The position numbers were made by a program, and so were the translations under genes. Of a DNA stretch of 64,000 bases, positions 1 through 64,000 are shown piece by piece (positions within the stretch are counted from its first letter, which is position 1; each line of letters opens with the position of its first letter). This stretch comes from Neolewinella persica DSM 23188 (lineage in GTDB: Bacteria; Bacteroidota; Bacteroidia; Chitinophagales; Saprospiraceae), in the NCBI RefSeq assembly GCF_000373105.1, contig NZ_KB890431.1, forward strand, positions 1 to 64,000, written 5' to 3'. Under the pieces are notes generated by a model. The model ran no database searches. It was not told the origin of the DNA and saw only the letters and a program-made list of their open reading frames with translations.

Positions 1-94
1 CTCGATACCGCTCTACAGACTTAGAATGGCCATCTCGATTTGCCTCACTTTAATGTGGGCTCAAAATTCGGGATGACTCATGTTTGTCGTTGGA

Positions 95-213
95 GAGAGA
101 ATACTAGAATGGGAGAATAAGAGGATGATGGAATTGGACGGAAATTGGGATTACGAGCGTGAGCGAGCTTCGCCTTGCGGTAGCTATTCTCTCATTCTGT
201 GAATTTCTCATTC
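95..213. repeat. Inverted period-8 tandem array
   Basis: The left arm (95-134) is read as octamers ending in GAAT: gagagaat, actagaat, gggagaat, aagaggat, gatggaat. The right arm (182-213) is octamers ending in ATTC: agctattc, tctcattc, tgtgaatt, tctcattc. The arms are complementary in sense and could pair as a hairpin. A GC core copy follows 4 bases later. Apart from this array and the core, I see nothing in bases 1-419. Confidence 0.7.
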
Positions 214-217
214 GCTT

Positions 218-239
218 GGGCGGGGCCGCAGGTGCAAAG
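218..239 (-). repeat. GC core repeat copy 1
   Basis: The plus strand reads GGGCGGGGCCGCAGGTGCAA followed by AG, so on the minus strand it matches the family consensus TTGCACCTGCGGCCGCGCCC with one change (GCCCC for GCGCC). It lies directly behind the right arm of the ATTC octamer array. Confidence 0.8.
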
Positions 240-419
240 ACCGTTTTTGGAGCGACGAACCGTCAAATTATACCTGTTTTCCCAGAGTGTAGAGCATGGT
301 CCCCTTATTACCTTTGGATTTGAGGGGTAAGCAGTTCTCTGGAATGTATGGAAACTGGTTCCTACAACGTCCCTATTCTAAAAAGGCTTAAATTCAACCA
401 CACAACCAATTCACCACCT

Positions 420-1982
420 ATGCGTCGTTCAACTTTCCTGTTTTCCTTGCTGGTCTTGCTAACCTCTGCTTGTACCACTCCCCGCGCTTCAACAGCCCTT
501 GCACCTGCGGCCGCGCCCCAAAAAAGTACGCCGGTAGAATTCATCGTACTCCAGCTAAACGACGTGTACGAAATTGCCCCGCTGGAAGGGGGCAAAGCAG
601 GAGGTCTGGCCCGCGTGGCTACCGTACGGCAGGAGTTGCTTAAGGAAAACCCCAATGTGATTACGATGATGGCCGGAGATTTCCTCAGCCCCTCGTTCCT
701 TGGTACGATGCGCTATACCAATGCCGATGGCGAAAAAGAAAAGATCGCCGGGCTGCAAATGGTCGAAACCCTGAACGTAATGGGACTGGATTACGCCACG
801 TTTGGTAACCACGAGTTTGACCTCAGTACCCTGGAACTCCTGGAAAAACGCATGGATCAGAGTACTTTCAAATACACGGTCTGTAATGCTAATGCGGTTA
901 TTGACGGGCGGATCCGCGCTTTCCAGCAAAACGGCGCTCCGGTACCCGAATATCTTGTTCACGAAATATCTAATCCAGGTGGAACTCCAATTAAAATTGG
1001 TCTCTTGGCCGTAGTACTGCCTTTCAATAAGGCCGGCTACGTCGAATACGCTGATGTAACCAGCTCCTTCAAAGAAACGCTGCGTAAAGTGGATGCGATC
1101 AGTGACCTGACCATTGCTATTACTCACCAGAACCTTGATGAAGATGAAGCATTAGCTGCGGCTGTACCCGGAGTTCCACTCTTCGTTGGTGGCCACGAGC
1201 ATGCTAAACTCAACCGCTACGTGGACCAAACAGTGATTGCAAAGGCCGATGCTAATGCCAAAACGGTATACATCCACCGGGTTTCCTTTGACCCGGGGAG
1301 CGGCATGACCCGGATCAGTTCTACCATCAAAGCTATCGATGATACCATCGCCGATGAGCCAGCGACCAAAAAGGTGGTCGATAAATGGCTGGACCAGGTC
1401 TTTACACTGATGAGCGATATGGGGTATGACGCCAATAGAGAAGTGATGAAACTCACTGAGCCGCTTGTTTGTAAGGAAGGCCTGATCAGAACCTCCCAAA
1501 CCAACTACGGACAATTAACGACGGACGCTATTGCTTCCGCCATTCCCGGCGCAGATCTCTACGCATTGAACTCGGGGTCTATGCGGTTGGACGACAACCT
1601 TTTTAATGTCGTTACAGAATACGACGTACTGCGCACCTTCCCCTACGGCGGAAACTTCGTTACCCTGGAAATGCCCGGTGCTGCCGTTAGCCGCCTGCTG
1701 GAAACCGGCCTGCGGACCAATTACGGGGAAGGAGGCTACCTACAGCAGAAGAATGCCAATATGGAAGATCTGAGTCTGAACGGAAAAGCTATTGATCCGG
1801 CAAAGACCTACAAAGTAGTCATGCCTGAATTCATGGCCGGTGGCAATGAGGCCAATCTGGAGTTTCTTAAAGATTACCTGAAGTCTCCGGCAGAGAAAAC
1901 CATTAAAGTGGGAGAAGAGATTATCCGTAATGACCTACGGGATATTGTTATTCGGTACATGCAGAAGCTCGGGGAGCTTTAG
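420..1982 (+). CDS. 5'-nucleotidase / metallophosphoesterase lipoprotein
   Basis: This is a 520-residue bifunctional metallophosphatase/5'-nucleotidase, expected to hydrolyse nucleotides or related phosphoesters outside the cytoplasm. The start at 420 gives a clean lipoprotein signal (MRRSTFLFSLLVLLTSAC, Cys18); an in-frame ATG at 348 would bury it. Metallophosphoesterase motifs appear in order: LNDVYEI, AGDFLSPS, FGNHEFD, ITHQNLDED and GGHEH. The first motif has Tyr where many relatives have the D-x-H histidine, as I recall for a subgroup of this family. The C-terminal half is a 5'-nucleotidase C domain (NYGQLTTDAI, LNSGSMRLD). The linker after the lipid Cys (LAPAAAPQK) is encoded by a GC core repeat. 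The gene stands alone, followed by a period-7 inverted array. Confidence 0.88.
   Translation: MRRSTFLFSLLVLLTSACTTPRASTALAPAAAPQKSTPVEFIVLQLNDVYEIAPLEGGKAGGLARVATVRQELLKENPNVITMMAGDFLSPSFLGTMRYTNADGEKEKIAGLQMVETLNVMGLDYATFGNHEFDLSTLELLEKRMDQSTFKYTVCNANAVIDGRIRAFQQNGAPVPEYLVHEISNPGGTPIKIGLLAVVLPFNKAGYVEYADVTSSFKETLRKVDAISDLTIAITHQNLDEDEALAAAVPGVPLFVGGHEHAKLNRYVDQTVIAKADANAKTVYIHRVSFDPGSGMTRISSTIKAIDDTIADEPATKKVVDKWLDQVFTLMSDMGYDANREVMKLTEPLVCKEGLIRTSQTNYGQLTTDAIASAIPGADLYALNSGSMRLDDNLFNVVTEYDVLRTFPYGGNFVTLEMPGAAVSRLLETGLRTNYGEGGYLQQKNANMEDLSLNGKAIDPAKTYKVVMPEFMAGGNEANLEFLKDYLKSPAEKTIKVGEEIIRNDLRDIVIRYMQKLGEL
499..519 (+). repeat. GC core repeat copy 2, inside CDS
   Basis: TTGCACCTGCGGCCGCGCCC plus C is a perfect consensus copy. 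It is translated as LAPAAAP in the linker just after the lipidated cysteine of the 5'-nucleotidase. Confidence 0.8.
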
Positions 1983-2152
1983 AATTCAGCTATCAGGTTT
2001 CATTAGTATTCAGGACTCAGTTGTCAGCACTCAGAGCCCGCTTCAAGTTTGCCCTAACCCTCCGAATACTGAACCCCGAATGCTGACCCCTGAAAACTGA
2101 CAACTGAATCCTGAACCCTGAAAACTGAACCCCGAATACTGACCCCTAAATC
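1983..2152. repeat. Inverted period-7 tandem array
   Basis: The left arm has heptamers ending in TCAG (aattcag, ctatcag at 1983-1996; tattcag, gactcag, ttgtcag, cactcag at 2007-2034). The right arm (2062-2152) is about 13 head-to-tail heptamers of type CTGANNN (ctgaacc, ccgaatg, ctgaccc, ctgaaaa, ctgacaa, ctgaatc and so on). The arms are complementary (TCAG/CTGA). The right arm runs straight into the promoter of the next gene. Confidence 0.75.
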
Positions 2153-2153
2153 C

Positions 2154-2161
2154 TACCTTTG
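2154..2161 (+). promoter_or_regulatory. Bacteroidota -7 box TACCTTTG
   Basis: TACCTTTG matches the Bacteroidota TAnnTTTG -7 element. The ATG follows after only 4 bases (TGCG), so transcription would begin at or near the start codon. No clear -33 TTG is present because the heptamer array fills that position. Confidence 0.5.
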
Positions 2162-2165
2162 TGCG

Positions 2166-2738
2166 ATGAAAATCGATAAAGACCTTCTTGCCCGCGCCAA
2201 CAATGCCTGCGAACTCAGCGGTGTGACTGATGATCTTACCACCTTCGCAGTTGGCCCTAATGCTGATGGTAGCCCGGCTATGACCATTGTGGTGACGCAA
2301 AGTCTCAGTGATCAACTGGAAGGTAACCGTGATGTTGAGCCGAATGACTGGCGCTGCCTTAACGATAGCATGTGGAGCGAAACGGATGCGGTAAAGGTGG
2401 TGGCTTACCGGATGTTGCATCAGTTGCGCGCCGAAGGTTGGCCACAGGCGCTGCTGGACATGATCTACCTGGAGGAGGAGACCCTTAATTGGGCCAAGGC
2501 TGGCCTGCCTGATGAGAACGCATTGGTCCACAAAGACAGCAACGGTAACGTTCTGGAAGCAGGAGATACCGTTGTTTTGATCAAAGACCTAAAGGTGAAA
2601 GGGGCCAACTTTACGGCAAAGCGCGGGACTGCGGTGCGTAATATTCGGTTGGTGCATGACAATGCCGGACAGATCGAAGGGCGGGTGGAAACACAGCAGA
2701 TCGTGATTCTTACGGAGTATGTAAAGAAAAATAAGTAA
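2166..2738 (+). CDS. PhnA/YjdM-like protein without zinc ribbon
   Basis: This 190-residue protein ends in a clear PhnA domain (about residues 122-188: DSNGNVLEAGDTVVLIKDLKVKG, AVRNIRLV, EYVKK). The middle (WRCLNDSMWSETDAVKVVAYRML, LDMIYLEEETLNWA) matches the long form of this family. In long-form relatives as I know them, the N-terminus carries two CxxC pairs (CELCGA and VCDTC). Here the first reads CELSG and the second region reads VVTQSLSD, so a zinc site is not expected. The name comes from the E. coli phn region; family members are not needed for phosphonate cleavage and their role is unclear. The gene is monocistronic, with a -7 box just upstream. Confidence 0.8.
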   Translation: MKIDKDLLARANNACELSGVTDDLTTFAVGPNADGSPAMTIVVTQSLSDQLEGNRDVEPNDWRCLNDSMWSETDAVKVVAYRMLHQLRAEGWPQALLDMIYLEEETLNWAKAGLPDENALVHKDSNGNVLEAGDTVVLIKDLKVKGANFTAKRGTAVRNIRLVHDNAGQIEGRVETQQIVILTEYVKKNK

Positions 2739-3239
2739 GGGTGAACAGCCGACTTAATGAATAAACAGGGCTGCGTATACAATCAGCGTACTGAAACCAT
2801 TTGCCTGGCTCAGGCACAGGGTGTTTACCAGCATTTTGCCATAGTGTTTGGTTGTTTTAAAGCCAAGGTGCGCCTTATCCGCCTTTGCCGGCCGATGATC
2901 TGGTTTTCATAGATAAGATAGCATTCGATAAGTAGGTAAATTTACCTAGTCTTACCCGCAGAAATACCCGATTTAGAAAGAAAACCTTTTATATAGCTAG
3001 TGTCTGAAATACATTGGAACCAAGTTCCCTCCCGGAAAAGCGTTTATTACCCATAGAAATTATACATATTCTTTTTTCTGGGCCTATTTGGTCCCGTACC
3101 TTGCTTTGTCGTAACGGTTATAGTCAGCCCCGCTTTCTCCTGAGTCTGGGCAAATGTTCCTTTTGCTTACGGAAGCTCGGGATAAGCTCATAAGGGCAGA
3201 GGTATTGCTACAGTGATCATCCTTTAAAGTTGTTAAGCA
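2739..3239. other. 500-bp gene-free spacer with 16-bp palindrome
   Basis: No convincing ORF lies here. The only structure I see is a perfect palindrome at 2933-2948, TAGGTAAA followed by TTTACCTA, about 290 bases before the next start codon. It could be an operator, but nothing else supports that. Confidence 0.4.
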
Positions 3240-4067
3240 ATGAAAACATCACCTTTCGCTTTCACATCTGTAGTCAAATCGGGGCTAATCATTTTTGCTC
3301 TTTTAAGTTTAACTGCTTGTCAGACGGGTAAAACGGTGATCAGTCCAGATGGCCCGATAGGAATGATCCAGCCAGAATTTACGGATGATCTTGACTCCTT
3401 GAGTCGATGGTACGCACACGCAATGGCTGATGCTGAGAATCCCCGCCCCGCTACCGTTGTAAATACCTTGACGCAGATCGTTGGAAATACTACTCTAATA
3501 GATACTTTAATCAATGGAGAACGGCACGTTAAGATGGTATCCTGGAAGAACAAACCAACTTACTGGAAGAAAGACTCTTCTTACAGTGTTGGCTCGAAAT
3601 ACGCAGTTTGGGTAACCGTTGCTCCATTCATCCAGGATAAATGCATTGTTTATTTTCAGCAGGAGAAGGACCCGGAGATGAGGCTTCGGCAGTTGTTGGG
3701 GTTGCAACCATTTACCATAGAAACAGACTTTGTGGAAATTTGGGTCCGCCCGGCGGACTTGTTCCGGCCCTGCCCTGACCCCGAGACTACGGATACCGGA
3801 TGTAGCCTTGATTTACCCGAGGACGTGACGGACGAACACCGACAGTGGTTTAACCATATCCGGGCAGTGCAATACAACGATTGTAATGATACCCAATTTA
3901 ATAAGTACGGTTATCCCTGGACTCAACTTGGATATACTTATGATTGGAACCCGGAAAATCCGACCCATGTCGGACTTTCCGAGTTCATCATAAAAAGTAA
4001 TGCAGAGGTCTTTATTCGGGGAATCTACCCAACAAAGACCTACTGTAGCGTTCAGGCTGCCAGGTAG
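3240..4067 (+). CDS. Unrecognised lipoprotein
   Basis: This 275-residue protein has a lipoprotein signal (MKTSPFAF..LLSLTAC, Cys27), so it is probably anchored to an outer or inner membrane face. I do not recognise the family. The mature part is rich in Trp, Asp and Pro and has five further cysteines, including the pair in CPDPETTDTGCSLD, which may form disulfides outside the cytoplasm. A segment near residues 95-125 (MVSWKNKPTYWKKDSS, YAVWVTVAP) alternates hydrophobic and polar residues like beta strands. It is monocistronic between a 500-bp spacer and the convergent DUF1761 gene. The start is the ATG that gives the signal peptide. Confidence 0.75.
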   Translation: MKTSPFAFTSVVKSGLIIFALLSLTACQTGKTVISPDGPIGMIQPEFTDDLDSLSRWYAHAMADAENPRPATVVNTLTQIVGNTTLIDTLINGERHVKMVSWKNKPTYWKKDSSYSVGSKYAVWVTVAPFIQDKCIVYFQQEKDPEMRLRQLLGLQPFTIETDFVEIWVRPADLFRPCPDPETTDTGCSLDLPEDVTDEHRQWFNHIRAVQYNDCNDTQFNKYGYPWTQLGYTYDWNPENPTHVGLSEFIIKSNAEVFIRGIYPTKTYCSVQAAR

Positions 4068-4147
4068 CTAGTGGTCGAGGAATGAAGTTTGTAATAGCTT
4101 GACCCAGTCAACGTGCGGCTAACTTATTTCTTTAACCAATAGTTTAA

Positions 4148-4594
4148 TCACTTCTTTCGCCATCCTCCCATAATGGCACCAATAACGGTAAACAGAACAA
4201 TGTAGTAACTGCCGTCAATGAGGCTCAGTGAAGTGGGGTTCATCGCAAAGCGGTTGCTGACGTAGGTGGTAAGCATTGCTACGGTGCCGATGAGGGCACC
4301 TAACGTAGCACCTCCGGTAAAGCTGGTTCGGTTGGTTTTGGTGACCAGCCAGTTCATGATGAAGGCGTAGATGAACATGCTTACCGCGTTGATGATCATC
4401 GGGGTGGTGGGGTCGATGGTTACGGCTTCGCCGTACTTGAAGACATCGCCAACGCCTTCGGCCATCCCGGGCCCCGTAAGGCCAACACCTTCGGCCCACT
4501 GGTCCATGAAAAATAAGCCGTACCACAGGAAACCGATGAACATACCGGCAATGGCGCTGACCAAAACGGCCAACCAATTTATTTTCGAAATCAT
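4148..4594 (-). CDS. DUF1761 family membrane protein
   Basis: This 148-residue integral membrane protein has four hydrophobic segments (NWLAVLVSAIAGMFIGFLWYGLFF, MIINAVSMFIYAFIMNWLV, ATLGALIGTVAMLTTYV, YYIVLFTVIGAIMGGW), which is the DUF1761 layout, with the N-terminal FLWYGLFF motif typical of the family. The function is unknown. I chose the ATG at 4594, directly in front of the first membrane helix; the upstream in-frame ATG at 4654 would add 20 polar residues and would lie above the likely promoter. It converges on the lipoprotein gene at 3240. Confidence 0.8.
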   Translation of the reverse strand: MISKINWLAVLVSAIAGMFIGFLWYGLFFMDQWAEGVGLTGPGMAEGVGDVFKYGEAVTIDPTTPMIINAVSMFIYAFIMNWLVTKTNRTSFTGGATLGALIGTVAMLTTYVSNRFAMNPTSLSLIDGSYYIVLFTVIGAIMGGWRKK

Positions 4595-4616
4595 AACTAA
4601 GGGTGATTTGTTTGTG

Positions 4617-4648
4617 TAAACATATAATCTAGCGGATTCAAATGCAAA
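4617..4648 (-). promoter_or_regulatory. Candidate -33/-7 promoter of the DUF1761 gene
   Basis: On the minus strand TTTG (4645-4648) and TATGTTTA (4617-4624) are separated by exactly 20 bases, the preferred Bacteroidota spacing. The -7 box matches TAnnTTTG at all but its last base. It sits 22 bases before the chosen ATG and supports that start. Confidence 0.5.
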
Positions 4649-4984
4649 TTGCAAAACAAATATTTTATTTTATGATGTTATGTATTTTTTTGTTGATTAA
4701 TGGGATGGGCCTTAATTGTAAAAGGGGAGTTGAATATTGTGCGTTTAAGCATGGGTAAAGTCTTTTAAAAAGTTATTATTGCCAACCAAAACCAGCGTTC
4801 TTCTGCCTCCCAGCCCTCTCTTCCGGAGACTACCCTACAGGCGCGAACCAGCCACCATGGTGCCCGCGGCTCCACCAGATAGCGCTATTTATCAGCAGGG
4901 TGTCATTCCGAAATAAATCGGAAGTCTATTCGCAACCATACTTGTTACCTCTCGTTAGACAACTTAACAGAATTCGCTGATCTT
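4649..4984. other. Spacer with short inverted repeat
   Basis: There is no gene here. An inverted repeat TTCCGA-aataaa-TCGGAA at 4906-4923 lies 61 bases before the photolyase start and could be a regulator site. The first 100 bases are AT-rich, the rest average. Confidence 0.35.
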
Positions 4985-6433
4985 ATGAGTAAACGCCTTG
5001 CCATAGTTTGGTTCCGCCGGGACCTTCGTCTACATGATAATGAAGCGCTTGCCGATGCGTTAAAACATGCTGATGAAGTACTTCCCGTTTTTATTTTTGA
5101 TCCCAGAGTATGGCGCGGAAGCCTACCCCTGACTGGTCTTGCCAAAACTGGTGGCCATCGGGCAAAGTTCTTGCTTGAATGTGTAGCAGATCTTAGAAAT
5201 AATTTACGGGCGCGGGGAGCTGACCTGATTATCAGGGTTGGAAAACCTGAGGATGTGTTATTAGAGTTGACCCACCAGACCCGTGCCAGTTGGGTGTTTT
5301 GTAACCGGGAAAGGACGGATGAAGAATTACGGGTGCAAAATGCAGTGGAAGCATCGCTCTGGGCTGTAGGCCGGGAAGTTTATTATTCGCGTGGAAAACT
5401 TCTTTATTATACGGCAGACCTTCCTTTTCCGATCACCCAGACACCAGATGTGTTCACCCAGTTTCGTAAGGAAACGGAACGAATCACCAAGGTTAGGGAA
5501 CCATTGTCTACACCCGGAAAAATACCGTACCCCACCAAGGACCTACCCAAGCCGGAAGAATTGCCAGAACTTGAAGACTTTGGCATCACGCCGCCAATTC
5601 CCGATGGCCGTGCTGCCTTCCAATGGCAAGGCGGGGAAACTGCAGCGCTGGACCGCCTGGCCTATTATCTTTTTGATTCCCAGGCGATTTCCACCTATAA
5701 AGAAACAAGAAATGGCCTGATTGGTGCAGATTACAGTACCAAATTCAGTCCATGGCTGGCCTACGGTTGTCTGTCTCCGAAGCGGATTTACTGGGAGGTA
5801 AAGGCTTATGAGGAAAAAAACGGGAGCAACGACTCTACCTATTGGGTGATTTTTGAATTATTGTGGCGGGATTTTTTCCGACTGATGGGCAAGAAACACG
5901 GAACCGCCATTTTTCAAAAAGACGGTACTAAGGGAGTACCCCAGCAGTGGCGTAAAGACCCTGCTGCCTTCCGGAGATGGATGGACGGACAAACGGGTAC
6001 GCCTTTTATCGACGCCAACATGCGGGAGATTGCCAGGACGGGCTTCATGAGTAACCGGGGCCGGCAAAATGTAGCCAGTTATCTGGTAAAGGACCTCAAA
6101 ATTGACTGGAGGATGGGGGCTGAATACTTCGAACATGCCTTACTGGACTACGATGTCACCAGCAATTGGTGCAACTGGAACTACATAGCCGGGGTTGGGT
6201 CTGATCCACGGGAGGATCGTTATTTTAATATTATGAGCCAGGCCAGGCGCTATGATGAAGACGGAGATTTTGTAAAACTATGGTGCCCTGAATTGAGTAA
6301 CCTGCCTTGTGAACAGGTACATCAGCCGGACACTTTAAATGATCCGGAACAAGCAAAATACGAAATGAGACTAGGGGTTAATTATCCCGTGCCGCTGATC
6401 TCAAGCAGCCACTGGGATAAAGGTGGACGTTAG
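4985..6433 (+). CDS. Cryptochrome DASH / photolyase family
   Basis: This 482-residue flavoprotein of the photolyase/cryptochrome superfamily, DASH class, is expected to use blue light for repair of cyclobutane dimers (mainly in single-stranded DNA) or for light sensing. The N-terminal antenna domain starts with LAIVWFRRDLRLHDNEAL. The C-terminal FAD domain carries STKFSPWLAYGCLSP, WVIFELLWRDFFRLM, FMSNRGRQNVASYLVKDL and DYDVTSNWCNWNYIAGVG, the last strongly DASH-like. Length and order are normal for the class. It is alone on its transcript, with a short inverted repeat about 60 bases upstream. Confidence 0.92.
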   Translation: MSKRLAIVWFRRDLRLHDNEALADALKHADEVLPVFIFDPRVWRGSLPLTGLAKTGGHRAKFLLECVADLRNNLRARGADLIIRVGKPEDVLLELTHQTRASWVFCNRERTDEELRVQNAVEASLWAVGREVYYSRGKLLYYTADLPFPITQTPDVFTQFRKETERITKVREPLSTPGKIPYPTKDLPKPEELPELEDFGITPPIPDGRAAFQWQGGETAALDRLAYYLFDSQAISTYKETRNGLIGADYSTKFSPWLAYGCLSPKRIYWEVKAYEEKNGSNDSTYWVIFELLWRDFFRLMGKKHGTAIFQKDGTKGVPQQWRKDPAAFRRWMDGQTGTPFIDANMREIARTGFMSNRGRQNVASYLVKDLKIDWRMGAEYFEHALLDYDVTSNWCNWNYIAGVGSDPREDRYFNIMSQARRYDEDGDFVKLWCPELSNLPCEQVHQPDTLNDPEQAKYEMRLGVNYPVPLISSSHWDKGGR

Positions 6434-6579
6434 GGCCCGATACAGAGCTTAAGATCTAAGGGAAAAAAGGATAAACTAAAACATGCTGTAAATCCGTTAC
6501 ATTTTCGACATTTGGCGACATAAAGGACCAGAGACCAACTTTAACGGTGTCCGGCTACCATTGCGCGAATTGAATTATG

Positions 6580-6587
6580 TACATTTG
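6580..6587 (+). promoter_or_regulatory. -7 box TACATTTG before porP-like gene
   Basis: TACATTTG fits TAnnTTTG and lies 65 bases before the PorP/SprF start. A possible -33 TTG at 6561-6563 is 16 bases away, shorter than preferred, so this assignment is weak. Confidence 0.35.
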
Positions 6588-6652
6588 TCGGTATCGTAGC
6601 CGGACGTCAGGGTCCCAATACAAGCATCCCAAAATAATTAGTGCCCCTCATT

Positions 6653-7699
6653 ATGCGGTTAATCCAGACTTTCTGCTTTGTTTTCTTTTGCGTTCTCGGT
6701 CTTCAGGCGCAAGACATACACTTCTCCCAATTTTACATGTCCCCTCTCAACCTTAATCCGGCAATGACGGGGGTGATGAACTGTAACAGCCGTATTGCGA
6801 TCAATTACCGCAGTCAGTGGGCGTCGATCCTGGGAAGCTCAGCCTTCCAAACGTACAGCGTCAGCTACGACCAGCGCGTGGCGGTAGGCCGAAACGATTT
6901 TTTCGGCATTGGCGGTACATTTTGGGGAGATAAGGCCGGCCAGGCTGATTTTGCCACTACAACTGGTAAGATCTCCCTGAGCTACAGTAAGAAAATGGGT
7001 GGAAGCCGTAAGTTCGGTAACTACCTTGTTGCCGGAGTAGAAGGAGGTGCCGCTCAGCGGAGCCTCAACTTCCTGGCCCTTCGCTGGGGCACCCAGCACG
7101 ATGGTGATGGCGGGTTCGACCCATCTGCGGTCAGCGGAGAAACCGGCTTTGATCGCGACCAGTTCCTGTTCGCCGATATGGCAGCTGGCCTTTTGTGGTT
7201 CATGGTCTTCGATGAGCATAACAGCCTCTACCTTGGTGGTGCTTTCCACCACCTCAACCGGGCCAACCAGAGCTTTGACAGCGATGGCACCGAATTGCTT
7301 TACAGCCGCTACACCGCTCATGCCGGTGGTGAATTCCTGCTCGGTAGCCGGTTCGGCCTCGTACCCGGAGTCATTGTAATGAAGCAAGGGCCAAGCTTCC
7401 AGGTGAACGCTGGTACTAACGTTAAATTTCTGCTGGACGGTGGGCGTAACCGCAGTACCCAATCTTTCCAGGTGGGCCTTTGGACCCGCGTTTCTAACCG
7501 CTACGACTCCAGCGTGCTTACGGATGCCCTCATCCTGAGTACTCGCTTTGATTACGAGCAGTTTGCACTCGGCTTCTCCTATGATCTTAACACCAGTTCT
7601 TTGAACACCGCTACCGACGGTAACGGCGGATTCGAACTTTCTCTGCAGTACAAAATCTGTGGCGGACAGCGTAAAGGTGTTTACTGCCCACAGTTCTAA
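6653..7699 (+). CDS. PorP/SprF family outer-membrane protein
   Basis: This 348-residue member of the PorP/SprF family is predicted to be an outer-membrane beta barrel. In gliding and T9SS biology these proteins act as partners or anchors for secreted proteins with type B sorting domains. The signal peptide MRLIQTFCFVFFCVLGLQAQ is followed by the family hallmark DIHFSQFYMSPLNLNPAMTGV and by IAINYRSQW. The C-terminus alternates hydrophobic residues as in barrel strands (FELSLQYKICGG). I prefer the ATG at 6653 over the GTG at 6641 because it begins the signal peptide. It is not in an operon with other T9SS genes. The type B lectin at 54197 is the kind of cargo such a protein would serve. Confidence 0.88.
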   Translation: MRLIQTFCFVFFCVLGLQAQDIHFSQFYMSPLNLNPAMTGVMNCNSRIAINYRSQWASILGSSAFQTYSVSYDQRVAVGRNDFFGIGGTFWGDKAGQADFATTTGKISLSYSKKMGGSRKFGNYLVAGVEGGAAQRSLNFLALRWGTQHDGDGGFDPSAVSGETGFDRDQFLFADMAAGLLWFMVFDEHNSLYLGGAFHHLNRANQSFDSDGTELLYSRYTAHAGGEFLLGSRFGLVPGVIVMKQGPSFQVNAGTNVKFLLDGGRNRSTQSFQVGLWTRVSNRYDSSVLTDALILSTRFDYEQFALGFSYDLNTSSLNTATDGNGGFELSLQYKICGGQRKGVYCPQF

Positions 7700-7799
7700 G
7701 GCAAAGATTTATTGAATTTGAGTTTTGGGATGGGATCATCCCGTCTATCTACATTGCCAAGCACTTCATTAAACAACACACCCGATTTAAACAAAAAGC

Positions 7800-8255
7800 A
7801 TGTTCGGCAACAATAATAATAAAGACACAAAATCAACCAGCGGTACCGCAACTCCTACTTCAGGTGGCGTGGGTGGCGTAAATACGATTGATGCACATAC
7901 GTCAATTACCGGCGACCTCAAAGCAGGTGGTGATATTCGTATTGACGGGAGCCTTAACGGTAACCTCGTTTGTGAAGCAAAATTGATCATTGGCCCTAAG
8001 GGCCGCATTGAAGGTGATGTTACCTGCCTTAATGCAACCATCGAAGGCTCTTTTAAGGGCAATCTGGTCGTGAAGGAAATGCTCACTTTGCAGGCTACGG
8101 CCAAGGTGAGTGGTGATATAAAGGCCAAGAAAATGGCAGTTCTTGGTGGCTGCCAGATATCCGGAACCTGCACCGTTCCCTATTCTGGCAATGGCGGAGG
8201 CGGCCAAAAGCAACAAGAAAACCCCTTAAAGCAAAAACAGGGTGCCTCCGCTTAA
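7800..8255 (+). CDS. Bactofilin
   Basis: This 151-residue polymer-forming cytoskeletal protein has a low-complexity Asn/Thr/Ser head (residues 1-25), then the bactofilin beta-helix core with its short repeated turns (ITGDLKAGGDIRIDGSLNGN, GRIEGDVTCLNATIEGSFKGN, AKVSGDIKAKKMAVLGG) and a Gly/Gln/Lys tail. Bactofilins form filaments that place cell-wall or membrane proteins. In Bacteroidota the gene commonly precedes the ATP synthase genes, as here: its end overlaps atpZ by 14 bases, which suggests translational coupling. Confidence 0.9.
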   Translation: MFGNNNNKDTKSTSGTATPTSGGVGGVNTIDAHTSITGDLKAGGDIRIDGSLNGNLVCEAKLIIGPKGRIEGDVTCLNATIEGSFKGNLVVKEMLTLQATAKVSGDIKAKKMAVLGGCQISGTCTVPYSGNGGGGQKQQENPLKQKQGASA

Positions 8256-8466
8256 TCAATCAGAAGAGGAAGAGGTTCGTAAAGCATCCCGTAACTGGAT
8301 GAAATACAGCGGCATGGCCGTACAAATGATTGGGGTATTGCTGGCTTTCGTATTTGCTGGTAAATACCTCGACGAATGGCTGGGGACGGACCCCTGGCTT
8401 ACACTTGTGATGAGTTTGCTCGGTATCGGATCAGCACTGTATGTATCTCTTAAAGACTTCATCTGA
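8242..8466 (+). CDS. atpZ: AtpZ/AtpI-like ATP synthase accessory protein
   Basis: This 74-residue protein of the AtpZ (ATPase gene 1) family has two membrane helices (AVQMIGVLLAFVFAGKYLDEWLG and WLTLVMSLLGIGSALYV) joined by the conserved G-K-x-L-D-x-W-L-G-T-x-P turn. The family is thought to help assemble or supply Mg/Ca to F-type ATP synthase. It overlaps the bactofilin end (GCATGCC..TAA region) and is followed 23 bases later by a four-helix membrane protein, the usual front end of an atp operon, but no atpB follows. Confidence 0.85.
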   Translation: MPPLNQSEEEEVRKASRNWMKYSGMAVQMIGVLLAFVFAGKYLDEWLGTDPWLTLVMSLLGIGSALYVSLKDFI

Positions 8467-8489
8467 GTGCCGTTCAACGGCCTGAAGCA

Positions 8490-8927
8490 ATGCCACAAAT
8501 AAGCGCTAGCATGACGTACGCCCGGTTTTATACCCTTCTGGGGATTTTTACTGCCGTCGCAGTGGTTCTATCCTTGATTTGCCATTTTGTGCTGCCGATC
8601 AATTATGCTATCCCCCTCACCGTTGGTACCATTTTGCTTTTTTGCGCATTTTGTGTCGGGTTGTTTTGGATCGGCAACCGTACTGCCCGGTCCGAAAATA
8701 AGTTCCTTTTTACAAATGTCTTCATGGGGGTAACTATGCTCAAGCTGTTCCTTTGCGGAGGACTTATTGCTGCCTACTATTTTCTGGCAGCGCCGGAAAA
8801 CAGACTCTTTGTCGTACCCTTCTTCCTGAGTTATCTCGTCTATACAATTCTGGAGATCACGTTTCTGATCAAGTTGGCAGGTATTACTACTGGTTTAGTA
8901 AAGGAAGAACAAGAAGCCAGGAGCTAG
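8490..8927 (+). CDS. Four-helix membrane protein, AtpI-like position
   Basis: This 145-residue protein has four predicted membrane helices (FYTLLGIFTAVAVVLSLIC, AIPLTVGTILLFCAFCVGLF, MGVTMLKLFLCGGLIAAYYF, VPFFLSYLVYTILEITFLI). Sequence alone does not name it. Its place after atpZ matches the unnamed subunit-I-like gene often found just before atpB in Bacteroidota. The final codons (KEEQEARS-stop) fall inside a period-7 repeat array, so the C-terminus may have been remodelled by the repeat. The next gene is an unrelated DUF4249 lipoprotein. Confidence 0.7.
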   Translation: MPQISASMTYARFYTLLGIFTAVAVVLSLICHFVLPINYAIPLTVGTILLFCAFCVGLFWIGNRTARSENKFLFTNVFMGVTMLKLFLCGGLIAAYYFLAAPENRLFVVPFFLSYLVYTILEITFLIKLAGITTGLVKEEQEARS

Positions 8928-8973
8928 AAACTATAGATCTGGTTCTTGGCTTCTGGTTACTGACTCTTGTTAA
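8904..8973. repeat. Inverted period-7 array running into a GC core
   Basis: Ten heptamers in exact register: gaagaac, aagaagc, caggagc, tagaaac, tatagat, ctggttc, ttggctt, ctggtta, ctgactc, ttgttaa. The first four are complementary to the later CTGGTTC-type units. The next heptamer begins the GC core itself. The stop codon of the preceding gene is in unit 4. Confidence 0.7.
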
Positions 8974-8994
8974 GGCGCGGCCGCAGGTGCAAAG
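8974..8994 (-). repeat. GC core repeat copy 3
   Basis: The plus strand reads GGCGCGGCCGCAGGTGCAAA plus G, a perfect copy on the minus strand, placed directly behind the period-7 array. Confidence 0.8.
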
Positions 8995-9042
8995 AGGAAG
9001 TTTGAGGCAGCGTTTGTCTTGCCTTGTACGTATCTTGTTAGT

Positions 9043-10182
9043 ATGAATTCCTCGAAAAGTAAACAACGCACTGGCAGTATCCGACTGGCCGGGTTCCTTA
9101 TCTTGTCCATACTGTGTGGTTGCCTGGAGCCTACCAAGCCAGAATTTCAAATAGAAGAGAGCTTCATTCTGGTCGAAGGAAATATCCTGGCGGGGGAAGG
9201 CCAGGGAGAAATTCGGATCAGGGAATCGAATTTCCGTGAGGTCGCACTGGAATTTGAATCTGTGGCAGGAGCAGAAGTTCTGGCGATAGAAGCAAATGGT
9301 ACTACCGTTAGTTGGGGACCAGGGTATGAACCGGGGCGCTATATCCCTCCTCCAGAGGCGGTCGTATTACCCGGAGAGACCTGGCACGTTGAAATAACTT
9401 TGCCAGACGGTACCAGTGTTATCTCCGCCCCCGAAACCATTCCCGAACCAGTCGAGGTAAGTAATCTGACCATAAATTTTGTGCAAAACTCATCCTTTGA
9501 TGAAGGGCTGAATCGATTTGTCCCCCGGTTCGAGTTATTCCTTGATTATGTTGATCCTGCAGATCAGGAAAATTATTATGCTTACGATTATCATTACTGG
9601 GAAGAGATTACGATCTGTGCTTCCTGCGTGAATGGCCGTTGGCGGGACGGTGTCTGTATCCCTTTTGATAATCCGAGGTTCAATAATCGTTATGATTATC
9701 TCTGCGATACGCAGGAGTGTTTTTCCACCAAAGCAGGGGAGGAGACACGGTATGGTTCGGATGCCTTTACCAATGGAAGCAGTCTGACTGGCTTCCCCCT
9801 CGGAGGGATTATTTTCACCGCCTATGGAGGTATGCTGGTGGAGGGCAGTGTTTACAGTATCACCAAAGAAGCTTTTGACTACGGAAAGGTGATTCAGGAT
9901 CTGGTGGAAGGAAATTCCGGACTGAATCCCACGACCCCGGCCGCTCTGGATGGTAACGTGCGTAATGTGGATCCGGGCGGAAGAGATGTGCTGGGCTTCA
10001 TTGGTGCTGCCAGTAAGGGGAGCGCCCGGGCTTTTGTTGATCGTACAACCGAAACGGGTTCGCCATTGCCCTTTGATAATAACCTCCGGCTGGAGCCACT
10101 TCCTCCTCCGGCAGTGCCCCCCCGGGCACCTTGTAACATTCCTGGTGTCAGAACCGCCGAGCGACCAGTAGGTTGGCCTTAA
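9043..10182 (+). CDS. DUF4249 lipoprotein 1
   Basis: This 379-residue lipoprotein has a signal ending at Cys27 (FLILSILCGC). The start at 9043 is the first ATG; the TTG at 9019 adds nothing. It matches the DUF4249 pattern of Bacteroidota: an early ESFILVEGNILAGEGQGEIRIRESNFREV region (start of a beta-rich domain), a central four-Cys region (CASC..C..CDTQEC) and a conserved end (LDGNVRNVDPGG..VLGFIGAAS, RAPCNIPG). The function is unknown. The family sits next to TonB-dependent receptors and may act as their surface partner. It is paralogous to the next gene and shares most of its motifs at the same spacing. Confidence 0.85.
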   Translation: MNSSKSKQRTGSIRLAGFLILSILCGCLEPTKPEFQIEESFILVEGNILAGEGQGEIRIRESNFREVALEFESVAGAEVLAIEANGTTVSWGPGYEPGRYIPPPEAVVLPGETWHVEITLPDGTSVISAPETIPEPVEVSNLTINFVQNSSFDEGLNRFVPRFELFLDYVDPADQENYYAYDYHYWEEITICASCVNGRWRDGVCIPFDNPRFNNRYDYLCDTQECFSTKAGEETRYGSDAFTNGSSLTGFPLGGIIFTAYGGMLVEGSVYSITKEAFDYGKVIQDLVEGNSGLNPTTPAALDGNVRNVDPGGRDVLGFIGAASKGSARAFVDRTTETGSPLPFDNNLRLEPLPPPAVPPRAPCNIPGVRTAERPVGWP

Positions 10183-10236
10183 CCACTTGAGGTGTAGCGG
10201 CATTCACAACGCCAAATTCGACAAAATTCTCCGATT

Positions 10237-11343
10237 ATGCACCGTATTATTCCTATATTTTTAGCGTTTGTGTGCACCCTTGGGTGGCAGGGCTGTACCG
10301 AACCGGTAAAGCCCGATTTTGCCTTGGGAGATGCCTTTTATTTGGTGGAAGGCAGTATTATTGCCGAAGGTGGTGAAAGTGAAGTTCGCTTACGAAAATC
10401 AAATTTTCGGGAAGTGAACTTTCAGTTTCAACCCGTTACGGATGCACTTATCCAGAGCTTGGAAGTCGATGGGCAAAGCGTTATTTGGTCCGTTGTCGAC
10501 GCTGAAGCGGGAAGTTACCGTCCTCCAGCTGGCTTCCGGGCAGAACCAGGGCAAACCTGGCATTTTGAAATAACCTTCGCTGATGGGACCCAGGGCGTAT
10601 CCACTCCGGAAACCATCCCTGAACCCGTACCCCTGGATTCACTTACCGTAAATTTTGTCCAAAACTCTGCATTCGACACAGGTCTGGATCGGTTTATCCC
10701 CCGCTTTGAACTATTTGTGAATTATAAGGACCCTGCCGGGGTACCAAACTATTATGAGTGGCAAGTTGGGTTTTGGAAAAAAATAAATGTCTGTGCTTCC
10801 TGTTTACAAGGTATTTGGCGCAATGGGGAATGCATAGCAGTCAATGATCGGTTTGTTTTTCGATACGACTACCCTTGTAATCCTCCGAATTGTTACCAGT
10901 ACGAAGTGCTGGACCAGGTGCTGGTAAGTTATGATGCCTTATCCGATGGTCAGTACATCAACGGGTTTCCAGTTGGCGCCATCCCTTTCGATGGTTACGG
11001 CAGCCAACTTGCCGTGGCCCGGGCGGTAAGCCTGACCCCGGATGCCTATGCCTACGTAGACGTTATTTCTAAACTGGTCAATGGCCAGGATGGCCTGAAC
11101 GGTACCATCCCCGTTGCCCTGAACGGCAACGTGCGGAATCAAGACCCCGACGGCACCCTGATATTAGGCTACCTGCGCGGGGTTTCAACGACGGAAGTCA
11201 CGGCTTATTACGAACGTACCATCAATACGGGGTTTCCCTTGCCCTTCGATTCGGTGTTACGGCTGGAAGACCCTCTGGGAAGACTCCGGGCTCCTTGTGA
11301 TGGCCCTAACCGAATTACCTCTCCACCTCCCGGCTGGCCATAA
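10237..11343 (+). CDS. DUF4249 lipoprotein 2
   Basis: This 368-residue paralogue of the preceding gene has a lipoprotein signal ending at Cys20 (TLGWQGC). The shared landmarks are FYLVEGSIIAEGGESEVRLRKSNFREV, TPETIPEPV, NFVQNSAFDTGLDRFIPRFELF, the CASCLQGIWRNGECI and CNPPNC cysteine clusters, and GNVRNQDPDG..ILGYLRGVS. It lies 54 bases after copy 1 and 76 bases before the TonB receptor start, so the three are probably one transcript. The function is unknown; by position it is a candidate substrate-binding or lid partner of the receptor. Confidence 0.85.
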   Translation: MHRIIPIFLAFVCTLGWQGCTEPVKPDFALGDAFYLVEGSIIAEGGESEVRLRKSNFREVNFQFQPVTDALIQSLEVDGQSVIWSVVDAEAGSYRPPAGFRAEPGQTWHFEITFADGTQGVSTPETIPEPVPLDSLTVNFVQNSAFDTGLDRFIPRFELFVNYKDPAGVPNYYEWQVGFWKKINVCASCLQGIWRNGECIAVNDRFVFRYDYPCNPPNCYQYEVLDQVLVSYDALSDGQYINGFPVGAIPFDGYGSQLAVARAVSLTPDAYAYVDVISKLVNGQDGLNGTIPVALNGNVRNQDPDGTLILGYLRGVSTTEVTAYYERTINTGFPLPFDSVLRLEDPLGRLRAPCDGPNRITSPPPGWP

Positions 11344-11382
11344 ACCACCACCTGACTGTCTCCGCTCTGCTTTTCAACTTTA

Positions 11383-11402
11383 TTTGCACCCGCGTCCGCG
11401 CC
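11383..11402 (+). repeat. GC core repeat copy 4
   Basis: TTTGCACCCGCGTCCGCGCC has two changes from the consensus. It fills the spacer between DUF4249 lipoprotein 2 and the TonB receptor, 17 bases before the receptor start. Confidence 0.7.
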
Positions 11403-11419
11403 TCCATAATCCGCTTTCT

Positions 11420-13834
11420 ATGCGACTATTTTTAACTATTTTTTGCTTGGTTATTTCCTTGATTTGCAATGGGCAGGACTACGAACTCAACCTCACTATT
11501 CAGGACCAGGAAACGGAAACTGCGCTGCCTTTTGTTAGTGTCCAATTGTCGCCAGGAGGAGCCAGCGGTACCACTGACGAGAAAGGCTTCCTGCGATTTG
11601 ATCTTCCGCCGGGCCGATACTCCATCCGTGCCTCTTTCACCGGGTATGCCGACTATGAGCGAACCATTACACTAAACGCCAAACGGGACCTGGTCATCAC
11701 CATGGAGTCCACATCCGCAACGCTCGAGACGGTAGTGGTTACTGACCGCGATGACCGTCTGGACCTCTCCCGCCCGCAGATGGGGGTGGAGCGGCTTACG
11801 GCCGGTGAGCTGGAGTCCATCCCTAGTGTACTCGGAGAACGAGACGTGCTGCGCTCGCTGCAATTACTTCCGGGAGTCACGTCGGCCGGGGAAGCGAGCA
11901 ATGGTATCTCGGTTCGAGGCGGCACGATTGATCAGAACCTGCTTCTACTCGACGGAGCACCAGTTTTTACACCTACCCACCTATTTGGTCTTTTTACCGT
12001 TTTTACCCCCGATGCGGTGGGGGGGATTGATCTTTACCGTGGTAACATCCCGGCCCGTTTCGGTGGTCGTGTTTCTTCTGTAGTTGATGTCAGGTCCAAG
12101 GTGCCGAATGCGGATTCTCCGATTATTAAGGGTGGTATCGGATTGGTTTCCAGTAATCTGAGTATTGAAACACCATTGGGGAAATCCGGAAAATGGGACG
12201 TACTGGCCGCAGCTCGAGGCGGCTTTAATGATTTTGCCTTTAACCTGATAAAGCGGCTGAAGGGCACCAAAAGTCGCTTCGGTGATGCTACGTTAAAGCT
12301 CCGGTTCCAGCCGGGAGAGAAGGACTTGTTTACCTTCTCCGGATTTTACTCCGGTGACTTTTATCAGGTAGACCTGTTGAGCACCTTCGGTGGCGTTGCT
12401 GCCACCTCCAACCAGTACGCCTACCTGACGCTGAACGGAGGACTGGAATGGGTACGGTTGTTGAACGATAGCTGGTCGCTCTCTACCCGGGTCACCAATG
12501 CCCATTTCGCGCCAGAGCTGCGATTTCCTCAGTTGGACAATAGCCTGATCACTTTTACCTCCGGCATCGATCAGCAGTCGGGGCGAATCGCATTAGGGAA
12601 CAATGAATCAGCGACCCATGCACTGACCATCGGCCTGTCGGCCGATCGCTACACCCTTGAACCGGGAGCATTGGACCCCGGTGCCAGCACCAACGTTCAG
12701 CCGACAACGTTGGTGCGGGAGCGTGGCCTGGAGTTGGTGGCCTTTGTGGAGGACGAGTGGAAGGTGAGCCCCCGTTTTACCGTTGGCGCCGGCTTACGCT
12801 ATGCGGCCTACCGGCAGTTGGGGCCGGCGGAGCAACGCCTTTATGGCGCAGGTCAGGAGCTGACGGAAAGTAACCTGGAAAGCGTGATCTCCATTGCTGA
12901 AGGTGAAACCGCAGCTACTTACGGTGGCTTTGAACCGCGCCTCGGGTTAAGTTATCAGCTGACCCCAAATACGAGCATCAAAGCCTCCTACGCCCGCTCA
13001 CGCCAGTACCTCCAGAACATTTATAACGCCACTACGCCGCTGCCGACGAGTCGTTGGAAAGTCGCGGATATTAACGTTGGCCCGCAGACGGCTGATCTGG
13101 TATCTTTAGGCTATAGCCACGTAACACCTTCCGGTAACTACGCTTTTCGCCTGGAAACCTACTATCGGCAATTGACGGATCTACTGGAATACAAACCTGG
13201 TGCGGATTTTTTCCTGAACCCAACGGTGGAAACGGATTTATTGCGCGGTGAAGGCCGTGCCTATGGCGTAGAATTGACCGCCAGCCGCCGTACTGGTCGC
13301 ATCACCGGAGAGGTGAATTACGCCTTTGCCAGGGTGGAAAACCGGGTGGCAGGAAACGATTTTAGTACGCGTATTAACCGTGGAGAATGGTACCCGGGCT
13401 ACTTCGACCAACCGCATACTTTCTCGGCCAACCTCACACTGGATGAAGGGAAAACCCACGAACTGGGCTTTAATCTTGTCATACAATCCAACCGCCCCTA
13501 TACCGTCCCGAACGGTTTTGTAGAGATCAACGGAACCGATGTGCCACTCTTCCTGGAGCGTAATAATGACCGGTTACCAGTATATCATCGGCTGGATTTC
13601 AGCTGGACCATTCACAACTTTCGCAGACAAAAGAGGGCCTGGACCGGAGACTGGGTGTTTACGGTTTACAACCTCTACGGCCGGGATAATGCCTACAACG
13701 TTTTTTTCCAACCGCGTGATGCGAATACGCCCGCACTGGGTATTTTCGGAGGTAGCCCTTTTGCGGCTTATCGGTTGAGTATTTTCGGCGCACCAGTGTT
13801 GTCCCTGGCCTATAAATTTACGTTTAAGCCTTAG
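11420..13834 (+). CDS. TonB-dependent outer-membrane receptor
   Basis: This 804-residue protein has, in order: a signal peptide (MRLFLTIFCLVISLICNGQ), a carboxypeptidase-regulatory-like domain (about 22-110, LPFVSVQLSPGGASGTTDEKGFLRF..), a plug domain (about 120-225, LLPGVTSAGEASNGISVRGGTIDQNLLLLDGAPVF) and a large barrel ending in LSLAYKFTFKP with a terminal aromatic pattern. It should import a ligand across the outer membrane using TonB energy; the ligand is not evident. No SusD gene is nearby; instead two DUF4249 lipoproteins precede it. The start at 11420 gives the signal peptide and leaves a GC core in the spacer. Confidence 0.9.
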   Translation: MRLFLTIFCLVISLICNGQDYELNLTIQDQETETALPFVSVQLSPGGASGTTDEKGFLRFDLPPGRYSIRASFTGYADYERTITLNAKRDLVITMESTSATLETVVVTDRDDRLDLSRPQMGVERLTAGELESIPSVLGERDVLRSLQLLPGVTSAGEASNGISVRGGTIDQNLLLLDGAPVFTPTHLFGLFTVFTPDAVGGIDLYRGNIPARFGGRVSSVVDVRSKVPNADSPIIKGGIGLVSSNLSIETPLGKSGKWDVLAAARGGFNDFAFNLIKRLKGTKSRFGDATLKLRFQPGEKDLFTFSGFYSGDFYQVDLLSTFGGVAATSNQYAYLTLNGGLEWVRLLNDSWSLSTRVTNAHFAPELRFPQLDNSLITFTSGIDQQSGRIALGNNESATHALTIGLSADRYTLEPGALDPGASTNVQPTTLVRERGLELVAFVEDEWKVSPRFTVGAGLRYAAYRQLGPAEQRLYGAGQELTESNLESVISIAEGETAATYGGFEPRLGLSYQLTPNTSIKASYARSRQYLQNIYNATTPLPTSRWKVADINVGPQTADLVSLGYSHVTPSGNYAFRLETYYRQLTDLLEYKPGADFFLNPTVETDLLRGEGRAYGVELTASRRTGRITGEVNYAFARVENRVAGNDFSTRINRGEWYPGYFDQPHTFSANLTLDEGKTHELGFNLVIQSNRPYTVPNGFVEINGTDVPLFLERNNDRLPVYHRLDFSWTIHNFRRQKRAWTGDWVFTVYNLYGRDNAYNVFFQPRDANTPALGIFGGSPFAAYRLSIFGAPVLSLAYKFTFKP

Positions 13835-13940
13835 TGAGCGAAATTATCCATGGATGTTAAGCAAAAGTTAGCCCTTCGTTTTAGATGGTCTTGAAGCCCG
13901 TCTTGTGCTTATTTTAGTGCTTCTAAGAAAATTCCAGTTC

Positions 13941-15368
13941 ATGATGCGCTTACTTTTCCTTCTTGTTTTTCTACCCGTTTTACTTTCGGGGCAGCGTAAT
14001 TTCCCTGCTGATTCAGTAGCTGGAGCTGCTGAGGAAATATTTGCGATTATCAAAGATCGCCACCCGTTTGCTGCTAGTATGGATGGATTGAAGGCATTAG
14101 AAGCGGCGCGGACGCAGGTGCAAAAAGAAGTAATGGAAGCAGTGGGGGAGCGGGACAGTATCACCTATCCGGAATTCATCAAAATGATGGCCCCGATGCA
14201 GGAAGTTACTGGCTGTGGGCACCTTATCCTTGAACCGCACTTTGACTCACTGGAAAGCAGAAGCATACGTGAGAATTTCCTTCCACTACAAATGATGCTG
14301 GCAGATGACGGCCGCCACGTTCTGATGACCGGCCTGAGGACTACCCGGGATACCTTTCTTCCCGGAACCGAGGTGTTGGCCATCGAAGGTGAACCCGTTG
14401 GGCCGCTTATGCAGTCACTGTCTTATTTCAGCGGGCTTAATGACCAGGGTAACAACCGTGCCGGGGTTATGAAAATTATCCGTTTCCCCTCCACCTACTA
14501 TCAATGGCATTACGGTCTAAAAAAACAACTAAGCCTGACTTTGAAAAACGATGCCGGAGAAGTATCGGAGGAGGTGATATTAGCTAAGCACAAACCTTTC
14601 GTTGATCCCAAAAAGGTAAAGACGGACATCAGTAAAACATTGACTTTTCGCTTCTCCGAGGATGGGCAAACGGGAATTCTCGATATCAATAAATTCAGCA
14701 CTTACAAGTTTACCAACGGGAACTACTTCAAATTTATTCGTACCGTTTTTGATACGTTGCGACAAACGAATACCCAACAACTGATCATTGATATTCGGGA
14801 TAATGGCGGAGGTTCCAGTGGCAGAATCAGTGCCCTTTACCGGTACCTGTCGGATCGGGAATTTAAGTTCTCCAGCGCAACCATCAGCACGGGCCCTGCC
14901 CGGGCCTTGCCCGGAGAACGGGGGAAAGTGGCTCGCCGCCGCGCCGCAGGCGCCGTCACAAAAAAAGAACGCCGCGTACAAAAAGCCCTGACCAGAAAAA
15001 TCAAACCGGTGAAGGAGGAATTACAGTTTTCGGGTAGGGTCGTGGTACTCGTCAATGAGCTCTCTTTTTCGGCAAGTGGTATTTTTGCTCGCTACGTTCA
15101 GGGATCCGGACGGGGAAAACTGGTGGGTATGCCGGCCGGAGCATCGGCAGGGATAACTTATGGTGCAAAAGATGACGGCAAGAAGATCTACGTAGGGCCC
15201 GATGACAACTTTGAAATTAAAGTGAATACCATCGGGTTAGTCCCCGAGTTCCCCGAGCCGGGTAACGTAACACCAGATATAGCTGTACCCCTTACGGTGT
15301 CGGCGCTTCGCGCCGGCCGGGACGAGCAGTTGGAACGAGCGCTGGAAATCGTATCTGGTAAAAAATAG
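13941..15368 (+). CDS. S41 family peptidase
   Basis: This 475-residue secreted protease has a signal peptide (MMRLLFLLVFLPVLLSGQ), a central region with PDZ-like features (PGTEVLAIEGEPV) and the S41 tail-specific protease fold (QTGILDINKFSTY, LIIDIRDNGGGSSG). The probable catalytic Ser is in VLVNELSFSASG, followed by GKLVGMPAGASAG. A basic insertion (GKVARRRAAGAVTKKERRVQKALTRKIKP) interrupts the fold around residue 340. Codons near residue 57 (AARTQVQK) are a GC core repeat copy. The start is 13941 or the adjacent ATG at 13944. It is convergent with the giant CHRD gene, with a shared terminator between them. Confidence 0.85.
   Translation: MMRLLFLLVFLPVLLSGQRNFPADSVAGAAEEIFAIIKDRHPFAASMDGLKALEAARTQVQKEVMEAVGERDSITYPEFIKMMAPMQEVTGCGHLILEPHFDSLESRSIRENFLPLQMMLADDGRHVLMTGLRTTRDTFLPGTEVLAIEGEPVGPLMQSLSYFSGLNDQGNNRAGVMKIIRFPSTYYQWHYGLKKQLSLTLKNDAGEVSEEVILAKHKPFVDPKKVKTDISKTLTFRFSEDGQTGILDINKFSTYKFTNGNYFKFIRTVFDTLRQTNTQQLIIDIRDNGGGSSGRISALYRYLSDREFKFSSATISTGPARALPGERGKVARRRAAGAVTKKERRVQKALTRKIKPVKEELQFSGRVVVLVNELSFSASGIFARYVQGSGRGKLVGMPAGASAGITYGAKDDGKKIYVGPDDNFEIKVNTIGLVPEFPEPGNVTPDIAVPLTVSALRAGRDEQLERALEIVSGKK
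14105..14124 (-). repeat. GC core repeat copy 5, inside CDS
   Basis: The plus strand reads GGCGCGGACGCAGGTGCAAA. It is read in a different frame from the other coding copies, giving ARTQVQK inside the S41 protease. Confidence 0.7.
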
Positions 15369-15387
15369 CTGCGGCACCATGAAAAAT

Positions 15388-15413
15388 GCCCTCGCTTCCG
15401 AAGAAACGAGGGC
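15388..15413. terminator. Bidirectional hairpin terminator
   Basis: GCCCTCG and CGAGGGC (7-bp stem, 12-base loop), flanked by AAAAAT on the left and AAGGTTT on the right, lie between the convergent S41 and CHRD genes. T-runs exist on both strands. Confidence 0.75.
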
Positions 15414-15461
15414 AAGGTTTAATTCAAATCCGAAGTCATACAGGACCGCTAATATAGACAA

Positions 15462-18400
15462 TTAGCGCTTGATGACCCGGATTACGGATGCGCCTGCGTC
15501 ATTGGTAAGGCGCAGTAAGTAGGCACCAGCCGTTAATTGACCCGTTGGCAGGTCAATCCGGCCGTCGGCCAATTGAAGCTGGCGGGAAATGATTAGCCGT
15601 CCGTTGATGTCGAAAATTTGCAGTTCCGTCCGCTCGCTGCGGACGCCACTTACTTCGAGCGTCAACTGTTCGGAAAATGGATTTGGGAATACGGCAATCT
15701 GATCGGCAGCAGGTTGTGATGTACTTGTCGACAGTTGGTTCGGAGCACACAGTGTTGGCGCGCCGAGGGCGTACGTCGGTACAACGAGGTTCGGAATCCG
15801 CTGGAGGGAAGCAGCACTGTTGGGGAATCCGGGGTTAGTACCCATCGTCCAGATACCAAGATCTTCTGCCATAGTTTCTCCCATCCGGTTACTTTCTCCC
15901 CAGGCAACGTAGGCCAGTAAATGACGGGCCGAAGTGTAATCCTGGTTGAAAAGAAGGGCCAGCTCGTCTCCACTGGCGTCAATGTAGTCGGAGAAGTCAA
16001 GGGTAACCCGATCATTCGGCTTGAGGAAGTAAGATCCACATTCAATGTCAAGGGTACTAATGAGAACAACTTCCTCATTACTGGCCAGGAACAGGCTACT
16101 TACGTTTACGGGAGCTTCGCTGATATTTTCCAGCTCGACCATCCCGCGACGGTCAACCTCATTGATGGCAATCAGCCCGCCAGTACATTCGTCACCGGTC
16201 AGGCGAGTAACGACTATCGGATTGGATAATTCAAAACAACCGCTTAGGCCGGTGAAGGCCAGGCCAGTGCTGTCTCCTCTCAAAGAGCCATTGTGGCTCA
16301 CCGCGTAGAGGGTACAGGCACCGCCTCCGGCACCGTCGAAATCGAACGGCTGGTCAGCTGGGGTTCCCAGAATAATGCCTTGATCACTCACTACGATGTA
16401 AGTGAAGTCGGTACCAACAGTATCCGTAAGCGTAACGGTGAATGGGTCAGGAATGCTGTCTCCTGCGCAAATCGTCATTTCTGTACCGCCTTCTGTCAGG
16501 GTCAGTATGCCACCGTCTACACCGCAAGCAAGTTCTTCACAGTCATCACCAGTCAGGCGGGTAACCACCACTGGATTAGAAAGGTCGAAACAGCCCTCCA
16601 GGTTAGCGAAGAGAGCGTCTTGCACGGCTCCGCTGAGGGTGCCGTCGTGGCTGACTGCGTAAAGCGTACAAGCACCGCCACCCGCGCCATCAAAGTCGAA
16701 GGGCTGGTCGGCGGGCGTACCAAGAATGACGCCCTGGTCAGATACAACCAGGTAAGTGAATTCAGCGCCTACTGTATCGTTGAGGACAACGTTGAACGGA
16801 TCTGGCGTTCCATCTCCGGCACATATTCTCATGGTCGTTCCTCCGTCTATGAGGCTAAGGATACCTCCCTCGACGTCACATCCTTCGCAATCATTACCAG
16901 TATTTCTGGTAACCACCACCGGATTAGAAAGATCGAAACAACCGGAGAGATCAGCGAACGCTGCACCCTGCTCAGCACCGGCTAGAGTGCCGTCATGACT
17001 TACGGCATACAGGGTACAGGCTCCACCACCGGCTCCATCAAAGTCGAAGGGTTGGTTGGCAGGTGCACCGAGAATAACACCGGCGTCGCTGACCACCAGG
17101 TAAGTAAATTCTGCGCCAAAGGTATCAGCGAGTATTACGTTGAAGGGATCAGCAACTCCATCATTGGCACAAATCGTCATGGCGGTTGTGCTGTCAGTAA
17201 GCGTCAGGGTACCGCCTTCCACATTGCAGGAAATATTGTCACAATCATCGCCCGTGAGTCGGGTGACGACTACGGGGTTGGATAGGTCAAAGCAGCCGGT
17301 TAGGTCGGCAAAAGCGTTGCCGGTAACTGCTCCGGTTAGTGTACTGTCGTGACTCACGGCGTAAAGTGTACATGCGCCGCCGCCTGCTCCATCAAAGTCG
17401 AAGGGTTGGTTGGCGGGAACGCCAAGGATCATTCCTTCCGCACTAACTACAATGTAGGTGAATTCAGCGCCGGAGGTATCCGTCAGGATTACGCCAAAGG
17501 GATCGGCCATGCCATCTCCCGCACAAATGGTGTCCGTAGTACTACCATCAATCAGGGTCAGCATTCCGCCTTCTACATCACAACCTTCACAATCGTTACC
17601 GACGTTGCGGGTTACGACAACTGGGTTGGACAGGGCAAAACAGCCGTCCAGATCGGCAAAGGCTTCTCCAGCCATGGCTCCGGTCAGCGAACCGTCATGG
17701 CTAACGGCATAAAGTGTACAGGCACCGCCACCTGCCCCATCAAAATCAAAGGGCTGGTCGGCTGGAACCCCGAGAATAATTCCGGCGTCACTAACTACGA
17801 GGTAGGTAAATGAATCTGAACTGACGGTGTCAGTCAACACGACATTAAAAGGATCCGCCACGCCATCACCGGCACAAATGGTGAATTCAGTTCCGCCGTC
17901 CGCGAGGGCCAGCGTACCGCCTTCCACAGTACAGGGAGGATCGGTGATCATCAGGACAATCGTTCGGGAGCCACCGGGGGTAGCAACGCTGCCATCTGAA
18001 CCGACGACACGGTAACGCAACGGAACAGAGATGCCCACCATGGCGCCGTTGGCAATGAGGGTGTCGTATACTGCATCAATCGTCGCATTAGACAAGGTGT
18101 CTGTTCCGACTTTGCTGCAAGCGATAATGCTGGCAAATTCAGTGTCTTCTGGCGAAGTTATTTCGATGGTATACACAAGTAGGTCACCATCTGGATCCGA
18201 GGAGGCATTGAATATACCGTCCTCAAGATCATTACCTCCTTCAAAGACCTGTACAATAGCTCCGTCGGCCGGGGTGATGATTTCCGGAGCCGTAGGGAAA
18301 GCATTGTCGTCCCGTAGGATCTGACCACGAATTTCGCCGCTGGGGCTTCCCGTAGTATGGATGTTGACGTATAGACCACCGCTGAGTAGAGCATTCTGTC

Positions 18401-21002
18401 CATTTTCATCCACCATGAAAGTATTTGCCGCTGGCAGGTATTCACCTCCTCGCAGGTCATCGGCGATATCGACGGTCAATGGGAAGGCGATTCCTCCGGT
18501 ACTGGCTGCGTCCCCAAAATGGATATGTGATCCTCCTGCAACGGAGGCATCGAAATCAGTACTTAGCTCATCGATGCTGCCCAGGCCGGTCAATTTACCT
18601 CCGCACCAGTCGAACAGGAAGAAACCCTGACCAGTTGATTTTACAGCGTTGGGATTGGCATTGATACCGGCCATATTGGTTCCAAAGTAACCTTTTGCCA
18701 GGTGCATTACCTGGCCCCTTACTTCACCGGAGTTGAAGTCCTCCGAATGCACGTTCACGTAGTATTCACGACCATATAGCTCAGTAAGCTGTTCTTCGGT
18801 GAGTTCGAACTGATTGTTTTCCGGTAACCAAACGCCTCCGAGTAAATTGTCGTCGAGGGTTATGTTGAGGCCAAAGACAATTCCTCCGGACTGGCCAGGC
18901 AGGCCGATATGAATATGGCTGCCTCCGGCAATCATGGTGTTGACTGGTGCCAGCAGGTCATTTACACTACCGCTAACGGTTAGAGTATTCCCCGCCAGAT
19001 TAAGGACCAGCCGGCCATTGCCGGGGGTGTTTACTGAAACCGGGCGTTCCTGATGACCACTTGGGTTGGCGTAGAATTGGCTTACGCTCATGTCTGTAAG
19101 TTGACCACGTATTTCTCCGCTTAGTACTGCCGAAGAGTGAACATTTACGTAGAACATGTCACCCGCCAGGGCAGCAAGCTGATCGTCATCGAGGGTAAAC
19201 ACATTGTCGTCAGCACTGAAAGTAGCCCCATCCATGTCATCATTGATGTTCATACTGAGCGGGAAAGCTACGCCTCCGTTACGACCGGCAATGCCGATGT
19301 GGAGATGCGCCCCGCCAGCAATCTGGGTAGCGATGGTACCCATCAGGCCACTAAAGCTTCCGGAAACAGTGATTTCGTTGCCGTCGCGCTCCACAATGAC
19401 TGCTCCTCCGGCAGTAGTTACTACCGCCGGTACTTCGTTTACGCCAAGTAGATAAGCAACTTTATAGGCATCAGCTCCGGAGGGCACCAGCTGGCCACGG
19501 AGTTCTCCGCCGCCGAAGTCGAGCGTATGAATGTTTACGTAAAGCCCTCGCTGGCGAAGAATGTCGATCTGCTCGTCAGTTAGTTCAAATTGGTTGTCTT
19601 CTGCTGGGAAAGTACCGCCCCGAAGATCATCATCAAGCGTACTGGTGAGTAAGAACGCAATACCTCCGTTGGAGCCAGCCATACCCAGGTGAATGTGAGC
19701 ACCTCCAGCTACATTGGGGTCGAAATCAGACGTAAGTCCTGAAAATGAACCGCTAACCGTAAGTATGCGGCCGGTCAATGTTGCGGTCATCATACCCGAA
19801 CCCGTTGAGGTAACTGGACAGGGGGCCTCGTTGAGACCACTAAGGTTGGCCTGGAAGGCGAAATCATCACAATCATCTCCCGTGTTGCGGGTTACGGTGA
19901 TGGGGTTGGATAAGGCGAAGCAACCAGTAAGGTTCTCCAGCTGATCGCCAGCGGCGATCCCGCCAAAGTTATCAGCAGAAGTAAGTGCATAAATGTTGCA
20001 GGCACCACCGCCTGCACCTTCAAGGTCGAACGGTTGATTGTCAGCTAAGCCAAGAACAGTCCCCATGCCATCGGTGATGACGTAAGTGAAATTTGCACCT
20101 GAGGTGTCGGTCAGTGTAACGTTAAAGGCGTCAGAGACTCCGTCTCCGGCACAAGTAGTTAGTTCAGTACCGCCGCCATCTGCCAGGGCGAGTACTCCCC
20201 TGCCAACGGTATTTCGGACAACGGTGATCGGATTGGAAAGACTGAAACAGCCGTCGAAATCATCAGCATTGTTGCCTACAGCTAAACCTTCGAGGCCTTC
20301 GTCGTAGGACAAGTACCAGATCAGGCAGGTACCAGCGCCAGCGGCGCTGAGGTCGAACGGTCCATCCCCTTCCGGGATAGCAAGTATTTCACCCTCATCA
20401 TTTGTAATGAGGTAGGTCATGAAGTCCCCTTCTGGATCACCCGTAAGTGAAACGGCTACCGGATCGGCTACGCCGTCAATAATACAGCGTTCGGTGGAGG
20501 TGCCACCGCCGTCGGTTAACGCCAACTCTCCGGCTTCAGCGAAGCAGAAGATGTCACAACCTTCGCCTTCCTGGCGGTTGATGATCAACGGATTTGAAAA
20601 GCTGATGCAATCATCTGAGGTAATGGTACAGATGTTTTCACCAAGCACAAAGTTGGAGAGGTTGCCAGTATAGGCTATACTGGTAATGGCAATTGGGCCG
20701 GCGGGATAATCTCGCAGGTCAAAAGGAGGATTACCGTCCAGTATTTCCAGGATAAAACCAGCGGGGGTGGTAACAAAGTAGCGGCTGGTGCCACCGGAGA
20801 AACCCGTGCGTATGATTTCAGTCAGGCCTTCGTCGCCGTCATCAAGGCAAACACGGACAATCGTGGAACCTTCAGGAGTTGTCAACATGCCGCCATCCGT
20901 TAGGAAACAGAGGTTGCCCTGGGCACCGAGCGGAAGAAAGAAGAGGGTTAGTAACGCGAATAAGAGCGTTTTTAAGGAGATGGGGTAGTGCTTTTCGTAC
21001 AT
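15462..21002 (-). CDS. Giant CHRD and Cys-repeat T9SS surface protein
   Basis: An 1846-residue secreted protein. Signal peptide (LFALLTLFFLPLGAQG); three diverged repeats of about 115 residues (to about 370); four CHRD domains (about 375-895, marked by AGGAHIHLGMAG and NIHTLDFGGGELRGQL type motifs); a linker with DPDGDLLVYTIEIT; five close repeats of about 114 residues (about 1020-1595, each with ICAGDG, QPFDFDGAGGGACTLYAVSHD and GCFDLSNPVVVTR); a lamin-tail-like region (INEVDRRGMVELEN); and a T9SS type A sorting domain (VFPNPFSEQLTLEVSG..IRVIKR). Each Cys repeat has conserved cysteines, probably disulfides. It is likely a cell-surface or released structural/adhesive protein; the binding target is unknown. 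Confidence 0.9.
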   Translation of the reverse strand: MYEKHYPISLKTLLFALLTLFFLPLGAQGNLCFLTDGGMLTTPEGSTIVRVCLDDGDEGLTEIIRTGFSGGTSRYFVTTPAGFILEILDGNPPFDLRDYPAGPIAITSIAYTGNLSNFVLGENICTITSDDCISFSNPLIINRQEGEGCDIFCFAEAGELALTDGGGTSTERCIIDGVADPVAVSLTGDPEGDFMTYLITNDEGEILAIPEGDGPFDLSAAGAGTCLIWYLSYDEGLEGLAVGNNADDFDGCFSLSNPITVVRNTVGRGVLALADGGGTELTTCAGDGVSDAFNVTLTDTSGANFTYVITDGMGTVLGLADNQPFDLEGAGGGACNIYALTSADNFGGIAAGDQLENLTGCFALSNPITVTRNTGDDCDDFAFQANLSGLNEAPCPVTSTGSGMMTATLTGRILTVSGSFSGLTSDFDPNVAGGAHIHLGMAGSNGGIAFLLTSTLDDDLRGGTFPAEDNQFELTDEQIDILRQRGLYVNIHTLDFGGGELRGQLVPSGADAYKVAYLLGVNEVPAVVTTAGGAVIVERDGNEITVSGSFSGLMGTIATQIAGGAHLHIGIAGRNGGVAFPLSMNINDDMDGATFSADDNVFTLDDDQLAALAGDMFYVNVHSSAVLSGEIRGQLTDMSVSQFYANPSGHQERPVSVNTPGNGRLVLNLAGNTLTVSGSVNDLLAPVNTMIAGGSHIHIGLPGQSGGIVFGLNITLDDNLLGGVWLPENNQFELTEEQLTELYGREYYVNVHSEDFNSGEVRGQVMHLAKGYFGTNMAGINANPNAVKSTGQGFFLFDWCGGKLTGLGSIDELSTDFDASVAGGSHIHFGDAASTGGIAFPLTVDIADDLRGGEYLPAANTFMVDENGQNALLSGGLYVNIHTTGSPSGEIRGQILRDDNAFPTAPEIITPADGAIVQVFEGGNDLEDGIFNASSDPDGDLLVYTIEITSPEDTEFASIIACSKVGTDTLSNATIDAVYDTLIANGAMVGISVPLRYRVVGSDGSVATPGGSRTIVLMITDPPCTVEGGTLALADGGTEFTICAGDGVADPFNVVLTDTVSSDSFTYLVVSDAGIILGVPADQPFDFDGAGGGACTLYAVSHDGSLTGAMAGEAFADLDGCFALSNPVVVTRNVGNDCEGCDVEGGMLTLIDGSTTDTICAGDGMADPFGVILTDTSGAEFTYIVVSAEGMILGVPANQPFDFDGAGGGACTLYAVSHDSTLTGAVTGNAFADLTGCFDLSNPVVVTRLTGDDCDNISCNVEGGTLTLTDSTTAMTICANDGVADPFNVILADTFGAEFTYLVVSDAGVILGAPANQPFDFDGAGGGACTLYAVSHDGTLAGAEQGAAFADLSGCFDLSNPVVVTRNTGNDCEGCDVEGGILSLIDGGTTMRICAGDGTPDPFNVVLNDTVGAEFTYLVVSDQGVILGTPADQPFDFDGAGGGACTLYAVSHDGTLSGAVQDALFANLEGCFDLSNPVVVTRLTGDDCEELACGVDGGILTLTEGGTEMTICAGDSIPDPFTVTLTDTVGTDFTYIVVSDQGIILGTPADQPFDFDGAGGGACTLYAVSHNGSLRGDSTGLAFTGLSGCFELSNPIVVTRLTGDECTGGLIAINEVDRRGMVELENISEAPVNVSSLFLASNEEVVLISTLDIECGSYFLKPNDRVTLDFSDYIDASGDELALLFNQDYTSARHLLAYVAWGESNRMGETMAEDLGIWTMGTNPGFPNSAASLQRIPNLVVPTYALGAPTLCAPNQLSTSTSQPAADQIAVFPNPFSEQLTLEVSGVRSERTELQIFDINGRLIISRQLQLADGRIDLPTGQLTAGAYLLRLTNDAGASVIRVIKR
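16220..17935 (-). repeat. Five tandem ~342-bp coding repeats
   Basis: Within the giant gene, five consecutive units encode the closely similar Cys repeats. The peptide GAGGGACTLYAVSH recurs once per unit. The close similarity suggests recent unequal duplication, and such a tract is prone to length change and to assembly error. Confidence 0.8.
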
Positions 21003-21271
21003 ATTAATTAGAGTTGATAAAAGAGAGTAAGCCTCTTGCCAGGTGTTGGCGAGAGGAAATAGTGTATTGTTAGGTACGTAGAAAGGGAAGCTGGCGGTTT
21101 TGTATCCCGCCTGAAACTATAAGCTAAAATAAGGGTTTTGTGTTCGCTAGTCAATAGACTTTCCGAATATTATCGGGAGAAGCTTATTTTTTATGGAATA
21201 ATGTGTGGACTTTTTGTGTAGTGGTTCATCGTCCTAAACGACCCTTAACTTCGCGTATATATTTATTCACT

Positions 21272-21535
21272 ATGACCTCCGCCGAACTATCACTCTATCC
21301 ACTTACACCCGATTATGAGCCCATTATCATCGATTTTATTCGACTATTACGACAGCAGCCACGCGTGAAGGTGGCAACCAACGGTCTGTCGACCCAGCTT
21401 ACCGGGAGCTATGCAGACGTGATGGCTGCGCTCACCGCTGCCATGCAACCGACCATAGAAGGCCCGGTCACCTGCTCGTTTGTGATCAAGGTGCTTAATG
21501 TGGGCGTGGAGCCGGGCGAGGAGGTGGAGGTTTAG
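21272..21535 (+). CDS. YkoF-like / thiamine-binding-type small protein
   Basis: This 87-residue cytoplasmic protein has the pattern AELSLYPLTPDYEPIIIDFIRLL, KVATNGLSTQLTGSYADVMAAL and CSFVIKVLNVG, which resembles the YkoF/MTH1187 ferredoxin-like domain that binds hydroxymethylpyrimidine or thiamine. No thiamine genes are adjacent, so the ligand is only inferred from the family. The ATG at 21272 is preferred over one at 21203 because the conserved domain begins there. Confidence 0.6.
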   Translation: MTSAELSLYPLTPDYEPIIIDFIRLLRQQPRVKVATNGLSTQLTGSYADVMAALTAAMQPTIEGPVTCSFVIKVLNVGVEPGEEVEV

Positions 21536-21656
21536 CACAACGCACAACGAAAACGAGGGGTTCCGCTTGATCCTTCGGATCGTCGGTCACCCCTCGCTAC
21601 GAGAGACGGCCCTCCGGGCCTGAACGGGGAATACTTGGCTCCTTTATTACTTCCTC

Positions 21657-21674
21657 TGCACCTGCGTCCGCGCC
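21657..21674 (+). repeat. GC core repeat copy 6
   Basis: TGCACCTGCGTCCGCGCC lies in the spacer between the YkoF-like gene and the convergent ABC permease. Confidence 0.75.
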
Positions 21675-21752
21675 TTATTAGTAAGTACAGGGGAGTAGGT
21701 AATGGGCAGTGCTGCCGTATGCGGATGCTCGCTGCACTCGTCGGGAGCAGTA

Positions 21753-21814
21753 ACCTGCAACAACTGCAACCACTGCAACCGGAGCGAAGCGACCTTGCGC
21801 CAGCGCGCAGCGCC
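21753..21814. repeat. TGCAAC array next to permease stop
   Basis: Period-9 units acctgcaac, aactgcaac, cactgcaac are followed by CGGAGCGAAGCGACC and GCGCGCAGCGCC. The array ends exactly at the stop codon of the ABC permease. The same words recur around parA and ornithine aminotransferase. Confidence 0.7.
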
Positions 21815-23146
21815 TCAATACTTGGAAAACACCCACCCCATCATATCCTTCAACGTACTCTTCTTACCGTAGCTCAGGATACCGACGCGGTAAATGCGCC
21901 CGGCAAGCCAAACCATAAAGGCGGCAAAGGCGATGGTAATCAGCAGGCTGCCAACGATTTGCCAGGCCGGCGGCCCAAACGGTAATCGGGCGGGCATTAC
22001 GATCGGTGCAAATAAGGGCATGAAGCTGGACCCGACGGCCAAGCTGGAATTTGGCGCCTGCAGCGCCGCCATCATGATATAGAAACCAAGGATTACGGGC
22101 AGGATGACGACGAGCGTAAGGCTCTGTCCTTCTCCCATATCGTCGCCCATGGCTGAACCGATGGCGGCAAACATGGCGGCGTACATGAAGTAGCCAGCCA
22201 GGAAGTAGATCAGGAAACAGGGGATGATGACCCACCAGTTCATCTCGTCGAGCCCGGAAATAGCACGTTCGATCATACTCTGCATCTCGTCCGGATCGAT
22301 CTGGGAAGCAGCACTGCCCGCCTGCATCTGCTGGGTGGCTTCGGGGTCAAAACCAAAAATAAGGGAAACGAGGAAAAGTACACCGGGAATCAAGATCATC
22401 CAGGCAACTACCTGCGTAAGGCCAACAGCTCCGACACCTACGATTTTTCCCAACAATAGGGTAGTGGGACGAACCGAGGAAATAACTACTTCCACAATCC
22501 GGTTCATCTTTTCTTCCATAACGGAGCGCATTACCATCATGCCGTAAATGAAGATGGATAGATACATCATGAAGCCCATAATGCTGCCGAGTCCGGCTCC
22601 AATAATACCAGCCATACTGGTGTCGTCGTCTTCTCCTTCTGCCACGGTAACTTTGCGGGCTTTGATGTCAACGTCTGTTTCGAGTGCCGCAATGGCCCTC
22701 TCGTCCAACTCCAGCGCCCTGGTTTTATACTTGCGCATGGCCTTCTCAACCCGCCGACTGATGGCTAATTCGGTGTCCAGGGCCAGTGGCTCGTCACTGA
22801 AGTACTCAACACGGAAGTCTTTAGCTCGCGGATTTCTCACGGAGGGAACCACGAGGATAGCGTTGTAGCTGGTGTCATCGGCCATATTAGCCTTCAACGT
22901 TTCCAGTGGATCCTGGCGGAATTTGAAATAGATGTTCTTACTGTCTGGTAAGACATTGTTGAATATGCCATCCTCGTCAACCACAGCAATACGCTGCTGC
23001 TCGTCGTTGCCATAGGTGAAAATGAACTGAACCACCACGATGAAAACGGCCATGCCCAACGGCATTAGCAACGTTGCCAGAATGAAGGACTTACGACGGA
23101 CGCGGGTTAGATATTCGCGTTGTATAACAAGCCAGAGATTCGTCAT
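21815..23146 (-). CDS. ABC-2 type exporter permease
   Basis: This 443-residue permease of the ABC-2/NatB type starts with NLWLVIQREYLTRVRRKSFILATLLMPLGMAVFIVVV, the characteristic N-terminal amphipathic segment and first helix. A large extracytoplasmic domain (about 50-180) is followed by a cluster of five more helices (IIGAGLGSIMGFMMYLSIFIYG, VGAVGLTQVVAWMILIPGVLFLV, WWVIIPCFLIYFLAGYFMYAAMF and others). The motif VMEEKMNRIVEVVISSVRP is typical of the family. It works with the ATPase encoded upstream, probably exporting Na+ or another small substrate; the substrate is not evident. The upstream spacer holds a GC core and two array arms. Confidence 0.88.
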   Translation of the reverse strand: MTNLWLVIQREYLTRVRRKSFILATLLMPLGMAVFIVVVQFIFTYGNDEQQRIAVVDEDGIFNNVLPDSKNIYFKFRQDPLETLKANMADDTSYNAILVVPSVRNPRAKDFRVEYFSDEPLALDTELAISRRVEKAMRKYKTRALELDERAIAALETDVDIKARKVTVAEGEDDDTSMAGIIGAGLGSIMGFMMYLSIFIYGMMVMRSVMEEKMNRIVEVVISSVRPTTLLLGKIVGVGAVGLTQVVAWMILIPGVLFLVSLIFGFDPEATQQMQAGSAASQIDPDEMQSMIERAISGLDEMNWWVIIPCFLIYFLAGYFMYAAMFAAIGSAMGDDMGEGQSLTLVVILPVILGFYIMMAALQAPNSSLAVGSSFMPLFAPIVMPARLPFGPPAWQIVGSLLITIAFAAFMVWLAGRIYRVGILSYGKKSTLKDMMGWVFSKY

Positions 23147-23404
23147 AGTGAGTTGTTGATTTGGTGAGTCACCGAGGTGCTACCACATATGGCAGGCGTG
23201 ACAAGTGTTATTAATTAATAGGATAATAAATAGTGGGCGCGGACGCAGGATGCAACGGGAGTTCGATGGAGCATAAAATGTAGGTTGTTACGCAAACGAT
23301 GGATGATTGGCCGTGGTAATCGGTAGAAGGTGAGCAAGCGGAGCGCCGTGAATGTTTAGTGCAGCAGCAACTCAGTGACTCACCAACTCTCCAGGTTACT
23401 CACT
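23145..23404. repeat. Inverted period-8 array in the ABC operon
   Basis: The left arm (23145-23176) is atagtgag, ttgttgat, ttggtgag, tcaccgag. The right arm (23365-23404) is cagcaact, cagtgact, caccaact, ctccaggt, tactcact. GTGAG in one arm pairs with CTCAC in the other. The right arm overlaps the last codons of the ATPase gene, and a GC core lies between the arms. Confidence 0.65.
23235..23255 (-). repeat. GC core repeat copy 7
   Basis: The plus strand reads GGGCGCGGACGCAGGATGCA plus A, a consensus copy with one inserted A. It lies between the two genes of the ABC exporter. Confidence 0.7.
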
Positions 23405-24334
23405 GGTATCGAAAGGATTGGTATTAGTAGGGTCAAGTTGGGTGACCTGCTTAATGAACACCTCGTTGAGGCTGGGTAATAGTTCCTGGAAGCCGACAAT
23501 GTGTACGTCGTTATCCAGCAACAGGCGGAGCAGGTCATTGGCTTTTTGTCCGTCTTTGAGCTGAATGTCGACGCCTGCAGGCGTCGGATTCAGTAACTCG
23601 TAGCGTTCGCCCAGTTTAGCCGGGAGTTCACCCTCAAACTCCAGGTGGTACTTGTCGTCCTGGAAGCGCCGGCGAATATCCGCCACTTTACCTTCCAGGA
23701 TCTTAGCACCGTTGTTGATCAGCACGATGTATTCGCAGAGCTCCTCTACCTGTTCCATCCGGTGGGTACTGAAGATGATGCCGGTTCCTGCGGCATGAAG
23801 CCGAAGAATTTCTTTCCGCATCCGGGTAGCATTCACGGGGTCAAGACCACTGAAAGGCTCGTCCAGGATCAATAATTTGGGGTCGTGGATAACGGTGGCG
23901 ATGAACTGCACCTGCTGCTGCATCCCCTTACTGAGTTCCTCCACTTTTCTGTCCCACTGGTTGTCAAGACCAAACTTTTCCAGCCAGTCTTTAGCACGCG
24001 TTGTTGCATCAGCTTTGCTGAGGCCCTTCAGCCGGGCGAGGTAGAGTAGGTGTTCGCCGACGTACATTTTCTTATACAGGCCCCGTTCTTCGGGTAGGTA
24101 ACCGATCTGGGTCGGGTGGTAGCCGCTGAGCGGCTCTCCATTAAAATAGATCTTACCGCTGTCAGGTGCAGTAATGGTGGTGATCATCCGGATCAGGCTG
24201 GTTTTACCTGCCCCGTTCGGTCCCAGGAGACCCAGGATCGCGTCAGGCGGCATGGCGAAGCTGACGTCATCGACAGCCACTTTTTCACCGTAAACTTTAC
24301 GGACAGTATCAACGGAGATGATGGGGGCGGACAT
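23396..24334 (-). CDS. ABC exporter ATPase
   Basis: This 312-residue ATP-binding subunit has Walker A GLLGPNGAGKTSLI, Q-loop QIGYLPEERGLY, signature ELSKGMQQQVQFIATV, Walker B LLILDEPFSGLDP and the switch His in FSTHRME. The C-terminal extension after residue 225 (DKYHLEFEGELPAKLGERYELL..) matches the DUF4162 domain of this exporter class. It pairs with the ABC-2 permease 250 bases downstream. The gap between the two is unusually wide for an operon and is filled by repeat sequence, so the pair may be partly uncoupled. Confidence 0.9.
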   Translation of the reverse strand: MSAPIISVDTVRKVYGEKVAVDDVSFAMPPDAILGLLGPNGAGKTSLIRMITTITAPDSGKIYFNGEPLSGYHPTQIGYLPEERGLYKKMYVGEHLLYLARLKGLSKADATTRAKDWLEKFGLDNQWDRKVEELSKGMQQQVQFIATVIHDPKLLILDEPFSGLDPVNATRMRKEILRLHAAGTGIIFSTHRMEQVEELCEYIVLINNGAKILEGKVADIRRRFQDDKYHLEFEGELPAKLGERYELLNPTPAGVDIQLKDGQKANDLLRLLLDNDVHIVGFQELLPSLNEVFIKQVTQLDPTNTNPFDTSE

Positions 24335-24346
24335 AGGAAGGCAGAT

Positions 24347-24386
24347 TATCGGGGTGTCAAGTTATCGGGGTGTCAAGTTGTCGAGC
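24347..24386. repeat. Period-8 array TATCGGGG/TGTCAAGT
   Basis: Five octamers: tatcgggg, tgtcaagt, tatcgggg, tgtcaagt, tgtcgagc. They lie between the divergent ABC ATPase and lipid-kinase-like genes. The words match those of the array at 38115-38344. Confidence 0.65.
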
Positions 24387-24469
24387 TTATCGAACAATTC
24401 CTGATTTCAGACCGCAACTTACAACCGGAAAGCTGCATCCTGCAACTTGCAGCCTTCGGAAACGACTAA

Positions 24470-25435
24470 ATGCTGCTTAAACACGACCTTTGGCGGGTGA
24501 CTACGGATAAAACAAGCTGGCATTTCATCATCAACCCTGGCGCCAGACGTGGAAAGGCGGCGGAACGTTGGAAAAAAATAATGCCAAAATTGCGTGCAGC
24601 GCTACCCGAAATGACGGTAGCTCAAAGCAATGCAGGCAATAGCCTGGCGCTCTTAGCTGAAACGGCGGTGCGAGAAGGGCACACCAGGCTGGTTGGCGTA
24701 GGCGGAGACGGGACTCACCACCACATCATCAACGGCATCGTAGCCGCCGGGAAATTGGATAGGGTAATCTACGTGCCGCTGCCGCTGGGCACGGGTAATG
24801 ATTGGGTTCGAACACTGAAAACACCCCGAAACATCGACCGCTGGCTGGAGATGCTCCACCAGGAAAAAACGATGCTTCATGCCGTAGGCAAACTCCGCTT
24901 TACCCCTCAAGACGGCCAACCCGCAGACGGGCTTTCCCTAACCGCTTTCTTCCTCAACGTCGCCGGGATGGCCTACGACGCTGAAGTAGTCCGCCGCAGC
25001 GAAAAGGCCCGGTTCAGGCACCGGCTGATCTACCCTTTCCTGACGTTACTCTATCTCCGGGATTTTACCGCCCCATACGTCCGAATCGATTACGACGGGG
25101 TTTCCTTTACCGGCCCCGTCCATACCATTAATTTTGGTATCGGCCGCTACAGCGGTGGGGGTATGCGACTGGTTCCGCACGCCGATCCTGAACGGGAGAC
25201 GCTTGCACTGACCTTTGCCCGCCGCCTGTCGACCCTGAAAATCCTCCTCGAATCCTGGCGGTTCTACGCCGGAAGTATCGACCAGGTTAAGGACGTGACA
25301 ACGGCTCACGTCAAGACCGTCACCGTTATGCCGGTAACCGGCACTGCAGAACTGGAGGCCGACGGGGAATGGTTGGGGGTGGCACCGGTGGAGGTTAGTT
25401 TGTTGGGGGATCGGTTGCGGGTTGTTGTGGTCTAG
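24470..25435 (+). CDS. Diacylglycerol/sphingosine kinase-like lipid kinase
   Basis: This 321-residue protein of the DAGK catalytic family carries the N-terminal FIINPGARRGKA motif, the nucleotide-binding GVGGDGTHHHIINGI and the conserved PLGTGNDWVRTLK. The C-terminal beta domain contains INFGIGRYSGGGMRLVP and ends with AELEADGEWLG, which matches the usual DGE motif of lipid kinases. It probably phosphorylates diacylglycerol or a related lipid at the inner membrane; it could also be a YegS-like kinase of unknown lipid. The start is at 24470, the first ATG in frame. A hairpin terminator lies about 107 bases after the stop. Confidence 0.85.
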   Translation: MLLKHDLWRVTTDKTSWHFIINPGARRGKAAERWKKIMPKLRAALPEMTVAQSNAGNSLALLAETAVREGHTRLVGVGGDGTHHHIINGIVAAGKLDRVIYVPLPLGTGNDWVRTLKTPRNIDRWLEMLHQEKTMLHAVGKLRFTPQDGQPADGLSLTAFFLNVAGMAYDAEVVRRSEKARFRHRLIYPFLTLLYLRDFTAPYVRIDYDGVSFTGPVHTINFGIGRYSGGGMRLVPHADPERETLALTFARRLSTLKILLESWRFYAGSIDQVKDVTTAHVKTVTVMPVTGTAELEADGEWLGVAPVEVSLLGDRLRVVVV

Positions 25436-25541
25436 GCGTAGGGTGTTCCGATTACTGGGATTGAAGCACGCCGCTTTTAAAGCTCACCCGACCCCCTATC
25501 CGACAGGTCTCGCCTCAGGCTCGATGGAGAGGGGCTTGTTT

Positions 25542-25558
25542 AAAACGCGATGCGTTTT
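25542..25558 (+). terminator. Hairpin AAAACGC-gat-GCGTTTT
   Basis: A perfect 7-bp stem with a 3-base loop lies downstream of the lipid kinase gene. It has no long T-run, so it may be a weak terminator. Confidence 0.45.
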
Positions 25559-25604
25559 GCGAATAAAATCCGTTGCGTAGGTGTATCTTCAGACGCCCCG
25601 CCCA

Positions 25605-25691
25605 GGTAATGAATAGAGAATTGGCTAGGCATGGGAGTGCTTGCTACCCTCGTTAAATTCTCGATTCAGGAGGCTCGATTCTTGATTGGCG
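25605..25691. repeat. Inverted period-7 array
   Basis: The right arm (25657-25691) is attctcg, attcagg, aggctcg, attcttg, attggcg. The left arm around 25605-25632 has the complementary GAAT/GAGAATT words at the same period. It lies between the convergent lipid kinase and sulfatase genes. A direct repeat TGCTTGCTACSCTCGTT also occurs near 25638 and 25704. Confidence 0.55.
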
Positions 25692-25720
25692 ACCGCAAGT
25701 TCATGCTTGCTACGCTCGTT

Positions 25721-27127
25721 TTAGCGTGCCGGCCGCAGCGCCCTGGCCCGTTCCCGCACCCATTGCTCCTGGTCTTTACGGCAGTTTTCAATGTGTGGGT
25801 CCACCCAGCCGGGTGGGATATTTTCTGCATCCCAGGTGCGGTAGGCAGCCTCAAGTTGGGCCACCAGCTCCGGGTTGCTGTTGGCAATGTCTTGCCGTTC
25901 CCCGGGATCTGTGGCCAGGTTGAAAAGCATGGTTTTTTCCTTACTGGCGTTTTTGTAGAGCTTGTAGTCGCCCTTGCGGACGGCAAATTCGTAGCCCCCG
26001 ACGGAGCGCCAGAAAAGCTGTTCATGGGGTGGTGCTTCGTTTTGCCCTGAGAGGAAGGGTAGGAGGTCTTTGCCGTCCAACTGTTTCATGGCACCTGCGT
26101 CCGCGCCTGCTGCTGCTACGGCGGTTGGGTATATGTCGAGAGACGTGATCATATGGTCATACCGCTGATCCCGGGCAATGGCCGCTGGCCAGTTGATGAA
26201 GAAGGGAACCTTGATACCGCCTTCGAAAAGCATGCCCTTGAAACCCCGGTTTGGCCGGTTGTCGGCCCACTGCCCACGGCCACCGTTGTCACTAAGAAAA
26301 ACGATCATGGTGTTCTCCCTGATCCCTTTGGCAACCAAGGTGGAATCGATGCGCCCTACGCCAGCATCAATGGCGTTGACCATTGCTGCGTAGATGCTGC
26401 GGCCGCTGTATTCTATGTGTTTAGTTTGCTTCAGGTACTTGCCCGTAGCCTGGTCTGGAGAATGTGGTGCATTGTAGGCAAGGTAAATAAAGAAGGGCTT
26501 CTCGTCTTTAGTCATGATGACATCTATGGCCTCTTGCGTAAAGTCGTCGGTGAGGTAGGTGAGTTCTTCCGGAGGGACGGGGACGCTGTTACGAACGACC
26601 GTCCGAAGTGGTCCCTTGGGTGTCCCCCAATAGTTCATTGCGCCGCCGGGAAAGCCGAACCAGTGATCGAATCCCTGAGCCGGCGGGTGTAAGGCCGGAT
26701 GGTCGCCCACGTGCCATTTTCCAATGGCGCTGGTCCTGTAGCCCTGTTCTTTCAAGGCTTCTGACAACATGATTTCAGAGAGCGGAGTACCAACCGATTC
26801 ATCATTGACCGTATCGTAAGGCATATTGCAGTCGTGGCCGAAGCGTGCCTGGTAGCGCCCGGTAAGTAAGCCAGCCCGCGACGGGCTGCAGTAAGGATGA
26901 GAAACGTAACCGTTGGTAAAAATCACCCCTTCGCGGGCCAGTCGGTCAAGGTTCGGCGTGGGGATGTCGGTAGCTCCATTGAAACCCGTATCGGCCCAGC
27001 CCTGGTCGTCGGTCAATACAACGATGATGTTGGGCGGTGGTGGCTTTGTGGCAGCTTCCGAGCCTTGTGGCCCGGAGCACGCACTGAACCAACAGAGGAG
27101 TAGGAGGAGAAATAGAGGTTTCATCAT
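25721..27127 (-). CDS. Secreted type I sulfatase lipoprotein
   Basis: This 468-residue sulfatase has a lipoprotein signal (LLLLLCWFSAC, Cys17). Its family marks are NIIVVLTDDQGWAD (metal-binding Asp pair), the activation motif C80-S-P-S-R (Cys converted to formylglycine by a maturase), GKWHVG and DNGG. It should remove sulfate esters from polysaccharides or other substrates at the cell surface, consistent with a marine life style. I take the ATG at 27127 because it starts the signal peptide. A GC core copy is read as AGADAGAM near residue 345. No maturase or other sulfatase gene is adjacent. Confidence 0.9.
   Translation of the reverse strand: MMKPLFLLLLLCWFSACSGPQGSEAATKPPPPNIIVVLTDDQGWADTGFNGATDIPTPNLDRLAREGVIFTNGYVSHPYCSPSRAGLLTGRYQARFGHDCNMPYDTVNDESVGTPLSEIMLSEALKEQGYRTSAIGKWHVGDHPALHPPAQGFDHWFGFPGGAMNYWGTPKGPLRTVVRNSVPVPPEELTYLTDDFTQEAIDVIMTKDEKPFFIYLAYNAPHSPDQATGKYLKQTKHIEYSGRSIYAAMVNAIDAGVGRIDSTLVAKGIRENTMIVFLSDNGGRGQWADNRPNRGFKGMLFEGGIKVPFFINWPAAIARDQRYDHMITSLDIYPTAVAAAGADAGAMKQLDGKDLLPFLSGQNEAPPHEQLFWRSVGGYEFAVRKGDYKLYKNASKEKTMLFNLATDPGERQDIANSNPELVAQLEAAYRTWDAENIPPGWVDPHIENCRKDQEQWVRERARALRPAR
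26091..26107 (+). repeat. GC core repeat copy 8, inside CDS
   Basis: GCACCTGCGTCCGCGCC within the sulfatase gene. On the coding strand it gives GADAGA, a third reading of the core. Confidence 0.65.
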
Positions 27128-27228
27128 CGGAACATTCTTGAAGTACGGAAGGTAAGGGAACGGACCTCGATTTGTCCGGTGATTAACCAATAGGACAAGC
27201 ATTCGGACATCAGGTGTAATGATTAGCA

Positions 27229-27249
27229 GGCGCGGCCGCAGGAGCAAGG
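27229..27249 (-). repeat. GC core repeat copy 9
   Basis: The plus strand reads GGCGCGGCCGCAGGAGCAAG plus G, with one change in the core. It lies upstream of the sulfatase start and before the AT-rich vWA promoter region. Confidence 0.7.
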
Positions 27250-27330
27250 AAGAGTTGATGGAGCCGGTGCCGAAATCGCTGGTTCCGTTGAGTAAGCAGC
27301 AGCCCTGGAATTAAGTTAAATGTAAAAAAA

Positions 27331-27373
27331 ATACACCTTAGCTTTTATTTTAAACTAAGTAGGTGTATCTTTG
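27331..27373 (+). promoter_or_regulatory. vWA gene promoter with palindromic operator-like site
   Basis: An inverted repeat (ATACACCTTAG at 27331-27341, CTAAGTAGGTGTAT at 27355-27368, two-base bulge) overlaps a -7 box TATCTTTG (27366-27373). Further TTAG/CTAA words (ACTTAGTTTAATTATTAAGC) follow up to 27410. The tract is far more AT-rich than its neighbours. The arrangement suggests a repressor or activator site covering the promoter. Confidence 0.5.
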
Positions 27374-27435
27374 ACTTGTTATTACTTAGTTTAATTATTA
27401 AGCTAATATTTTTTCACCTATAAATTAACCTCCCT

Positions 27436-28308
27436 ATGGGCTACGGAAAATGGTCTTCCACCGATTACGCCGCTTACCGCCGCAGCTATGCCGGCAAGAG
27501 CCGCGACGACATCTTCACCTCTAACAAGCACCGCCGTATTGATCCTAAGATGGATCCGTTCCGTCTTGGCATTCGGGAAAGCAGAGACTCGCCGGAACAC
27601 CCCAACAGCCTGGCGATTGGTCTTTTCCTGGACGTTACCGGTTCGATGGGCCATATCCCGCACGACCTCGTGGCAAACCAACTAGGTTCGATGATGGATA
27701 CCTTAACCAGCCACGGCGTCCAGAGCCCGCAACTCATGTTTTCAGCCGTTGGCGATCACCGCTGCGATAAAGCTCCCCTGCAAGTCGGCCAATTCGAATC
27801 CAGTACACAGCTGGTCAATGATGGTCTAAGCCGCCTCTTCCTGGAGGGTGGGGGAGGCGACGCGCCCGAAAGTTACCTGATGGCCTGGCACGCTGCTGCC
27901 CGCCACACCAGCATCGACTGCTGGGAGAAGCGGCAACAAAAAGGTTTCCTCTTTACTGTAGGAGACGATACCAGTCATGCTCAATTCGAAGCCAACTTTC
28001 AAAGTACCATTTTTGGCTACGATCAGGCAAAAACGGTGACGGACCGTGAACTACTGATCGAAGCAAGTGAGCGGTACCACGTCTTCCACATCCACGTGGG
28101 CAAAAACCAGCAACAGACGGCCAATGCGCGCGTCGCCAACTACTGGGAACCCTTGCTGGGCAAGCATTTCATCACTTTGCCAGACTATAAGCAGCTCGGT
28201 CTGCTGGTCGCCATGGTCGTTGCCATCATGACGGGCAGTCTGGCTGCGGACGTGATGCGCGGGCAGCAGCCTGGGTTACAGCGGGCGGTTACTGATGCAC
28301 TGATATAA
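27436..28308 (+). CDS. vWA domain protein
   Basis: This 290-residue protein has a von Willebrand A domain (about residues 55-235): IGLFLDVTGSMG supplies a D-x-T-G-S metal (MIDAS) motif, and later elements are FSAVGDHRCD and GGGGDAPESYLMAW. The N-terminal 50 residues (GYGKWSSTDYAAYRRSYAGKS) are basic and aromatic. There is no signal peptide, so it is probably cytoplasmic; the final 60 residues contain one hydrophobic stretch (LGLLVAMVVAIMTGSLA) that may be buried. vWA proteins often work with AAA ATPases or in stress/defence loci. Here it heads a same-strand set with an AT-rich gene and an AdSS paralogue. The exact function is unknown. Confidence 0.8.
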   Translation: MGYGKWSSTDYAAYRRSYAGKSRDDIFTSNKHRRIDPKMDPFRLGIRESRDSPEHPNSLAIGLFLDVTGSMGHIPHDLVANQLGSMMDTLTSHGVQSPQLMFSAVGDHRCDKAPLQVGQFESSTQLVNDGLSRLFLEGGGGDAPESYLMAWHAAARHTSIDCWEKRQQKGFLFTVGDDTSHAQFEANFQSTIFGYDQAKTVTDRELLIEASERYHVFHIHVGKNQQQTANARVANYWEPLLGKHFITLPDYKQLGLLVAMVVAIMTGSLAADVMRGQQPGLQRAVTDALI

Positions 28309-28370
28309 CTTACACAAATCAATAATATTCAAGAGTTCTCTTAGTGAAACTCTCACCTAATAGTACCGAG

Positions 28371-29036
28371 ATGATTATGGAGCCTACACCAGGAGTTGCG
28401 GAAAATTTCCTACTTGTTAAGATTGGAAAGTTGAGTCACCTTCAAGCATTAGTTGATAAAGGCGAACTTTACATGAACCCTATGGGCTACTTTAGACAAG
28501 TCGAAGAAGATCGTCAGAGACGTGATTCGTCAGAAGGTATAGATCAAATTGCTCAACTAACTTCCTTACGGATTAAGATAGGAGATAAAGAAATAAATTT
28601 CGGAGAATTAGGTAATTTTAATGGCCAAGTTCGAAGAGATGGAGAAAAAAAGGGGAATGTCTACTGCATGTTTGCTCTGGCATCAGAAATGATACATCCT
28701 GAGAACAAAGTAGACTCAAGACTTACTGAATTTGGAGACCATTTTGTTTTAATACGTAATACACCAGAATTTTTCTCTAGAGTTGATGCTGCATTTGGTA
28801 AGCTCGGGAGAGCTTATGAAGGCAATATTGTCAAGTATTACGATGAGAAAGGATATAGCGGAGAGCTTGATGTTTTTTGTAAACCAGATAGCTTTAAACA
28901 TCAAAACGAATTTCGCTTTTTTACTGGTTCAACAGATGATCAAGCCTTCACTTTGAATATTGGTAGTATTAGAGATATTGCTACTATAATGGAAGTTGAA
29001 AATCTGACAATTATGACTGCGGAACCTGTTGAATAG
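28371..29036 (+). CDS. AT-rich accessory gene, DUF2971-like layout
   Basis: This 221-residue protein has no firm family assignment. Its base composition is clearly more AT-rich than its neighbours, with AT-ending codons, which suggests transfer. The layout resembles DUF2971-type proteins: GELYMNPMGYFRQVEEDRQRRDSSEG near the N-terminus, a central VYCMFAL, FGDHFVLIRN, then IVKYYDEKGY and a final KHQNEFRFFTG. I infer only a distant likeness. Such proteins are common in phage-related and defence islands. I use the ATG at 28371; a GTG at 28344 and an ATG at 28377 are alternatives. It begins 62 bases after the vWA stop, in the same direction. Confidence 0.7.
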   Translation: MIMEPTPGVAENFLLVKIGKLSHLQALVDKGELYMNPMGYFRQVEEDRQRRDSSEGIDQIAQLTSLRIKIGDKEINFGELGNFNGQVRRDGEKKGNVYCMFALASEMIHPENKVDSRLTEFGDHFVLIRNTPEFFSRVDAAFGKLGRAYEGNIVKYYDEKGYSGELDVFCKPDSFKHQNEFRFFTGSTDDQAFTLNIGSIRDIATIMEVENLTIMTAEPVE

Positions 29037-29099
29037 TAATTTTGAAAACCATGCACTATTTGTCTGTCTGGTTAATTCTGGCACTTAAGTGAAAAACGT

Positions 29100-29812
29100 G
29101 GCAGCACGTCACACATGCCTGCCGGCGGCCTACTTTTGAAGGGCAAAAGTAGCAAAACCCATTGGCTGTGTCACCGGCTGATCACGACGCAGTACCCTGA
29201 TAGCCTAAAATGCAAAAACTCGCCCCACCGTCTTTTGCTTCGCTTTCAAACTTTTCGGCTACGGGAGCTTTTCGGCAAGGTAGCAGCAAAGGGGTGGCTC
29301 ATACAGGTTGCATTTTTTTACGGCCATCAGTGTACTGCTTCGTGGCCGGTGCCAAGGCCGAAGCTGGTGGTTGCAGGGTGCATTTGGTGTTTCAAGCAAA
29401 ACTACCAGACTAGTGGGCCAAGTAAAATTTAGTGCAATAGTCAATGTCTTGTTTTCCAGGCCTGAAACACAAATTTCTAATTTCCCCAAAGCTGATACTT
29501 TGCCGATCAGCCAGGTGGCGTTGGATGGAACCCCAGGCTTCGACCTCCGAAGGACGGCCTTGCTGGTGGCGGTTACCGAAGGCGCAAAAGCCGTTAAAAA
29601 AGAAAAACTGTTTGAGCGTCGAACTACTCAATTTTTTATTCTCAACACAAGTAATAGGAAAGCATTGATACAGCGCTGCGGGTACCAGCGCGAGTTTTTT
29701 TCTTTTAGGCTTTTGTGCCTTCGGTAACCGATCAGGCACCAGCACAGCCAAAGATTTTTGCTTCTTTTCATCTGAAAAGAAGGCCGCCGGCAGGCATGTG
29801 TGACGTGCTGCC
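29100..29812. mobile_element. 713-bp non-autonomous element with 31-bp TIRs
   Basis: Perfect 31-bp terminal inverted repeats (29100-29130 and 29782-29812, outer end GGCAGCACGTCACACATGCC) bound a 713-bp segment with no transposase. Each terminus is followed inside by a small hairpin (ACTTTTG..CAAAAGT on the left, CTTCTTTTC..GAAAAGAAG on the right). A second, near-perfect inverted repeat of 23 bp lies inside (29570-29592 and 29708-29730). The short ORFs within look incidental. No target duplication is obvious. It resembles a MITE or other foldback element inserted between the AT-rich gene and the AdSS paralogue. Confidence 0.75.
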
Positions 29813-29858
29813 GTGTCTTGATTCAATATGCCAAAATCAAACTTGAAGCTACACTAGC

Positions 29859-31016
29859 ATGACAACCAAAATAATCCTAGGCCTGGCCTTCGGAGACGAA
29901 GGCAAAGGCGTCACCACCGACTACCTCTGCCGGCAGGCAGAGCGGCCGCTGGTTGTCCGTTTTAGCGGCGGTCACCAGGCCGGTCATACGGTGGTGACGC
30001 CGGAGGGGCAACGCCATGTCTTCAGTAACTTCGGGGCGGGTACGCTGGCCGGTGCGCCAACTTTCTGGAGCCGCTACTGCACCTTCCATCCGGTGGGCTA
30101 CGCCAACGAACGGGAGGCTTTATTGGAGTTGGGCGTGAGGCCAACGCTTTTTGTCGACGGGCTCGCCGCCGTCACCACGCCCTACGACCTCCTTTACAAT
30201 CGTCACCTGGAAGCAAGCCAGAAGCACGGTAGCTGTGGGTTGGGCTTTGGCGCCACCGTTGCCCGCCAGGAGGGGCCGCATAAATTACACGTAATGGATT
30301 TGCTGGACGACTTCGTCTTATCCCAAAAGCTGGCCTCCGTAGCCAGCTATTACGTAGAAAAACTGGGAGTAGCCTATGACGAAGCAGCGCTGGACCTTCA
30401 GTTGGAAAGCTTTCATGAAGCGGTAGCCTATTGCCGGTCCAACTTACTCTGCACCAGCGGCCGCGCCTTCTTCTCCTCCGTTGCGGAATCTTATGACACC
30501 ATCGTCTTTGAAGGAAGCCAGGGGCTGCTGCTCGATCAGGACTTCGGTTATTTCCCCCACGTTACCCGCGCGCACGTCAGCAGCCGCAATGCGCTGGCGT
30601 TGGTCCGGGAATATGCACTACCCAAACCCGATATTTTTTACGTTACCCGCGCCTACCAAACCCGTCACGGCAATGGCCCGCTGACGAATGAAGACCTACC
30701 TGGTCCGGAATTACACCCAACACCCTATGAAACCAATATTTTTAATCCCTGGCAGGGAGCGCAGCGGCGCAGCCTGCTTGACCTGAACCAGCTCCGCTAT
30801 GCCCTGAGGGCCGATGCCCAATATTCGGCCGGCCTGCCCCGCCACCTGGTGGTCACTTGTCTTGATCAACTGGCCGGAGCCTGGCAAGCGACAGACGAAG
30901 ACCGCCCGGTCATCCTCGATTCACCCAAAGCACTGGCACACCGACTCGGCGGTCTTTGGGCGGGAAGCTGGGGGAATTATGGACAGGCGGGTAATCTTGT
31001 TGATGTACTACCCTAA
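29859..31016 (+). CDS. Divergent adenylosuccinate synthetase paralogue
   Basis: This 385-residue protein has the adenylosuccinate synthetase fold, which makes adenylosuccinate from IMP, aspartate and GTP. The P-loop reads GLAFGDEGKG (canonical WGDEGKG), the catalytic His region GGHQAGHTVV, then VARQEG, EGSQGLLLDQDFGYFPHVT and YVTRAYQTRHGNGPL. It is about 45 residues shorter than E. coli PurA, and several substrate loops differ (GLGFGATVARQ for GIGPAYEDKVAR). I read it as a paralogue with altered substrate, not the housekeeping PurA. It is likely linked to the vWA protein upstream, from which it is now separated by the mobile element. Confidence 0.8.
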   Translation: MTTKIILGLAFGDEGKGVTTDYLCRQAERPLVVRFSGGHQAGHTVVTPEGQRHVFSNFGAGTLAGAPTFWSRYCTFHPVGYANEREALLELGVRPTLFVDGLAAVTTPYDLLYNRHLEASQKHGSCGLGFGATVARQEGPHKLHVMDLLDDFVLSQKLASVASYYVEKLGVAYDEAALDLQLESFHEAVAYCRSNLLCTSGRAFFSSVAESYDTIVFEGSQGLLLDQDFGYFPHVTRAHVSSRNALALVREYALPKPDIFYVTRAYQTRHGNGPLTNEDLPGPELHPTPYETNIFNPWQGAQRRSLLDLNQLRYALRADAQYSAGLPRHLVVTCLDQLAGAWQATDEDRPVILDSPKALAHRLGGLWAGSWGNYGQAGNLVDVLP

Positions 31017-31035
31017 AACCCGTCAGACGGACTTC

Positions 31036-31100
31036 CTCATTATAGCTCCTTTGTCGCTAATGAGAAAGGATCCGTCGGACGGGCGATCCGGCCGTCCGAC
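31036..31100. terminator. Double hairpin between convergent genes
   Basis: CTCATTA/TAATGAG (31036-31042 with 31058-31064) and GTCGGACGG/CCGTCCGAC (31074-31082 with 31092-31100) lie between the convergent AdSS paralogue and GH2 genes. AAAAG follows on the plus side. Confidence 0.65.
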
Positions 31101-31131
31101 AAAAGTTTATCTGATTGCTATTGTCACAACG

Positions 31132-33600
31132 TCACTCAATCTCTAAATAACTCCCCTTAAAGTCCTGATTCCTGGCCTCAATCACCGTTTTCCCCTCACC
31201 CGGAACCATCTCAATCGCTGCCCGGCCATTGGCCATCTGAATAATCTGACTCCGCGTGGGTGTGCCGTAGTTGATGAGTAACTCACCGGCGCCGTTGAGG
31301 TCGAAATAGACGTAGTCTTCGTAGTCGAGTACACGCAGACCGTCCTTGTCGCGCATGGTGGCGACGATGAGGATGTTGCCGTTATCGAGCGGACGGTGGG
31401 TAAGCACAATGTCTTTAGCCACACCGTGGTTGGTGTAGGTGTAGGCGACGGTCAGCTTGTCTTCCGTGACCATCTTGCCGTCTTTGTAGCCCCTGCTGAC
31501 GAAGTCGTTCCTGCCCTCTTCAAATAAGAGCTCCCAGCTAAGCCCCTGGGCGGGGTATTTGCCAAGTTCCCGGGTTTTACGCCCGAGTGAATTTTCATTG
31601 TGCACCAGTTCTACCTCATCGCAATTACTGAAAACGTTCAGTTCCCGCTTTTTGCCATCGGGGCCACTACGCTCCTTCCAGGTATGTGATTCGATGTAGG
31701 TGAACGGCTCTTTGCCCCAGTAGCTTTTGTAGACGTAGTAAGCATCTTTTGGCTTACCGGCGCGGTCCACCAGTCCCTTTTGGTTCAGATATGGAATGGC
31801 GTTCTCTGGCCGAAGTGGGGTGCCGAAGTCTTTGAAAGCCCACTGCGCATTGCCGGCGAACCAGTCGGCGGTTTCTGAAACCGAGAGGTGCCAGTCGAAG
31901 AGGTCCACGATGTAGTTCTCGGACCAGTCGCCACTTTTAGCAACGTTGGCTACATCTACCTGGCTGACGGCCTCGGCCCATTCGTCGGGGTTGACGACGC
32001 CGTCTCCGGTAATTGGCGTTTCGGTGTGCCGGCCCACGTGGCTCGAGCCCCCGTATTCCATGTGCAGGAACCGGGGGTACTTAGGCCGGTTTGCCTCCAG
32101 GGTTTGCTGGTAGTTTTTGTACACGCCGGCGTACCAGCCTGACCAGATGGAAGGAGAGAAAACGTCCACCAGGTCAGCGCCATCGTAGTATTTACGGATG
32201 GCGGTTAGTCGACCCGGGTCAAGTTCGTGCGCTACGTTATTGAGCACCGTCAGAAACCGGTTCATTTCTTTGGGGTCGTCGCCACCCTCGAAGTCGGGCA
32301 GCCAGTAGATCTCATTACCAAGCGACCAGAAGAAGATGCTGGGATGGTTATAATTCTGGGTGATCTGCTCGCGCAGGAGGCGTTCGGTATTGGCTTCCCA
32401 CGCGTCGCCGCCCTTGCCGCCACGGCACCAGGGGAGTTCGTCCCAAAGGATGATGCCCAGCTCATCGCAAGCTTCGTAAATGGCGGGGTCCTGGGGGTAA
32501 TGCCCCAGGCGGAGGAAGTTGACGCCCAGGTCTTTCATCTGCTCGATGTCTCGGCGGTGCAGGCTATCGGGCATGGCTGCTCCGTAGCCGGCGTGCTCCT
32601 CGTGGCGGTGGGTGCCACGCAGTAGCAGGCGCGCTCCGTTAAGGTGGAAGGGGCCGTTGGGGGTGAAGGTGTAAAAGCGGTAGCCGAATTTTTGGGTGAG
32701 TTCGTCGATCACTATGTTATCGGACATGAGTCGAAGGTGTAGCTTGTAGCGGTTGGGGGCGTCGGGCGACCAGAGTTGAGGATTGGTAATGGCGGGGAAC
32801 TCCAGGGTCGTAGTTCCTCCGGAGGTAACCTGGATCGTGGCCTGGCTCACGAATTCGCCAGAGGGGGATTGGATCTCGGCTTCGAGGCCGGCGGAGCCAG
32901 TGAATTGATCGAAGCCGGTGAGGCTGATCTCCAGCTTGGTGGTAGCGGAGGCTGCACTGACTTCGGGGGTGGAGATCCTGAGGTCCGTAAGGTAGGTGGC
33001 GGGGACGGTTTTTAGCCAAACGTCGCGCGTAAGTCCGCCGTAAATGAAGAAGTCGGACTTTTGAGAGGGGATCAGGTCGCGGTCGTATTCGTTGGTGACC
33101 CGCACGGCGAGCTGGTTGTTCCCGGAGGTCAGGTTATCCGTGATGTCGACGTCGAAGCCCACATAGCCGCCTATATGGCCACCTACTTTTTTACCGTTCA
33201 GGAAGACCTCGGCCTTGGTGTTGGCCCCTTCGAAGTAAAGAATTTTTCGTTCCCCGGAAGCTGCGGTAGTCGAAAGGTCACGAACGTACCAGCCAGCGCT
33301 GCGACGGTAGCCGGGCAGCATGTCTACGGCGTCCCATTGGTTCCAGGTGTGGGGCAGGGTAGTGGGTGTTCCTGCGGTTTCCATTGCGGCAGCCGGCGTG
33401 GTGGCGATGGTTTCGTAGTAGGTCCAACCGGCATTGAGGTTACGCTTTGTCCTAGTAGTTGAAGAGACTGTTTGACGATCGGACTCATTGACACGCTGAT
33501 TTTCTGACTCCCCGACTCCCTGACTCTTTTGGGCGGGGTCGCAGGTGCAGAGGGAAAGACCAATAAGCAGGGAGAAGACGACGTAGAAGAACTTTTGCAT
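31132..33600 (-). CDS. GH2 family glycosidase lipoprotein
   Basis: This 822-residue glycoside hydrolase family 2 enzyme is beta-galactosidase/glucuronidase-like. From the N-terminus: a lipoprotein-type signal (VVFSLLIGLSLCTC, Cys18 or 20), a repeat-derived linker, the sugar-binding domain (GWYVRDL, VFLNGKKVGGHIGGYVGF), the Ig-like domain and the TIM barrel with acid/base Glu in FFWSLGNEIYW and probable nucleophile Glu in FLHMEYGG. It should cleave beta-linked sugars of polysaccharides at the cell surface. The start at 33600 is the ATG before the signal; a longer frame to 33819 is ignored. Linker residues 20-45 (DPAQKSQGVGESENQRVNESDRQ) are encoded by a GC core plus a period-8 array. Confidence 0.9.
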   Translation of the reverse strand: MQKFFYVVFSLLIGLSLCTCDPAQKSQGVGESENQRVNESDRQTVSSTTRTKRNLNAGWTYYETIATTPAAAMETAGTPTTLPHTWNQWDAVDMLPGYRRSAGWYVRDLSTTAASGERKILYFEGANTKAEVFLNGKKVGGHIGGYVGFDVDITDNLTSGNNQLAVRVTNEYDRDLIPSQKSDFFIYGGLTRDVWLKTVPATYLTDLRISTPEVSAASATTKLEISLTGFDQFTGSAGLEAEIQSPSGEFVSQATIQVTSGGTTTLEFPAITNPQLWSPDAPNRYKLHLRLMSDNIVIDELTQKFGYRFYTFTPNGPFHLNGARLLLRGTHRHEEHAGYGAAMPDSLHRRDIEQMKDLGVNFLRLGHYPQDPAIYEACDELGIILWDELPWCRGGKGGDAWEANTERLLREQITQNYNHPSIFFWSLGNEIYWLPDFEGGDDPKEMNRFLTVLNNVAHELDPGRLTAIRKYYDGADLVDVFSPSIWSGWYAGVYKNYQQTLEANRPKYPRFLHMEYGGSSHVGRHTETPITGDGVVNPDEWAEAVSQVDVANVAKSGDWSENYIVDLFDWHLSVSETADWFAGNAQWAFKDFGTPLRPENAIPYLNQKGLVDRAGKPKDAYYVYKSYWGKEPFTYIESHTWKERSGPDGKKRELNVFSNCDEVELVHNENSLGRKTRELGKYPAQGLSWELLFEEGRNDFVSRGYKDGKMVTEDKLTVAYTYTNHGVAKDIVLTHRPLDNGNILIVATMRDKDGLRVLDYEDYVYFDLNGAGELLINYGTPTRSQIIQMANGRAAIEMVPGEGKTVIEARNQDFKGSYLEIE
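33469..33524 (-). repeat. Period-8 array inside the GH2 linker
   Basis: Seven octamers mostly ending in GAC or GAT on the plus strand: tgtttgac, gatcggac, tcattgac, acgctgat, tttctgac, tccccgac, tccctgac. On the coding strand they give the linker SQGVGESENQRVNESDRQTV. The GC core follows 6 bases away. Confidence 0.7.
33531..33552 (-). repeat. GC core repeat copy 10, inside CDS
   Basis: The plus strand reads GGGCGGGGTCGCAGGTGCAG plus AG. In the GH2 gene it encodes CTCDPAQ, including the cysteines at the lipoprotein cleavage site. Confidence 0.75.
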
Positions 33601-33624
33601 GCAGACGATAAATTTATTCTGTGT

Positions 33625-33632
33625 CAAAAGTA
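33625..33632 (-). promoter_or_regulatory. -7 box of the GH2 gene, shared TTTGACACAG motif
   Basis: The minus strand reads TGTACTTTTGACACAG over this site, containing TACTTTTG (TAnnTTTG). The pectate-lyase-fold gene has TGTACATTTGACACAG at the same place. The -33 box is not clear. Confidence 0.45.
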
Positions 33633-33763
33633 CACATAAATAAAAATATACTGGTTTACAAAGTACGGTGTTGATGAGAATTGATAAGCCTGATCGTTGT
33701 AAAATCAGGTCGAAAGCTGTTGCAATTAATGCCTCAACACAACCCGAGTCCATATCTTTCAGC

Positions 33764-33862
33764 ATGAAATCCACTATGCTGACCTTCTTAAATTGCTCCT
33801 TTATCCTGCTGCTTTGCACCTGCGACCGCGCCCAAAATAGTCAAACAGTCAGGGAATTATAA
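33764..33862 (+). pseudogene. Orphan lipoprotein signal remnant
   Basis: A 32-codon frame reads MKSTMLTFLNCSFILLLCTCDRAQNSQTV.. and stops at 33860. It copies the GH2 signal-plus-linker pattern (CTCDPAQKSQ) because it carries the same GC core and two GTC octamers. No mature protein follows, so it is probably a leftover of a lost lipoprotein gene. Confidence 0.4.
33813..33834 (+). repeat. GC core repeat copy 11
   Basis: TTTGCACCTGCGACCGCGCC plus CA, followed by AAAATA and the octamers GTCAAACA and GTCAGGGA. Confidence 0.75.
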
Positions 33863-33915
33863 GCCGGCAAGCTCATGAGGACAAGCTGCAGGGGTTTTAG
33901 CCCGGTCAGTGTATT

Positions 33916-34307
33916 GCTAACTGGACCGGCCTGGTCACCGAAATGGATAAAATTGGTAACACCGGGGATACCAAGACCGGCGATTTCTACACCCGCGAAA
34001 ACTGGGGCGGCTCAGACCAACCCAACATCTGGTCGGGCGATACCATCAGCCACATCTTCCCCATCATCGATTTTGTCCTGCTGCCGCCCGATACCACATG
34101 GGGCGCCGATGACGATACCGACATCGAGTACGTGTACCAGCACCTGCTCTAGGCAAGGAAGGCGTGGAGGACGCCTTCGGGCAAAAGCTCTCCGCTAAGT
34201 TCTGGATTAACCGGACCCGGCAAGGTTTCTCCAATGGCAGAACGGATGATTTTCCTTCGATGGCCCGGCGGGGGGCGGAGGTGATGGAACGGGTTATGAC
34301 GGAGTAA
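33916..34307 (+). pseudogene. Frameshifted gene remnant
   Basis: One frame from just after a stop near 33914 to 34152 reads about 78 residues (NWTGLVTEMDKIGNTGDTK, FYTRENWGGSDQPNIWSGD, YVYQHLL) and stops. A second frame continues directly from 34152 to 34307 with GKEGVEDAFGQKLSAKFWIN and ends MERVMTE. The joined product is a plausible Trp/Asp-rich protein piece broken by one frameshift, without a proper start. I do not recognise the family. Confidence 0.45.
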
Positions 34308-34413
34308 TTGGTATTTTGGTGTATAAGTGCTTTTGGTTCTAATGGTCTGCTATTGCTATCCGTTTTGAGTTTGGAGGTGGTGCACCAACAGACCAATAGT
34401 ACCAATGGTCCAT

Positions 34414-35907
34414 TTACTGAGTCTTCAACCCAAACACCTTCAACTCCTGCAAAACCCGCCCTTCTACCTCAATACCTGCCGTACTGACACTATCCGTCAC
34501 CGGCCAGCTGACCAGCCGGAGATCAGCATCCAGTGTGTCGGAGACCACCGGGATTCCCTGGCGACGGAAGTAGGGCAGGGCATTGCTGAATTCAGCAGTA
34601 GGTGGAATGTAAACGGGGAGTTTTACCTCCACTTGCTTCGCCAGTCGGTCGGGCCAGCCACGTTTAACCTCAAAATAAGGATACACCTGCACCCAAAAGA
34701 ACAATACGGCCAGCAATCCGGCCAGTACGCTGCCGCCCAGGGCAAAGTCACGCCGTTCTCCGTACAGGCCCAGTACCCCGAACAAAGAAAACATCCAGTA
34801 AGCCGCGCACATGCCCAGCGCCGCCCGGAAGCCAGGGCCGGGGAAGGTGATGCCAATGGTTGCCATGGCGTAGACGACTACGAGGAAAGCGACAACGAGG
34901 TGCAGGGTGGCACCACTTCGTACCCAGTCGCGCCAGGGGTAATTAGCTTCGCGGAAATAGAGTTGCATCTGTTTACCGGCCAGCAGCGCAAGGATGAGCG
35001 GGAATACCAGCGATTGGGTTACAAAACCAATTGCCAGTCCGGCACTCAGCAATTTACTCATCTGTTCTCCCCGCTGCACTTTATAGATCAGGTCCCGGAT
35101 ACCGCCAAATAACCAGCCAGATAAGGGCGCCATACCAAGCAGGCAATACCCCAGCCACTTACCGTAGGCGAGGGGTTGGCCACCCCAGAACCAGTAACTA
35201 CGGATACCCTGGTTTCCCTGGAGAATAAGCACTACAAGCGGGATGGAGAGTAAGGTCAGTAGGGTCATCCATTGTTTACCACCACCCATGAGCCAACGGC
35301 CGGTAATAATGGTGGCGAGGCCGAAGACCAGCGTGGAAAGCGGAGCGGCAATACCGCCAAGCAACAGGAAAATACCGGCGGGCAAGAGGTAGTTCTTCTC
35401 CCGGTCGGCACCCGCCAGGAGGATGGTCCAGAAAAAGCCGGCCTGGCCGAGGAGGCCCAGTGCGTCGGGCGTAGCGACTTTGCCGAAGAAGGGGAGAAAG
35501 AGAGATGCCCCCGCAGCCAGGAGCCCCAGGCCAATGGCTTCCTTACCGAACAATTTGCCGGCGAAGCGATAGGTGAAAAAGGCGGTTAGCAATATAGCAA
35601 TGGCCGAAATAAGGCGCGGGAACAGCCAGATGGCCTCGGTCTGCGCATCGATGCCCTCTCCGATTGGGAACAATAGTCCGTAGGCAAAAGAAAGCATGGA
35701 GCCGCCCCGTTGGTTGCTCAGGGCATAGTCGAGCGAATAACCCTCAGCGCCGGGCCAGACGGTAATTACGTCGATACGCAGCAACAGTGCTGCAAAGAAA
35801 AAGAAGGCGCTGATCCAGAGGAAAAACCGGAAACGGGAGCTTATTCCGGTGGGTTGTTCCGGTGCTGGTATCGAAGATGATTTTTTGAGGCGATCTTTTT
35901 TTGGCAT
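34414..35907 (-). CDS. Polytopic GT-C-like membrane protein
   Basis: This 497-residue protein has about eleven membrane helices and a C-terminal soluble domain (about residues 410-497, EVKLPVYIPPTAEFSNALPYFRRQGIPVV). An early extracytoplasmic loop with RIDVITVWPGAEGYSLDYALSNQRGGS and the overall shape resemble GT39/GT-C glycosyltransferases that use lipid-linked sugars, with the acidic residues expected in loop 1 partly present (D in IDVIT, E in GAEGYS). The basic N-terminus (PKKDRLKKSS) should lie in the cytoplasm. The substrate is unknown. Its start faces a TGCAAC array, and parA lies upstream on the same strand. Confidence 0.65.
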   Translation of the reverse strand: MPKKDRLKKSSSIPAPEQPTGISSRFRFFLWISAFFFFAALLLRIDVITVWPGAEGYSLDYALSNQRGGSMLSFAYGLLFPIGEGIDAQTEAIWLFPRLISAIAILLTAFFTYRFAGKLFGKEAIGLGLLAAGASLFLPFFGKVATPDALGLLGQAGFFWTILLAGADREKNYLLPAGIFLLLGGIAAPLSTLVFGLATIITGRWLMGGGKQWMTLLTLLSIPLVVLILQGNQGIRSYWFWGGQPLAYGKWLGYCLLGMAPLSGWLFGGIRDLIYKVQRGEQMSKLLSAGLAIGFVTQSLVFPLILALLAGKQMQLYFREANYPWRDWVRSGATLHLVVAFLVVVYAMATIGITFPGPGFRAALGMCAAYWMFSLFGVLGLYGERRDFALGGSVLAGLLAVLFFWVQVYPYFEVKRGWPDRLAKQVEVKLPVYIPPTAEFSNALPYFRRQGIPVVSDTLDADLRLVSWPVTDSVSTAGIEVEGRVLQELKVFGLKTQ

Positions 35908-35917
35908 GGGGCAGAAG

Positions 35918-36015
35918 TTGCAGAACTCACTTCGCTCGTGTTGCAGGGCTCGCTTCGCTCGCGTTGCAAGGGTTGCAGAAGAACTCGCTTGCGCTCGTGT
36001 TGCAGTGGTTGCAGG
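35918..36015. repeat. TGCAAC array, left arm, near parA
   Basis: Repeated GTTGCAG words are spaced by CTCGCTTCGCTCG-type segments (gttgcagaactcacttcgct, gttgcagggctcgcttcgct and so on). It is the inverse complement of the array at 36098-36197, so the two can pair. Confidence 0.65.
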
Positions 36016-36097
36016 AGCTTACTGGAATAAGATGATTAATAACTTAAAATTGGAACGGGCAAGGTAGCTCATAGTTCAGGGAAAAAATGGCTTAGTC

Positions 36098-36197
36098 TCC
36101 TGCAACCCCTGCAACTAGCGCGCAGCGCTTCTGCAACAGGAGCGTAGCGACCCTGCAACCCCTGCAACAGGAGCGCAGCGACCCGGCGCGTAGCGCC
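36098..36197. repeat. TGCAAC array, right arm, abutting parA stop
   Basis: Units cctgcaacc, cctgcaact and ctgcaacag alternate with AGGAGCGTAGCGACC and AGCGCGCAGCGCTT. The array ends beside the parA stop codon. Confidence 0.65.
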
Positions 36198-36198
36198 G

Positions 36199-36966
36199 TT
36201 AAGCGTTTTTCTTAAGAAACTCCTCCGCCAAATTCAAAAAATTAGTAGCCCCCCGGCTACCAGCATTGATCATTACTACCGGCAGGTGCATGTTGGGCGC
36301 CTCGCTGATGCGGGCGTTGCGATGGATGATGGTGTCAAAGACCTTCTCACCAAAGATTTCCCGAACTTTCTCCACCACCATATTCGCCAGACGAAGGCGC
36401 TGATCGTACATACTGAGCAGGATGCCCTCGATCTCAAGTTGCGGGTTGAGTTGTTGTTGCACCAGGTTAATGGTGTTCTGCAGTTTTGTCAGCCCTTCAA
36501 GGGCGAAATATTCGCACTGAACGGGCACCAGTACGGTGTCGGCTGCCGTGAGGGCATTGATGGTGAGTAACCCGAGACTGGGCAGACAATCAATGATGAT
36601 GAAGTCGTAATCATCACGGACTTTATCGATAATGGTGGTTTTCATCACGTCTTCGCGGCGGAAGCGGTTGATGAGTTCTACCTCGGCACCGGCGAGATTG
36701 ATGCCGGCGGGGATGAGGTGGAGATTGGGCGTTTCCGTTTCGAAGATGACCTCGTTCACGTCAAGGTCATTAACCAGTACGTCGTAGATGGTCTCTTCCA
36801 GGTCATCGGAAGGAATGCCCACACCGGAACTGGCGTTACCCTGCGGGTCGGCGTCGACCAGCAGCACCTTCCGTTCCAGAATGGCAAGGCTGGCGGCAAG
36901 GTTAATGGCGGTGGTGGTTTTCCCTACCCCTCCTTTTTGGTTAGCAATGGCGATAACTTTTCCCAT
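36199..36966 (-). CDS. parA: ParA family ATPase, no ParB neighbour
   Basis: This 255-residue ParA/Soj ATPase drives chromosome (or cargo) partition by ATP-dependent binding to DNA. The deviant Walker [19 protein letters not shown] is at residues 10-27; Walker A' [11 protein letters not shown], Walker [14 protein letters not shown] and [12 protein letters not shown] follow. Length and motifs match chromosomal Soj. In Bacteroidota the next gene is usually parB; here the next gene on the strand is a membrane protein and repeat arrays fill the 290-bp gap, so parB must lie elsewhere or this ParA serves another cargo. Confidence 0.9.
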
Positions 36967-36998
36967 GGGCTCGTTTGAGCGGCGAAGTTAGGCATTTA

Positions 36999-37088
36999 GT
37001 CAGAGAGTCATGCAGTCAAATAGTCAGGCAGTCAGATAGTCGGGCGCTACTCCCTGACTGCTTGGCTTTCTGATGGTTTGATTGAGTT
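36999..37088. repeat. Inverted period-8 GTC array
   Basis: Left arm: gtcagaga, gtcatgca, gtcaaata, gtcaggca, gtcagata, gtcgggcg (36999-37046). Right arm: tccctgac, tgcttggc, tttctgat, ggtttgat, tgagttgg (37051-37090), reaching into the GC core. It lies between the divergent parA and map genes. Confidence 0.75.
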
Positions 37089-37106
37089 GGGCGCGGCCGC
37101 AGGCAG
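37089..37106 (-). repeat. GC core repeat copy 12, 3' truncated
   Basis: The plus strand reads GGGCGCGGCCGCAGGCAG; the usual TGCAAAG end is lost. It continues in register from the octamer array. Confidence 0.7.
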
Positions 37107-37166
37107 TTAAGCACTACCCGCTTGAATAACTAACATATGACTTGTTCGACTCTCTGACTACTTCCC

Positions 37167-37174
37167 TATCTTTG
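37167..37174 (+). promoter_or_regulatory. -7 box TATCTTTG before map
   Basis: TATCTTTG is a full TAnnTTTG match. A TTG at 37142-37144 lies 22 bases upstream, slightly beyond the preferred spacing. It is about 57-78 bases before the possible map starts. Confidence 0.5.
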
Positions 37175-37251
37175 CCGCCGTTTAGAACCACCACCGCCTT
37201 AGGGCGTTAGTACACAGAACTAAGCAAAGTATGGGCAGAAAGGACCGCAAG

Positions 37252-38109
37252 ATGATATTCAAAACACCAGAGGAGGTGGAACGCAGCCGCGTTGCCTGTT
37301 TATTGGTGACAGAAACGTTGACAGAAGTAGGTAAAATGCTCCGCCCCGGCCTGACCGGTAAGGAGATCGATGCCTTCGCCGAAGCGTTTATCCGGGACAA
37401 CGGCGCGGTGCCGGGCTTTAAGGGCCTCTATGGCTGCCCGTCCACGTTGTTGGTGAGCAGAAACGAAGAGGTGGTCCACGGGTTACCCGACGAAAAACAG
37501 GTCTTTCAGGATGGTGACATCCTTAGTATCGACTGCGGTACCATTGTGGATGAGTTCTACGGAGACGCCGCTTACACTTTCTGTGTCGGTGACGTAGCGG
37601 AGGACGTAATGGAACTCTGTCGGCACACCAAGCACTCCCTGTATCTAGGGATTGACGCTGCCCGGGAAGGCAAAAGGGTAGGGGACATCAGCTACGCCAT
37701 TCAGCACTATACCGAAAAAACGGGTGGTTACGGCGTGGTCCGTGAGCTGGTCGGGCATGGCCTTGGCCGCAGCCTGCACGAGGCGCCGGATGTGCCTAAT
37801 TTTGGAAAGCGCGGTCGCGGTCCGATTCTTAAGGCGGGCCTGATCATTGCCATTGAACCGATGACAACCCAGGGGCGCAAAGACGTCCACAGCCGCGAAG
37901 ACGGCTGGACGATCATCACGCGGGACGGCAAACCAGCAGCCCATTACGAGCATTCCATCGCCATTACCAAGGGCGGCGGCCCGGCCGACCTGATGAGCGA
38001 TCACCGCCCAATCGAAGAAGCTATCCGGAACAACCCCAACCTTAAAGAGGTAGATAACCTCGATGAGGAATTGGTGATGCGGTACCAGCCAGTGGGAGCG
38101 GCGCTGTAG
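37252..38109 (+). CDS. map: Methionine aminopeptidase type I
   Basis: This 285-residue enzyme removes the initiator methionine from new proteins. The five metal ligands are visible: Asp in DILSIDCGTIV, Asp in EFYGDAAYTF, His in VGHGLGRSLHE, Glu in IAIEPMTT and Glu in the late HYEHSIAIT region. I prefer the ATG at 37252, which begins with the usual MIFKTPEEVERSR and has AAAGGA ahead of it; an upstream ATG at 37231 adds seven polar residues. In the standard order map follows secY and precedes infA. Here secY is absent and a repeat-filled 400-bp gap separates it from infA. Confidence 0.92.
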   Translation: MIFKTPEEVERSRVACLLVTETLTEVGKMLRPGLTGKEIDAFAEAFIRDNGAVPGFKGLYGCPSTLLVSRNEEVVHGLPDEKQVFQDGDILSIDCGTIVDEFYGDAAYTFCVGDVAEDVMELCRHTKHSLYLGIDAAREGKRVGDISYAIQHYTEKTGGYGVVRELVGHGLGRSLHEAPDVPNFGKRGRGPILKAGLIIAIEPMTTQGRKDVHSREDGWTIITRDGKPAAHYEHSIAITKGGGPADLMSDHRPIEEAIRNNPNLKEVDNLDEELVMRYQPVGAAL

Positions 38110-38114
38110 TCGGG

Positions 38115-38344
38115 TTGTCGAGTTGTCAGGTTGTCCGGTTGTCGAGTTGTCCAGATGATGGGCAAGAAATGGAACCTGTCCTCCTGCGGACTTGAATATT
38201 TACGTCACCTTCGCATCAACTGAGGGGCTATCATGTTGCACCGGTCTTATCGGTGTACTTCCAATCCGATAATTGGAACATCCTGACTACCTGAGAACGT
38301 GACACCCCGACAACTTGAGAACTGGATACCCCGATACCCCGACA
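38115..38344. repeat. Inverted period-8 array between map and infA
   Basis: Left arm: ttgtcgag, ttgtcagg, ttgtccgg, ttgtcgag, ttgtccag (38115-38154). Right arm: tcctgact, acctgaga, acgtgaca, ccccgaca, acttgaga, actggata, ccccgata, ccccgaca (38281-38344). TGTC pairs with GACA. About 125 unremarkable bases separate the arms. Confidence 0.75.
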
Positions 38345-38349
38345 TCGAC

Positions 38350-38367
38350 TGCACCAGCGTTCGCGCC
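38350..38367 (+). repeat. GC core repeat copy 13, diverged
   Basis: TGCACCAGCGTTCGCGCC has two or three changes. It follows the right arm of the period-8 array and lies before the infA promoter. Confidence 0.6.
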
Positions 38368-38458
38368 TGAAGCCGGTTCAGAAACGTTACTATTCCCTTA
38401 ATAGTCAACTCTTTCTACTCCCTACACCTTTACTATATGAAACAATTTTTCATAAACA

Positions 38459-38490
38459 TTTGGGTGGAGTTGTTGAATTGACTACCTTTG
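38459..38490 (+). promoter_or_regulatory. Canonical Bacteroidota promoter of infA cluster
   Basis: TTTG (38459-38462) and TACCTTTG (38483-38490) with a 20-base spacer: the textbook -33/-7 arrangement. The infA start is 19 bases beyond the -7 box. It implies that the infA-to-rplQ run is transcribed on its own, not from the upstream spc genes. Confidence 0.75.
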
Positions 38491-38508
38491 CCCTCCGAAA
38501 TTAAAAAC

Positions 38509-38727
38509 ATGTCCAAAAAAAACTTGATTAAGCAGGATGGCGTGATCGAAGAAGCCTTGTCAAATGCGATGTTTCGCGTGAGACTGGAAAACGACCACGA
38601 AATCAAGGCTACAATCTCCGGAAAGATGCGGATGCATTACATCAAAATCCTTCCTGGTGATAAAGTAGCGGTAGAAATGAGTCCTTATGATCTCAGCCGA
38701 GGTCGAATCACCTACCGTTATAAGTAG
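38509..38727 (+). CDS. infA: Translation initiation factor IF-1
   Basis: This 72-residue IF-1 has the S1-like OB fold: [46 protein letters not shown] and the end [14 protein letters not shown]. It occupies the A site of the 30S subunit during initiation. Start at 38509 (MSKKN); an upstream frame from 38488 would include the leader. It opens the infA-rpmJ-rpsM-rpsK-rpsD-rpoA-rplQ cluster and has its own promoter. Confidence 0.96.
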
Positions 38728-38770
38728 TTTTCTTATTCAGCTGCCGATAAGCAAGTGAAATTTTTCAGTT

Positions 38771-38887
38771 ATGAAGGTTAGACCCTCCGTCAAAAAGCGT
38801 TCCGTCGATTGTAAAATCGTCCGCCGTAAAGGCAAAGTGTACGTTATTAATAAGAAGAACCCCAAGTTCAAGCAACGTCAGGGCTAA
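38771..38887 (+). CDS. rpmJ: 50S ribosomal protein L36
   Basis: This 38-residue protein, easily missed by ORF length cut-offs, reads [20 protein letters not shown] then [18 protein letters not shown]. Only one Cys (residue 14) is present where zinc-binding L36 has three Cys and a His, so it is the zinc-free (C-minus) type. It lies 43 bases after infA and 18 before rpsM. Confidence 0.95.
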
Positions 38888-38905
38888 ACTAAGCAGTAAG
38901 TAATT

Positions 38906-39283
38906 ATGGCAAGAATTGCAGGTGTAGACCTTCCGCGTAACAAACGCGGCATCATCAGTCTGACTTACGTCTTTGGCGTAGGCGCAACCCGGTCCGGGGA
39001 AATCCTCGACAAAGCTGGCGTTGACCACAACACTAAGGTTGTGGACTGGACCGACGAAAACATTCGTACGATTTCCAACCTCATTACCAATGAGTACAAG
39101 GTAGAGGGTGATCTTCGGACGGAAGTACAAACCAACATTAAGCGTCTTATGGACATTGGCTGTTTCCGCGGCCTTCGCCATCGTAAGGGCCTGCCGCTTC
39201 GCGGTCAGCGTACCCAGACCAACGCCCGTACACGTAAGGGTAAGCGTAAGACTGTAGCTAACAAGAAAAAAGCGACTAAGTAA
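38906..39283 (+). CDS. rpsM: 30S ribosomal protein S13
   Basis: This 125-residue S13 begins [20 protein letters not shown], with the helix-two-turn-helix [20 protein letters not shown] and the basic tail [17 protein letters not shown]. It sits in the head of the 30S subunit and contacts tRNA in the P site. Its stop overlaps the rpsK start by one base (TAATG), indicating translational coupling. Confidence 0.96.
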
Positions 39284-39681
39284 TGGCTAAAAGACAAGCT
39301 GGTGGCCGCGCGGCCAAGAAACGCAACGTCAAGGTGGAGAATGAAGGACTGGCATATATCCAGGCTTCTTTCAACAACATCATCATCACCATCACCAATA
39401 AGAAAGGTGATGTTATCAGTTGGGGAACCGCTGGTAAGGAGAAATTCCGTGGCTCCAAGAAAAGTACGCCATACGCTGCTCAGGTTGCTTCTGGCAACGC
39501 TGCTCGTGAAGCTTACGAACTCGGTCTCCGCGTGGTAGAGGTTTACGTAAAAGGTCCTGGCGCCGGCCGTGAGGCTGCGATCCGTGCACTTGATGGTGCC
39601 GGTATCCGCGTTAGCAAGATCAAAGACGTAACACCAATGCCCCACAACGGCTGCCGCCCTCCAAAGCGTCGTCGCGTATAA
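39283..39681 (+). CDS. rpsK: 30S ribosomal protein S11
   Basis: This 132-residue S11 has the marks [56 protein letters not shown] and the C-terminal [17 protein letters not shown]. It forms part of the 30S platform near the E site. It is coupled to rpsM through a TAATG overlap; 76 bases separate it from rpsD. Confidence 0.96.
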
Positions 39682-39757
39682 TTCTCCAACCTTAACTAAT
39701 ATTCCCCGCTCGTCCGCCCATATATAAGGATGAAGGGAACTAAAGAAATAAGTCACT

Positions 39758-40372
39758 ATGGCTAGATATACTGGTCCTAAGGCGAAAAAAGCCCGTGCGC
39801 TCGGAGAACCGATCTTCGGTTACAGCCGCGCTTTCGAAAAGAAAAAGTACAAGCCAGGTCAGCATGGCAACACACGCGGTAAGCGTCGTCAACCATCTGA
39901 CTATAAGCTTCAGCTTACTCAGAAGCAAATTGCTAAGTTCACTTACGGTGTACTTGAACGGCAGTTCCGCAACCTGTTTGAGCGGGCGCAGGCAAGCCGT
40001 GGTGTTACCGGTGAGGTATTACTGCAGTTGCTGGAAGCTCGGCTCGACAACGTCGTGTTCCGCTTGGGCCTCGCCCCAACGCGCCGCGCCGCCCGTCAGC
40101 TGGTTTCTCACCGTCATATCATGGTGAACGGCCGACTCAATAACGTACCATCCACTCAGCTGCGTGCTGGAGATGTTGTTTCCGTACGGAACAAATCTCA
40201 GGGTCTTGAAGTTATCCGTGATACGGTTAGCGGCAAGAGCGACGTGCGCAACTTCGGTTGGCTCTCCTTTAACTCCGAAAAAATGGAAGGAACATTCCTC
40301 TCTTACCCAGAGGGTGATGCCATTCCGGAGAAGATCAACGCTCAGTTGATCGTAGAACTTTACTCTAAGTAA
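39758..40372 (+). CDS. rpsD: 30S ribosomal protein S4
   Basis: This 204-residue S4 starts with [20 protein letters not shown] and carries the S4 RNA-binding domain ([34 protein letters not shown]). No N-terminal zinc cysteines are present. It binds 16S rRNA early in 30S assembly; in other bacteria S4 also represses its own operon. A strong hairpin series follows before rpoA, which may relate to such control. Confidence 0.96.
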
Positions 40373-40383
40373 AATTCTCGTTA

Positions 40384-40421
40384 CTCTTTCTCCCGCTGGC
40401 GCTCGCCGGCGGGCGAAAGAG
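40384..40421 (+). terminator. Long hairpin after rpsD
   Basis: CTCTTTC-t-CCCGC-t-GGC, loop GCTC, GCC-g-GCGGG-c-GAAAGAG: stems of 3, 5 and 7 bp with two opposed mismatches. It starts 11 bases after the rpsD stop. There is no T-run behind it, so it may be an attenuator or a processing site more than a full terminator. Confidence 0.55.
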
Positions 40422-40469
40422 CCCCCTTGGGTGGCGCGTCATCCCCCCACCCCCTTCGACCGCCATCCC

Positions 40470-40549
40470 GACCCAGCCGGCCTTCGGGCCCCGCTGGGTC
40501 AAACTAATTTAAACATCCAGGTGTTTATGTCTGGTGCTCTCGCACCAGA
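40470..40549 (+). promoter_or_regulatory. Two further hairpins in the rpoA leader
   Basis: Hairpin at 40470-40500: GACCCAGC and GCTGGGTC, with inner GGCC-TTCG-GGCC type pairing. Hairpin at 40530-40549: TCTGGTGC, loop TCTC, GCACCAGA. The second ends 30 bases before the rpoA ATG. Together with the 40384 hairpin they make a highly folded 207-base leader. Confidence 0.55.
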
Positions 40550-40579
40550 TACCCAACCCTCAAAGTGTCAAATTACTAT

Positions 40580-41584
40580 ATGAGCAGTATTCTGAACTTC
40601 CAGACGCCAGACAAGATCACGATGCAAAAGTCGGATGATTTCCAAGGCACTTTCGAATTCAAGCCCCTGGAACCCGGCTTCGGCCAAACCATCGGTAACT
40701 CCCTGCGTCGCGTGCTTCTCAGCAGCCTCGAAGGTTTTGCTATTTCGGCCATCCGCATCGCTGGTGTAGATCATGAATTCTCTACTATCCGCGGTGTAAC
40801 CGAAGACGTAGTAGAAATCATCCTTAACCTTAAGCAGGTACGCCTCAAGCAGGTGATCCAGAGCGAAGACAGTGAAACGGAAGAGAAAATCTTCCTCACC
40901 ATCAGTGGTAAGGAGCAATTCACTGCCGGCGACATTGACGAGCACACCAACGTGTTCAAGATCATGAACCCCGAGCTGTTGCTTTGTACCATGGAGCCCT
41001 TCGTAAACCTCGAAGTAGAACTTACCGTGACCAAAGGTCATGGCTACGTTCCCGCTGATGAGAACCTCCCGAAGAACGCCCCAATCGGTGTTATTCCTGT
41101 AGATGCTATCTACACGCCGATCAAAAACGTCGCTTACCGTGTGGAAAGCACCCGTGTTGGTCAGCGTACGGACTACGAAAACCTTGTACTGGACATTAAG
41201 ACCGACGGCACCATCCACCCGGAAGACGCCGTTCGTGAAGCTGGTAAGATCATGATTCAGCACCTGATTCTGATCACTAACGAGGCCATCGAAATCCCCG
41301 CAAGCGGTTCCCGTGAGGAAACCATCGTTGATGAGCATATCCTGCACATGCGCAAGTTGCTCAAGACCAGCCTCGAAGATCTCGATCTTTCTGTACGTGC
41401 TTACAACTGCCTGAAAGCAGCCAAGATCAACAGCCTCGGCGAACTCGTTCGCTACGACACCCACGAACTGCTTAAGTTCCGTAACTTCGGTAAGAAGTCA
41501 CTCGTGGAAATCGAAGAGTTACTGGTAGAAAAGGGCCTTACTTTCGGTATGGACCTCAGTAAGTATAAGCTGGACGAAGAGTAA
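40580..41584 (+). CDS. rpoA: RNA polymerase alpha subunit
   Basis: This 334-residue alpha subunit has an N-terminal dimerisation domain (FEFKPLEPGFGQTIGNSLRRVLLSSLEGFAI) and a C-terminal domain (LLKTSLEDLDLSVRAYNCLKAAKINSLGELVRYDTHELLKFRNFGKKSLVEIEELLVEKGL) that contacts promoter DNA and regulators. The start is the ATG at 40580 (MSSILNFQTPDK); a GTG 15 bases upstream is less likely. It is preceded by three hairpins and followed by an inverted octamer array. Confidence 0.96.
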   Translation: MSSILNFQTPDKITMQKSDDFQGTFEFKPLEPGFGQTIGNSLRRVLLSSLEGFAISAIRIAGVDHEFSTIRGVTEDVVEIILNLKQVRLKQVIQSEDSETEEKIFLTISGKEQFTAGDIDEHTNVFKIMNPELLLCTMEPFVNLEVELTVTKGHGYVPADENLPKNAPIGVIPVDAIYTPIKNVAYRVESTRVGQRTDYENLVLDIKTDGTIHPEDAVREAGKIMIQHLILITNEAIEIPASGSREETIVDEHILHMRKLLKTSLEDLDLSVRAYNCLKAAKINSLGELVRYDTHELLKFRNFGKKSLVEIEELLVEKGLTFGMDLSKYKLDEE

Positions 41585-41588
41585 ATTA

Positions 41589-41671
41589 GTCAAACAGTCA
41601 GGGAGTCAAACAGTCAGAGAGTCGGGTCCGACTTCAGACTGTTTGACTCCCTGACTACTTGACTCTTTGAC
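41589..41671. terminator. Inverted period-8 GTC array after rpoA
   Basis: Left arm: gtcaaaca, gtcaggga, gtcaaaca, gtcagaga. Right arm: tgtttgac, tccctgac, tacttgac, tctttgac. The arms are inverse complements and can form a long hairpin right after the rpoA stop, followed by GAAAGAAAAAG. It belongs to the same word family as the arrays at 36999 and 49215. It may end or weaken transcription before rplQ. Confidence 0.65.
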
Positions 41672-41801
41672 GAAAGAAAAAGGGCTGTCCGTAACCCGGA
41701 CAATATTTTATCAACATAATTACGGTAATAACGGTCGCTTACAGCAGATGCCCGCTCTGCGTTTATAAGCGAAAATGTGTTGCCGGCATAACCACCAAGA
41801 C

Positions 41802-42296
41802 ATGCGTCACGGTAAGAAATTTAACCACCTGGGTCGTAAGAGCGCCCACCGTAAGGCAACGCTCCGTAACATGGTCATCGCTTTGATCACGCACAAGCGT
41901 ATCAACACGACCGTAGCAAAAGCCAAAGCGCTTCGCGTTTTCGCTGAGCCCCTGATTACTAAGGCTAAGACTAACGACATGCACAACCGTCGTGTCGTAT
42001 TCAGCTACCTGCAGAACAACGATGCTACCGGAGAGCTCTTCGGCGCTATTGCTGCAAAGGTTGGTGATCGCCCCGGCGGTTACCTCCGGATCATCAAGAC
42101 CGGTTTCCGGTTAGGTGATGGTGCAGAAACGGCCATGATCGAGTTTGTTGACTTCAACGAAGTCTACAACAAAGACAGTGACAAGAAGAGCGGCAGGACC
42201 CGTCGTAGCCGCCGTGGTGGTGGGTCTTCTTCTGCTGCTGCTCCAGCCGCTGCTGCCGCAGCACCAGCTGCGCCTGCTGCTGCCGAGGAAGAGTAA
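41802..42296 (+). CDS. rplQ: 50S ribosomal protein L17
   Basis: This 164-residue L17 begins [24 protein letters not shown] at 41802 (an in-frame ATG at 41775 adds nine unconserved residues). Its core ends near residue 120 ([29 protein letters not shown]). A tail follows that is first basic ([13 protein letters not shown]), then Ala/Pro-rich (about 20 residues), then EEE; such extensions are common in Bacteroidota but this one is low-complexity. A good terminator follows. Confidence 0.94.
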
Positions 42297-42321
42297 TCTT
42301 TCGCGCAATAACGAATACCGT

Positions 42322-42355
42322 AAACCCGGAAGTGCCAGTTGGTGCTTCCGGGTTT
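42322..42355 (+). terminator. Terminator of the rplQ cluster
   Basis: AAACCCGGAAG and CTTCCGGGTTT form a perfect 11-bp stem with a 12-base loop (itself able to pair GCC/GGT), then GCTGTTTT. It lies 25 bases after the rplQ stop. Confidence 0.85.
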
Positions 42356-42364
42356 GCTGTTTTG

Positions 42365-42579
42365 GAGAGAATAACAGAATTCGAGAATAGCTGCCACAGG
42401 TGCCGTTCACAGTCCCTCGGGTGACTCACCACAGTAAATTGTTGAACGAATGAGAGGAGAGAGTAGCTGACTTAAGCACTGTTCGCTGCTTTATGCGTGA
42501 AGTATAGGGCGGACAGATGGTCGTAGCTATTCATGGATGCTCCCATTCACTCATTCCACAATTCTCCCATTCACTTTCC
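42365..42579. repeat. Inverted period-8 GAAT/ATTC array
   Basis: Left arm (42365-42388): gagagaat, aacagaat, tcgagaat. Right arm (42525-42579): agctattc, atggatgc, tcccattc, actcattc, cacaattc, tcccattc, then actttcc. The last octamer runs into a GC core. The words are the same as in the array at 95-213, although the flanking genes differ. Confidence 0.75.
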
Positions 42580-42600
42580 GGGCGCGGCCGCAGGTGCAGG
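42580..42600 (-). repeat. GC core repeat copy 14
   Basis: The plus strand reads GGGCGCGGCCGCAGGTGCAG plus G. It follows the ATTC array in register. Confidence 0.8.
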
Positions 42601-42708
42601 GAGTGCAGTAAGACAAGGAGTAGAGGAGGCTACGTCTTTATCCCTTTCCCCTTTGCTCCTTCATCCCTTTTCCCTTGGGGACCGGGCCGCTGGCCCGAAA
42701 AGGGGACC

Positions 42709-42727
42709 TTGCACCTGCGGCCCCGCC
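42709..42727 (+). repeat. GC core repeat copy 15
   Basis: TTGCACCTGCGGCCCCGCC, in inverted orientation to copy 14 about 110 bases away, with AAAAAAGCC following. The two copies could pair. Confidence 0.8.
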
Positions 42728-42733
42728 AAAAAA

Positions 42734-42763
42734 GCCGGCTCCTCCAGGGATGGAGAAGCCGGC
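42734..42763 (-). terminator. Minus-strand terminator without a gene
   Basis: Stem GCCGGCT-c-CTCCA / TGGAG-a-AGCCGGC with loop GGGA. Read on the minus strand it is followed by TTTTTTGG, a good intrinsic terminator. No minus-strand gene lies above it, so it may stop antisense transcription from the sigma-factor region or end a small RNA. Confidence 0.6.
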
Positions 42764-42923
42764 ACTACATTAATAGGGAAACGTTCATGGGATTAAAGAA
42801 GATTCGCCAGTTGTCAAACGAAGCGTGCTTTGGTAGTATATCGGGAGCGGGTGGATTGTCTTACCTTCGGGCTGGATATTTTTTTGATTTACTTTTCGTT
42901 CCTACTGACCTGCTTAATCACCC

Positions 42924-43487
42924 ATGGCTAAACATCCGGACCACACTTACCTGGTGGCCTTACGGGAAAATGACTCCCGTAAGCTGGAAGAGTTGTACAC
43001 CAACTGTAGTCCCGGGATCATTCGGTGGGTCATGGCCAATAACGGTACCGAAGCTGATGCCCGGGATCTGTTCCAGGAAGCTTTGATCAGTTTGCACGGA
43101 AGTGCCCACAAAACTGGTTTTGAGTTGACGTGTCCGATCAATGCGCTGGTCTTTACCATCTGCCGGAACCAGTGGGTTAATCAACTGCGTAGAAAAAAGA
43201 AAGAAGCGGAGGTAAGAATTATCGAAGCAGAACGATATACTCCTGAAACCGCAACCGAATCAGCCTACGAACGATGGGAAGAGGAGCAGCTGGAGCAAAC
43301 GCGATTGGATGAATCGCTGGCCCAGTTATCCGATACCTGTCGCAAGTTATTACGACTGCTCGGGCGGGGTGTTTCGAGTTCTGATGCTGCGGAGCAGCTA
43401 GGAATGTCGAATGCGAATACGGTTTACCGCCGAAAGAATGCTTGCCTGCAGCGATGGAGGGAAATATTTGACGGCTTGAACGGATAG
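42924..43487 (+). CDS. ECF-type sigma-70 family factor
   Basis: This 187-residue extracytoplasmic-function sigma factor has region 2 with the core-binding and -10 recognition helices (LEELYTNCSPGIIRWVMANNGTEADARDLFQEALISLH, VFTICRNQWVNQLRRKKKEAE) and region 4 helix-turn-helix at the C-terminus (LSDTCRKLLRLLGRGVSSSDAAEQLGMSNANTVYRRKNACLQRW). The next gene starts 2 bases after its stop and encodes a membrane protein of anti-sigma shape, so the pair probably senses a cell-envelope signal. It heads the set containing the subtilase and CHAT protease and may drive them. Confidence 0.88.
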   Translation: MAKHPDHTYLVALRENDSRKLEELYTNCSPGIIRWVMANNGTEADARDLFQEALISLHGSAHKTGFELTCPINALVFTICRNQWVNQLRRKKKEAEVRIIEAERYTPETATESAYERWEEEQLEQTRLDESLAQLSDTCRKLLRLLGRGVSSSDAAEQLGMSNANTVYRRKNACLQRWREIFDGLNG

Positions 43488-43489
43488 TC

Positions 43490-44230
43490 ATGAACGAACG
43501 GGATTACATCACTATTGAAGCTTTTTTGGAAGGTACTCTTTCGGTAGAGGAAGCCAGCGCCGTTGAAGTCCGTGCTGGTCAAGACCCCGAGTTCGCCAGC
43601 ACTCTGGCAGATCGACGCCGGCTCTATGAACACTTGCGGGCAAACGCAGGGGAGGCATCACTCCGCGCTACGCTGGGCCGACTTGGTGACCGACATTTCT
43701 TGCCGCAGGATAAGCAAGCGGTAATAAAGCCTATTGGGCGAAAAAATCGTCGTTGGTTGGTCGGTTTGGTGGCTGCCGCAGCAATCGCCCTGGCGATGAT
43801 ATTTGGTGGCCGCTTATTTGCTCCATCAGGAAATACTTACGAACAATTTGCACAACACCAAGAACTTTCCTTGACCGAACGGGGAACAGATATGGGAGCT
43901 TCTGCGGCTGAAGTGGCCTTCAACGAAGGCCGATACGCCGAAGCTATTGATCGGCTTCAGGCCTATCTGGCCGTTCAGGCCGATGACGAAAGAGCACAGC
44001 TGGCATTGGGCATTTCTTTACTGGAACGTAACCAGGACTCCTTAGCAATCGCTGTATTCGAAAAGATTGCTGGCGGTGAGTCTTCCCTGGCACCGTATGG
44101 AAATTGGTATCTTGCCCTGGCCGCCGTGAAGCGCGGAAATACGGAAGCTGCCTTTTCGTTCTTATCTCTTATCCCTGAATCAGACACCTATTTGGCCAAT
44201 CGCGTCAGGAAACTGAAGGCTACACTCTAA
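43490..44230 (+). CDS. Anti-sigma-like membrane protein with TPR domain
   Basis: This 246-residue protein has a cytoplasmic N-terminus of about 80 residues (DYITIEAFLEGTLSVEEASAVEVRAGQDPEFASTLADRRRLYEHL), which has the helical pattern of anti-sigma domains in this phylum, one membrane helix (WLVGLVAAAAIALAMIFGGRLF, about 86-107), and an outer domain with TPR-type repeats (AAEVAFNEGRYAEAIDRLQAYLAVQADDERAQLALGISLLERNQDSLAIAVFEKI). It lies 2 bases after the sigma factor. I infer that it holds the sigma factor at the membrane and that the TPR part detects a periplasmic partner. Confidence 0.75.
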   Translation: MNERDYITIEAFLEGTLSVEEASAVEVRAGQDPEFASTLADRRRLYEHLRANAGEASLRATLGRLGDRHFLPQDKQAVIKPIGRKNRRWLVGLVAAAAIALAMIFGGRLFAPSGNTYEQFAQHQELSLTERGTDMGASAAEVAFNEGRYAEAIDRLQAYLAVQADDERAQLALGISLLERNQDSLAIAVFEKIAGGESSLAPYGNWYLALAAVKRGNTEAAFSFLSLIPESDTYLANRVRKLKATL

Positions 44231-44319
44231 GTTACTACCGAGGAAAGCTGAACGCTGGCCCTGATATTTATTTTATGTTTTCCATTTATCCCTTATCCCA
44301 AGCTCTGAAACGTTCAACT

Positions 44320-46401
44320 ATGAAAAATCATTTTTACCTATACTTGGTACTATCCCTGTGCCTGAGCACTAGCCTAAGTGGGCAATTCTACAGCGAGCCT
44401 TTTGATGCTGGCCTCAATGGATGGGGAACGCTAGGCTTCGAGTTTGACGATAACGGCGCAGCCGAAACCTTTTCTGGCTGGAACAATCGTTCCAGGATTC
44501 GTTCGGCATCCTTGGGTGGATCCCTGACGTTTACCGGAACAGGAACGAATGCAAGAGCCACGTCACCCGCAATTACTGTACCTGGGAGCTTTAGTAATGA
44601 ACTCTACCTGAGTTTTTATATGTACTTCGGGTCGAATGGTGGATCTCCCAGAGTTGTAGTGAGTGGAGATAATGGTTTCACGCTTGACACCACCCTGCAA
44701 ATTGGTGTATTAGCTGATGAAGAAACTTCGGCGGGTAGTTATCACCTGCTGTCTTTGGGAGCTACGCTGCAGGGACCAGGGGAAGTAACGGTCCAGTTTG
44801 CCCTGGAGGGATCAGCGGACTTTTGGATTTTAGACGATGTACAACTTTACAGCTCCCGTCCCGCACCGGTAACTTTTCCCCGATACGTGGGGGAGACACT
44901 AACCCAATTGGGTAAGCCCTTTGTCGTGGACTCCGCCGGAGCGCCTGCCGTTCCTTTCCAATTGGTGGTCGATTGGTTGCCAAACCGAACCGAAGCTCAA
45001 AAGCAAACTTTCCGGGATTATTACGACCCCATCGTCCTGCATTCCTGCGCCTGTGACCGGCTGGAAGTATGGGAGATGCCCGGCGGTACTTTCTTTGACC
45101 CGGTAACGGGAGAACCCCTGGGAGACCCTTTGGATATTCTGGGTGTAACCTTGCCGGCCTCCGGAATGAATGAGGTCGATGGGCTGGATTTGAATTACTA
45201 CCTATACAACGATCTTGAACTTATCCCCGACGGACCCAACCCTCCCCTCGCTAATGACGAGGTGAACAGTTTCGCTCCTGCCCCCGCCAATGCTGTCAGG
45301 ATTGCCATTCTGGATACCGGACTGGATCTGGATCATCCCGATATGAACGGATTCATTTTCCGGGATGGGGACAGCCTGAACGGAACGGACGATGATAACG
45401 ATTGTCTGGTGGATAATCCATTGGGCTGGAACTACGTAGACCATAATAATAATCCCGACGACGATAATGGGCATGGCACCCACGTGACGGGCATCATTGC
45501 CCGCAATGCGGAGCGTTGTAACGGTTGCGTTATTCAGCTATTGCCTTATAAGACACACGATAGTTATGGAGTCGGTACCCTCTTTGCCGCTGCATGTGGT
45601 ATTCTTCAGGCAGGCGTCTATGATGATGCTGACATCATCAACTGTAGTTGGGGCTTTTACGCTGGAGGGGATGATGGCATCCTCCGTACGGCCATCGACA
45701 CGGTAGCCAACTACGGAGCCCTCGTTGTTGCCGCAGCGGGTAATGACTCACTGAACCTGGTGGCTGACCCGCAATTCCCAGCACTATACAGCCTTGACAA
45801 TATTTTGGCTGTTGGAGCGCACGATACGCTGGCAAGTGGTGAACGGCCATATGCCGAGTTCTCGAATTACCATGATACGGGAGTAGAGATCGCGGCATTC
45901 GGTGTAGAGGTGACCAGTAGTTTACTGGAGGGTACTACCGGTAGCAAATCCGGTACCTCAATGGCTACTCCTTCGGTGGCTGCCGCCGCCGGCATGTATC
46001 ATTGTGAATACCCATGGCAGATTGCTGCCGCCCGGGCGTTTATCCTTGAAAATGCCTTTGAAGAACCAGGGCTCTCCGGATTGTTCCTTGATGGCAATGC
46101 GCTTAACCTTACGGTATTTTGCAAGGGAGACCAGCCCGTGGTTGGAAGACCTGCTACAGATGTAGGCATCAGCATCGCTGCTGGAGGCGAGGTAATTGAA
46201 GTATTCTCCCTTCAGGGCTTGACAGTAACTGAAATTTCGATCACTGATGCTACCGGCAATTTAATTGAGCAGAGAAATCTTAACCAGTTCCCCGCAGGCA
46301 CTAAAGAGACCTTTGATCTTCGGTCGGCAGCAGACGGCCAGTACCTGGTTGTAGTCCGGGCTGCTGGAAAGGTTTACACCCAGCGTTTGGTTAAACGGTA
46401 A
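44320..46401 (+). CDS. T9SS-exported S8 subtilase
   Basis: This 693-residue secreted serine protease has a signal peptide (FYLYLVLSLCLSTSLSGQ), a jelly-roll-like N-terminal region (about 20-190), a linker region, and a peptidase S8 domain (about 300-590) with catalytic Asp332 (RIAILDTGLDLDHPDM), His385 (NGHGTHVTGII) and Ser547 (SGTSMATPSVAAAAG). The C-terminal 75 residues (GGEVIEVFSLQGLTVTEISITDATGNLI..LRSAADGQYLVVVRAAGKVYTQRLVKR) form a T9SS type A sorting domain. The start at 44320 gives the signal; ATG 44275 is too early. It sits between the anti-sigma gene and the CHAT gene, 21 bases from the latter. Confidence 0.9.
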   Translation: MKNHFYLYLVLSLCLSTSLSGQFYSEPFDAGLNGWGTLGFEFDDNGAAETFSGWNNRSRIRSASLGGSLTFTGTGTNARATSPAITVPGSFSNELYLSFYMYFGSNGGSPRVVVSGDNGFTLDTTLQIGVLADEETSAGSYHLLSLGATLQGPGEVTVQFALEGSADFWILDDVQLYSSRPAPVTFPRYVGETLTQLGKPFVVDSAGAPAVPFQLVVDWLPNRTEAQKQTFRDYYDPIVLHSCACDRLEVWEMPGGTFFDPVTGEPLGDPLDILGVTLPASGMNEVDGLDLNYYLYNDLELIPDGPNPPLANDEVNSFAPAPANAVRIAILDTGLDLDHPDMNGFIFRDGDSLNGTDDDNDCLVDNPLGWNYVDHNNNPDDDNGHGTHVTGIIARNAERCNGCVIQLLPYKTHDSYGVGTLFAAACGILQAGVYDDADIINCSWGFYAGGDDGILRTAIDTVANYGALVVAAAGNDSLNLVADPQFPALYSLDNILAVGAHDTLASGERPYAEFSNYHDTGVEIAAFGVEVTSSLLEGTTGSKSGTSMATPSVAAAAGMYHCEYPWQIAAARAFILENAFEEPGLSGLFLDGNALNLTVFCKGDQPVVGRPATDVGISIAAGGEVIEVFSLQGLTVTEISITDATGNLIEQRNLNQFPAGTKETFDLRSAADGQYLVVVRAAGKVYTQRLVKR

Positions 46402-46422
46402 GAGTGGGCCCATTTTTACATT

Positions 46423-49179
46423 ATGAGTATTAATGTTAGATGGCTGGCAGTAGCATTTCTGTTTTTTTGGTGCGGCTTGCAGCCCCTTACCGGCCAGAAC
46501 TGCCCGTCCATCACTGAAGCATTGAAAACCTTATACGCTGCTGAGGACGGTGGTGAGACACTGATTCGGCAAATTAAAGAAAGCTGTCCTGCTGCTGCTG
46601 ATAGCCTGAGCATTATTTTCCATAAACGAAGTGTTTACGCTTATTCTTCGGAAGTCGACCTGGAACGGGCAATATTCTATGCGCTGAAGGCCTTGGAAGC
46701 CCAGGAAGAGGTATATGCAAATACAGCCGCTGAGCCTCTGGGTAAAACGCTTGCCAATCTGGGGCTGTTCTACCGCCTTAGCGGCCAGTATACTACGAGT
46801 TTACCTTATCTGAGGCGAGCCAATATGGTTTTCTCTGAACTCGGTCTTTTCAAACGTACACACTGGAATCAACAACAGATGGTCATGTTGTGGCACGCCA
46901 CGGGAGACATCGGGCGTTCTGAAGAGTTGCTCCGGGTTATGCTGCTTTATGCGCGGAAAGAAAAGGCAAAGGGTGGAAATGACAGGATAGCCACCATGGC
47001 GGAGGCCGAAACCCTGCGTTTACTCGGTGAACAGGCTAACCAGGCAGAGCAGTACGCTGAGGGTTTACCTGACTTTGCTGCTGCGGCTATCCTGTATGAA
47101 GAGTTGGGTGATATAAGGTGGCTTCTGATGAGTTATATGGGGCAGGGGAGAGCCCTTTATCATTTGAAACGATATGATGAGGCCCGGGTGGTAACCAAGA
47201 AAGCACTGAGCTTAGCGGAACGCTATGAATTGAACTTTGATAAAGGAGTGATGTGTAATTTGCTGGCATTGGTTGAAAATGAGCAGTTTATGTTCGAGAA
47301 GGCCAGCGCGTTTCAACAACAAGGAGAAAGCTATGCCCTGGAGGAAAAGAATCCACGACTCTTATCGGTCCTGGTTAACACAGATGCGGAAATTGCTTTG
47401 GGTCAAAAGGACTTTGCTACGGCAAAAAAGCGAAATGCTGAAGCAATTGCGTTACTGACGGACGGTTGGCAATACAACGAAGAAGCGACGCTTCCGATGC
47501 TGGATGAAATTAGCCTCAGCGAATTTAAGCTTGAAATATTTCAGTTCCTTGCCCTTAGGGCAGAGATATTTCATCAGGCCGGAGATGTGGCCGGGGCCAT
47601 GGAAGTAATCCGGCTTACGGATCAAATGGCCGACCTGCTCCGGTTGGATTTTAATGGTCAGGTCAGCAACTTGTTCTGGCGGCAAGAGGCTTTGCCGCTG
47701 TATGAATTAGGCATCGAACTTAGCCGGGAGGCTGACGATTCCGAAAGTGTCTTTTATTTACTGGAGAAAAGTCGATCCATTCTCTTATTGGAAGCAATGG
47801 TGACTGCTGATGTTCGGGAGAACATTTCGCAGGAACTGGCCACTCAACTTGCAACAACGGAGCATAAACTCCGCTCATTACGACGCAGATCAGTTGGTGA
47901 GGAAGGTGATGCCCAGGATCAGACCGCTCGACGAATTGTTGGTTTGAGTGATACGCTACAACAACTGCGAACAGTCGTAGCTGAGCAGTATCCTGTTGCC
48001 CGGGATTTGCTTACTAACCCGAGCCTGGTCGATATAAGTGGTGCCAGAGCGCTCCTCAGTCAAGGGCTTTGGGATCGCCAGGTCCACTTTTTCATGGGGG
48101 ATAAAAGAGCAACGGCGTTTAGCCTTACCGCCACCGAAGTAAAGACAATTGACCTCGGACCAACGGAGGTGCTGGATACGCTTGTGCGCCGCGTATTAGC
48201 CTTTTACACCAGCGCAGGGGCTATCGATCAGGCACCGGCAGATTATATCGCCGCCAGCCATGCTGCCTATCAAAGCTTACTTGCCCCATTGAAGGTCAGC
48301 CCAGGTGAACGGTTGCTGATTATACCAGACGGAATCTTAGCCTATTTACCTTTTGCGGCCCTGGTTTCAGACCTTGAAGATGCGTCACTCGCAACCGCCG
48401 CTTATTTGATCCGCCGAAATCAGGTTAGTTTTGCTCAGTCAACTACTGTACTGGGCCGACAACAAAAAGGAAGGAAAATGGTAAACGGTGACGCCTTTGC
48501 CTTTAGCCCCTTTATTGCTGTACTACCTAACAATACTGCTCCGGCCTTACCCTTTAGTGAATCTGAGGTTACGGGGTTTAAAGATCACTATTCTGGCCTC
48601 TGGCTGACTGACACCGCCGCTTCGCGGAAGGGGTTGTTGTCCGGTCTCCCTGGCCGATCGATCATCCACCTCTCAACCCATGCGTACGCCTCCACCGATC
48701 AACACGAACAGCCGCGAATACTGACGGCGACGGAGCCGGTTTATTTGTCTGATATTTACGGCTTGAGGCTACGGGCCGATCTGGTAACCCTAAGTGCCTG
48801 CCAGAGCAATATCGGACCGTTGGCGCAGGGAGAAGGCGTACTGGGTCTTGGCCGTGCCTTTACTGCTGCGGGGGCTGGCGGTGTAATTGCTAGTCTATGG
48901 TCGCTCAATGATCGGGCTACGTCGGAAATTATAACAGGTTTTTATGACCAGTTAGCCGGAGGAGTACAAAAACCCGAAGCCCTGCATCAGGCACAACTGG
49001 CTTACCTGAACCGGGAGGATCTGCCCGCCTACCTGAAGTCTCCCTACTACTGGGCCGGACTGACTTATTACGGTAACGCCGGCAAGTTACCTGCTGGCGG
49101 AATTCCTCGATGGGTGTGGGGACTTTTGTTCCTCGCGGCGGGTGGCTTAGCCGTTTGGCGCTGGTTTGGGCGTAAGTAG
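46423..49179 (+). CDS. CHAT domain protease with TPR repeats
   Basis: This 918-residue protein has a signal peptide or N-terminal anchor (WLAVAFLFFWCGLQPLTG), TPR-type helical repeats (about 70-420), a coiled region (ENISQELATQLATTEHKLRSLRRRS), and a C-terminal CHAT domain (about 600-880; caspase-like clan). The catalytic dyad is His753 in IIHLSTHAYA and Cys793 in LSACQSN, with LLIIPDGILAYLPFAAL and GGVIASLWSLND as supporting motifs. The protein ends in one membrane helix (VWGLLFLAAGGLAVWRWFG), so the protease domain is probably tethered to the outer face of the inner membrane. It follows the subtilase by 21 bases; the two proteases may act in sequence. Confidence 0.88.
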   Translation: MSINVRWLAVAFLFFWCGLQPLTGQNCPSITEALKTLYAAEDGGETLIRQIKESCPAAADSLSIIFHKRSVYAYSSEVDLERAIFYALKALEAQEEVYANTAAEPLGKTLANLGLFYRLSGQYTTSLPYLRRANMVFSELGLFKRTHWNQQQMVMLWHATGDIGRSEELLRVMLLYARKEKAKGGNDRIATMAEAETLRLLGEQANQAEQYAEGLPDFAAAAILYEELGDIRWLLMSYMGQGRALYHLKRYDEARVVTKKALSLAERYELNFDKGVMCNLLALVENEQFMFEKASAFQQQGESYALEEKNPRLLSVLVNTDAEIALGQKDFATAKKRNAEAIALLTDGWQYNEEATLPMLDEISLSEFKLEIFQFLALRAEIFHQAGDVAGAMEVIRLTDQMADLLRLDFNGQVSNLFWRQEALPLYELGIELSREADDSESVFYLLEKSRSILLLEAMVTADVRENISQELATQLATTEHKLRSLRRRSVGEEGDAQDQTARRIVGLSDTLQQLRTVVAEQYPVARDLLTNPSLVDISGARALLSQGLWDRQVHFFMGDKRATAFSLTATEVKTIDLGPTEVLDTLVRRVLAFYTSAGAIDQAPADYIAASHAAYQSLLAPLKVSPGERLLIIPDGILAYLPFAALVSDLEDASLATAAYLIRRNQVSFAQSTTVLGRQQKGRKMVNGDAFAFSPFIAVLPNNTAPALPFSESEVTGFKDHYSGLWLTDTAASRKGLLSGLPGRSIIHLSTHAYASTDQHEQPRILTATEPVYLSDIYGLRLRADLVTLSACQSNIGPLAQGEGVLGLGRAFTAAGAGGVIASLWSLNDRATSEIITGFYDQLAGGVQKPEALHQAQLAYLNREDLPAYLKSPYYWAGLTYYGNAGKLPAGGIPRWVWGLLFLAAGGLAVWRWFGRK

Positions 49180-49214
49180 GAACAGACAGCGCTTAACGTT
49201 GTACGGCCTTATGA

Positions 49215-49401
49215 GTCAGCTAGTCAGGCAGTCAAATAGTCAAGCAGCTGCGTACTTTTTGACTGATTGACTAATACGGCGCGCGCGCAGGTGCAAAGTA
49301 AGAGAACAAGGAAGGCCAGCAAAGTTACTCCGGAGAGCAAAAGAATCAGCGTACTGCACACTCCCTGACTATCGGACTGTTTTACTATTTGACTCCCTGA
49401 C
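49215..49401. repeat. Inverted period-8 GTC arrays around a GC core
   Basis: First arm: gtcagcta, gtcaggca, gtcaaata, gtcaagca (49215-49246), with complementary tttttgac, tgattgac (49256-49271) before the core. Second set: tccctgac, tatcggac, tgttttac, tatttgac, tccctgac (49362-49401), which encodes the last residues (GQGVK) of the gene on the minus strand. Confidence 0.7.
49278..49298 (-). repeat. GC core repeat copy 16
   Basis: The plus strand reads GGCGCGCGCGCAGGTGCAAA plus G. Two bases of the central part differ from the consensus, but both outer ends are perfect. Confidence 0.75.
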
Positions 49402-50086
49402 CCTTCTCTTCCATAATCATTTTAAAAAACCACCACACCAGCAAGGCGCTCTCTCCCTGGTAATCCTGCTCCCGCAAAGCGGCCTGGTAGGCAGTCATTA
49501 CGTCTTCGTCCTGCGTAAGGAAATTTCGAAGGGTCTTGAGGAGCTTAGTATAGCGGGGGAAATCTGCTGCTGGCGGCACATCTTTCGCGCCAAGTCGGGA
49601 GCAGACCGTTTGTAACAACTCCGTGGTGTAGGGCGCATACACCTCGGGGTACTGCCCCATGAGATAAATGGAGACCATGTTATAGTCATCCTCGTGGTTA
49701 TGGCTGGGGGTTTTGTCCTTCGGGTGTTGATCGCGGAACCGGTTAAACAGCTCGTTGACGTAAAAGACAAAACGCTGAATCCTGCCTTCTAATTGGCGGT
49801 CCTCGCTGTACAGGTCACGAAAGGCCTCCCGAACAAAGTCAGGTTCCCAGCGCATCAACGCAAGCATTGCCCGCTTCGGGTCGTAGCCTCCCCGCCGGTA
49901 ATGACGGCGGTTAGTTTTGGAGTCAAGTGCCAGATCGTAGCTGTCGGCCAGGTCTTTCGCTTCCGGGTTGAAATGAGTCTGCCAGTTTTGCTGCGTCTCC
50001 CAAAGAGGAAGGTGGGCCTGGGCCTCTTCCGTTGGGATCCACGCAGCAAAGCGTTTGATGGCAGCCTGAATTTTTGGTACCTGCAT
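49385..50086 (-). CDS. Standalone protein like the N-terminus of McrB-type ATPases
   Basis: This 233-residue cytoplasmic protein lacks a signal or membrane helix. The pattern YDPKRAMLALMRWEPDFVREAFRDLYSEDRQLEGRIQRFVFYVNELFNRFRDQHP, then the SIYLMGQYPEVYAPYTTELLQTVCSRLG stretch, resembles the region ahead of the AAA domain in many McrB-like proteins of Bacteroidota, where it may help recognise DNA. No AAA domain and no McrC gene are present here. It could be a cut-down defence gene, a modulator, or an unrelated helical protein. The C-terminus (EKGQGVK) is made by a period-8 repeat array. Confidence 0.55.
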   Translation of the reverse strand: MQVPKIQAAIKRFAAWIPTEEAQAHLPLWETQQNWQTHFNPEAKDLADSYDLALDSKTNRRHYRRGGYDPKRAMLALMRWEPDFVREAFRDLYSEDRQLEGRIQRFVFYVNELFNRFRDQHPKDKTPSHNHEDDYNMVSIYLMGQYPEVYAPYTTELLQTVCSRLGAKDVPPAADFPRYTKLLKTLRNFLTQDEDVMTAYQAALREQDYQGESALLVWWFFKMIMEEKGQGVK

Positions 50087-50111
50087 TTATCTTTTGTCGA
50101 GGCGAAGTTGA

Positions 50112-50155
50112 CCCGGGACTGCCATCATCTGCTTGTAGTGGACCGCAGTCCCGGG
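50112..50155. terminator. Inverted repeat between two minus-strand genes
   Basis: CCCGGGACTGC (50112-50122) and GCAGTCCCGGG (50145-50155) make an 11-bp stem with a 22-base loop, after the McrB-N-like start and before the aminotransferase stop. There is no T-run, so termination is uncertain. Confidence 0.5.
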
Positions 50156-50189
50156 GGGATATAGAAGAATTGTTTTATTGATGGTAGGA

Positions 50190-51479
50190 TTAAGCATAAG
50201 CTTTAACTACACCGGCAATGATGTCACAGGCTTCGTGCAATTCCTTTTCAGAGATGACCAGTGGTGGCGCAAAGCGGATGATATTTCCGTGGGTGGGCTT
50301 GGCCAACAGTCCGGCTTCGGCCAGCGCAACGCAAAGGTTCCAGGCAGTTTTGCTTTCGGGGCTGTCGTTGATGATGACGGCGTTGAGGAGGCCTTTACCA
50401 CGGACCAGCTTCAGCAGGTTAGGGTAGCCGTCGACGAGCTCCTGCATCCGGGCCCGGAAGATGTGGCCGAGGGCGCGGGCGTTTTGCGTCAGCTTTTCGT
50501 CGATGATGACTTCCAGAGCTTCTTTAGCAACGGCACAGGCAACGGGGTTACCTCCGAAGGTGCTGCCATGCTGGCCGGGTTTGATGACTTCCATGATCGC
50601 GTCGTCGGCAAGGACAGCAGACACGGGGTAAGTGCCACCGGAAAGGGCTTTGCCCAGAATCAGGATGTCGGGGCGAAGGTAAGTAGCGGGTTGACGTTCA
50701 CAGTGTCCCTGGCAGGTACAGTCTCCGCAGATGCGGAGCAGCGCACCGGTTCGGCCGATGCCCGTTTGGATCTCGTCGGCAATGAAAAGTACGTTGTGCG
50801 CCTTACAGGCCTCCCGGACGGCAGCGAGGTAACCGTCTTGTGGAACAAAGACACCGGCTTCGCCCTGAATGGGCTCGACAAGTACTCCCGCAATGGTGGC
50901 GGGGTCATTTGCCAGCGCGGCCTGCATGGCCGCTACGTCTCCGTAAGGAACGGTTACGAAACCAGGGGTGTAGGGGCCGAAACTACCCTTGGCGTCGGGG
51001 TCTGAACTGAAGGAGATGATGGTCGTCGTCCGGCCGTGGAAATTCTGTCCGCATACAATGATCCGTGCCTGATCGGCAGGGATGCCCTTTTTATCGTATC
51101 CCCATTTCCGACACAGCTTGATGGCGGTTTCCACAGCTTCTGCACCGGTGTTCATGGGCAGTACCTTATCAAAAGTAAAGTAGTCGGTAAGGTATTTTTC
51201 ATATTCGCCCAGCTGATCGTTGTGGAAGGCCCGGCTGGTGAGGGTGAGCTTCCTGCTTTGCGCTACCATTGCATCGATAATGCGGGGGTGGCAATGGCCC
51301 TGGTTAACGGCAGAATAAGCACTCAGGAAGTCGAAATATTTTTTGCCTTCAACGTCCCAAACATAGCAGCCGCGACCTTCGCTTAGTACTACTGGCAATG
51401 GGTGGTAATTGTGCGCGCCGTGCTTGTCTTCCAATCCGATGTGGTAAGCGGGTGAGGTGGTGGAGTTGTTCTTGGTCAT
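50190..51479 (-). CDS. rocD: Ornithine--oxo-acid aminotransferase
   Basis: This 429-residue class III PLP enzyme converts ornithine and 2-oxoglutarate to glutamate semialdehyde and glutamate in arginine/proline metabolism. Marks: AYSAVNQGHCHPRI, MNTGAEAVETAIKLCRKWGY, FHGRTTTIISFSSD, VEPIQGEAGV, FIADEIQTGIGRTG and the PLP lysine K277 in ILGKALSGGTYPVSAV. Between GRTG and the lysine is a small cysteine cluster, C251-x2-C254-x-C256-x3-C260 (CGDCTCQGHC), that most ornithine aminotransferases I know do not have. The ATG at 51479 is preferred; a longer frame to 51536 runs over the promoter box. Confidence 0.92.
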   Translation of the reverse strand: MTKNNSTTSPAYHIGLEDKHGAHNYHPLPVVLSEGRGCYVWDVEGKKYFDFLSAYSAVNQGHCHPRIIDAMVAQSRKLTLTSRAFHNDQLGEYEKYLTDYFTFDKVLPMNTGAEAVETAIKLCRKWGYDKKGIPADQARIIVCGQNFHGRTTTIISFSSDPDAKGSFGPYTPGFVTVPYGDVAAMQAALANDPATIAGVLVEPIQGEAGVFVPQDGYLAAVREACKAHNVLFIADEIQTGIGRTGALLRICGDCTCQGHCERQPATYLRPDILILGKALSGGTYPVSAVLADDAIMEVIKPGQHGSTFGGNPVACAVAKEALEVIIDEKLTQNARALGHIFRARMQELVDGYPNLLKLVRGKGLLNAVIINDSPESKTAWNLCVALAEAGLLAKPTHGNIIRFAPPLVISEKELHEACDIIAGVVKAYA

Positions 51480-51499
51480 GGTTTGGTTGGCTTTGTTGG

Positions 51500-51507
51500 C
51501 AAAGATA
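51500..51507 (-). promoter_or_regulatory. -7 box TATCTTTG of rocD
   Basis: The minus strand reads TATCTTTG 20 bases before the start codon at 51479. No good -33 TTG is seen. The plus-strand bases next to it hold a TGCAAC-type array. Confidence 0.45.
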
Positions 51508-51546
51508 TGGTTATGGGGGTAGAAAAAGAGACTCACTGCGTTCGTT

Positions 51547-51650
51547 GTTGCAGGTTACAAAGGCCGCTTTGCTCCCGTTGCAGGTTGCAGCTACCGCACT
51601 TGCTTCGCTCCTGTTGCAGAGCGCCTTCGGCGCGTTGCAGGTTGCAGCTA
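51547..51650. repeat. TGCAAC array next to rocD promoter
   Basis: Words GTTGCAGGTTGCAGCTACCG and GTTGCAGAGCGCCTTCGGCG recur with CTTCGCTCC spacers, the same vocabulary as the parA arrays. It lies just upstream of the rocD promoter box and before the LysM terminator. Confidence 0.6.
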
Positions 51651-51757
51651 CCGCACCTGGCAGCTCACTTCTTTCGTGGTGGAGGCGGTTTTTTTCAAAA
51701 AGGGAAGAGGGTTTTTTACCGAATTGCCTGCGGTAATCGTTTTGCGTACCCCGCAAA

Positions 51758-51789
51758 AAAGCCACCTCCACAAATGTGAAGATGGCTTT
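51758..51789 (-). terminator. Terminator of the LysM gene
   Basis: AAAGCCATCTTCACA pairs with TGTGGAGGTGGCTTT on the minus strand (15-bp stem, two G-U pairs), then TTTTTTGC. It is a clean intrinsic terminator 30 bases after the LysM stop. Confidence 0.85.
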
Positions 51790-51819
51790 CCAGAAAGTAC
51801 AGATCCGAAGATCGGTCCA

Positions 51820-52221
51820 TTACGCGTCCGCGCTCCGTCCTTCAGGGAACGGAATAACGAGGTCCTGGCCTGGGAAGATTTTGTTCGGGTCTTCGAGGGT
51901 GTCTGAGTTCGCGGCAAAGATGGCTTTGTAGGCCATCACGTCACCGAGGTAGTCTTTAGCAATGAGGGAAAGGCTTTGGCCTTTCTCTACCGTATGACGG
52001 GCGTAGATTGCTTTGTTGGACACTTTGATGTCGGCCTCGATGTCGGAGGGGTTTTCACCGCCGACACGCTTGATCTCGTCCCACATCTGGTCTTTCTGGT
52101 GCTGATATTCGACCACGCCACCTACGCGAAGGCGACCGTCGGCTTCTTCTACGTAGCCATCTTTGGCGTTAAATTTTTCACCGAGGGTAAGTACGCTGCG
52201 GTATTTATCTTGTAAACTCAT
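51820..52221 (-). CDS. LysM domain protein (Kbp/YgaU-like)
   Basis: This 133-residue protein has no signal peptide. The first about 70 residues (SLQDKYRSVLTLGEKFNAKDGYVEEADGRLRVGGVVEYQHQKDQMWDEI) resemble the helical/BON-like part of Kbp/YgaU proteins, and a C-terminal LysM domain follows (ARHTVEKGQSLSLIAKDYLGDVMAYKAIFAANSDTLEDPNKIFPGQDLVIPF). E. coli Kbp binds potassium in the cytoplasm; the lack of a signal here agrees with that, but the ion is not shown. It is monocistronic and ends at a strong terminator. Confidence 0.85.
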   Translation of the reverse strand: MSLQDKYRSVLTLGEKFNAKDGYVEEADGRLRVGGVVEYQHQKDQMWDEIKRVGGENPSDIEADIKVSNKAIYARHTVEKGQSLSLIAKDYLGDVMAYKAIFAANSDTLEDPNKIFPGQDLVIPFPEGRSADA

Positions 52222-52396
52222 ATTGAGGGTAGTTTTGGTTTGGTAATGTATTTATAACAGGTTTTTTCTCCGGTTGTTAGCGGCAGTAAGGTAGTTTTTG
52301 TGCCTGGAATGGCACAATGTTTTGGCATTTGGGGGGCAAGGGGACAAAAATCAATCGTTTACATAACAAAGTAGGGGAAGAAAAGTATAGCGATCT

Positions 52397-52416
52397 GGGC
52401 GGGGCCGCAGGTGCAA
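52397..52416 (-). repeat. GC core repeat copy 17
   Basis: The plus strand reads GGGCGGGGCCGCAGGTGCAA, identical to the core part of copy 1 (218-237). It lies between the LysM start and the end of the Big_5 lipoprotein gene. Confidence 0.8.
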
Positions 52417-52492
52417 TGGGATAAGTTGAAGGCAGGGTGGGGCCATGGCCAGGGCCCGGAGTTGGGGCTTCCTTGTGTAGGGATGTCCTTAC

Positions 52493-54124
52493 CTATTCCA
52501 ACCGAATCTCCTCTTCTACTTCCCAGTTGGCGCGCAGCGCCTCCAGCTCGAACCTCCGGACCTCCTCGGGCTGTCGCCCGAGCCGGAAGTCTCCTCCATC
52601 ATAGCGACGGTTGCGCTTGGTGTCGTAGATCATCTCCGCCCGGTAGGTGGCGGGTTTCAGGCCCCGGTAGACCACCTGGTAGTTGGCCTGTTCATTGATG
52701 TAGCGTTCGGTACCAGGTACTACTTTGTCTTTATCTAATAATCGGACGACGTAATTCAGAGTGGTATCGAGGTTACCTATTTTGAGGGTGAGGTTGCCGT
52801 ATTTCTCGGGAGAGTCCGCGATGAGGGTTTTACGGAGCGTGTCTTCGTTTATTCCACCAACCCAGTCGGTCAGCGCACCAGGGAATATGGAGAGGTCATA
52901 ACTCGTATTTGCCCGCCAACCAGTGCTGAGACGCAGGGTGCCGGGGTAGAGGGTATCAAGTGCATATTGGTAGGCCCGTGGCGTGGCTAAGGTATCCGCA
53001 GTTTCGGTAAGTACGATCAGTGCTGTGTCTACGGCTTCCAGCGGGTGGTTGAACAGGTAGACAAGCCCTTCGACCGGATTCAGGCGACCTGGTGGACCCT
53101 GTAGCAGGGTAAGCGGCGTAGCCGGTGGTTCAACGCTACCGGCAAAGACCAGGGTGTCATAGAAGGTGGTGTCCCGACCAAGATAGAGGGTGTCGCGGGC
53201 TGGCGAGCGGTAGAACAGTTTGAGGGTGTCCTTGTCGTTGTAGCGGAGGTAGTCCTCCCGGCCAGTGATAATGTCGATGCTGGCAGCGGGTTGGCTCATG
53301 TGTATTTTCAACTGGCCGAAGTCCGTAGAATCAACCCCTAAAACTTTCGTTCGCACCGGGACCGGGGAAAGCCGGATGGAACCCACTTCGTTATTGCCAT
53401 CGGCAACCGTTATGATCGTGTCGATGAAGCCCACCGACAGGGGCTTGAAGGTTCCCGACAGATCAACGAAGTAGTTGGTGGCTCCGGGATTACGGACAAG
53501 ACCTACGGCGCGGTAGCGGCCGGGGCGAATGTTGTAAACCGTGAACTGCCCCTGCTCATCGGTCTGGGCAAAATAGGTAGGGTTTTCTGTAGTCGTAGCA
53601 GTATCGGCAAGGTTGCCGTAGAGGGTGAATGTAGCCTTGTCTAAGGGCTCGCCACTGAATCCCTCTACTAGTGTTCCGGTAACGGAAGCCGAATCGAGGA
53701 CCGGACCGGTGGCAAAAACGAAGCGAAGGTTTTTAGTTGGGTTGCCCTCGTGCAGGTCCTTGATCGCTGAACCGATATTAACTACGTAAGTTACGCTGTC
53801 GCGAAGTTCAAGACCCTTCAGCGGAATGACCAGGCTCCGCCGCCGCAGGTAAGGCTGGTTGTCTTCCCCAAGCTCTAACGGCGGACTAATAATGATCTGA
53901 TGTTTCTGGTCCTGCTCTACCCACTCGTCGAACGTAAGTACAATCTCCTCCGGCTTGAAGTTCGTCTGAAAATTCGGCGTGGTTTCTTCCACAATGAGCA
54001 CCGGACCCAGGGTGTCCCGCTCCCCTCCGGTAGGGGAGGAGGGCGTTGCGCAATTTTGGAGCGTAAACAGCTGGGCAAGAAGAACCAGCAGGAAGCCGGC
54101 AAGGGCAAGGTAGGATCGCGTCAT
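52493..54124 (-). CDS. Big_5/SbsA-type lipoprotein
   Basis: This 543-residue lipoprotein has a signal ending at Cys25 (LAQLFTLQNC), then CATPSSPTGGERDTLGP, a start often seen in Bacteroidota proteins with an SbsA-type Ig-like (Big_5) domain: FQTNFKPEEIVLTFDEWVEQD, ITYV and FATGPVLD. A carboxypeptidase-regulatory-like domain follows (about 140-215: TGTLVEGFSGEPLDKATFTLYGN, YNIRPGRYRAVGL), then several beta-rich repeats and a C-terminal RRYDGGDFRLGRQPEE segment. It is probably a surface-exposed lipoprotein that anchors or organises other proteins. The family has no known catalytic role. Confidence 0.8.
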   Translation of the reverse strand: MTRSYLALAGFLLVLLAQLFTLQNCATPSSPTGGERDTLGPVLIVEETTPNFQTNFKPEEIVLTFDEWVEQDQKHQIIISPPLELGEDNQPYLRRRSLVIPLKGLELRDSVTYVVNIGSAIKDLHEGNPTKNLRFVFATGPVLDSASVTGTLVEGFSGEPLDKATFTLYGNLADTATTTENPTYFAQTDEQGQFTVYNIRPGRYRAVGLVRNPGATNYFVDLSGTFKPLSVGFIDTIITVADGNNEVGSIRLSPVPVRTKVLGVDSTDFGQLKIHMSQPAASIDIITGREDYLRYNDKDTLKLFYRSPARDTLYLGRDTTFYDTLVFAGSVEPPATPLTLLQGPPGRLNPVEGLVYLFNHPLEAVDTALIVLTETADTLATPRAYQYALDTLYPGTLRLSTGWRANTSYDLSIFPGALTDWVGGINEDTLRKTLIADSPEKYGNLTLKIGNLDTTLNYVVRLLDKDKVVPGTERYINEQANYQVVYRGLKPATYRAEMIYDTKRNRRYDGGDFRLGRQPEEVRRFELEALRANWEVEEEIRLE

Positions 54125-54196
54125 TTCGAGAGTTGATACGTGGGCGGAGCGAAGCCGTTGTATGGAGGGGGCAAAGGTAACATTGTCTTAACGGTA

Positions 54197-55822
54197 TTAC
54201 CGCACCACCACCACCGACCCCCTCCGGCTGTCCCGGACCCCATTTCGGAAAGTAGCCTCCAGGTACCAGGCATAATTACCGGGGTTAACGGGTTGCCCGT
54301 TCAAGCGCCCGTCCCAACCAAGGTTGGCGGTGTTGGTCGGCAGGTCAACGGCGGAGAATACCTGTTCGCCCCAGCGGTCGAAGATCATCAGCAGGTGAAC
54401 GATCTCTACATCACCTCCGTCTTGCGGGAAGAAATGATCGTTGATGCCGTCGCCATTGGGCGTAAAGGCGTTGGGAAGAAACACCTTCTGGCAATTGACG
54501 AAGTCGACATCGATCTGGTCAAAAATCAAGCCACAGGGGTCATCGACGTAGGCGCGGTAGCGACCGGGACGGGAGATGTAGATGGTATCGAAAGGAATAC
54601 CATCGCCGACGTCGAGGATCGGCTGGCCGACGTCATTGCCCCTTCGAAGCAGCAGCAGGTCGCCGAGGCAGAGTGAGGTGTCTGGCGGGCCGAGGTCAAT
54701 GTCTGGAGTAGGTAGGTGGTCAATCGTTACCCGGTCGGATGCTTCGCAGATGATGTCTTGCCGGGTCACCGTGACTTCGTATACCCCAATGTCGGATACG
54801 GAAACTACCGGCCCGTTCAGGGCCGGGTCAGACCATTCGTAGATTGCGGTAGGGGTGGTAACATCGAAGGAGAGGAAGTCCTGCGGGCAGATGGTCGTGT
54901 CGGCCCCAAGGTCGACGAAAGCACTGTCTCCTGCCACCGTAATTCGGACGGTATCGTAAATTGGAATATCGCAGTCGTCAAAGATTTTGACGGTATAGAC
55001 GGTTGTCGTGTCGGGCGATGCCTTCACGTTTGGCGCCGTAGGGTCACTGATGCCTTCCGTCGGCGTCCATTCATACCGTGCGCCGCCGAATACATCGAGT
55101 AATACCTGACTACCGGGGCACATGGTCACATCTTCCAATTGCCGGAGGAAGGAGTTGAACCGGAAACAGACTTCCTGCCGGTTAAACAGGCCACCGGTGG
55201 CGGAGGCAAAACCGTAGAACACGAAAGGGTCACCTCCGAAAATATCATTAACTATATCTCCGGTATACTCCAACCGTAGGCTGCAATTGAAGTAGACCTT
55301 TAAGGTCTGGTTGGGCGCATCCCAGGTGACCCGCAGGGGGAGGAACCGACAGGTTTCGATGTTTGGGTTGTTCGGGTCCGCCTGGACCGGGCCGGCGAGG
55401 TTATTGGTACCGCCGTGTGTAACCGATCCATTGGACATAATGGCCACGTGGTCAAAAGAAGGATCTGCACGGTTACCGTTCTGGTAGGTATCGAACTCGA
55501 CGGCCACCGCCGGACTTACGCCCCCGATACCCAGCCCTTCTCCGGCCTGACCAATACTGGCACTTACCGGTTGCAGGCCGAATACGATGCCATCAGCCCC
55601 CATTCCATCAGCACATCCGAAAAACATGTCCATGACCAGGTCGAAACTGTTGCGCAGGTCGACTTTTTCGGGGTACCAAATAGAGCCAACGTCGAACATC
55701 ACCTCGGAAGTCAGCTGGAAGCAACTGTCATTCGTCTGGGTGGCACTTCCGTTTAGGAAGTACTGGCCAGAGAGCGGAGTGCTAAGGAAGAGGAAAACAA
55801 AAATGGATAAGAAACGTGGCAT
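54197..55822 (-). CDS. L-type lectin with T9SS type B sorting domain
   Basis: This 541-residue secreted protein has a signal peptide (FLSIFVFLFLSTPLSG), then a legume-type lectin domain (about 20-245: FDLVMDMFFGCADGMGADGIVFGLQ, VAVEFDTYQNG, DHVAIMSNG), with the Asp/Asn pattern expected for metal and sugar binding. Ig-like/PKD-type regions follow (GARYEWTPTEGISDPTAPNVKASPDTTTVYTVKI), then the gliding-motility-associated C-terminus (KVFLPNAFTPNGDGINDHFFPQDGG..MIFDRWGEQVFS). It should bind carbohydrate at the cell surface. The start at 55822 is set by the signal peptide and lies 4 bases after a -7 box. PorP/SprF at 6653 is a possible secretion partner type. Confidence 0.88.
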   Translation of the reverse strand: MPRFLSIFVFLFLSTPLSGQYFLNGSATQTNDSCFQLTSEVMFDVGSIWYPEKVDLRNSFDLVMDMFFGCADGMGADGIVFGLQPVSASIGQAGEGLGIGGVSPAVAVEFDTYQNGNRADPSFDHVAIMSNGSVTHGGTNNLAGPVQADPNNPNIETCRFLPLRVTWDAPNQTLKVYFNCSLRLEYTGDIVNDIFGGDPFVFYGFASATGGLFNRQEVCFRFNSFLRQLEDVTMCPGSQVLLDVFGGARYEWTPTEGISDPTAPNVKASPDTTTVYTVKIFDDCDIPIYDTVRITVAGDSAFVDLGADTTICPQDFLSFDVTTPTAIYEWSDPALNGPVVSVSDIGVYEVTVTRQDIICEASDRVTIDHLPTPDIDLGPPDTSLCLGDLLLLRRGNDVGQPILDVGDGIPFDTIYISRPGRYRAYVDDPCGLIFDQIDVDFVNCQKVFLPNAFTPNGDGINDHFFPQDGGDVEIVHLLMIFDRWGEQVFSAVDLPTNTANLGWDGRLNGQPVNPGNYAWYLEATFRNGVRDSRRGSVVVVR

Positions 55823-55826
55823 TCTG

Positions 55827-55834
55827 CAAAGGTA
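55827..55834 (-). promoter_or_regulatory. -7 box TACCTTTG of the lectin gene
   Basis: The minus strand reads TACCTTTG, then CAGA, then ATG. As with the gene at 2166, only 4 bases separate the box from the start codon, which points to a leaderless or nearly leaderless transcript. Confidence 0.5.
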
Positions 55835-56010
55835 GGAGGTGGAACTAATTTTGTGGGATGAGCTTAAAGAATTGGGCGTCGTAACTATTACCCTTTTGGA
55901 TTTACCCACCGTTTACATCCTTTTACAAGGATTCTTTGGGATGGTATGGAGCAGTGTCCACCTTTGTCAGAGCGTGCGGGCAAGGGGCCTGTCCGATAAA
56001 AATCAATTCT

Positions 56011-56877
56011 ATGAGGTGCTACAGATATGCCGGTTTCCTTTTCCTTTTTGGCATACTGCTGTCTGGGGAAGTTATGGCCCAGATCCCTTCCTTTAGTCCA
56101 CTTGGTAAAATCCAGCAGGAGGTCGGAAATACCACCGTCGAAGTAGAATATGAGCGCCCGCTGGCCAGAGGCAGGGAAATCTATGGAGGCTTAGTGCCCT
56201 GGGATAAGGTCTGGCGCACCGGAGCGGGATACTGCACTAAGTTGCGTTTCAGCAAAGCAGTAATGGTAGGCGACCAACCCGTTCCCGCCGGCAGATATTC
56301 CCTCCTTTCCATTCCGGGTAAGAAAGAATGGATGATCATACTGAATAAGGATACCTCCTTGTACAGTGGCCATAATCATGACCCGGAAAAGGACGTAGCG
56401 CGTTTCCGCGTTAGGCCCACCACCACCTCACGGCACTACGAAGCCCTTACCATTGACCTGGACCTCGAAGGGGAGAACGCCAGGCTATACATCTCCTGGA
56501 CGGACACCCAGCTCAGTTTTCCGATCAACACTTCCACCGAAGCAGAGACCATGGCGTTTATCGACGGCCTTTTTACCCGGCCTTTAAGCGACACCCTAAA
56601 TTACACTTTCGCTGCGGAGTATTTGTTCTTCGGCCGTAAAGACTTGCAAAAGGCACTCAAGCTGACGGAGCTCGATTTACAAGCCGGAAACGGGGGCTAT
56701 GTCCATAGACTGCGCATGGAGTTGTTTGAATACCTGGGGCATAAAGACAAGGCAGTGGAAGAAGTTCGCCGGGCGGTCAGATTCCGGAAGGCACATCCGC
56801 TGGATGCGGAGAACCAGGCCTGGGATTTACGGGAATGGGCAATGCATGAGAAGCGGCTGTTGGGTGCTTTGGAGTAG
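56011..56877 (+). CDS. DUF2911 protein
   Basis: This 288-residue secreted protein has a signal peptide (FLFLFGILLSGEVMAQ). Its DUF2911 domain covers about 20-180: EVEYERPLARGREIYGGLVPWDKVWRTGAGYCTKLRFS, VPAGRYSLLSIPGKKEWMIILNKD. The C-terminal about 100 residues are helical and TPR-like (LQKALKLTELDLQAGNGGYVHRLRMELFEYLGHKDKAVEEVRRAVRF). The domain function is unknown; it is widespread in Bacteroidota periplasms. The start at 56011 gives the signal. It converges on the tricorn gene, with a strong hairpin between. Confidence 0.85.
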   Translation: MRCYRYAGFLFLFGILLSGEVMAQIPSFSPLGKIQQEVGNTTVEVEYERPLARGREIYGGLVPWDKVWRTGAGYCTKLRFSKAVMVGDQPVPAGRYSLLSIPGKKEWMIILNKDTSLYSGHNHDPEKDVARFRVRPTTTSRHYEALTIDLDLEGENARLYISWTDTQLSFPINTSTEAETMAFIDGLFTRPLSDTLNYTFAAEYLFFGRKDLQKALKLTELDLQAGNGGYVHRLRMELFEYLGHKDKAVEEVRRAVRFRKAHPLDAENQAWDLREWAMHEKRLLGALE

Positions 56878-56922
56878 GCTCTTTGCGGTCAACAAGCTAC
56901 ATGCTGGGAGATGGGTAAGGGT

Positions 56923-56979
56923 GGGGCTCGTCCCCGCCCGATCAGCAATATTTTCGCCTAACGGGCGGGGGCAGGCCCC
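56923..56979. terminator. GC-rich hairpin between convergent genes
   Basis: GGGGC and CCCCGCCCG (56923-56940) pair with CGGGCGGGG and GCCCC (56962-56979) around a 21-base AT-rich loop, between the DUF2911 and tricorn genes. It could serve both directions. Confidence 0.65.
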
Positions 56980-56990
56980 GTACCTGCTGC

Positions 56991-59900
56991 CTAATACCCG
57001 GACGATCCCCGTTTCTCAAACGGTGGCCGTTTGGGCGTTTCCACTGGATTAGCTTTCAGCGATTTCATGATTTCCATAATAGCCCGTTCCAGTTGTGGGT
57101 CTTTACCGGCCATTACTTCGGCGGGGTATTGCTCCACCTCAATGTCGGGGGCAACGCCCTCGTTTTCGACGCGGTACCCGTCTTTGTCCCAGAAACCGAC
57201 GTTGGGGGCGGTAACCGATCCACCATCAATGAATTCGGGGTAACCGAGTACCCCGACCAGGCCGCCCCAGGTCCGCTTACCGATGATGGTGCCGAGGTTG
57301 TTCTTCCGCCAGAGGTAGGGGAAGAGGTCTCCGCCGGAGCCGGCAGTCTCGTCCGTCAGCAGCACCTTGGGGCCCTGGATGGAGGCAACGGGCGCATGCT
57401 GGTCTGCGCCGTAGCGGTAAGTCCAGCTGTTCTGGTAGGGACGCATCAGGTGTTCGATGTAGTAATCGGCGATCTGGCCACCGCCGTTGAAGCGTTCGTC
57501 GACGATGATCGCCTTCTTATTCACCTGCGGAAAGAAGTATCGCTTGAAGTATTGGAAGCCGCCGCCTCCAGTGTTGGGGACGTACACGTAAGCCACCTGG
57601 CCATTAGTTGCTTCATCCACTTTTTTGATGTTTCCTTCCACCCAGTCCCGGTTTCGGAGACCGTATTCGTTGCTGACCGGGGTCACCGTGACCATCCGGG
57701 CGTCGCTACCGTCCGCATTGGGGCCAACTTTCAGCTCCACCAGCCGGTCCGCTTTTTCTTCGAAGAAACGGTAGAGGTTATCTGAACCTGTGACGTTTTC
57801 GCCGTCGACCTCCAGCAGGTATTCTCCCTCTTTTACGTTGACACCGGGCTCGGTGAGGGGGGAGCGCAGGTCCCCGTTCCAGTTCAGTCCGCCGTAGATC
57901 TTCTCGAAGCGGTACCGGCCGTTGGCTACTGCGTAATCAGCGCCCAGCAGTCCACCACCCACACGGTCGGGATTGTTGAGCTGGGTGCCCCGGCTACCAA
58001 AGCGGTGGTGGCCAACGCCGAGCTCAGAGCCCATCCATTCCATGACGCGGTAGAGGTCCGGCCGGGTTTTAACCTGAGGCAGGAACACCTCGTATTTTTT
58101 CTTCATGGCCGCCCAGTCTACACCGTGCATACCCGGATCGTAGAAGTAGTCCCGGTTAACGCGCCACATTTCGTTGAAGATGTTCCGGAATTCGACGAGG
58201 GGTTCAATCCTGACCTTCATGCCGTAGCTGTCGGCAGATTTCAGGTCCTTAGCGGTAGGGTTGTTGATGTCGGTAACGGCCCACTGACCACGGCTGCCGA
58301 CAAAGAGGTGCTTACCATCTCCCGTGACCTCAAACCAGGAAGCCGGCATGAATTCCTTGTCTTCCCGGTCCTCCAGGGAGTAACGGTGGAGGGTCGAACC
58401 TTCATCATTGCTGGAGATGTAAAGCAGTTCTCCGTCCTTGGCAGATTCCAGGTTGGAATAATTACCGTTGCCGATCGGCAGGTGGACAATCCGGGTTTCC
58501 AGGCCGTCGAAATCGATGCGGAGGGTTTCTTCTTCGTCCTCTTCTTTGCTATCGTCAGTTTCTTTTTCTGCACCTGCGTCCTCGCCCTTATCCTCCTCGT
58601 CCTCTTCGGAAATTTCTTCGAGGTCATTGCGGCGGATGAGCGGAGAAACCTCGTCGTTCTGCAAGGTCAGCAGGTATATGTCGTTCGTGATCCGCATGTC
58701 GTTGCTCGACTGCTGGAACCAGTTGATGACCGGCCCCGCATCGGTAGAAGCAGAGAGGTAAAGGTATTTCCCGGAAGCGTCAAAAGTGGGGTCGGTAACG
58801 TTGGCCAGGGGGTCTGAAACGGCTTTGTTCTCTCCCGTAGACAGGTTGTGAATGTAGGCACGTTCGAAGTTCGTATTCGTAATTTTAGCGTACGCCAGCC
58901 ATTTGCTATCCTTCGACCAAGAGCCGAATAAGTCGCGGTAATCTCCCGGAAAATAGATATCGTCGGTATCGACTTTGCTCACCTTTCCAGAGGCTACGTC
59001 GAGCACGTAAAGGGACCGTCCGTTGTCGACAAAGGCAATCTTCTTGCTGTCAGGAGACCAGTGAGGGAAGCCATAGAAACCCGAGCCATTGAGGGCGATC
59101 GGACGTGCCTTTTTAGTTTTATTGTCGTAAAGGTGGAGGGCGTATTCGCCTGATGCATCGGAGAAAAAGGCGATGGTTTTACCGTCGGGACTCCAGCGTG
59201 GGTGCGTTTCGTGGACGCCGGGCGTGTTACTCACGTTGAACACATCACCGTTTTCAACGGGTGCGGTGAGCACTTCGCCACGGAAGTCGGCTACGATACG
59301 CTTACCGGAAGGAGAGGCGCCTGCGTTTCGGACGTTCCTGCCGCCGGAAACCCAGTAGGGGCGGACGTCGAGAATATCAGCTTTAACGTCGATGTTCAAC
59401 TGCTGGTGCTTGCCGGTGGCGGGGTCAAAAACGTGCAGGTAGCCCGCCTGCTCGAAGATGAGCTTGCCGGCACCGGCCCGGATATTAAGGACCGGAAAAT
59501 CCTTGAACCTGGTAAGTTGTTTTACGGCCTTGGTGGCGGGGTCGTATTCAAAGAGGTTGAACTCCTTGTTGCGGTCACTCATGAAGTACACTTTTCCTTT
59601 GATCCACTGGGGCTGGGTATCGTTGCTGCCGCCTTCGGGTTTAGGAATTTCGACCACCGAATTGTCCGCCAGGTTCATCACCCAGATACGGGCGATGGTG
59701 CCGCCACGGTAGTTTTTCCACATCGAGAAGCGGTCGCCTAAAGGGGTGTAAGCCAGGTATTTTCCATCGGCGGAGTAAGTGGCGTGGTTGATGGTCGGAA
59801 TGTCTAGTGGCGTTGCCACACCCCCGTTCAGGCCAATGGTGAAGGCCTGGTTAAAGCGGTTGGTGAAGGCTTCCCGCCGGGAGGAAAAGAGAATATTTTT

Positions 59901-60248
59901 ACCGTCGGGCGTGAAGTCGCGGACAGCGTCTTGCCCGGGGTGCCAGGTCAGTCTTTTGGGAATGCCGCCGGTGGTGGGGACGGTAAAGACATCTTCATTA
60001 CCGTCATATTCGGCGGTAAAGGCGATGGTTTTTCCGTCGGGGCTGAACACGGGCGCTTCTTCGACGCCATCGTCGATGGTCAGCCGCCGCGGGTTGCTAC
60101 CGTCGCTATTGGCCACCCAGAGGTCACCGGCGTAGGTGAACGCAATGTGGTCGGCACTCATGGCGGGGTTGGAAAGGAGTCGCGTTTGGGCACTAAGGGA
60201 AAAGACACAGCATAATGCGGTGAATAAGAAGAAAAAGCGAAGTCTCAT
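56991..60248 (-). CDS. Tricorn-like protease
   Basis: This 1085-residue secreted tricorn protease homologue has a signal peptide (FLFTALCCVFSLSAQ). Two beta-propeller regions are built from WD/TolB-like repeats (about 30-350 and 350-560, motifs such as FSPDGKTIAFTAEYDG and WSPDGKTIAFFSDASG). An acidic linker (about 545-580, EEISEEDEEDKGEDAGAEKETDD) follows, then a PDZ-like part and an S41-type catalytic domain at about 860-1040 (KKAIIVDERFNGGGQI, VLLTDETAGSGGDLFPYLW, the last with the probable catalytic Ser). It degrades peptides, probably those released by other proteases. Part of the linker is encoded by a GC core copy. Confidence 0.9.
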   Translation of the reverse strand: MRLRFFFLFTALCCVFSLSAQTRLLSNPAMSADHIAFTYAGDLWVANSDGSNPRRLTIDDGVEEAPVFSPDGKTIAFTAEYDGNEDVFTVPTTGGIPKRLTWHPGQDAVRDFTPDGKNILFSSRREAFTNRFNQAFTIGLNGGVATPLDIPTINHATYSADGKYLAYTPLGDRFSMWKNYRGGTIARIWVMNLADNSVVEIPKPEGGSNDTQPQWIKGKVYFMSDRNKEFNLFEYDPATKAVKQLTRFKDFPVLNIRAGAGKLIFEQAGYLHVFDPATGKHQQLNIDVKADILDVRPYWVSGGRNVRNAGASPSGKRIVADFRGEVLTAPVENGDVFNVSNTPGVHETHPRWSPDGKTIAFFSDASGEYALHLYDNKTKKARPIALNGSGFYGFPHWSPDSKKIAFVDNGRSLYVLDVASGKVSKVDTDDIYFPGDYRDLFGSWSKDSKWLAYAKITNTNFERAYIHNLSTGENKAVSDPLANVTDPTFDASGKYLYLSASTDAGPVINWFQQSSNDMRITNDIYLLTLQNDEVSPLIRRNDLEEISEEDEEDKGEDAGAEKETDDSKEEDEEETLRIDFDGLETRIVHLPIGNGNYSNLESAKDGELLYISSNDEGSTLHRYSLEDREDKEFMPASWFEVTGDGKHLFVGSRGQWAVTDINNPTAKDLKSADSYGMKVRIEPLVEFRNIFNEMWRVNRDYFYDPGMHGVDWAAMKKKYEVFLPQVKTRPDLYRVMEWMGSELGVGHHRFGSRGTQLNNPDRVGGGLLGADYAVANGRYRFEKIYGGLNWNGDLRSPLTEPGVNVKEGEYLLEVDGENVTGSDNLYRFFEEKADRLVELKVGPNADGSDARMVTVTPVSNEYGLRNRDWVEGNIKKVDEATNGQVAYVYVPNTGGGGFQYFKRYFFPQVNKKAIIVDERFNGGGQIADYYIEHLMRPYQNSWTYRYGADQHAPVASIQGPKVLLTDETAGSGGDLFPYLWRKNNLGTIIGKRTWGGLVGVLGYPEFIDGGSVTAPNVGFWDKDGYRVENEGVAPDIEVEQYPAEVMAGKDPQLERAIMEIMKSLKANPVETPKRPPFEKRGSSGY
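58571..58588 (+). repeat. GC core repeat copy 18, inside CDS
   Basis: TGCACCTGCGTCCTCGCC inside the tricorn gene, one change from the GCGTCCGCGCC form. On the coding strand it gives GEDAGA within the acidic linker. Confidence 0.6.
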
Positions 60249-60616
60249 ATGGGTTGTTTTGGTTGGGTATACGGAAGATAGGGTATTGTTACTAAAGACA
60301 CGAATTGAAGCCTTTCGGATGCTGGCACTCCATCTTTTTAAAAAGTTGGACCAGCCGTCTTCTCTAACCTCTTTTTAAAGACGCACCTGATTTTTTAAGG
60401 TTGCTTGAGGAAGACTTATTTGGCGCGGGCGCGGGTGCAGGGGAGGGTAGAAGGCTCGGTGCTACTGGCCGTCGGGCAAATTCTTTTAGCCTGGCGAAGC
60501 CGGACAGAAGTTTGTCTGATGGCTGGCAGAAGAATCGCTAATATTCAGTACCTCGGTTTGACGAAAATACATTTCTTCTTGAAATCTTTATCCTTTTATC
60601 TACAGGAAATTGTTCT
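60249..60616. other. Gene-free spacer with palindrome and core
   Basis: There is no gene. A perfect 12-bp palindrome CTTTTTAAAAAG is at 60334-60345, and a near copy (CTCTTTTTAAAG) follows at about 60368. A GC core is at 60422. The short frame at 60405-60620 has no family features and is left out. Confidence 0.4.
60422..60442 (-). repeat. GC core repeat copy 19, diverged
   Basis: The plus strand reads GGCGCGGGCGCGGGTGCAGG plus G, with two or three changes. Confidence 0.6.
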
Positions 60617-62605
60617 CTAACGAACCAACTTAATCACCTGCCTCCCGGCACGCAATACGTACAAGCCGGGTGGCTGCCGACGAAGATCTACGGAGGCCCC
60701 CCGCCCCTTACCGATTAGCCGACCTGCTAAAGAATAAACCGCCCATTCCTGCGCTTCGCTTAGGTTGAAATACCCATCTTGTGAGGGGTTCGGGAAAGCC
60801 CGGAGGGTAAAGGACTGCCCGGGGATGTTCGGGGTATTTACCGGGTTCATCCGTCGGTCCAACTGGTCGAGGTAGAGGGATTGTGGTCGTAATAAAGCAC
60901 CGATACCCTTTCCTTCTACCAGGTCAAAGGGCATCGTTCTTAGCCCACCAAAATCGTATCGGAAGGCCGGGTTGTCGCCGCTGATGTCGAGATTCAGCAG
61001 GTTCACCGGGTCAGTAGGTTTGTTATTTACACCGGGAGAGTTACCCTGGGTACCCATCACGTAGCCATCGCGGGTTTGCGATGTCCGGATGCCGTAACCA
61101 TTTGGCGCATCGTTGGCGGTAAAATTCCAGAAGACACTGTGGGCCGTAACGGCATTATGCCCGGGTTGTGTCGCCGAGGCGGACACACCGCGCCGGTGCA
61201 CGGCGCTGTAGTAGCTGCGGTCTACCGTCATCTGGTCGATCAGGTTGGAGGGGCTGAACCAAAAGTGGAAATCGCTGCCGCTGGAGCCCGTTTTGAAGGG
61301 CGCCTGTTCGTTGGCCGTACAAGTACCGGTGTTGCTATCGGTTACCCGATGAAATACGTTGCCGCTCGACCAGATGCGGGCAAGCACGAAACCATGCCGC
61401 ATGGCCTCGCTACTACAGTTGATCAGCAAACAGTCATTTGATTCAATTCGGAAGCCGTAGCCATTTCCACCACCACCGCCATACTGGCTGAAACGCATGG
61501 ATACATTGTCCAGTGTTACGCGGCTGCTCATCTCCAGTTTGATACCGTTGGAGAGAATATGGGTGCCGAATATATTGTCGGGGTGCTGGTAGCTATTTAC
61601 ATCACGTACCCAACTGTTTTGAGCCCGTTCGATTTTGATCGCACTGCCTGCATGGAGGTTATAGGCAGGTTTGCCTACCCTGCTATGACCGCTATTGTCA
61701 AGCGTGCCATCGCCCTCATGCCAGTCTGACGGAGCGGCAGCGACTATTTCTTTATTCCCGATCGAAAAACCTTCCAGGCCTACTTCTGAGAGCATGTTCG
61801 AACGAGAGGCGTAAACCATGGCACCATCACGCATCATGAAGGCGTAGCGGATGGGCGCATCGACTACGATGGCATCGGGGGTAACTTCGGTGACTACTCG
61901 GTAGTTCATGAAGCCGTCGAGCCTGTCCTGGAAGTTAAGCCAATCCGGCGCTTCGTTATGGTCCCGGACCCAGCCATCGGTCATTAGCGAGCGAATCAAT
62001 ACTTCGTCTCCGACCGTAAATAGTTCCGGGTTGCTGACGGGAATATTGGTAGTTGGCCCCGTGAGGTCAGTGGTGATGGAAATCCGGTCGGAGACATCCG
62101 GAAGTCGATCCCAGTTCCAGCCGCCGTTATCTTCTTCAATGCGAATGATCTGCTTTTGGCGCATCTCCATGGTGGTGTTGTACAGGAAGGTTTGGTCGGT
62201 GCCAGCTCCGCGTAGTACCACGTTGTCGGCAGAGATCCACAGCGCTTCGCTCCGATCTTCCGTTACCGAAAGCAGGTAGGTGCCGGCGGGTAGGAATATG
62301 ACCCCGCCGCCGTCGGTCTGTACTTGATCAATAGCTGCCTGGATGGCGGCGGTCGCGTCTTCCGTACCGGTAGGGTCGGCATTGTACGGAGACATAGTTA
62401 CGTCCACTATGTTTTCAGTAATGTCCGGGATGGGAATCTCACCCCGGTGGTAGCCAGCGTAGGAGAAATCCTGAATAAAGGAATTGGTGTAGAAGGAGTC
62501 GGTGACTGTCGGTGCCGTCCAGGCTTCGGAGTAGAGGCTGCTGCGCCACTCCTGGGCAGAGAGGGAGGCGGTGAATAGAAAGAATAGAAATAGGACTGGC
62601 TTCAT
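60617..62605 (-). CDS. T9SS-exported pectate-lyase-fold protein
   Basis: This 662-residue secreted protein has a signal peptide (PVLFLFFLFTASLSAQ), a pectate lyase superfamily (right-handed beta-helix) domain starting near residue 60 (DVTMSPYNADPTGTEDATAAIQAAIDQVQTDGGGVIFLPAGTYLLS), many short beta-helix turns (VTLDNVSMRFSQYGGGGGNGYGFRIESNDCLLINCSSE), and a T9SS type A sorting domain (LRAFPNPSQDGYFNLSEAQEWAVYSLAGRLIG..VIKLVR). It probably binds or cleaves an acidic polysaccharide; catalytic residues cannot be assigned with confidence. The promoter motif TGTACATTTGACACAG is shared with the GH2 gene. Confidence 0.85.
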   Translation of the reverse strand: MKPVLFLFFLFTASLSAQEWRSSLYSEAWTAPTVTDSFYTNSFIQDFSYAGYHRGEIPIPDITENIVDVTMSPYNADPTGTEDATAAIQAAIDQVQTDGGGVIFLPAGTYLLSVTEDRSEALWISADNVVLRGAGTDQTFLYNTTMEMRQKQIIRIEEDNGGWNWDRLPDVSDRISITTDLTGPTTNIPVSNPELFTVGDEVLIRSLMTDGWVRDHNEAPDWLNFQDRLDGFMNYRVVTEVTPDAIVVDAPIRYAFMMRDGAMVYASRSNMLSEVGLEGFSIGNKEIVAAAPSDWHEGDGTLDNSGHSRVGKPAYNLHAGSAIKIERAQNSWVRDVNSYQHPDNIFGTHILSNGIKLEMSSRVTLDNVSMRFSQYGGGGGNGYGFRIESNDCLLINCSSEAMRHGFVLARIWSSGNVFHRVTDSNTGTCTANEQAPFKTGSSGSDFHFWFSPSNLIDQMTVDRSYYSAVHRRGVSASATQPGHNAVTAHSVFWNFTANDAPNGYGIRTSQTRDGYVMGTQGNSPGVNNKPTDPVNLLNLDISGDNPAFRYDFGGLRTMPFDLVEGKGIGALLRPQSLYLDQLDRRMNPVNTPNIPGQSFTLRAFPNPSQDGYFNLSEAQEWAVYSLAGRLIGKGRGASVDLRRQPPGLYVLRAGRQVIKLVR

Positions 62606-62637
62606 GACACAGATGTTGAAGGAATTGATTACTGTGT

Positions 62638-62645
62638 CAAATGTA
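62638..62645 (-). promoter_or_regulatory. -7 box of the pectate-lyase-fold gene, shared motif
   Basis: The minus strand reads TACATTTG inside TGTACATTTGACACAG, 32 bases before the start. The GH2 gene has TGTACTTTTGACACAG in the same position, with a T-rich tract upstream in both. Confidence 0.5.
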
Positions 62646-62684
62646 CATGGAAAAAAATTACCTGACGAAGCATTAGCCTAATAA

Positions 62685-62705
62685 GGGCGCGGCCGCAGGT
62701 GCAAA
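62685..62705 (-). repeat. GC core repeat copy 20
   Basis: The plus strand reads GGGCGCGGCCGCAGGTGCAA plus A, a perfect match, between the pectate-lyase-fold and GlsB/YeaQ-type genes. Confidence 0.8.
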
Positions 62706-62739
62706 TAAAGGCAGAAAAGCAGGGAAGGGGCTTCCGGGA

Positions 62740-63000
62740 TCAGGCCCGCTTCCGGCCCTTAAACCGATAGTAAATGAACAAGCAGAGAACTGCTCCGCCG
62801 GTAGCGATAAGGATGGACCAAAGATCGAGCCCCGTAGCATCTCCGAGTCCCAATAAGGTACTTATCACGCCACCAACCCCGGCTCCGACAATACCCAGTA
62901 CCATGGTCATGAACCAACCGCCGCCTTCTTCACCCGGGTGAAGCAATTTAGCGAGATAGCCTGCAATCAGGCCAAGAATGATCCAGGAAAGAATACCCAT
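62740..63000 (-). CDS. GlsB/YeaQ/YmgE family membrane protein
   Basis: This 86-residue protein has three hydrophobic segments and many glycines (MGILSWIILGLIAGYLAKLLHPGEEGGGWFMTMVLGIVGAGVGGVISTLLGL, then WSILIATGGAVLCLFIYYRFKGRKRA). This matches the transglycosylase-associated (GlsB/YeaQ/YmgE) small membrane protein family, which is often stress-induced. The role is not known. It is monocistronic and divergent from the dienelactone hydrolase gene. Confidence 0.85.
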   Translation of the reverse strand: MGILSWIILGLIAGYLAKLLHPGEEGGGWFMTMVLGIVGAGVGGVISTLLGLGDATGLDLWSILIATGGAVLCLFIYYRFKGRKRA

Positions 63001-63133
63001 CGGTGCTTATTTTATCGTGAAAAGTGATCGCCAAAGGTAAGGAACTCCTTCAAGGTTTGGTAAGTAACTTCCGAACGGCTTATCTTATGCCTTAGTTGAT
63101 CACTTCGTTCAGAAGGTGATCGTTTTACCAAAT

Positions 63134-64000
63134 ATGGATATGCCAAAAATTGATAAATCTACTATTCATCAGGATGTTTTCGACCTGTACGACAAATACG
63201 CCCACAACCAGTTGGATCGCCGGGAATTCGTGGGCAAACTATCTGCTTATGCGGTAGGTGGCCTTACGGTTACTGGCCTGTTGGATTATTTAATGCCCAA
63301 GTACGAAACGAAGGTTCAGGTAACGGCCGATGACCCTCGGCTGGATGCGGATACGATCGAATACACCACCCCGGAGAGCGGGATCACGATGCGGGGTCTG
63401 CTGACGCGGCCGGTAGGCGCGAAGGAAAAACTGCCCGGCATCATCGTTGTACACGAAAACCGTGGCCTTAATCCACACATCGAAGATGTGGCCCGCCGCG
63501 CGGGCACGGCCAACTTCATCGCCCTGGCCCCCGATGCCCTAACCCCACTAGGCGGTTATCCCGGTACCGACGATGAGGGCCGAACCTTACAACGACAGCG
63601 GGACGGGGAGGAGATGCTCAATGATTTTGTCGCTGCCTACGAGTTCCTGCGCCACCACCCGGAATGTACGGGTAAGGTCGGCGTGGTCGGCTTCTGCTTC
63701 GGTGGCTCCATCTCTAATAAAATGGCGGTACGATTGCCCGACTTAGGCGCAGCCGTACCCTTCTACGGCGGGCAACCGGAAACTGCAGATGTCCCGAAGA
63801 TTCACGCACCGCTCTTACTTCAATACGCGGAGCTGGATGAACGGGTAAATAAAGGGTGGCCCGAGTACGAAGCTGCGCTGAAAGCCAACGGAAAGAAGTA
63901 TACGGCTCACATGTACCCCGGGGTAAACCACGGTTTTCACAACGATACCACCCCCCGGTATGACGAAGCAGCTGCCAAGCTAGCCTGGGAAAGGACAATC
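63134..64000 (+). CDS. Dienelactone hydrolase family protein, cut by window end
   Basis: This is a partial gene of at least 289 codons. The N-terminus has [21 protein letters not shown], a Tat-like twin-arginine signal with a hydrophobic stretch. The alpha/beta-hydrolase part matches the dienelactone hydrolase family: [31 protein letters not shown], nucleophile Cys188 in [10 protein letters not shown], then YAELDERVN (probable acid Asp) and GVNHGFHND (catalytic His). The substrate is unknown. It probably acts outside the cytoplasm, as in YghX-like relatives. Start at 63134 or the ATG at 63140; the end lies beyond base 64000. Confidence 0.85.

Follow-up and report, generated by a model that had tools for sequence, protein, structure and literature searches.

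Among the targets of ribbon-helix-helix proteins, MetJ met boxes and ParG boxes are set at a pitch of 8 bp, and the REP/BIME elements with RAYT transposases are dispersed intergenic inverted repeats. The nearest known kind to the arrays described here is the heptamer repeat. Prokaryotic long simple sequence repeats (SSRs) of 5-11 nt show a heptamer bias (Mrazek 2007, via PMC4679880), and in the excerpted text of the latter source such bacterial tandem repeats appear without an agreed role, their period being attributed to polymerase slippage. TAACTGA heptamer repeats occur in Beggiatoaceae, Cyanobacteria and some Bacteroidetes; within the same excerpts they consist of one fixed heptamer, lie in BOGUAY mostly just upstream of start codons and include one inverted repeat, with no description there of octamers or of a systematic second arm (PMC4679880). 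The parS sites of plasmid pSM19035 overlap promoters and consist of 7-bp WATCACW repeats, 7-10 in a row and in either direct or inverted orientation; full activity needs four contiguous repeats (PMC9499535, in excerpt).

We analysed a window of 64,000 nucleotides from Neolewinella persica DSM 23188, many of whose spacers carry tandem arrays with a constant short word and variable filler (Table 1). As with the long SSRs, at the level of detail that the excerpts give (PMC4679880), these arrays are tandem with a bias towards heptamers, and tandem periods within 5-11 nt exceed chance, at 7 and 8 (shuffles ~0). Long SSRs are copies of one unit, however, whereas the units here differ, the word is common to many loci and roughly one array in two carries a handed inverted arm. 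With the TAACTGA repeats, as excerpted (PMC4679880), they share a 7-bp period, a mostly intergenic location, an admixture of related heptamers and lineage-specific placement. The heptamer units found here include TCAGNNN/CTGANNN and other words, and TAACTGA contains CTGA, as does our TCAG/CTGA lexicon. A preliminary description of this DNA had recognised no named family with this architecture. Judged by these excerpts, kin do exist, although no description of the architecture itself was found among titles and abstract openings.

Table 1. Word arrays and associated features of the window (positions in nucleotides)
Feature	Position	Strand	Remarks
GAATNNNN octamers forming the 5' arm, with ATTC arm 3'	95..213	.	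GC core next, at 219
Heptamer hairpin TCAGNNN / CTGANNN	1983..2152	.	Inverted repeat TTCAGGACTCAGTTGTCAG / CTGACAACTGAATCCTGAA; lies after the stop of a 5'-nucleotidase-like gene and ahead of the TACCTTTG box preceding a PhnA-domain gene
Weak heptamer hairpin	8904..8973	.	P 0.013; abuts GC core at 8974
Octamer arms GAGTTNNN / ACTCACCA flanking GC core at 23236	23145..23404	.	P 0.017 alone; array species-dependent, core recognisable in six
TTATCGGGGTGTCAAG x2.4, GTCNN-type octamer array	24347..24386	.	
Weak ATTCTCG-type heptamer array	25605..25691	.	P 0.007
GACTNNNN octamers, 8 units, 3 mismatches	33469..33524	.	Followed by GC core 33532
Short AGTCA stretch adjoining minus-strand core	33834..33855	.	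Absent from the earlier list
AGTCANNN octamer array with complementary arms	36997..37160	.	Word kept in four species; flanked by ParA-type gene 36199-36966 (-) and gene 37231-38109 (+)
GTTGTCNN octamer array and GACAACNN arm	38106..38344	.	
AGTCANNN / TGACT hairpin	41588..41671	.	Directly past rpoA stop, before rplQ
GAAT / ATTC octamer arms	42365..42579	.	Ends at GC core 42581
AGTCANNN octamers, TGACT-type arms either side of GC core 49278	49214..49401	.	

The exact 7- or 8-bp period proposed in the preliminary description, with constant word and changing filler, is borne out. In all 12 intervals it listed, a 4-base word at one of these periods beat the interval's own dinucleotide shuffles (300 each, giving a P floor of ~0.003), and the top period among 4-12 was 7 or 8 in every case. 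Nine intervals reached the floor (P ~0.003); the three that are weak alone (8904-8973, 23145-23404 and 25605-25691; P values in Table 1) were outscored by single shuffles. Period-resolved counting over 744 kb of this genome gave the enrichment by which the description had asked to be judged: five-unit spacer arrays numbered 32 at period 7, 47 at period 8 and 4 at period 9, with none at periods 5, 6 or 10-13, and shuffled spacers yielded no five-unit arrays at periods 7 and 8. In 404 kb, 16 spacer clusters had period 7 and 33 had period 8 (shuffles 0.1 each), and the spacer autocorrelation of genome G000 peaked at lags 8, 16 and 24 and at 7, 14 and 21, and also at 4, 12 and 15.

Many different words lie side by side in one genome, and distant sites do have vocabularies in common, as first noted (e.g. 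AGTCANNN at 36997, 41588 and 49214). The single word AGTCA occurs at dozens of loci; its arrays were matched in G000, G002, G003, G007 and G009, with no match in G001, G004, G005, G006, G008, G010, G011 or G012. At pitch 8 we counted 10, 8, 15, 4 and 2 AGTCA runs of 2, 3, 4, 5 and 6 units, and at pitch 6, 9 or 10 there were no runs of 2-4 units. The mode at four units belongs to AGTCA only, runs of TTGTC and TTGCA simply declining. Provision of stop codons in three frames was rejected as a purpose, judged from the words, since GAAT and GTTGTC contain no stop.

Several arrays had been described as ending in register with the GC core. Inside the window some do end at it (8904-8973, 42365-42579); genome-wide, most do not adjoin one. 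Over 744 kb, 11 of 107 spacer arms lay within 20 bp of a core, against 5.0 of 107 random spacer positions beside a core and 5.8 overlapping one, and 66 of 107 were more than 500 bp from any core (random 65.5). The sole clear excess lay 5' of the core, at a distance of 5-20 bp (8 vs 1.8). The idea that array and core form one element was dropped, the two being mostly non-adjacent genome-wide; the GC core is a largely separate element, and adjacency is mostly local to the 64-kb window.

A complementary arm, said to follow usually, does exist, for about half of the arrays (56 of 103 with a score of at least 11 within 200 bp, compared with 0 of 103 with shuffled flanks and 9 of 103 with another array's flanks). 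The arms correspond in their filler too, as inverted copies, and enclose long loops (median 51.5 nt). They are also handed: counting one hairpin per place, G outnumbers C in the 5' arm of 72 of 80 hairpins and is the rarer of the two in 3, a bias that is weaker by purine content alone (52 to 22). The non-array control includes 541 ties, probably due for the most part to masked stretches of N and to palindromes. Genomes of the same order outside the genus contributed just two hairpins, both oppositely handed.

Such hairpins might act in RNA, as terminators, attenuators or mRNA-stabilising stems 3' of genes, a role implied by the preliminary description. Several arrays start directly after stop codons, and convergent spacers are the richest in arrays (14/40, with 23/139 tandem), both of which favour this possibility. 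Arrays also occur, however, in 9 of 37 divergent spacers and between rpoA and rplQ. Structured RNA should prefer G.U over A.C mismatches on the transcribed strand, yet the arms in tandem spacers had 48 of each. Folding energies were hardly below those of array-free spacers (mean z -2.02, n=82, vs -1.85, n=60; 43% vs 33% with z below -2). There is no sign of selection on RNA pairing, and the equality of mismatches together with ordinary folding energy therefore points to a feature of the DNA and not to an RNA hairpin, a reading that we now consider unlikely.

The geometry of the 72 hairpins, 5'-C-poor repeats, loop, G-poor repeats-3', is also what might be produced by a telomerase-like reverse transcriptase that extends the 3' ends of breaks with C-poor 7/8-nt repeats, the ends then being joined head to head. 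A bacterial reverse transcriptase that makes tandem repeats, DRT10, has been reported (PMC12632851, in excerpt). Against this origin, RVT_1 matches were found in 12 of 21 genus genomes, and arrays occur in G001, G006, G007, G010, G012 and G027 with no RVT_1 match (G007 and G027 are fragmented drafts, in which absence weighs less), and matching filler between arms is unexpected from independent additions. We regard this origin as most improbable.

As first claimed, the arrays are unlike ordinary microsatellites. Strict arrays number 99 in 864 kb of this genome; 58 of them have every unit different and 2 are near-exact, and the mean distinct-unit fraction is 0.88 in G000 compared with 0.60 in 105 loci outside Lewinella. 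Exact octamers with the AGTCA word are present in many phyla; AGTCA octamer arrays have identical filler at 77 of 112 places outside Lewinella and at 0 of 12 inside, and an opposite arm at 1 of 112 and 5 of 12, respectively. Neighbouring AGTCA units are not especially alike (filler sharing 9 vs 10.9 ± 2.9 for whole-lexicon draws), which argues that nearest-neighbour slippage does not maintain these arrays and departs from the long-SSR pattern of copies of one unit with neighbours most alike. Filler identity within AGTCA arrays is raised at lag 2 (13 vs 8.3 ± 2.7) and lag 3 (11 vs 5.2 ± 2.2). For TCAG, GTAGT and TTGCA it is raised at lags 1-3, TCAG being flat with lag (13, 15 and 15 vs 8.2, 7.1 and 5.8) and neighbouring units of TTGCA and GTAGT being more alike than random draws.

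These patterns bear on a purely mutational account, in which slippage by 7/8 nt and out-of-register template switching, from arm to arm and from unit to unit, would keep words and shuffle filler neutrally, with no reader. The heptamer bias of bacterial long SSRs, ascribed in the excerpted source to polymerase contact length (PMC4679880), is in its favour, as are the 7/8 bias in the loci of other phyla, the gain, loss and change of words at the same slot, the occurrence of exact arrays (GGTTGCG in G027; AGTCAAGT in G000:C33), the flat TCAG profile and the AGTCA excess at lags 2-3. It sits poorly with the unraised AGTCA identity at lag 1 and the scarcity of near-exact arrays, and leaves unexplained both AGTCA at dozens of loci and the 72:3 handedness.

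Comparison of orthologous spacers is a further difficulty for it. The comparison set comprised 21 genomes of Neolewinella/Lewinella, the closest being 79% identical on the chosen protein, and three spacers were picked for having the same word in both species. In spacer 36967-37230 (G000, G002, G021 and G007), the word columns A, G, T and C were identical in 27, 30, 27 and 30 of 30 unit pairs, while filler columns 6-8 were identical in 10, 15 and 11 of 30 (0.33, 0.50 and 0.37). Non-corresponding units gave 0.31, 0.53 and 0.31, so the filler at this spacer is saturated and the word kept. An opposite arm is present in G000 and G007 (scores 12 and 14), and within 200 bp there is none in G002 and G021 (scores 7 and 5; shuffles 5-8), where AGTC is kept even so; the word thus outlives filler correspondence with no templating arm. 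The other two spacers point in the same direction with fewer units: at rpoA-rplQ (G004/G006) TTAGT is identical in 20/20 and filler in 5/12, and at hisS (G000/G002/G021) ATC is identical in 45/45 and the other columns in 9, 9, 7 and 7 of 15 (arm scores 9, 9 and 6). Filler there remains rather more similar between corresponding units than between others, so that full saturation applies to spacer 36967-37230 only. The rpoA-rplQ slot has an array in most species, with differing words, and at other slots the word is gained, lost or changed between species. On balance the neutral account is less than evenly likely, yet nearly as probable as the explanation preferred below.

Array presence is lineage-specific, which, with the inverted arms, the long loops and the seven Y1_Tnp matches in the genome, would suit foldback or MITE-like mobile elements with tandem-array termini, mobilised by a transposase, Y1 (RAYT-type) or another. 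Like REP/BIME elements, the arrays are dispersed intergenic inverted repeats; unlike them, they have no single conserved palindrome, and no array pair was found at the Y1_Tnp loci inspected (hairpin array beside the gene at 0 of 11 loci, taken from 25 fetched and including 2 of the genome's own matches). One weak heptamer stretch was seen at Y1_Tnp locus L053. Copying between loci was likewise rejected, as filler strings common to loci were just slightly above chance (AGTCA bigrams 79 vs 56.5 ± 8.7 and trigrams 4 vs 2.3 ± 1.7; trigrams for GAAT 2 vs 0.2 and for TCAG 0 vs 1.0). The arrays therefore do not look like mutual copies, and a mobile origin appears very unlikely.

Taken together, the results suggest that these are DNA-level word arrays, the word itself being kept at the level of DNA. 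Our preferred explanation, which we advance tentatively from sequence comparison and at well below even confidence, is that arrays are born by slippage and inverted copying and that their words are kept by cooperative DNA binding. An array would arise in a tolerant spacer stretch by slippage with a 7-8 nt step, which bacterial heptamer repeats are reported to favour, and a second arm with matching filler could be added as an inverted copy through template switching. Persistence would then depend on DNA binding that senses nothing but the 3-5 base word, recurring at a fixed step of 7 or 8 bp; filler would drift and words stay because only the word is read. The most likely reader would be a family of small proteins that bind DNA cooperatively in 7/8-bp steps, much as ribbon-helix-helix proteins do on tandem boxes, and different words may be read by different paralogues. 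Consistent with this, we find a conserved word in contiguous boxes, direct or inverted, spaced at 7 or 8 bp, and a period restricted to 7/8. Ribbon-helix-helix arrays, in the excerpts (PMC9499535), are similar in having a direct or inverted short word, an exact 7-bp step (parS), promoter overlap and at least four contiguous units; they differ in that pSM19035 has six sites and one word per protein, whereas here there are many sites, many words and a putative binder, and our arms match in filler as well. Several observations weigh against binding: many coexisting words and slots that change word would demand many readers, complementary filler between arms is not needed for it, handedness is not predicted by it alone, and raised filler identity within arrays is what exchange within them would give.

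A bolder and rather unlikely extension is a genome-wide DNA-level word code in this genus. Hundreds of spacers (a figure scaled up from the 79 strict clusters of 744 kb) would carry handed and often inverted arrays, with lineage dialects, putative readers that form filaments, and chromosome-wide sites set up, lost and rewritten at the same slots. On this view the conserved AGTC array upstream of the ParA-type gene could belong to a multi-site system, centromere-like or nucleoid-organising. More generally, random filler with a kept word at one orthologous spacer is not predicted by plain slippage and makes a role testable, and the handedness of 72 in 80 hairpins sets a numerical condition for any account of the origin of such inverted repeats. 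A reader, if there is one, would be active at hundreds of sites in each genome.

Where the same word occupies the same place in different species, the word is the part that is kept. The spacer upstream of the ParA-type gene (see the table) carries an array, a fixed word of 3-5 bases every 7 or 8 bp with variable filler, that starts at the same point in the source genome (G000) and in the related genomes G002, G021 and G007. Its four word columns are identical in 114 of 120 comparisons; for filler columns 6-8 the figure is 36 of 90, a level that non-corresponding units also reach. G027 has a GTCTGGTA variant at this spacer and G003 no array. Two further sites preserve a word: ATC at hisS in G000, G002 and G021, immediately before a TACCTTTG-type box, and TTAGT at rpoA-rplQ in G004 and G006. 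At both, filler from corresponding units retains somewhat greater similarity than filler from other units. The three cases, each selected for the presence of the word in both species, demonstrate that saturation reaches the filler first and say nothing on the frequency of word loss.

At the first of these spacers an opposite arm is present in G000 and G007 (scores 12 and 14); in G002 and G021 there is none within 200 bp, with scores of 7 and 5 in the shuffled range, and arm-templated correction therefore cannot keep the word there. Slippage with a 7-8 nt step could supply the period and the births of arrays, and template switching could supply the arms, but neither process preserves the word of an array that loses its filler and lacks an opposite arm. 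For this reason we put first, tentatively, a DNA-binding constraint that reads the word. An origin by mutation alone, which leaves that pattern unexplained if limited to slippage and template switching, is a hardly less likely possibility, placed close behind because exchange from unit to unit or locus to locus might still operate. MetJ and ParG provide 8-bp cases of ribbon-helix-helix boxes. For the heptads of pSM19035 parS, one account (PMC9499535) describes a ribbon-helix-helix protein on tandem boxes in direct or inverted order, with a 7-bp step and a need for four or more units; the arrays are like these boxes in the 7-bp step and in the direct or inverted order. That a ParA-type gene adjoins the best-conserved array is a coincidence, not evidence.

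Differences at four slots (orthologous spacer positions, with arrays recognised by eye) indicate that slots recur and words change. At rpoA-rplQ, a word hairpin (array plus complementary arm) starts at the rpoA stop or close to it in all six genomes tabulated; G001 and G010 have a weaker one, other words form the hairpins of G021 and G027, and G005 and G008 have no word hairpin. No array was found on the 3' side of panB in G021, G007, G002, G009, G008 or G005, or at rbfA-rhomboid in G002, G003 or G005. The fourth slot holds differently spelled arrays in G000, G007, G003 and G027 (a relationship is possible between the G000 and G007 arrays), a possible array remnant in G021 and no array in G002, and its GC core, a largely separate element, is recognisable in 6/6 of these species.

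Features of the window (positions without prefix), of loci with the prefix L and of orthologous slots
Feature	Genome	Position	Character or word	Period
Upstream spacer of ParA-type gene	four species	36967-37230	word-conserved AGTC octamer array	
ParA-type gene (PF13614 AAA_31)	G000	36199-36966(-)		
Next long ORF on that strand	G000	34414-35907	weak PMT_2 match, not parB	
Intervals weak against shuffles	G000	25605-25691, 8904-8973, 23145-23404		
ORF-overlapping regions	G000	33496, 42529		
Fourth slot	G000	23147-23395		
GC core (18 bp), examples	G000	219, 517, 8974, 14105, 27229, 37090, 42581, 62686	GGCGCGGCCGCAGGTGCA, purine-rich tract often after it	
Further repeat family, spacers	G000	36099-36187, 21763-21798	CTGCAAC + GGAGCGNAGCGACC	
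ORF, 1846 aa	G000	15462-21002(-)	internal repeats about 350 bp apart	
Protein genes in one stretch	G000	42924-49179(+)	sigma-70 region 2, TPR, TPR-CHAT	
Tandem block inside called ORF		L010:1632-2051	ATTCTCG heptamers, inner loops and N positions	
Hairpin loops, examples		L021:11834-11944, L047:9754-10448	often AGCTGCCGCAGGTGCC-like and GCTCGCTNCGCTCG motifs	
rpoA-rplQ	G000		AGTCA	8
rpoA-rplQ	G009		TAGA	7
rpoA-rplQ	G007		TAGAAAC	7
rpoA-rplQ	G002		GTAG	8
rpoA-rplQ	G004, G006		TTAGT	8
panB 3' side	G000		GTTGTC octamers	
panB 3' side	G003		TTCAG heptamers	
panB 3' side	G020		GTTGGTGC-type octamers	
rbfA-rhomboid	G000		TCAG heptamers	
rbfA-rhomboid	G021		GTAG heptamers	
rbfA-rhomboid	G007		TTAGT octamers	

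The preliminary description had reported 7- or 8-bp arrays in 12 intervals between 95 and 49401, and in 12/12 the best period among 4-12 is indeed 7 or 8; nine reach the test floor (P about 0.003, each against its own dinucleotide shuffles) and three are weak by that comparison. Enrichment at these periods was also confirmed. In the spacers of 404 kb of G000 (the window, C19:1-64000, plus C1:1-340000; clusters of five or more units), period 7 has 16 clusters and period 8 has 33 against 0.1 each in shuffles, with none at 4-6 and 10-13, one at 9, and 8 and 3 at the doubled periods 14 and 16. Enlarging the sample to 744 kb with C2:1-340000 brings period 7 to 32, period 8 to 47 and period 9 to 4, with none at 5, 6 and 10-13. 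In called coding sequence of the 404 kb (354,564 bases), period 7 accounts for 9 clusters and period 8 for 7, but periods 6, 9 and 12 also account for 3, 6 and 10. Called ORFs contain 16 of the 73 regions of a looser array list, two of them within the intervals first described, which shows the ORF calling to be imperfect. One or more period-7/8 clusters occur in 11 of 13 genus members sampled; the samples of G006 and G011 have none, although G006 carries an array at rpoA-rplQ.

Words read by eye in G000 include the octamers AGTCANNN, GTTGTCNN, GAATNNNN, GGTAGTCT, ATTGGTCT, CTTGTGGT and GAGTNNGT and the heptamers TCAGNNN, ATCGAGA, GTTGCAG and GTAGNNN. In AGTCA units the filler is itself patterned: the two bases after the word are purines in 153/164 and 154/164, and the last is A in 8/164. 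All units are distinct in 58 of 99 strict arrays (864 kb of G000), and two arrays are near-exact. Shuffling AGTCA units over all arrays gives 10.9 +- 2.9 identical neighbours, and 9 are observed; identity is in excess at lag 2 (13 vs 8.3 +- 2.7) and lag 3 (11 vs 5.2 +- 2.2), and for TCAG, GTAGT and TTGCA units at lags 1 to 3.

For 56 of 103 spacer arrays a complementary arm scoring at least 11 lies no more than 200 bp away, compared with 0 for shuffled flanks and 9 for another array's flanks. Among 80 non-overlapping hairpins from 13 genus genomes (53 from G000), the 5' arm has G>C in 72, G<C in 3 and G=C in 5, and its C content is 11.7% against 26.1% in flanks. The same comparison gives 92 against 80 (541 ties) for other inverted repeats in these spacers. 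Since the 5' arm of an inverted repeat is identical read from either strand, this handedness is independent of gene direction (tandem spacers 39:1, convergent 13:0, divergent 15:1, unassigned type 5:1). If selection maintained the hairpins as RNA, G.U mismatches should outnumber A.C on the transcribed strand. Tandem spacers show no such preference (48 vs 48), and arrays and array-free spacers have nearly equal folding z-scores, which together argue against RNA-level maintenance; where no strand is favoured, the counts are 20/11 (convergent), 14/15 (divergent) and 7/10 (unassigned). The arrays are a DNA-level feature.

Allowing up to 2 mismatches, the 7.08 Mb G000 genome contains 1517 copies of the GC core and 2 of the reversed pattern, the core having a density like that of a DNA uptake sequence or HIP1-like element. 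About half of the cores (100/205, up to 3 mismatches, 744 kb) lie within called coding sequence. The AGCTGCCGCAGGTGCC-like loop motif has GCCGCAGGTGC in common with the core.

Scanning genome contigs for four copies of AGTCANNN gave at least 116 stretches in many phyla, those listed being 105 loci (112 places) outside Lewinella/Neolewinella and 11 loci (12 places) inside. Among the matches listed, filler at the three inner positions is identical at 77 of 112 places outside (two kinds 30, three kinds 5) and at 0 of 12 inside (6 and 6), and a downstream TGACTNNNTGACT arm occurs at 1/112 versus 5/12; a hand-picked 59 of the 116 give the same picture. In the 105 listed outside loci, arms accompany 23/154 arrays, against 56/100 in G000 and 30/83 in other genus members, with handedness of 15:7 (weak), 53:0 and 25:4, respectively; two hairpins from same-order outgroups are both of opposite hand. 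The criterion for including these 105 loci was an octamer array, with no direct selection for period 7; they hold 46 period-7 arrays, far more than the 1, 4, 8, 3 and 1 at periods 5, 6, 9, 10 and 11. Overall, the preference for a 7/8 period looks general among bacteria, whereas filler diversity, arms and handedness are much stronger in Neolewinella/Lewinella than elsewhere.
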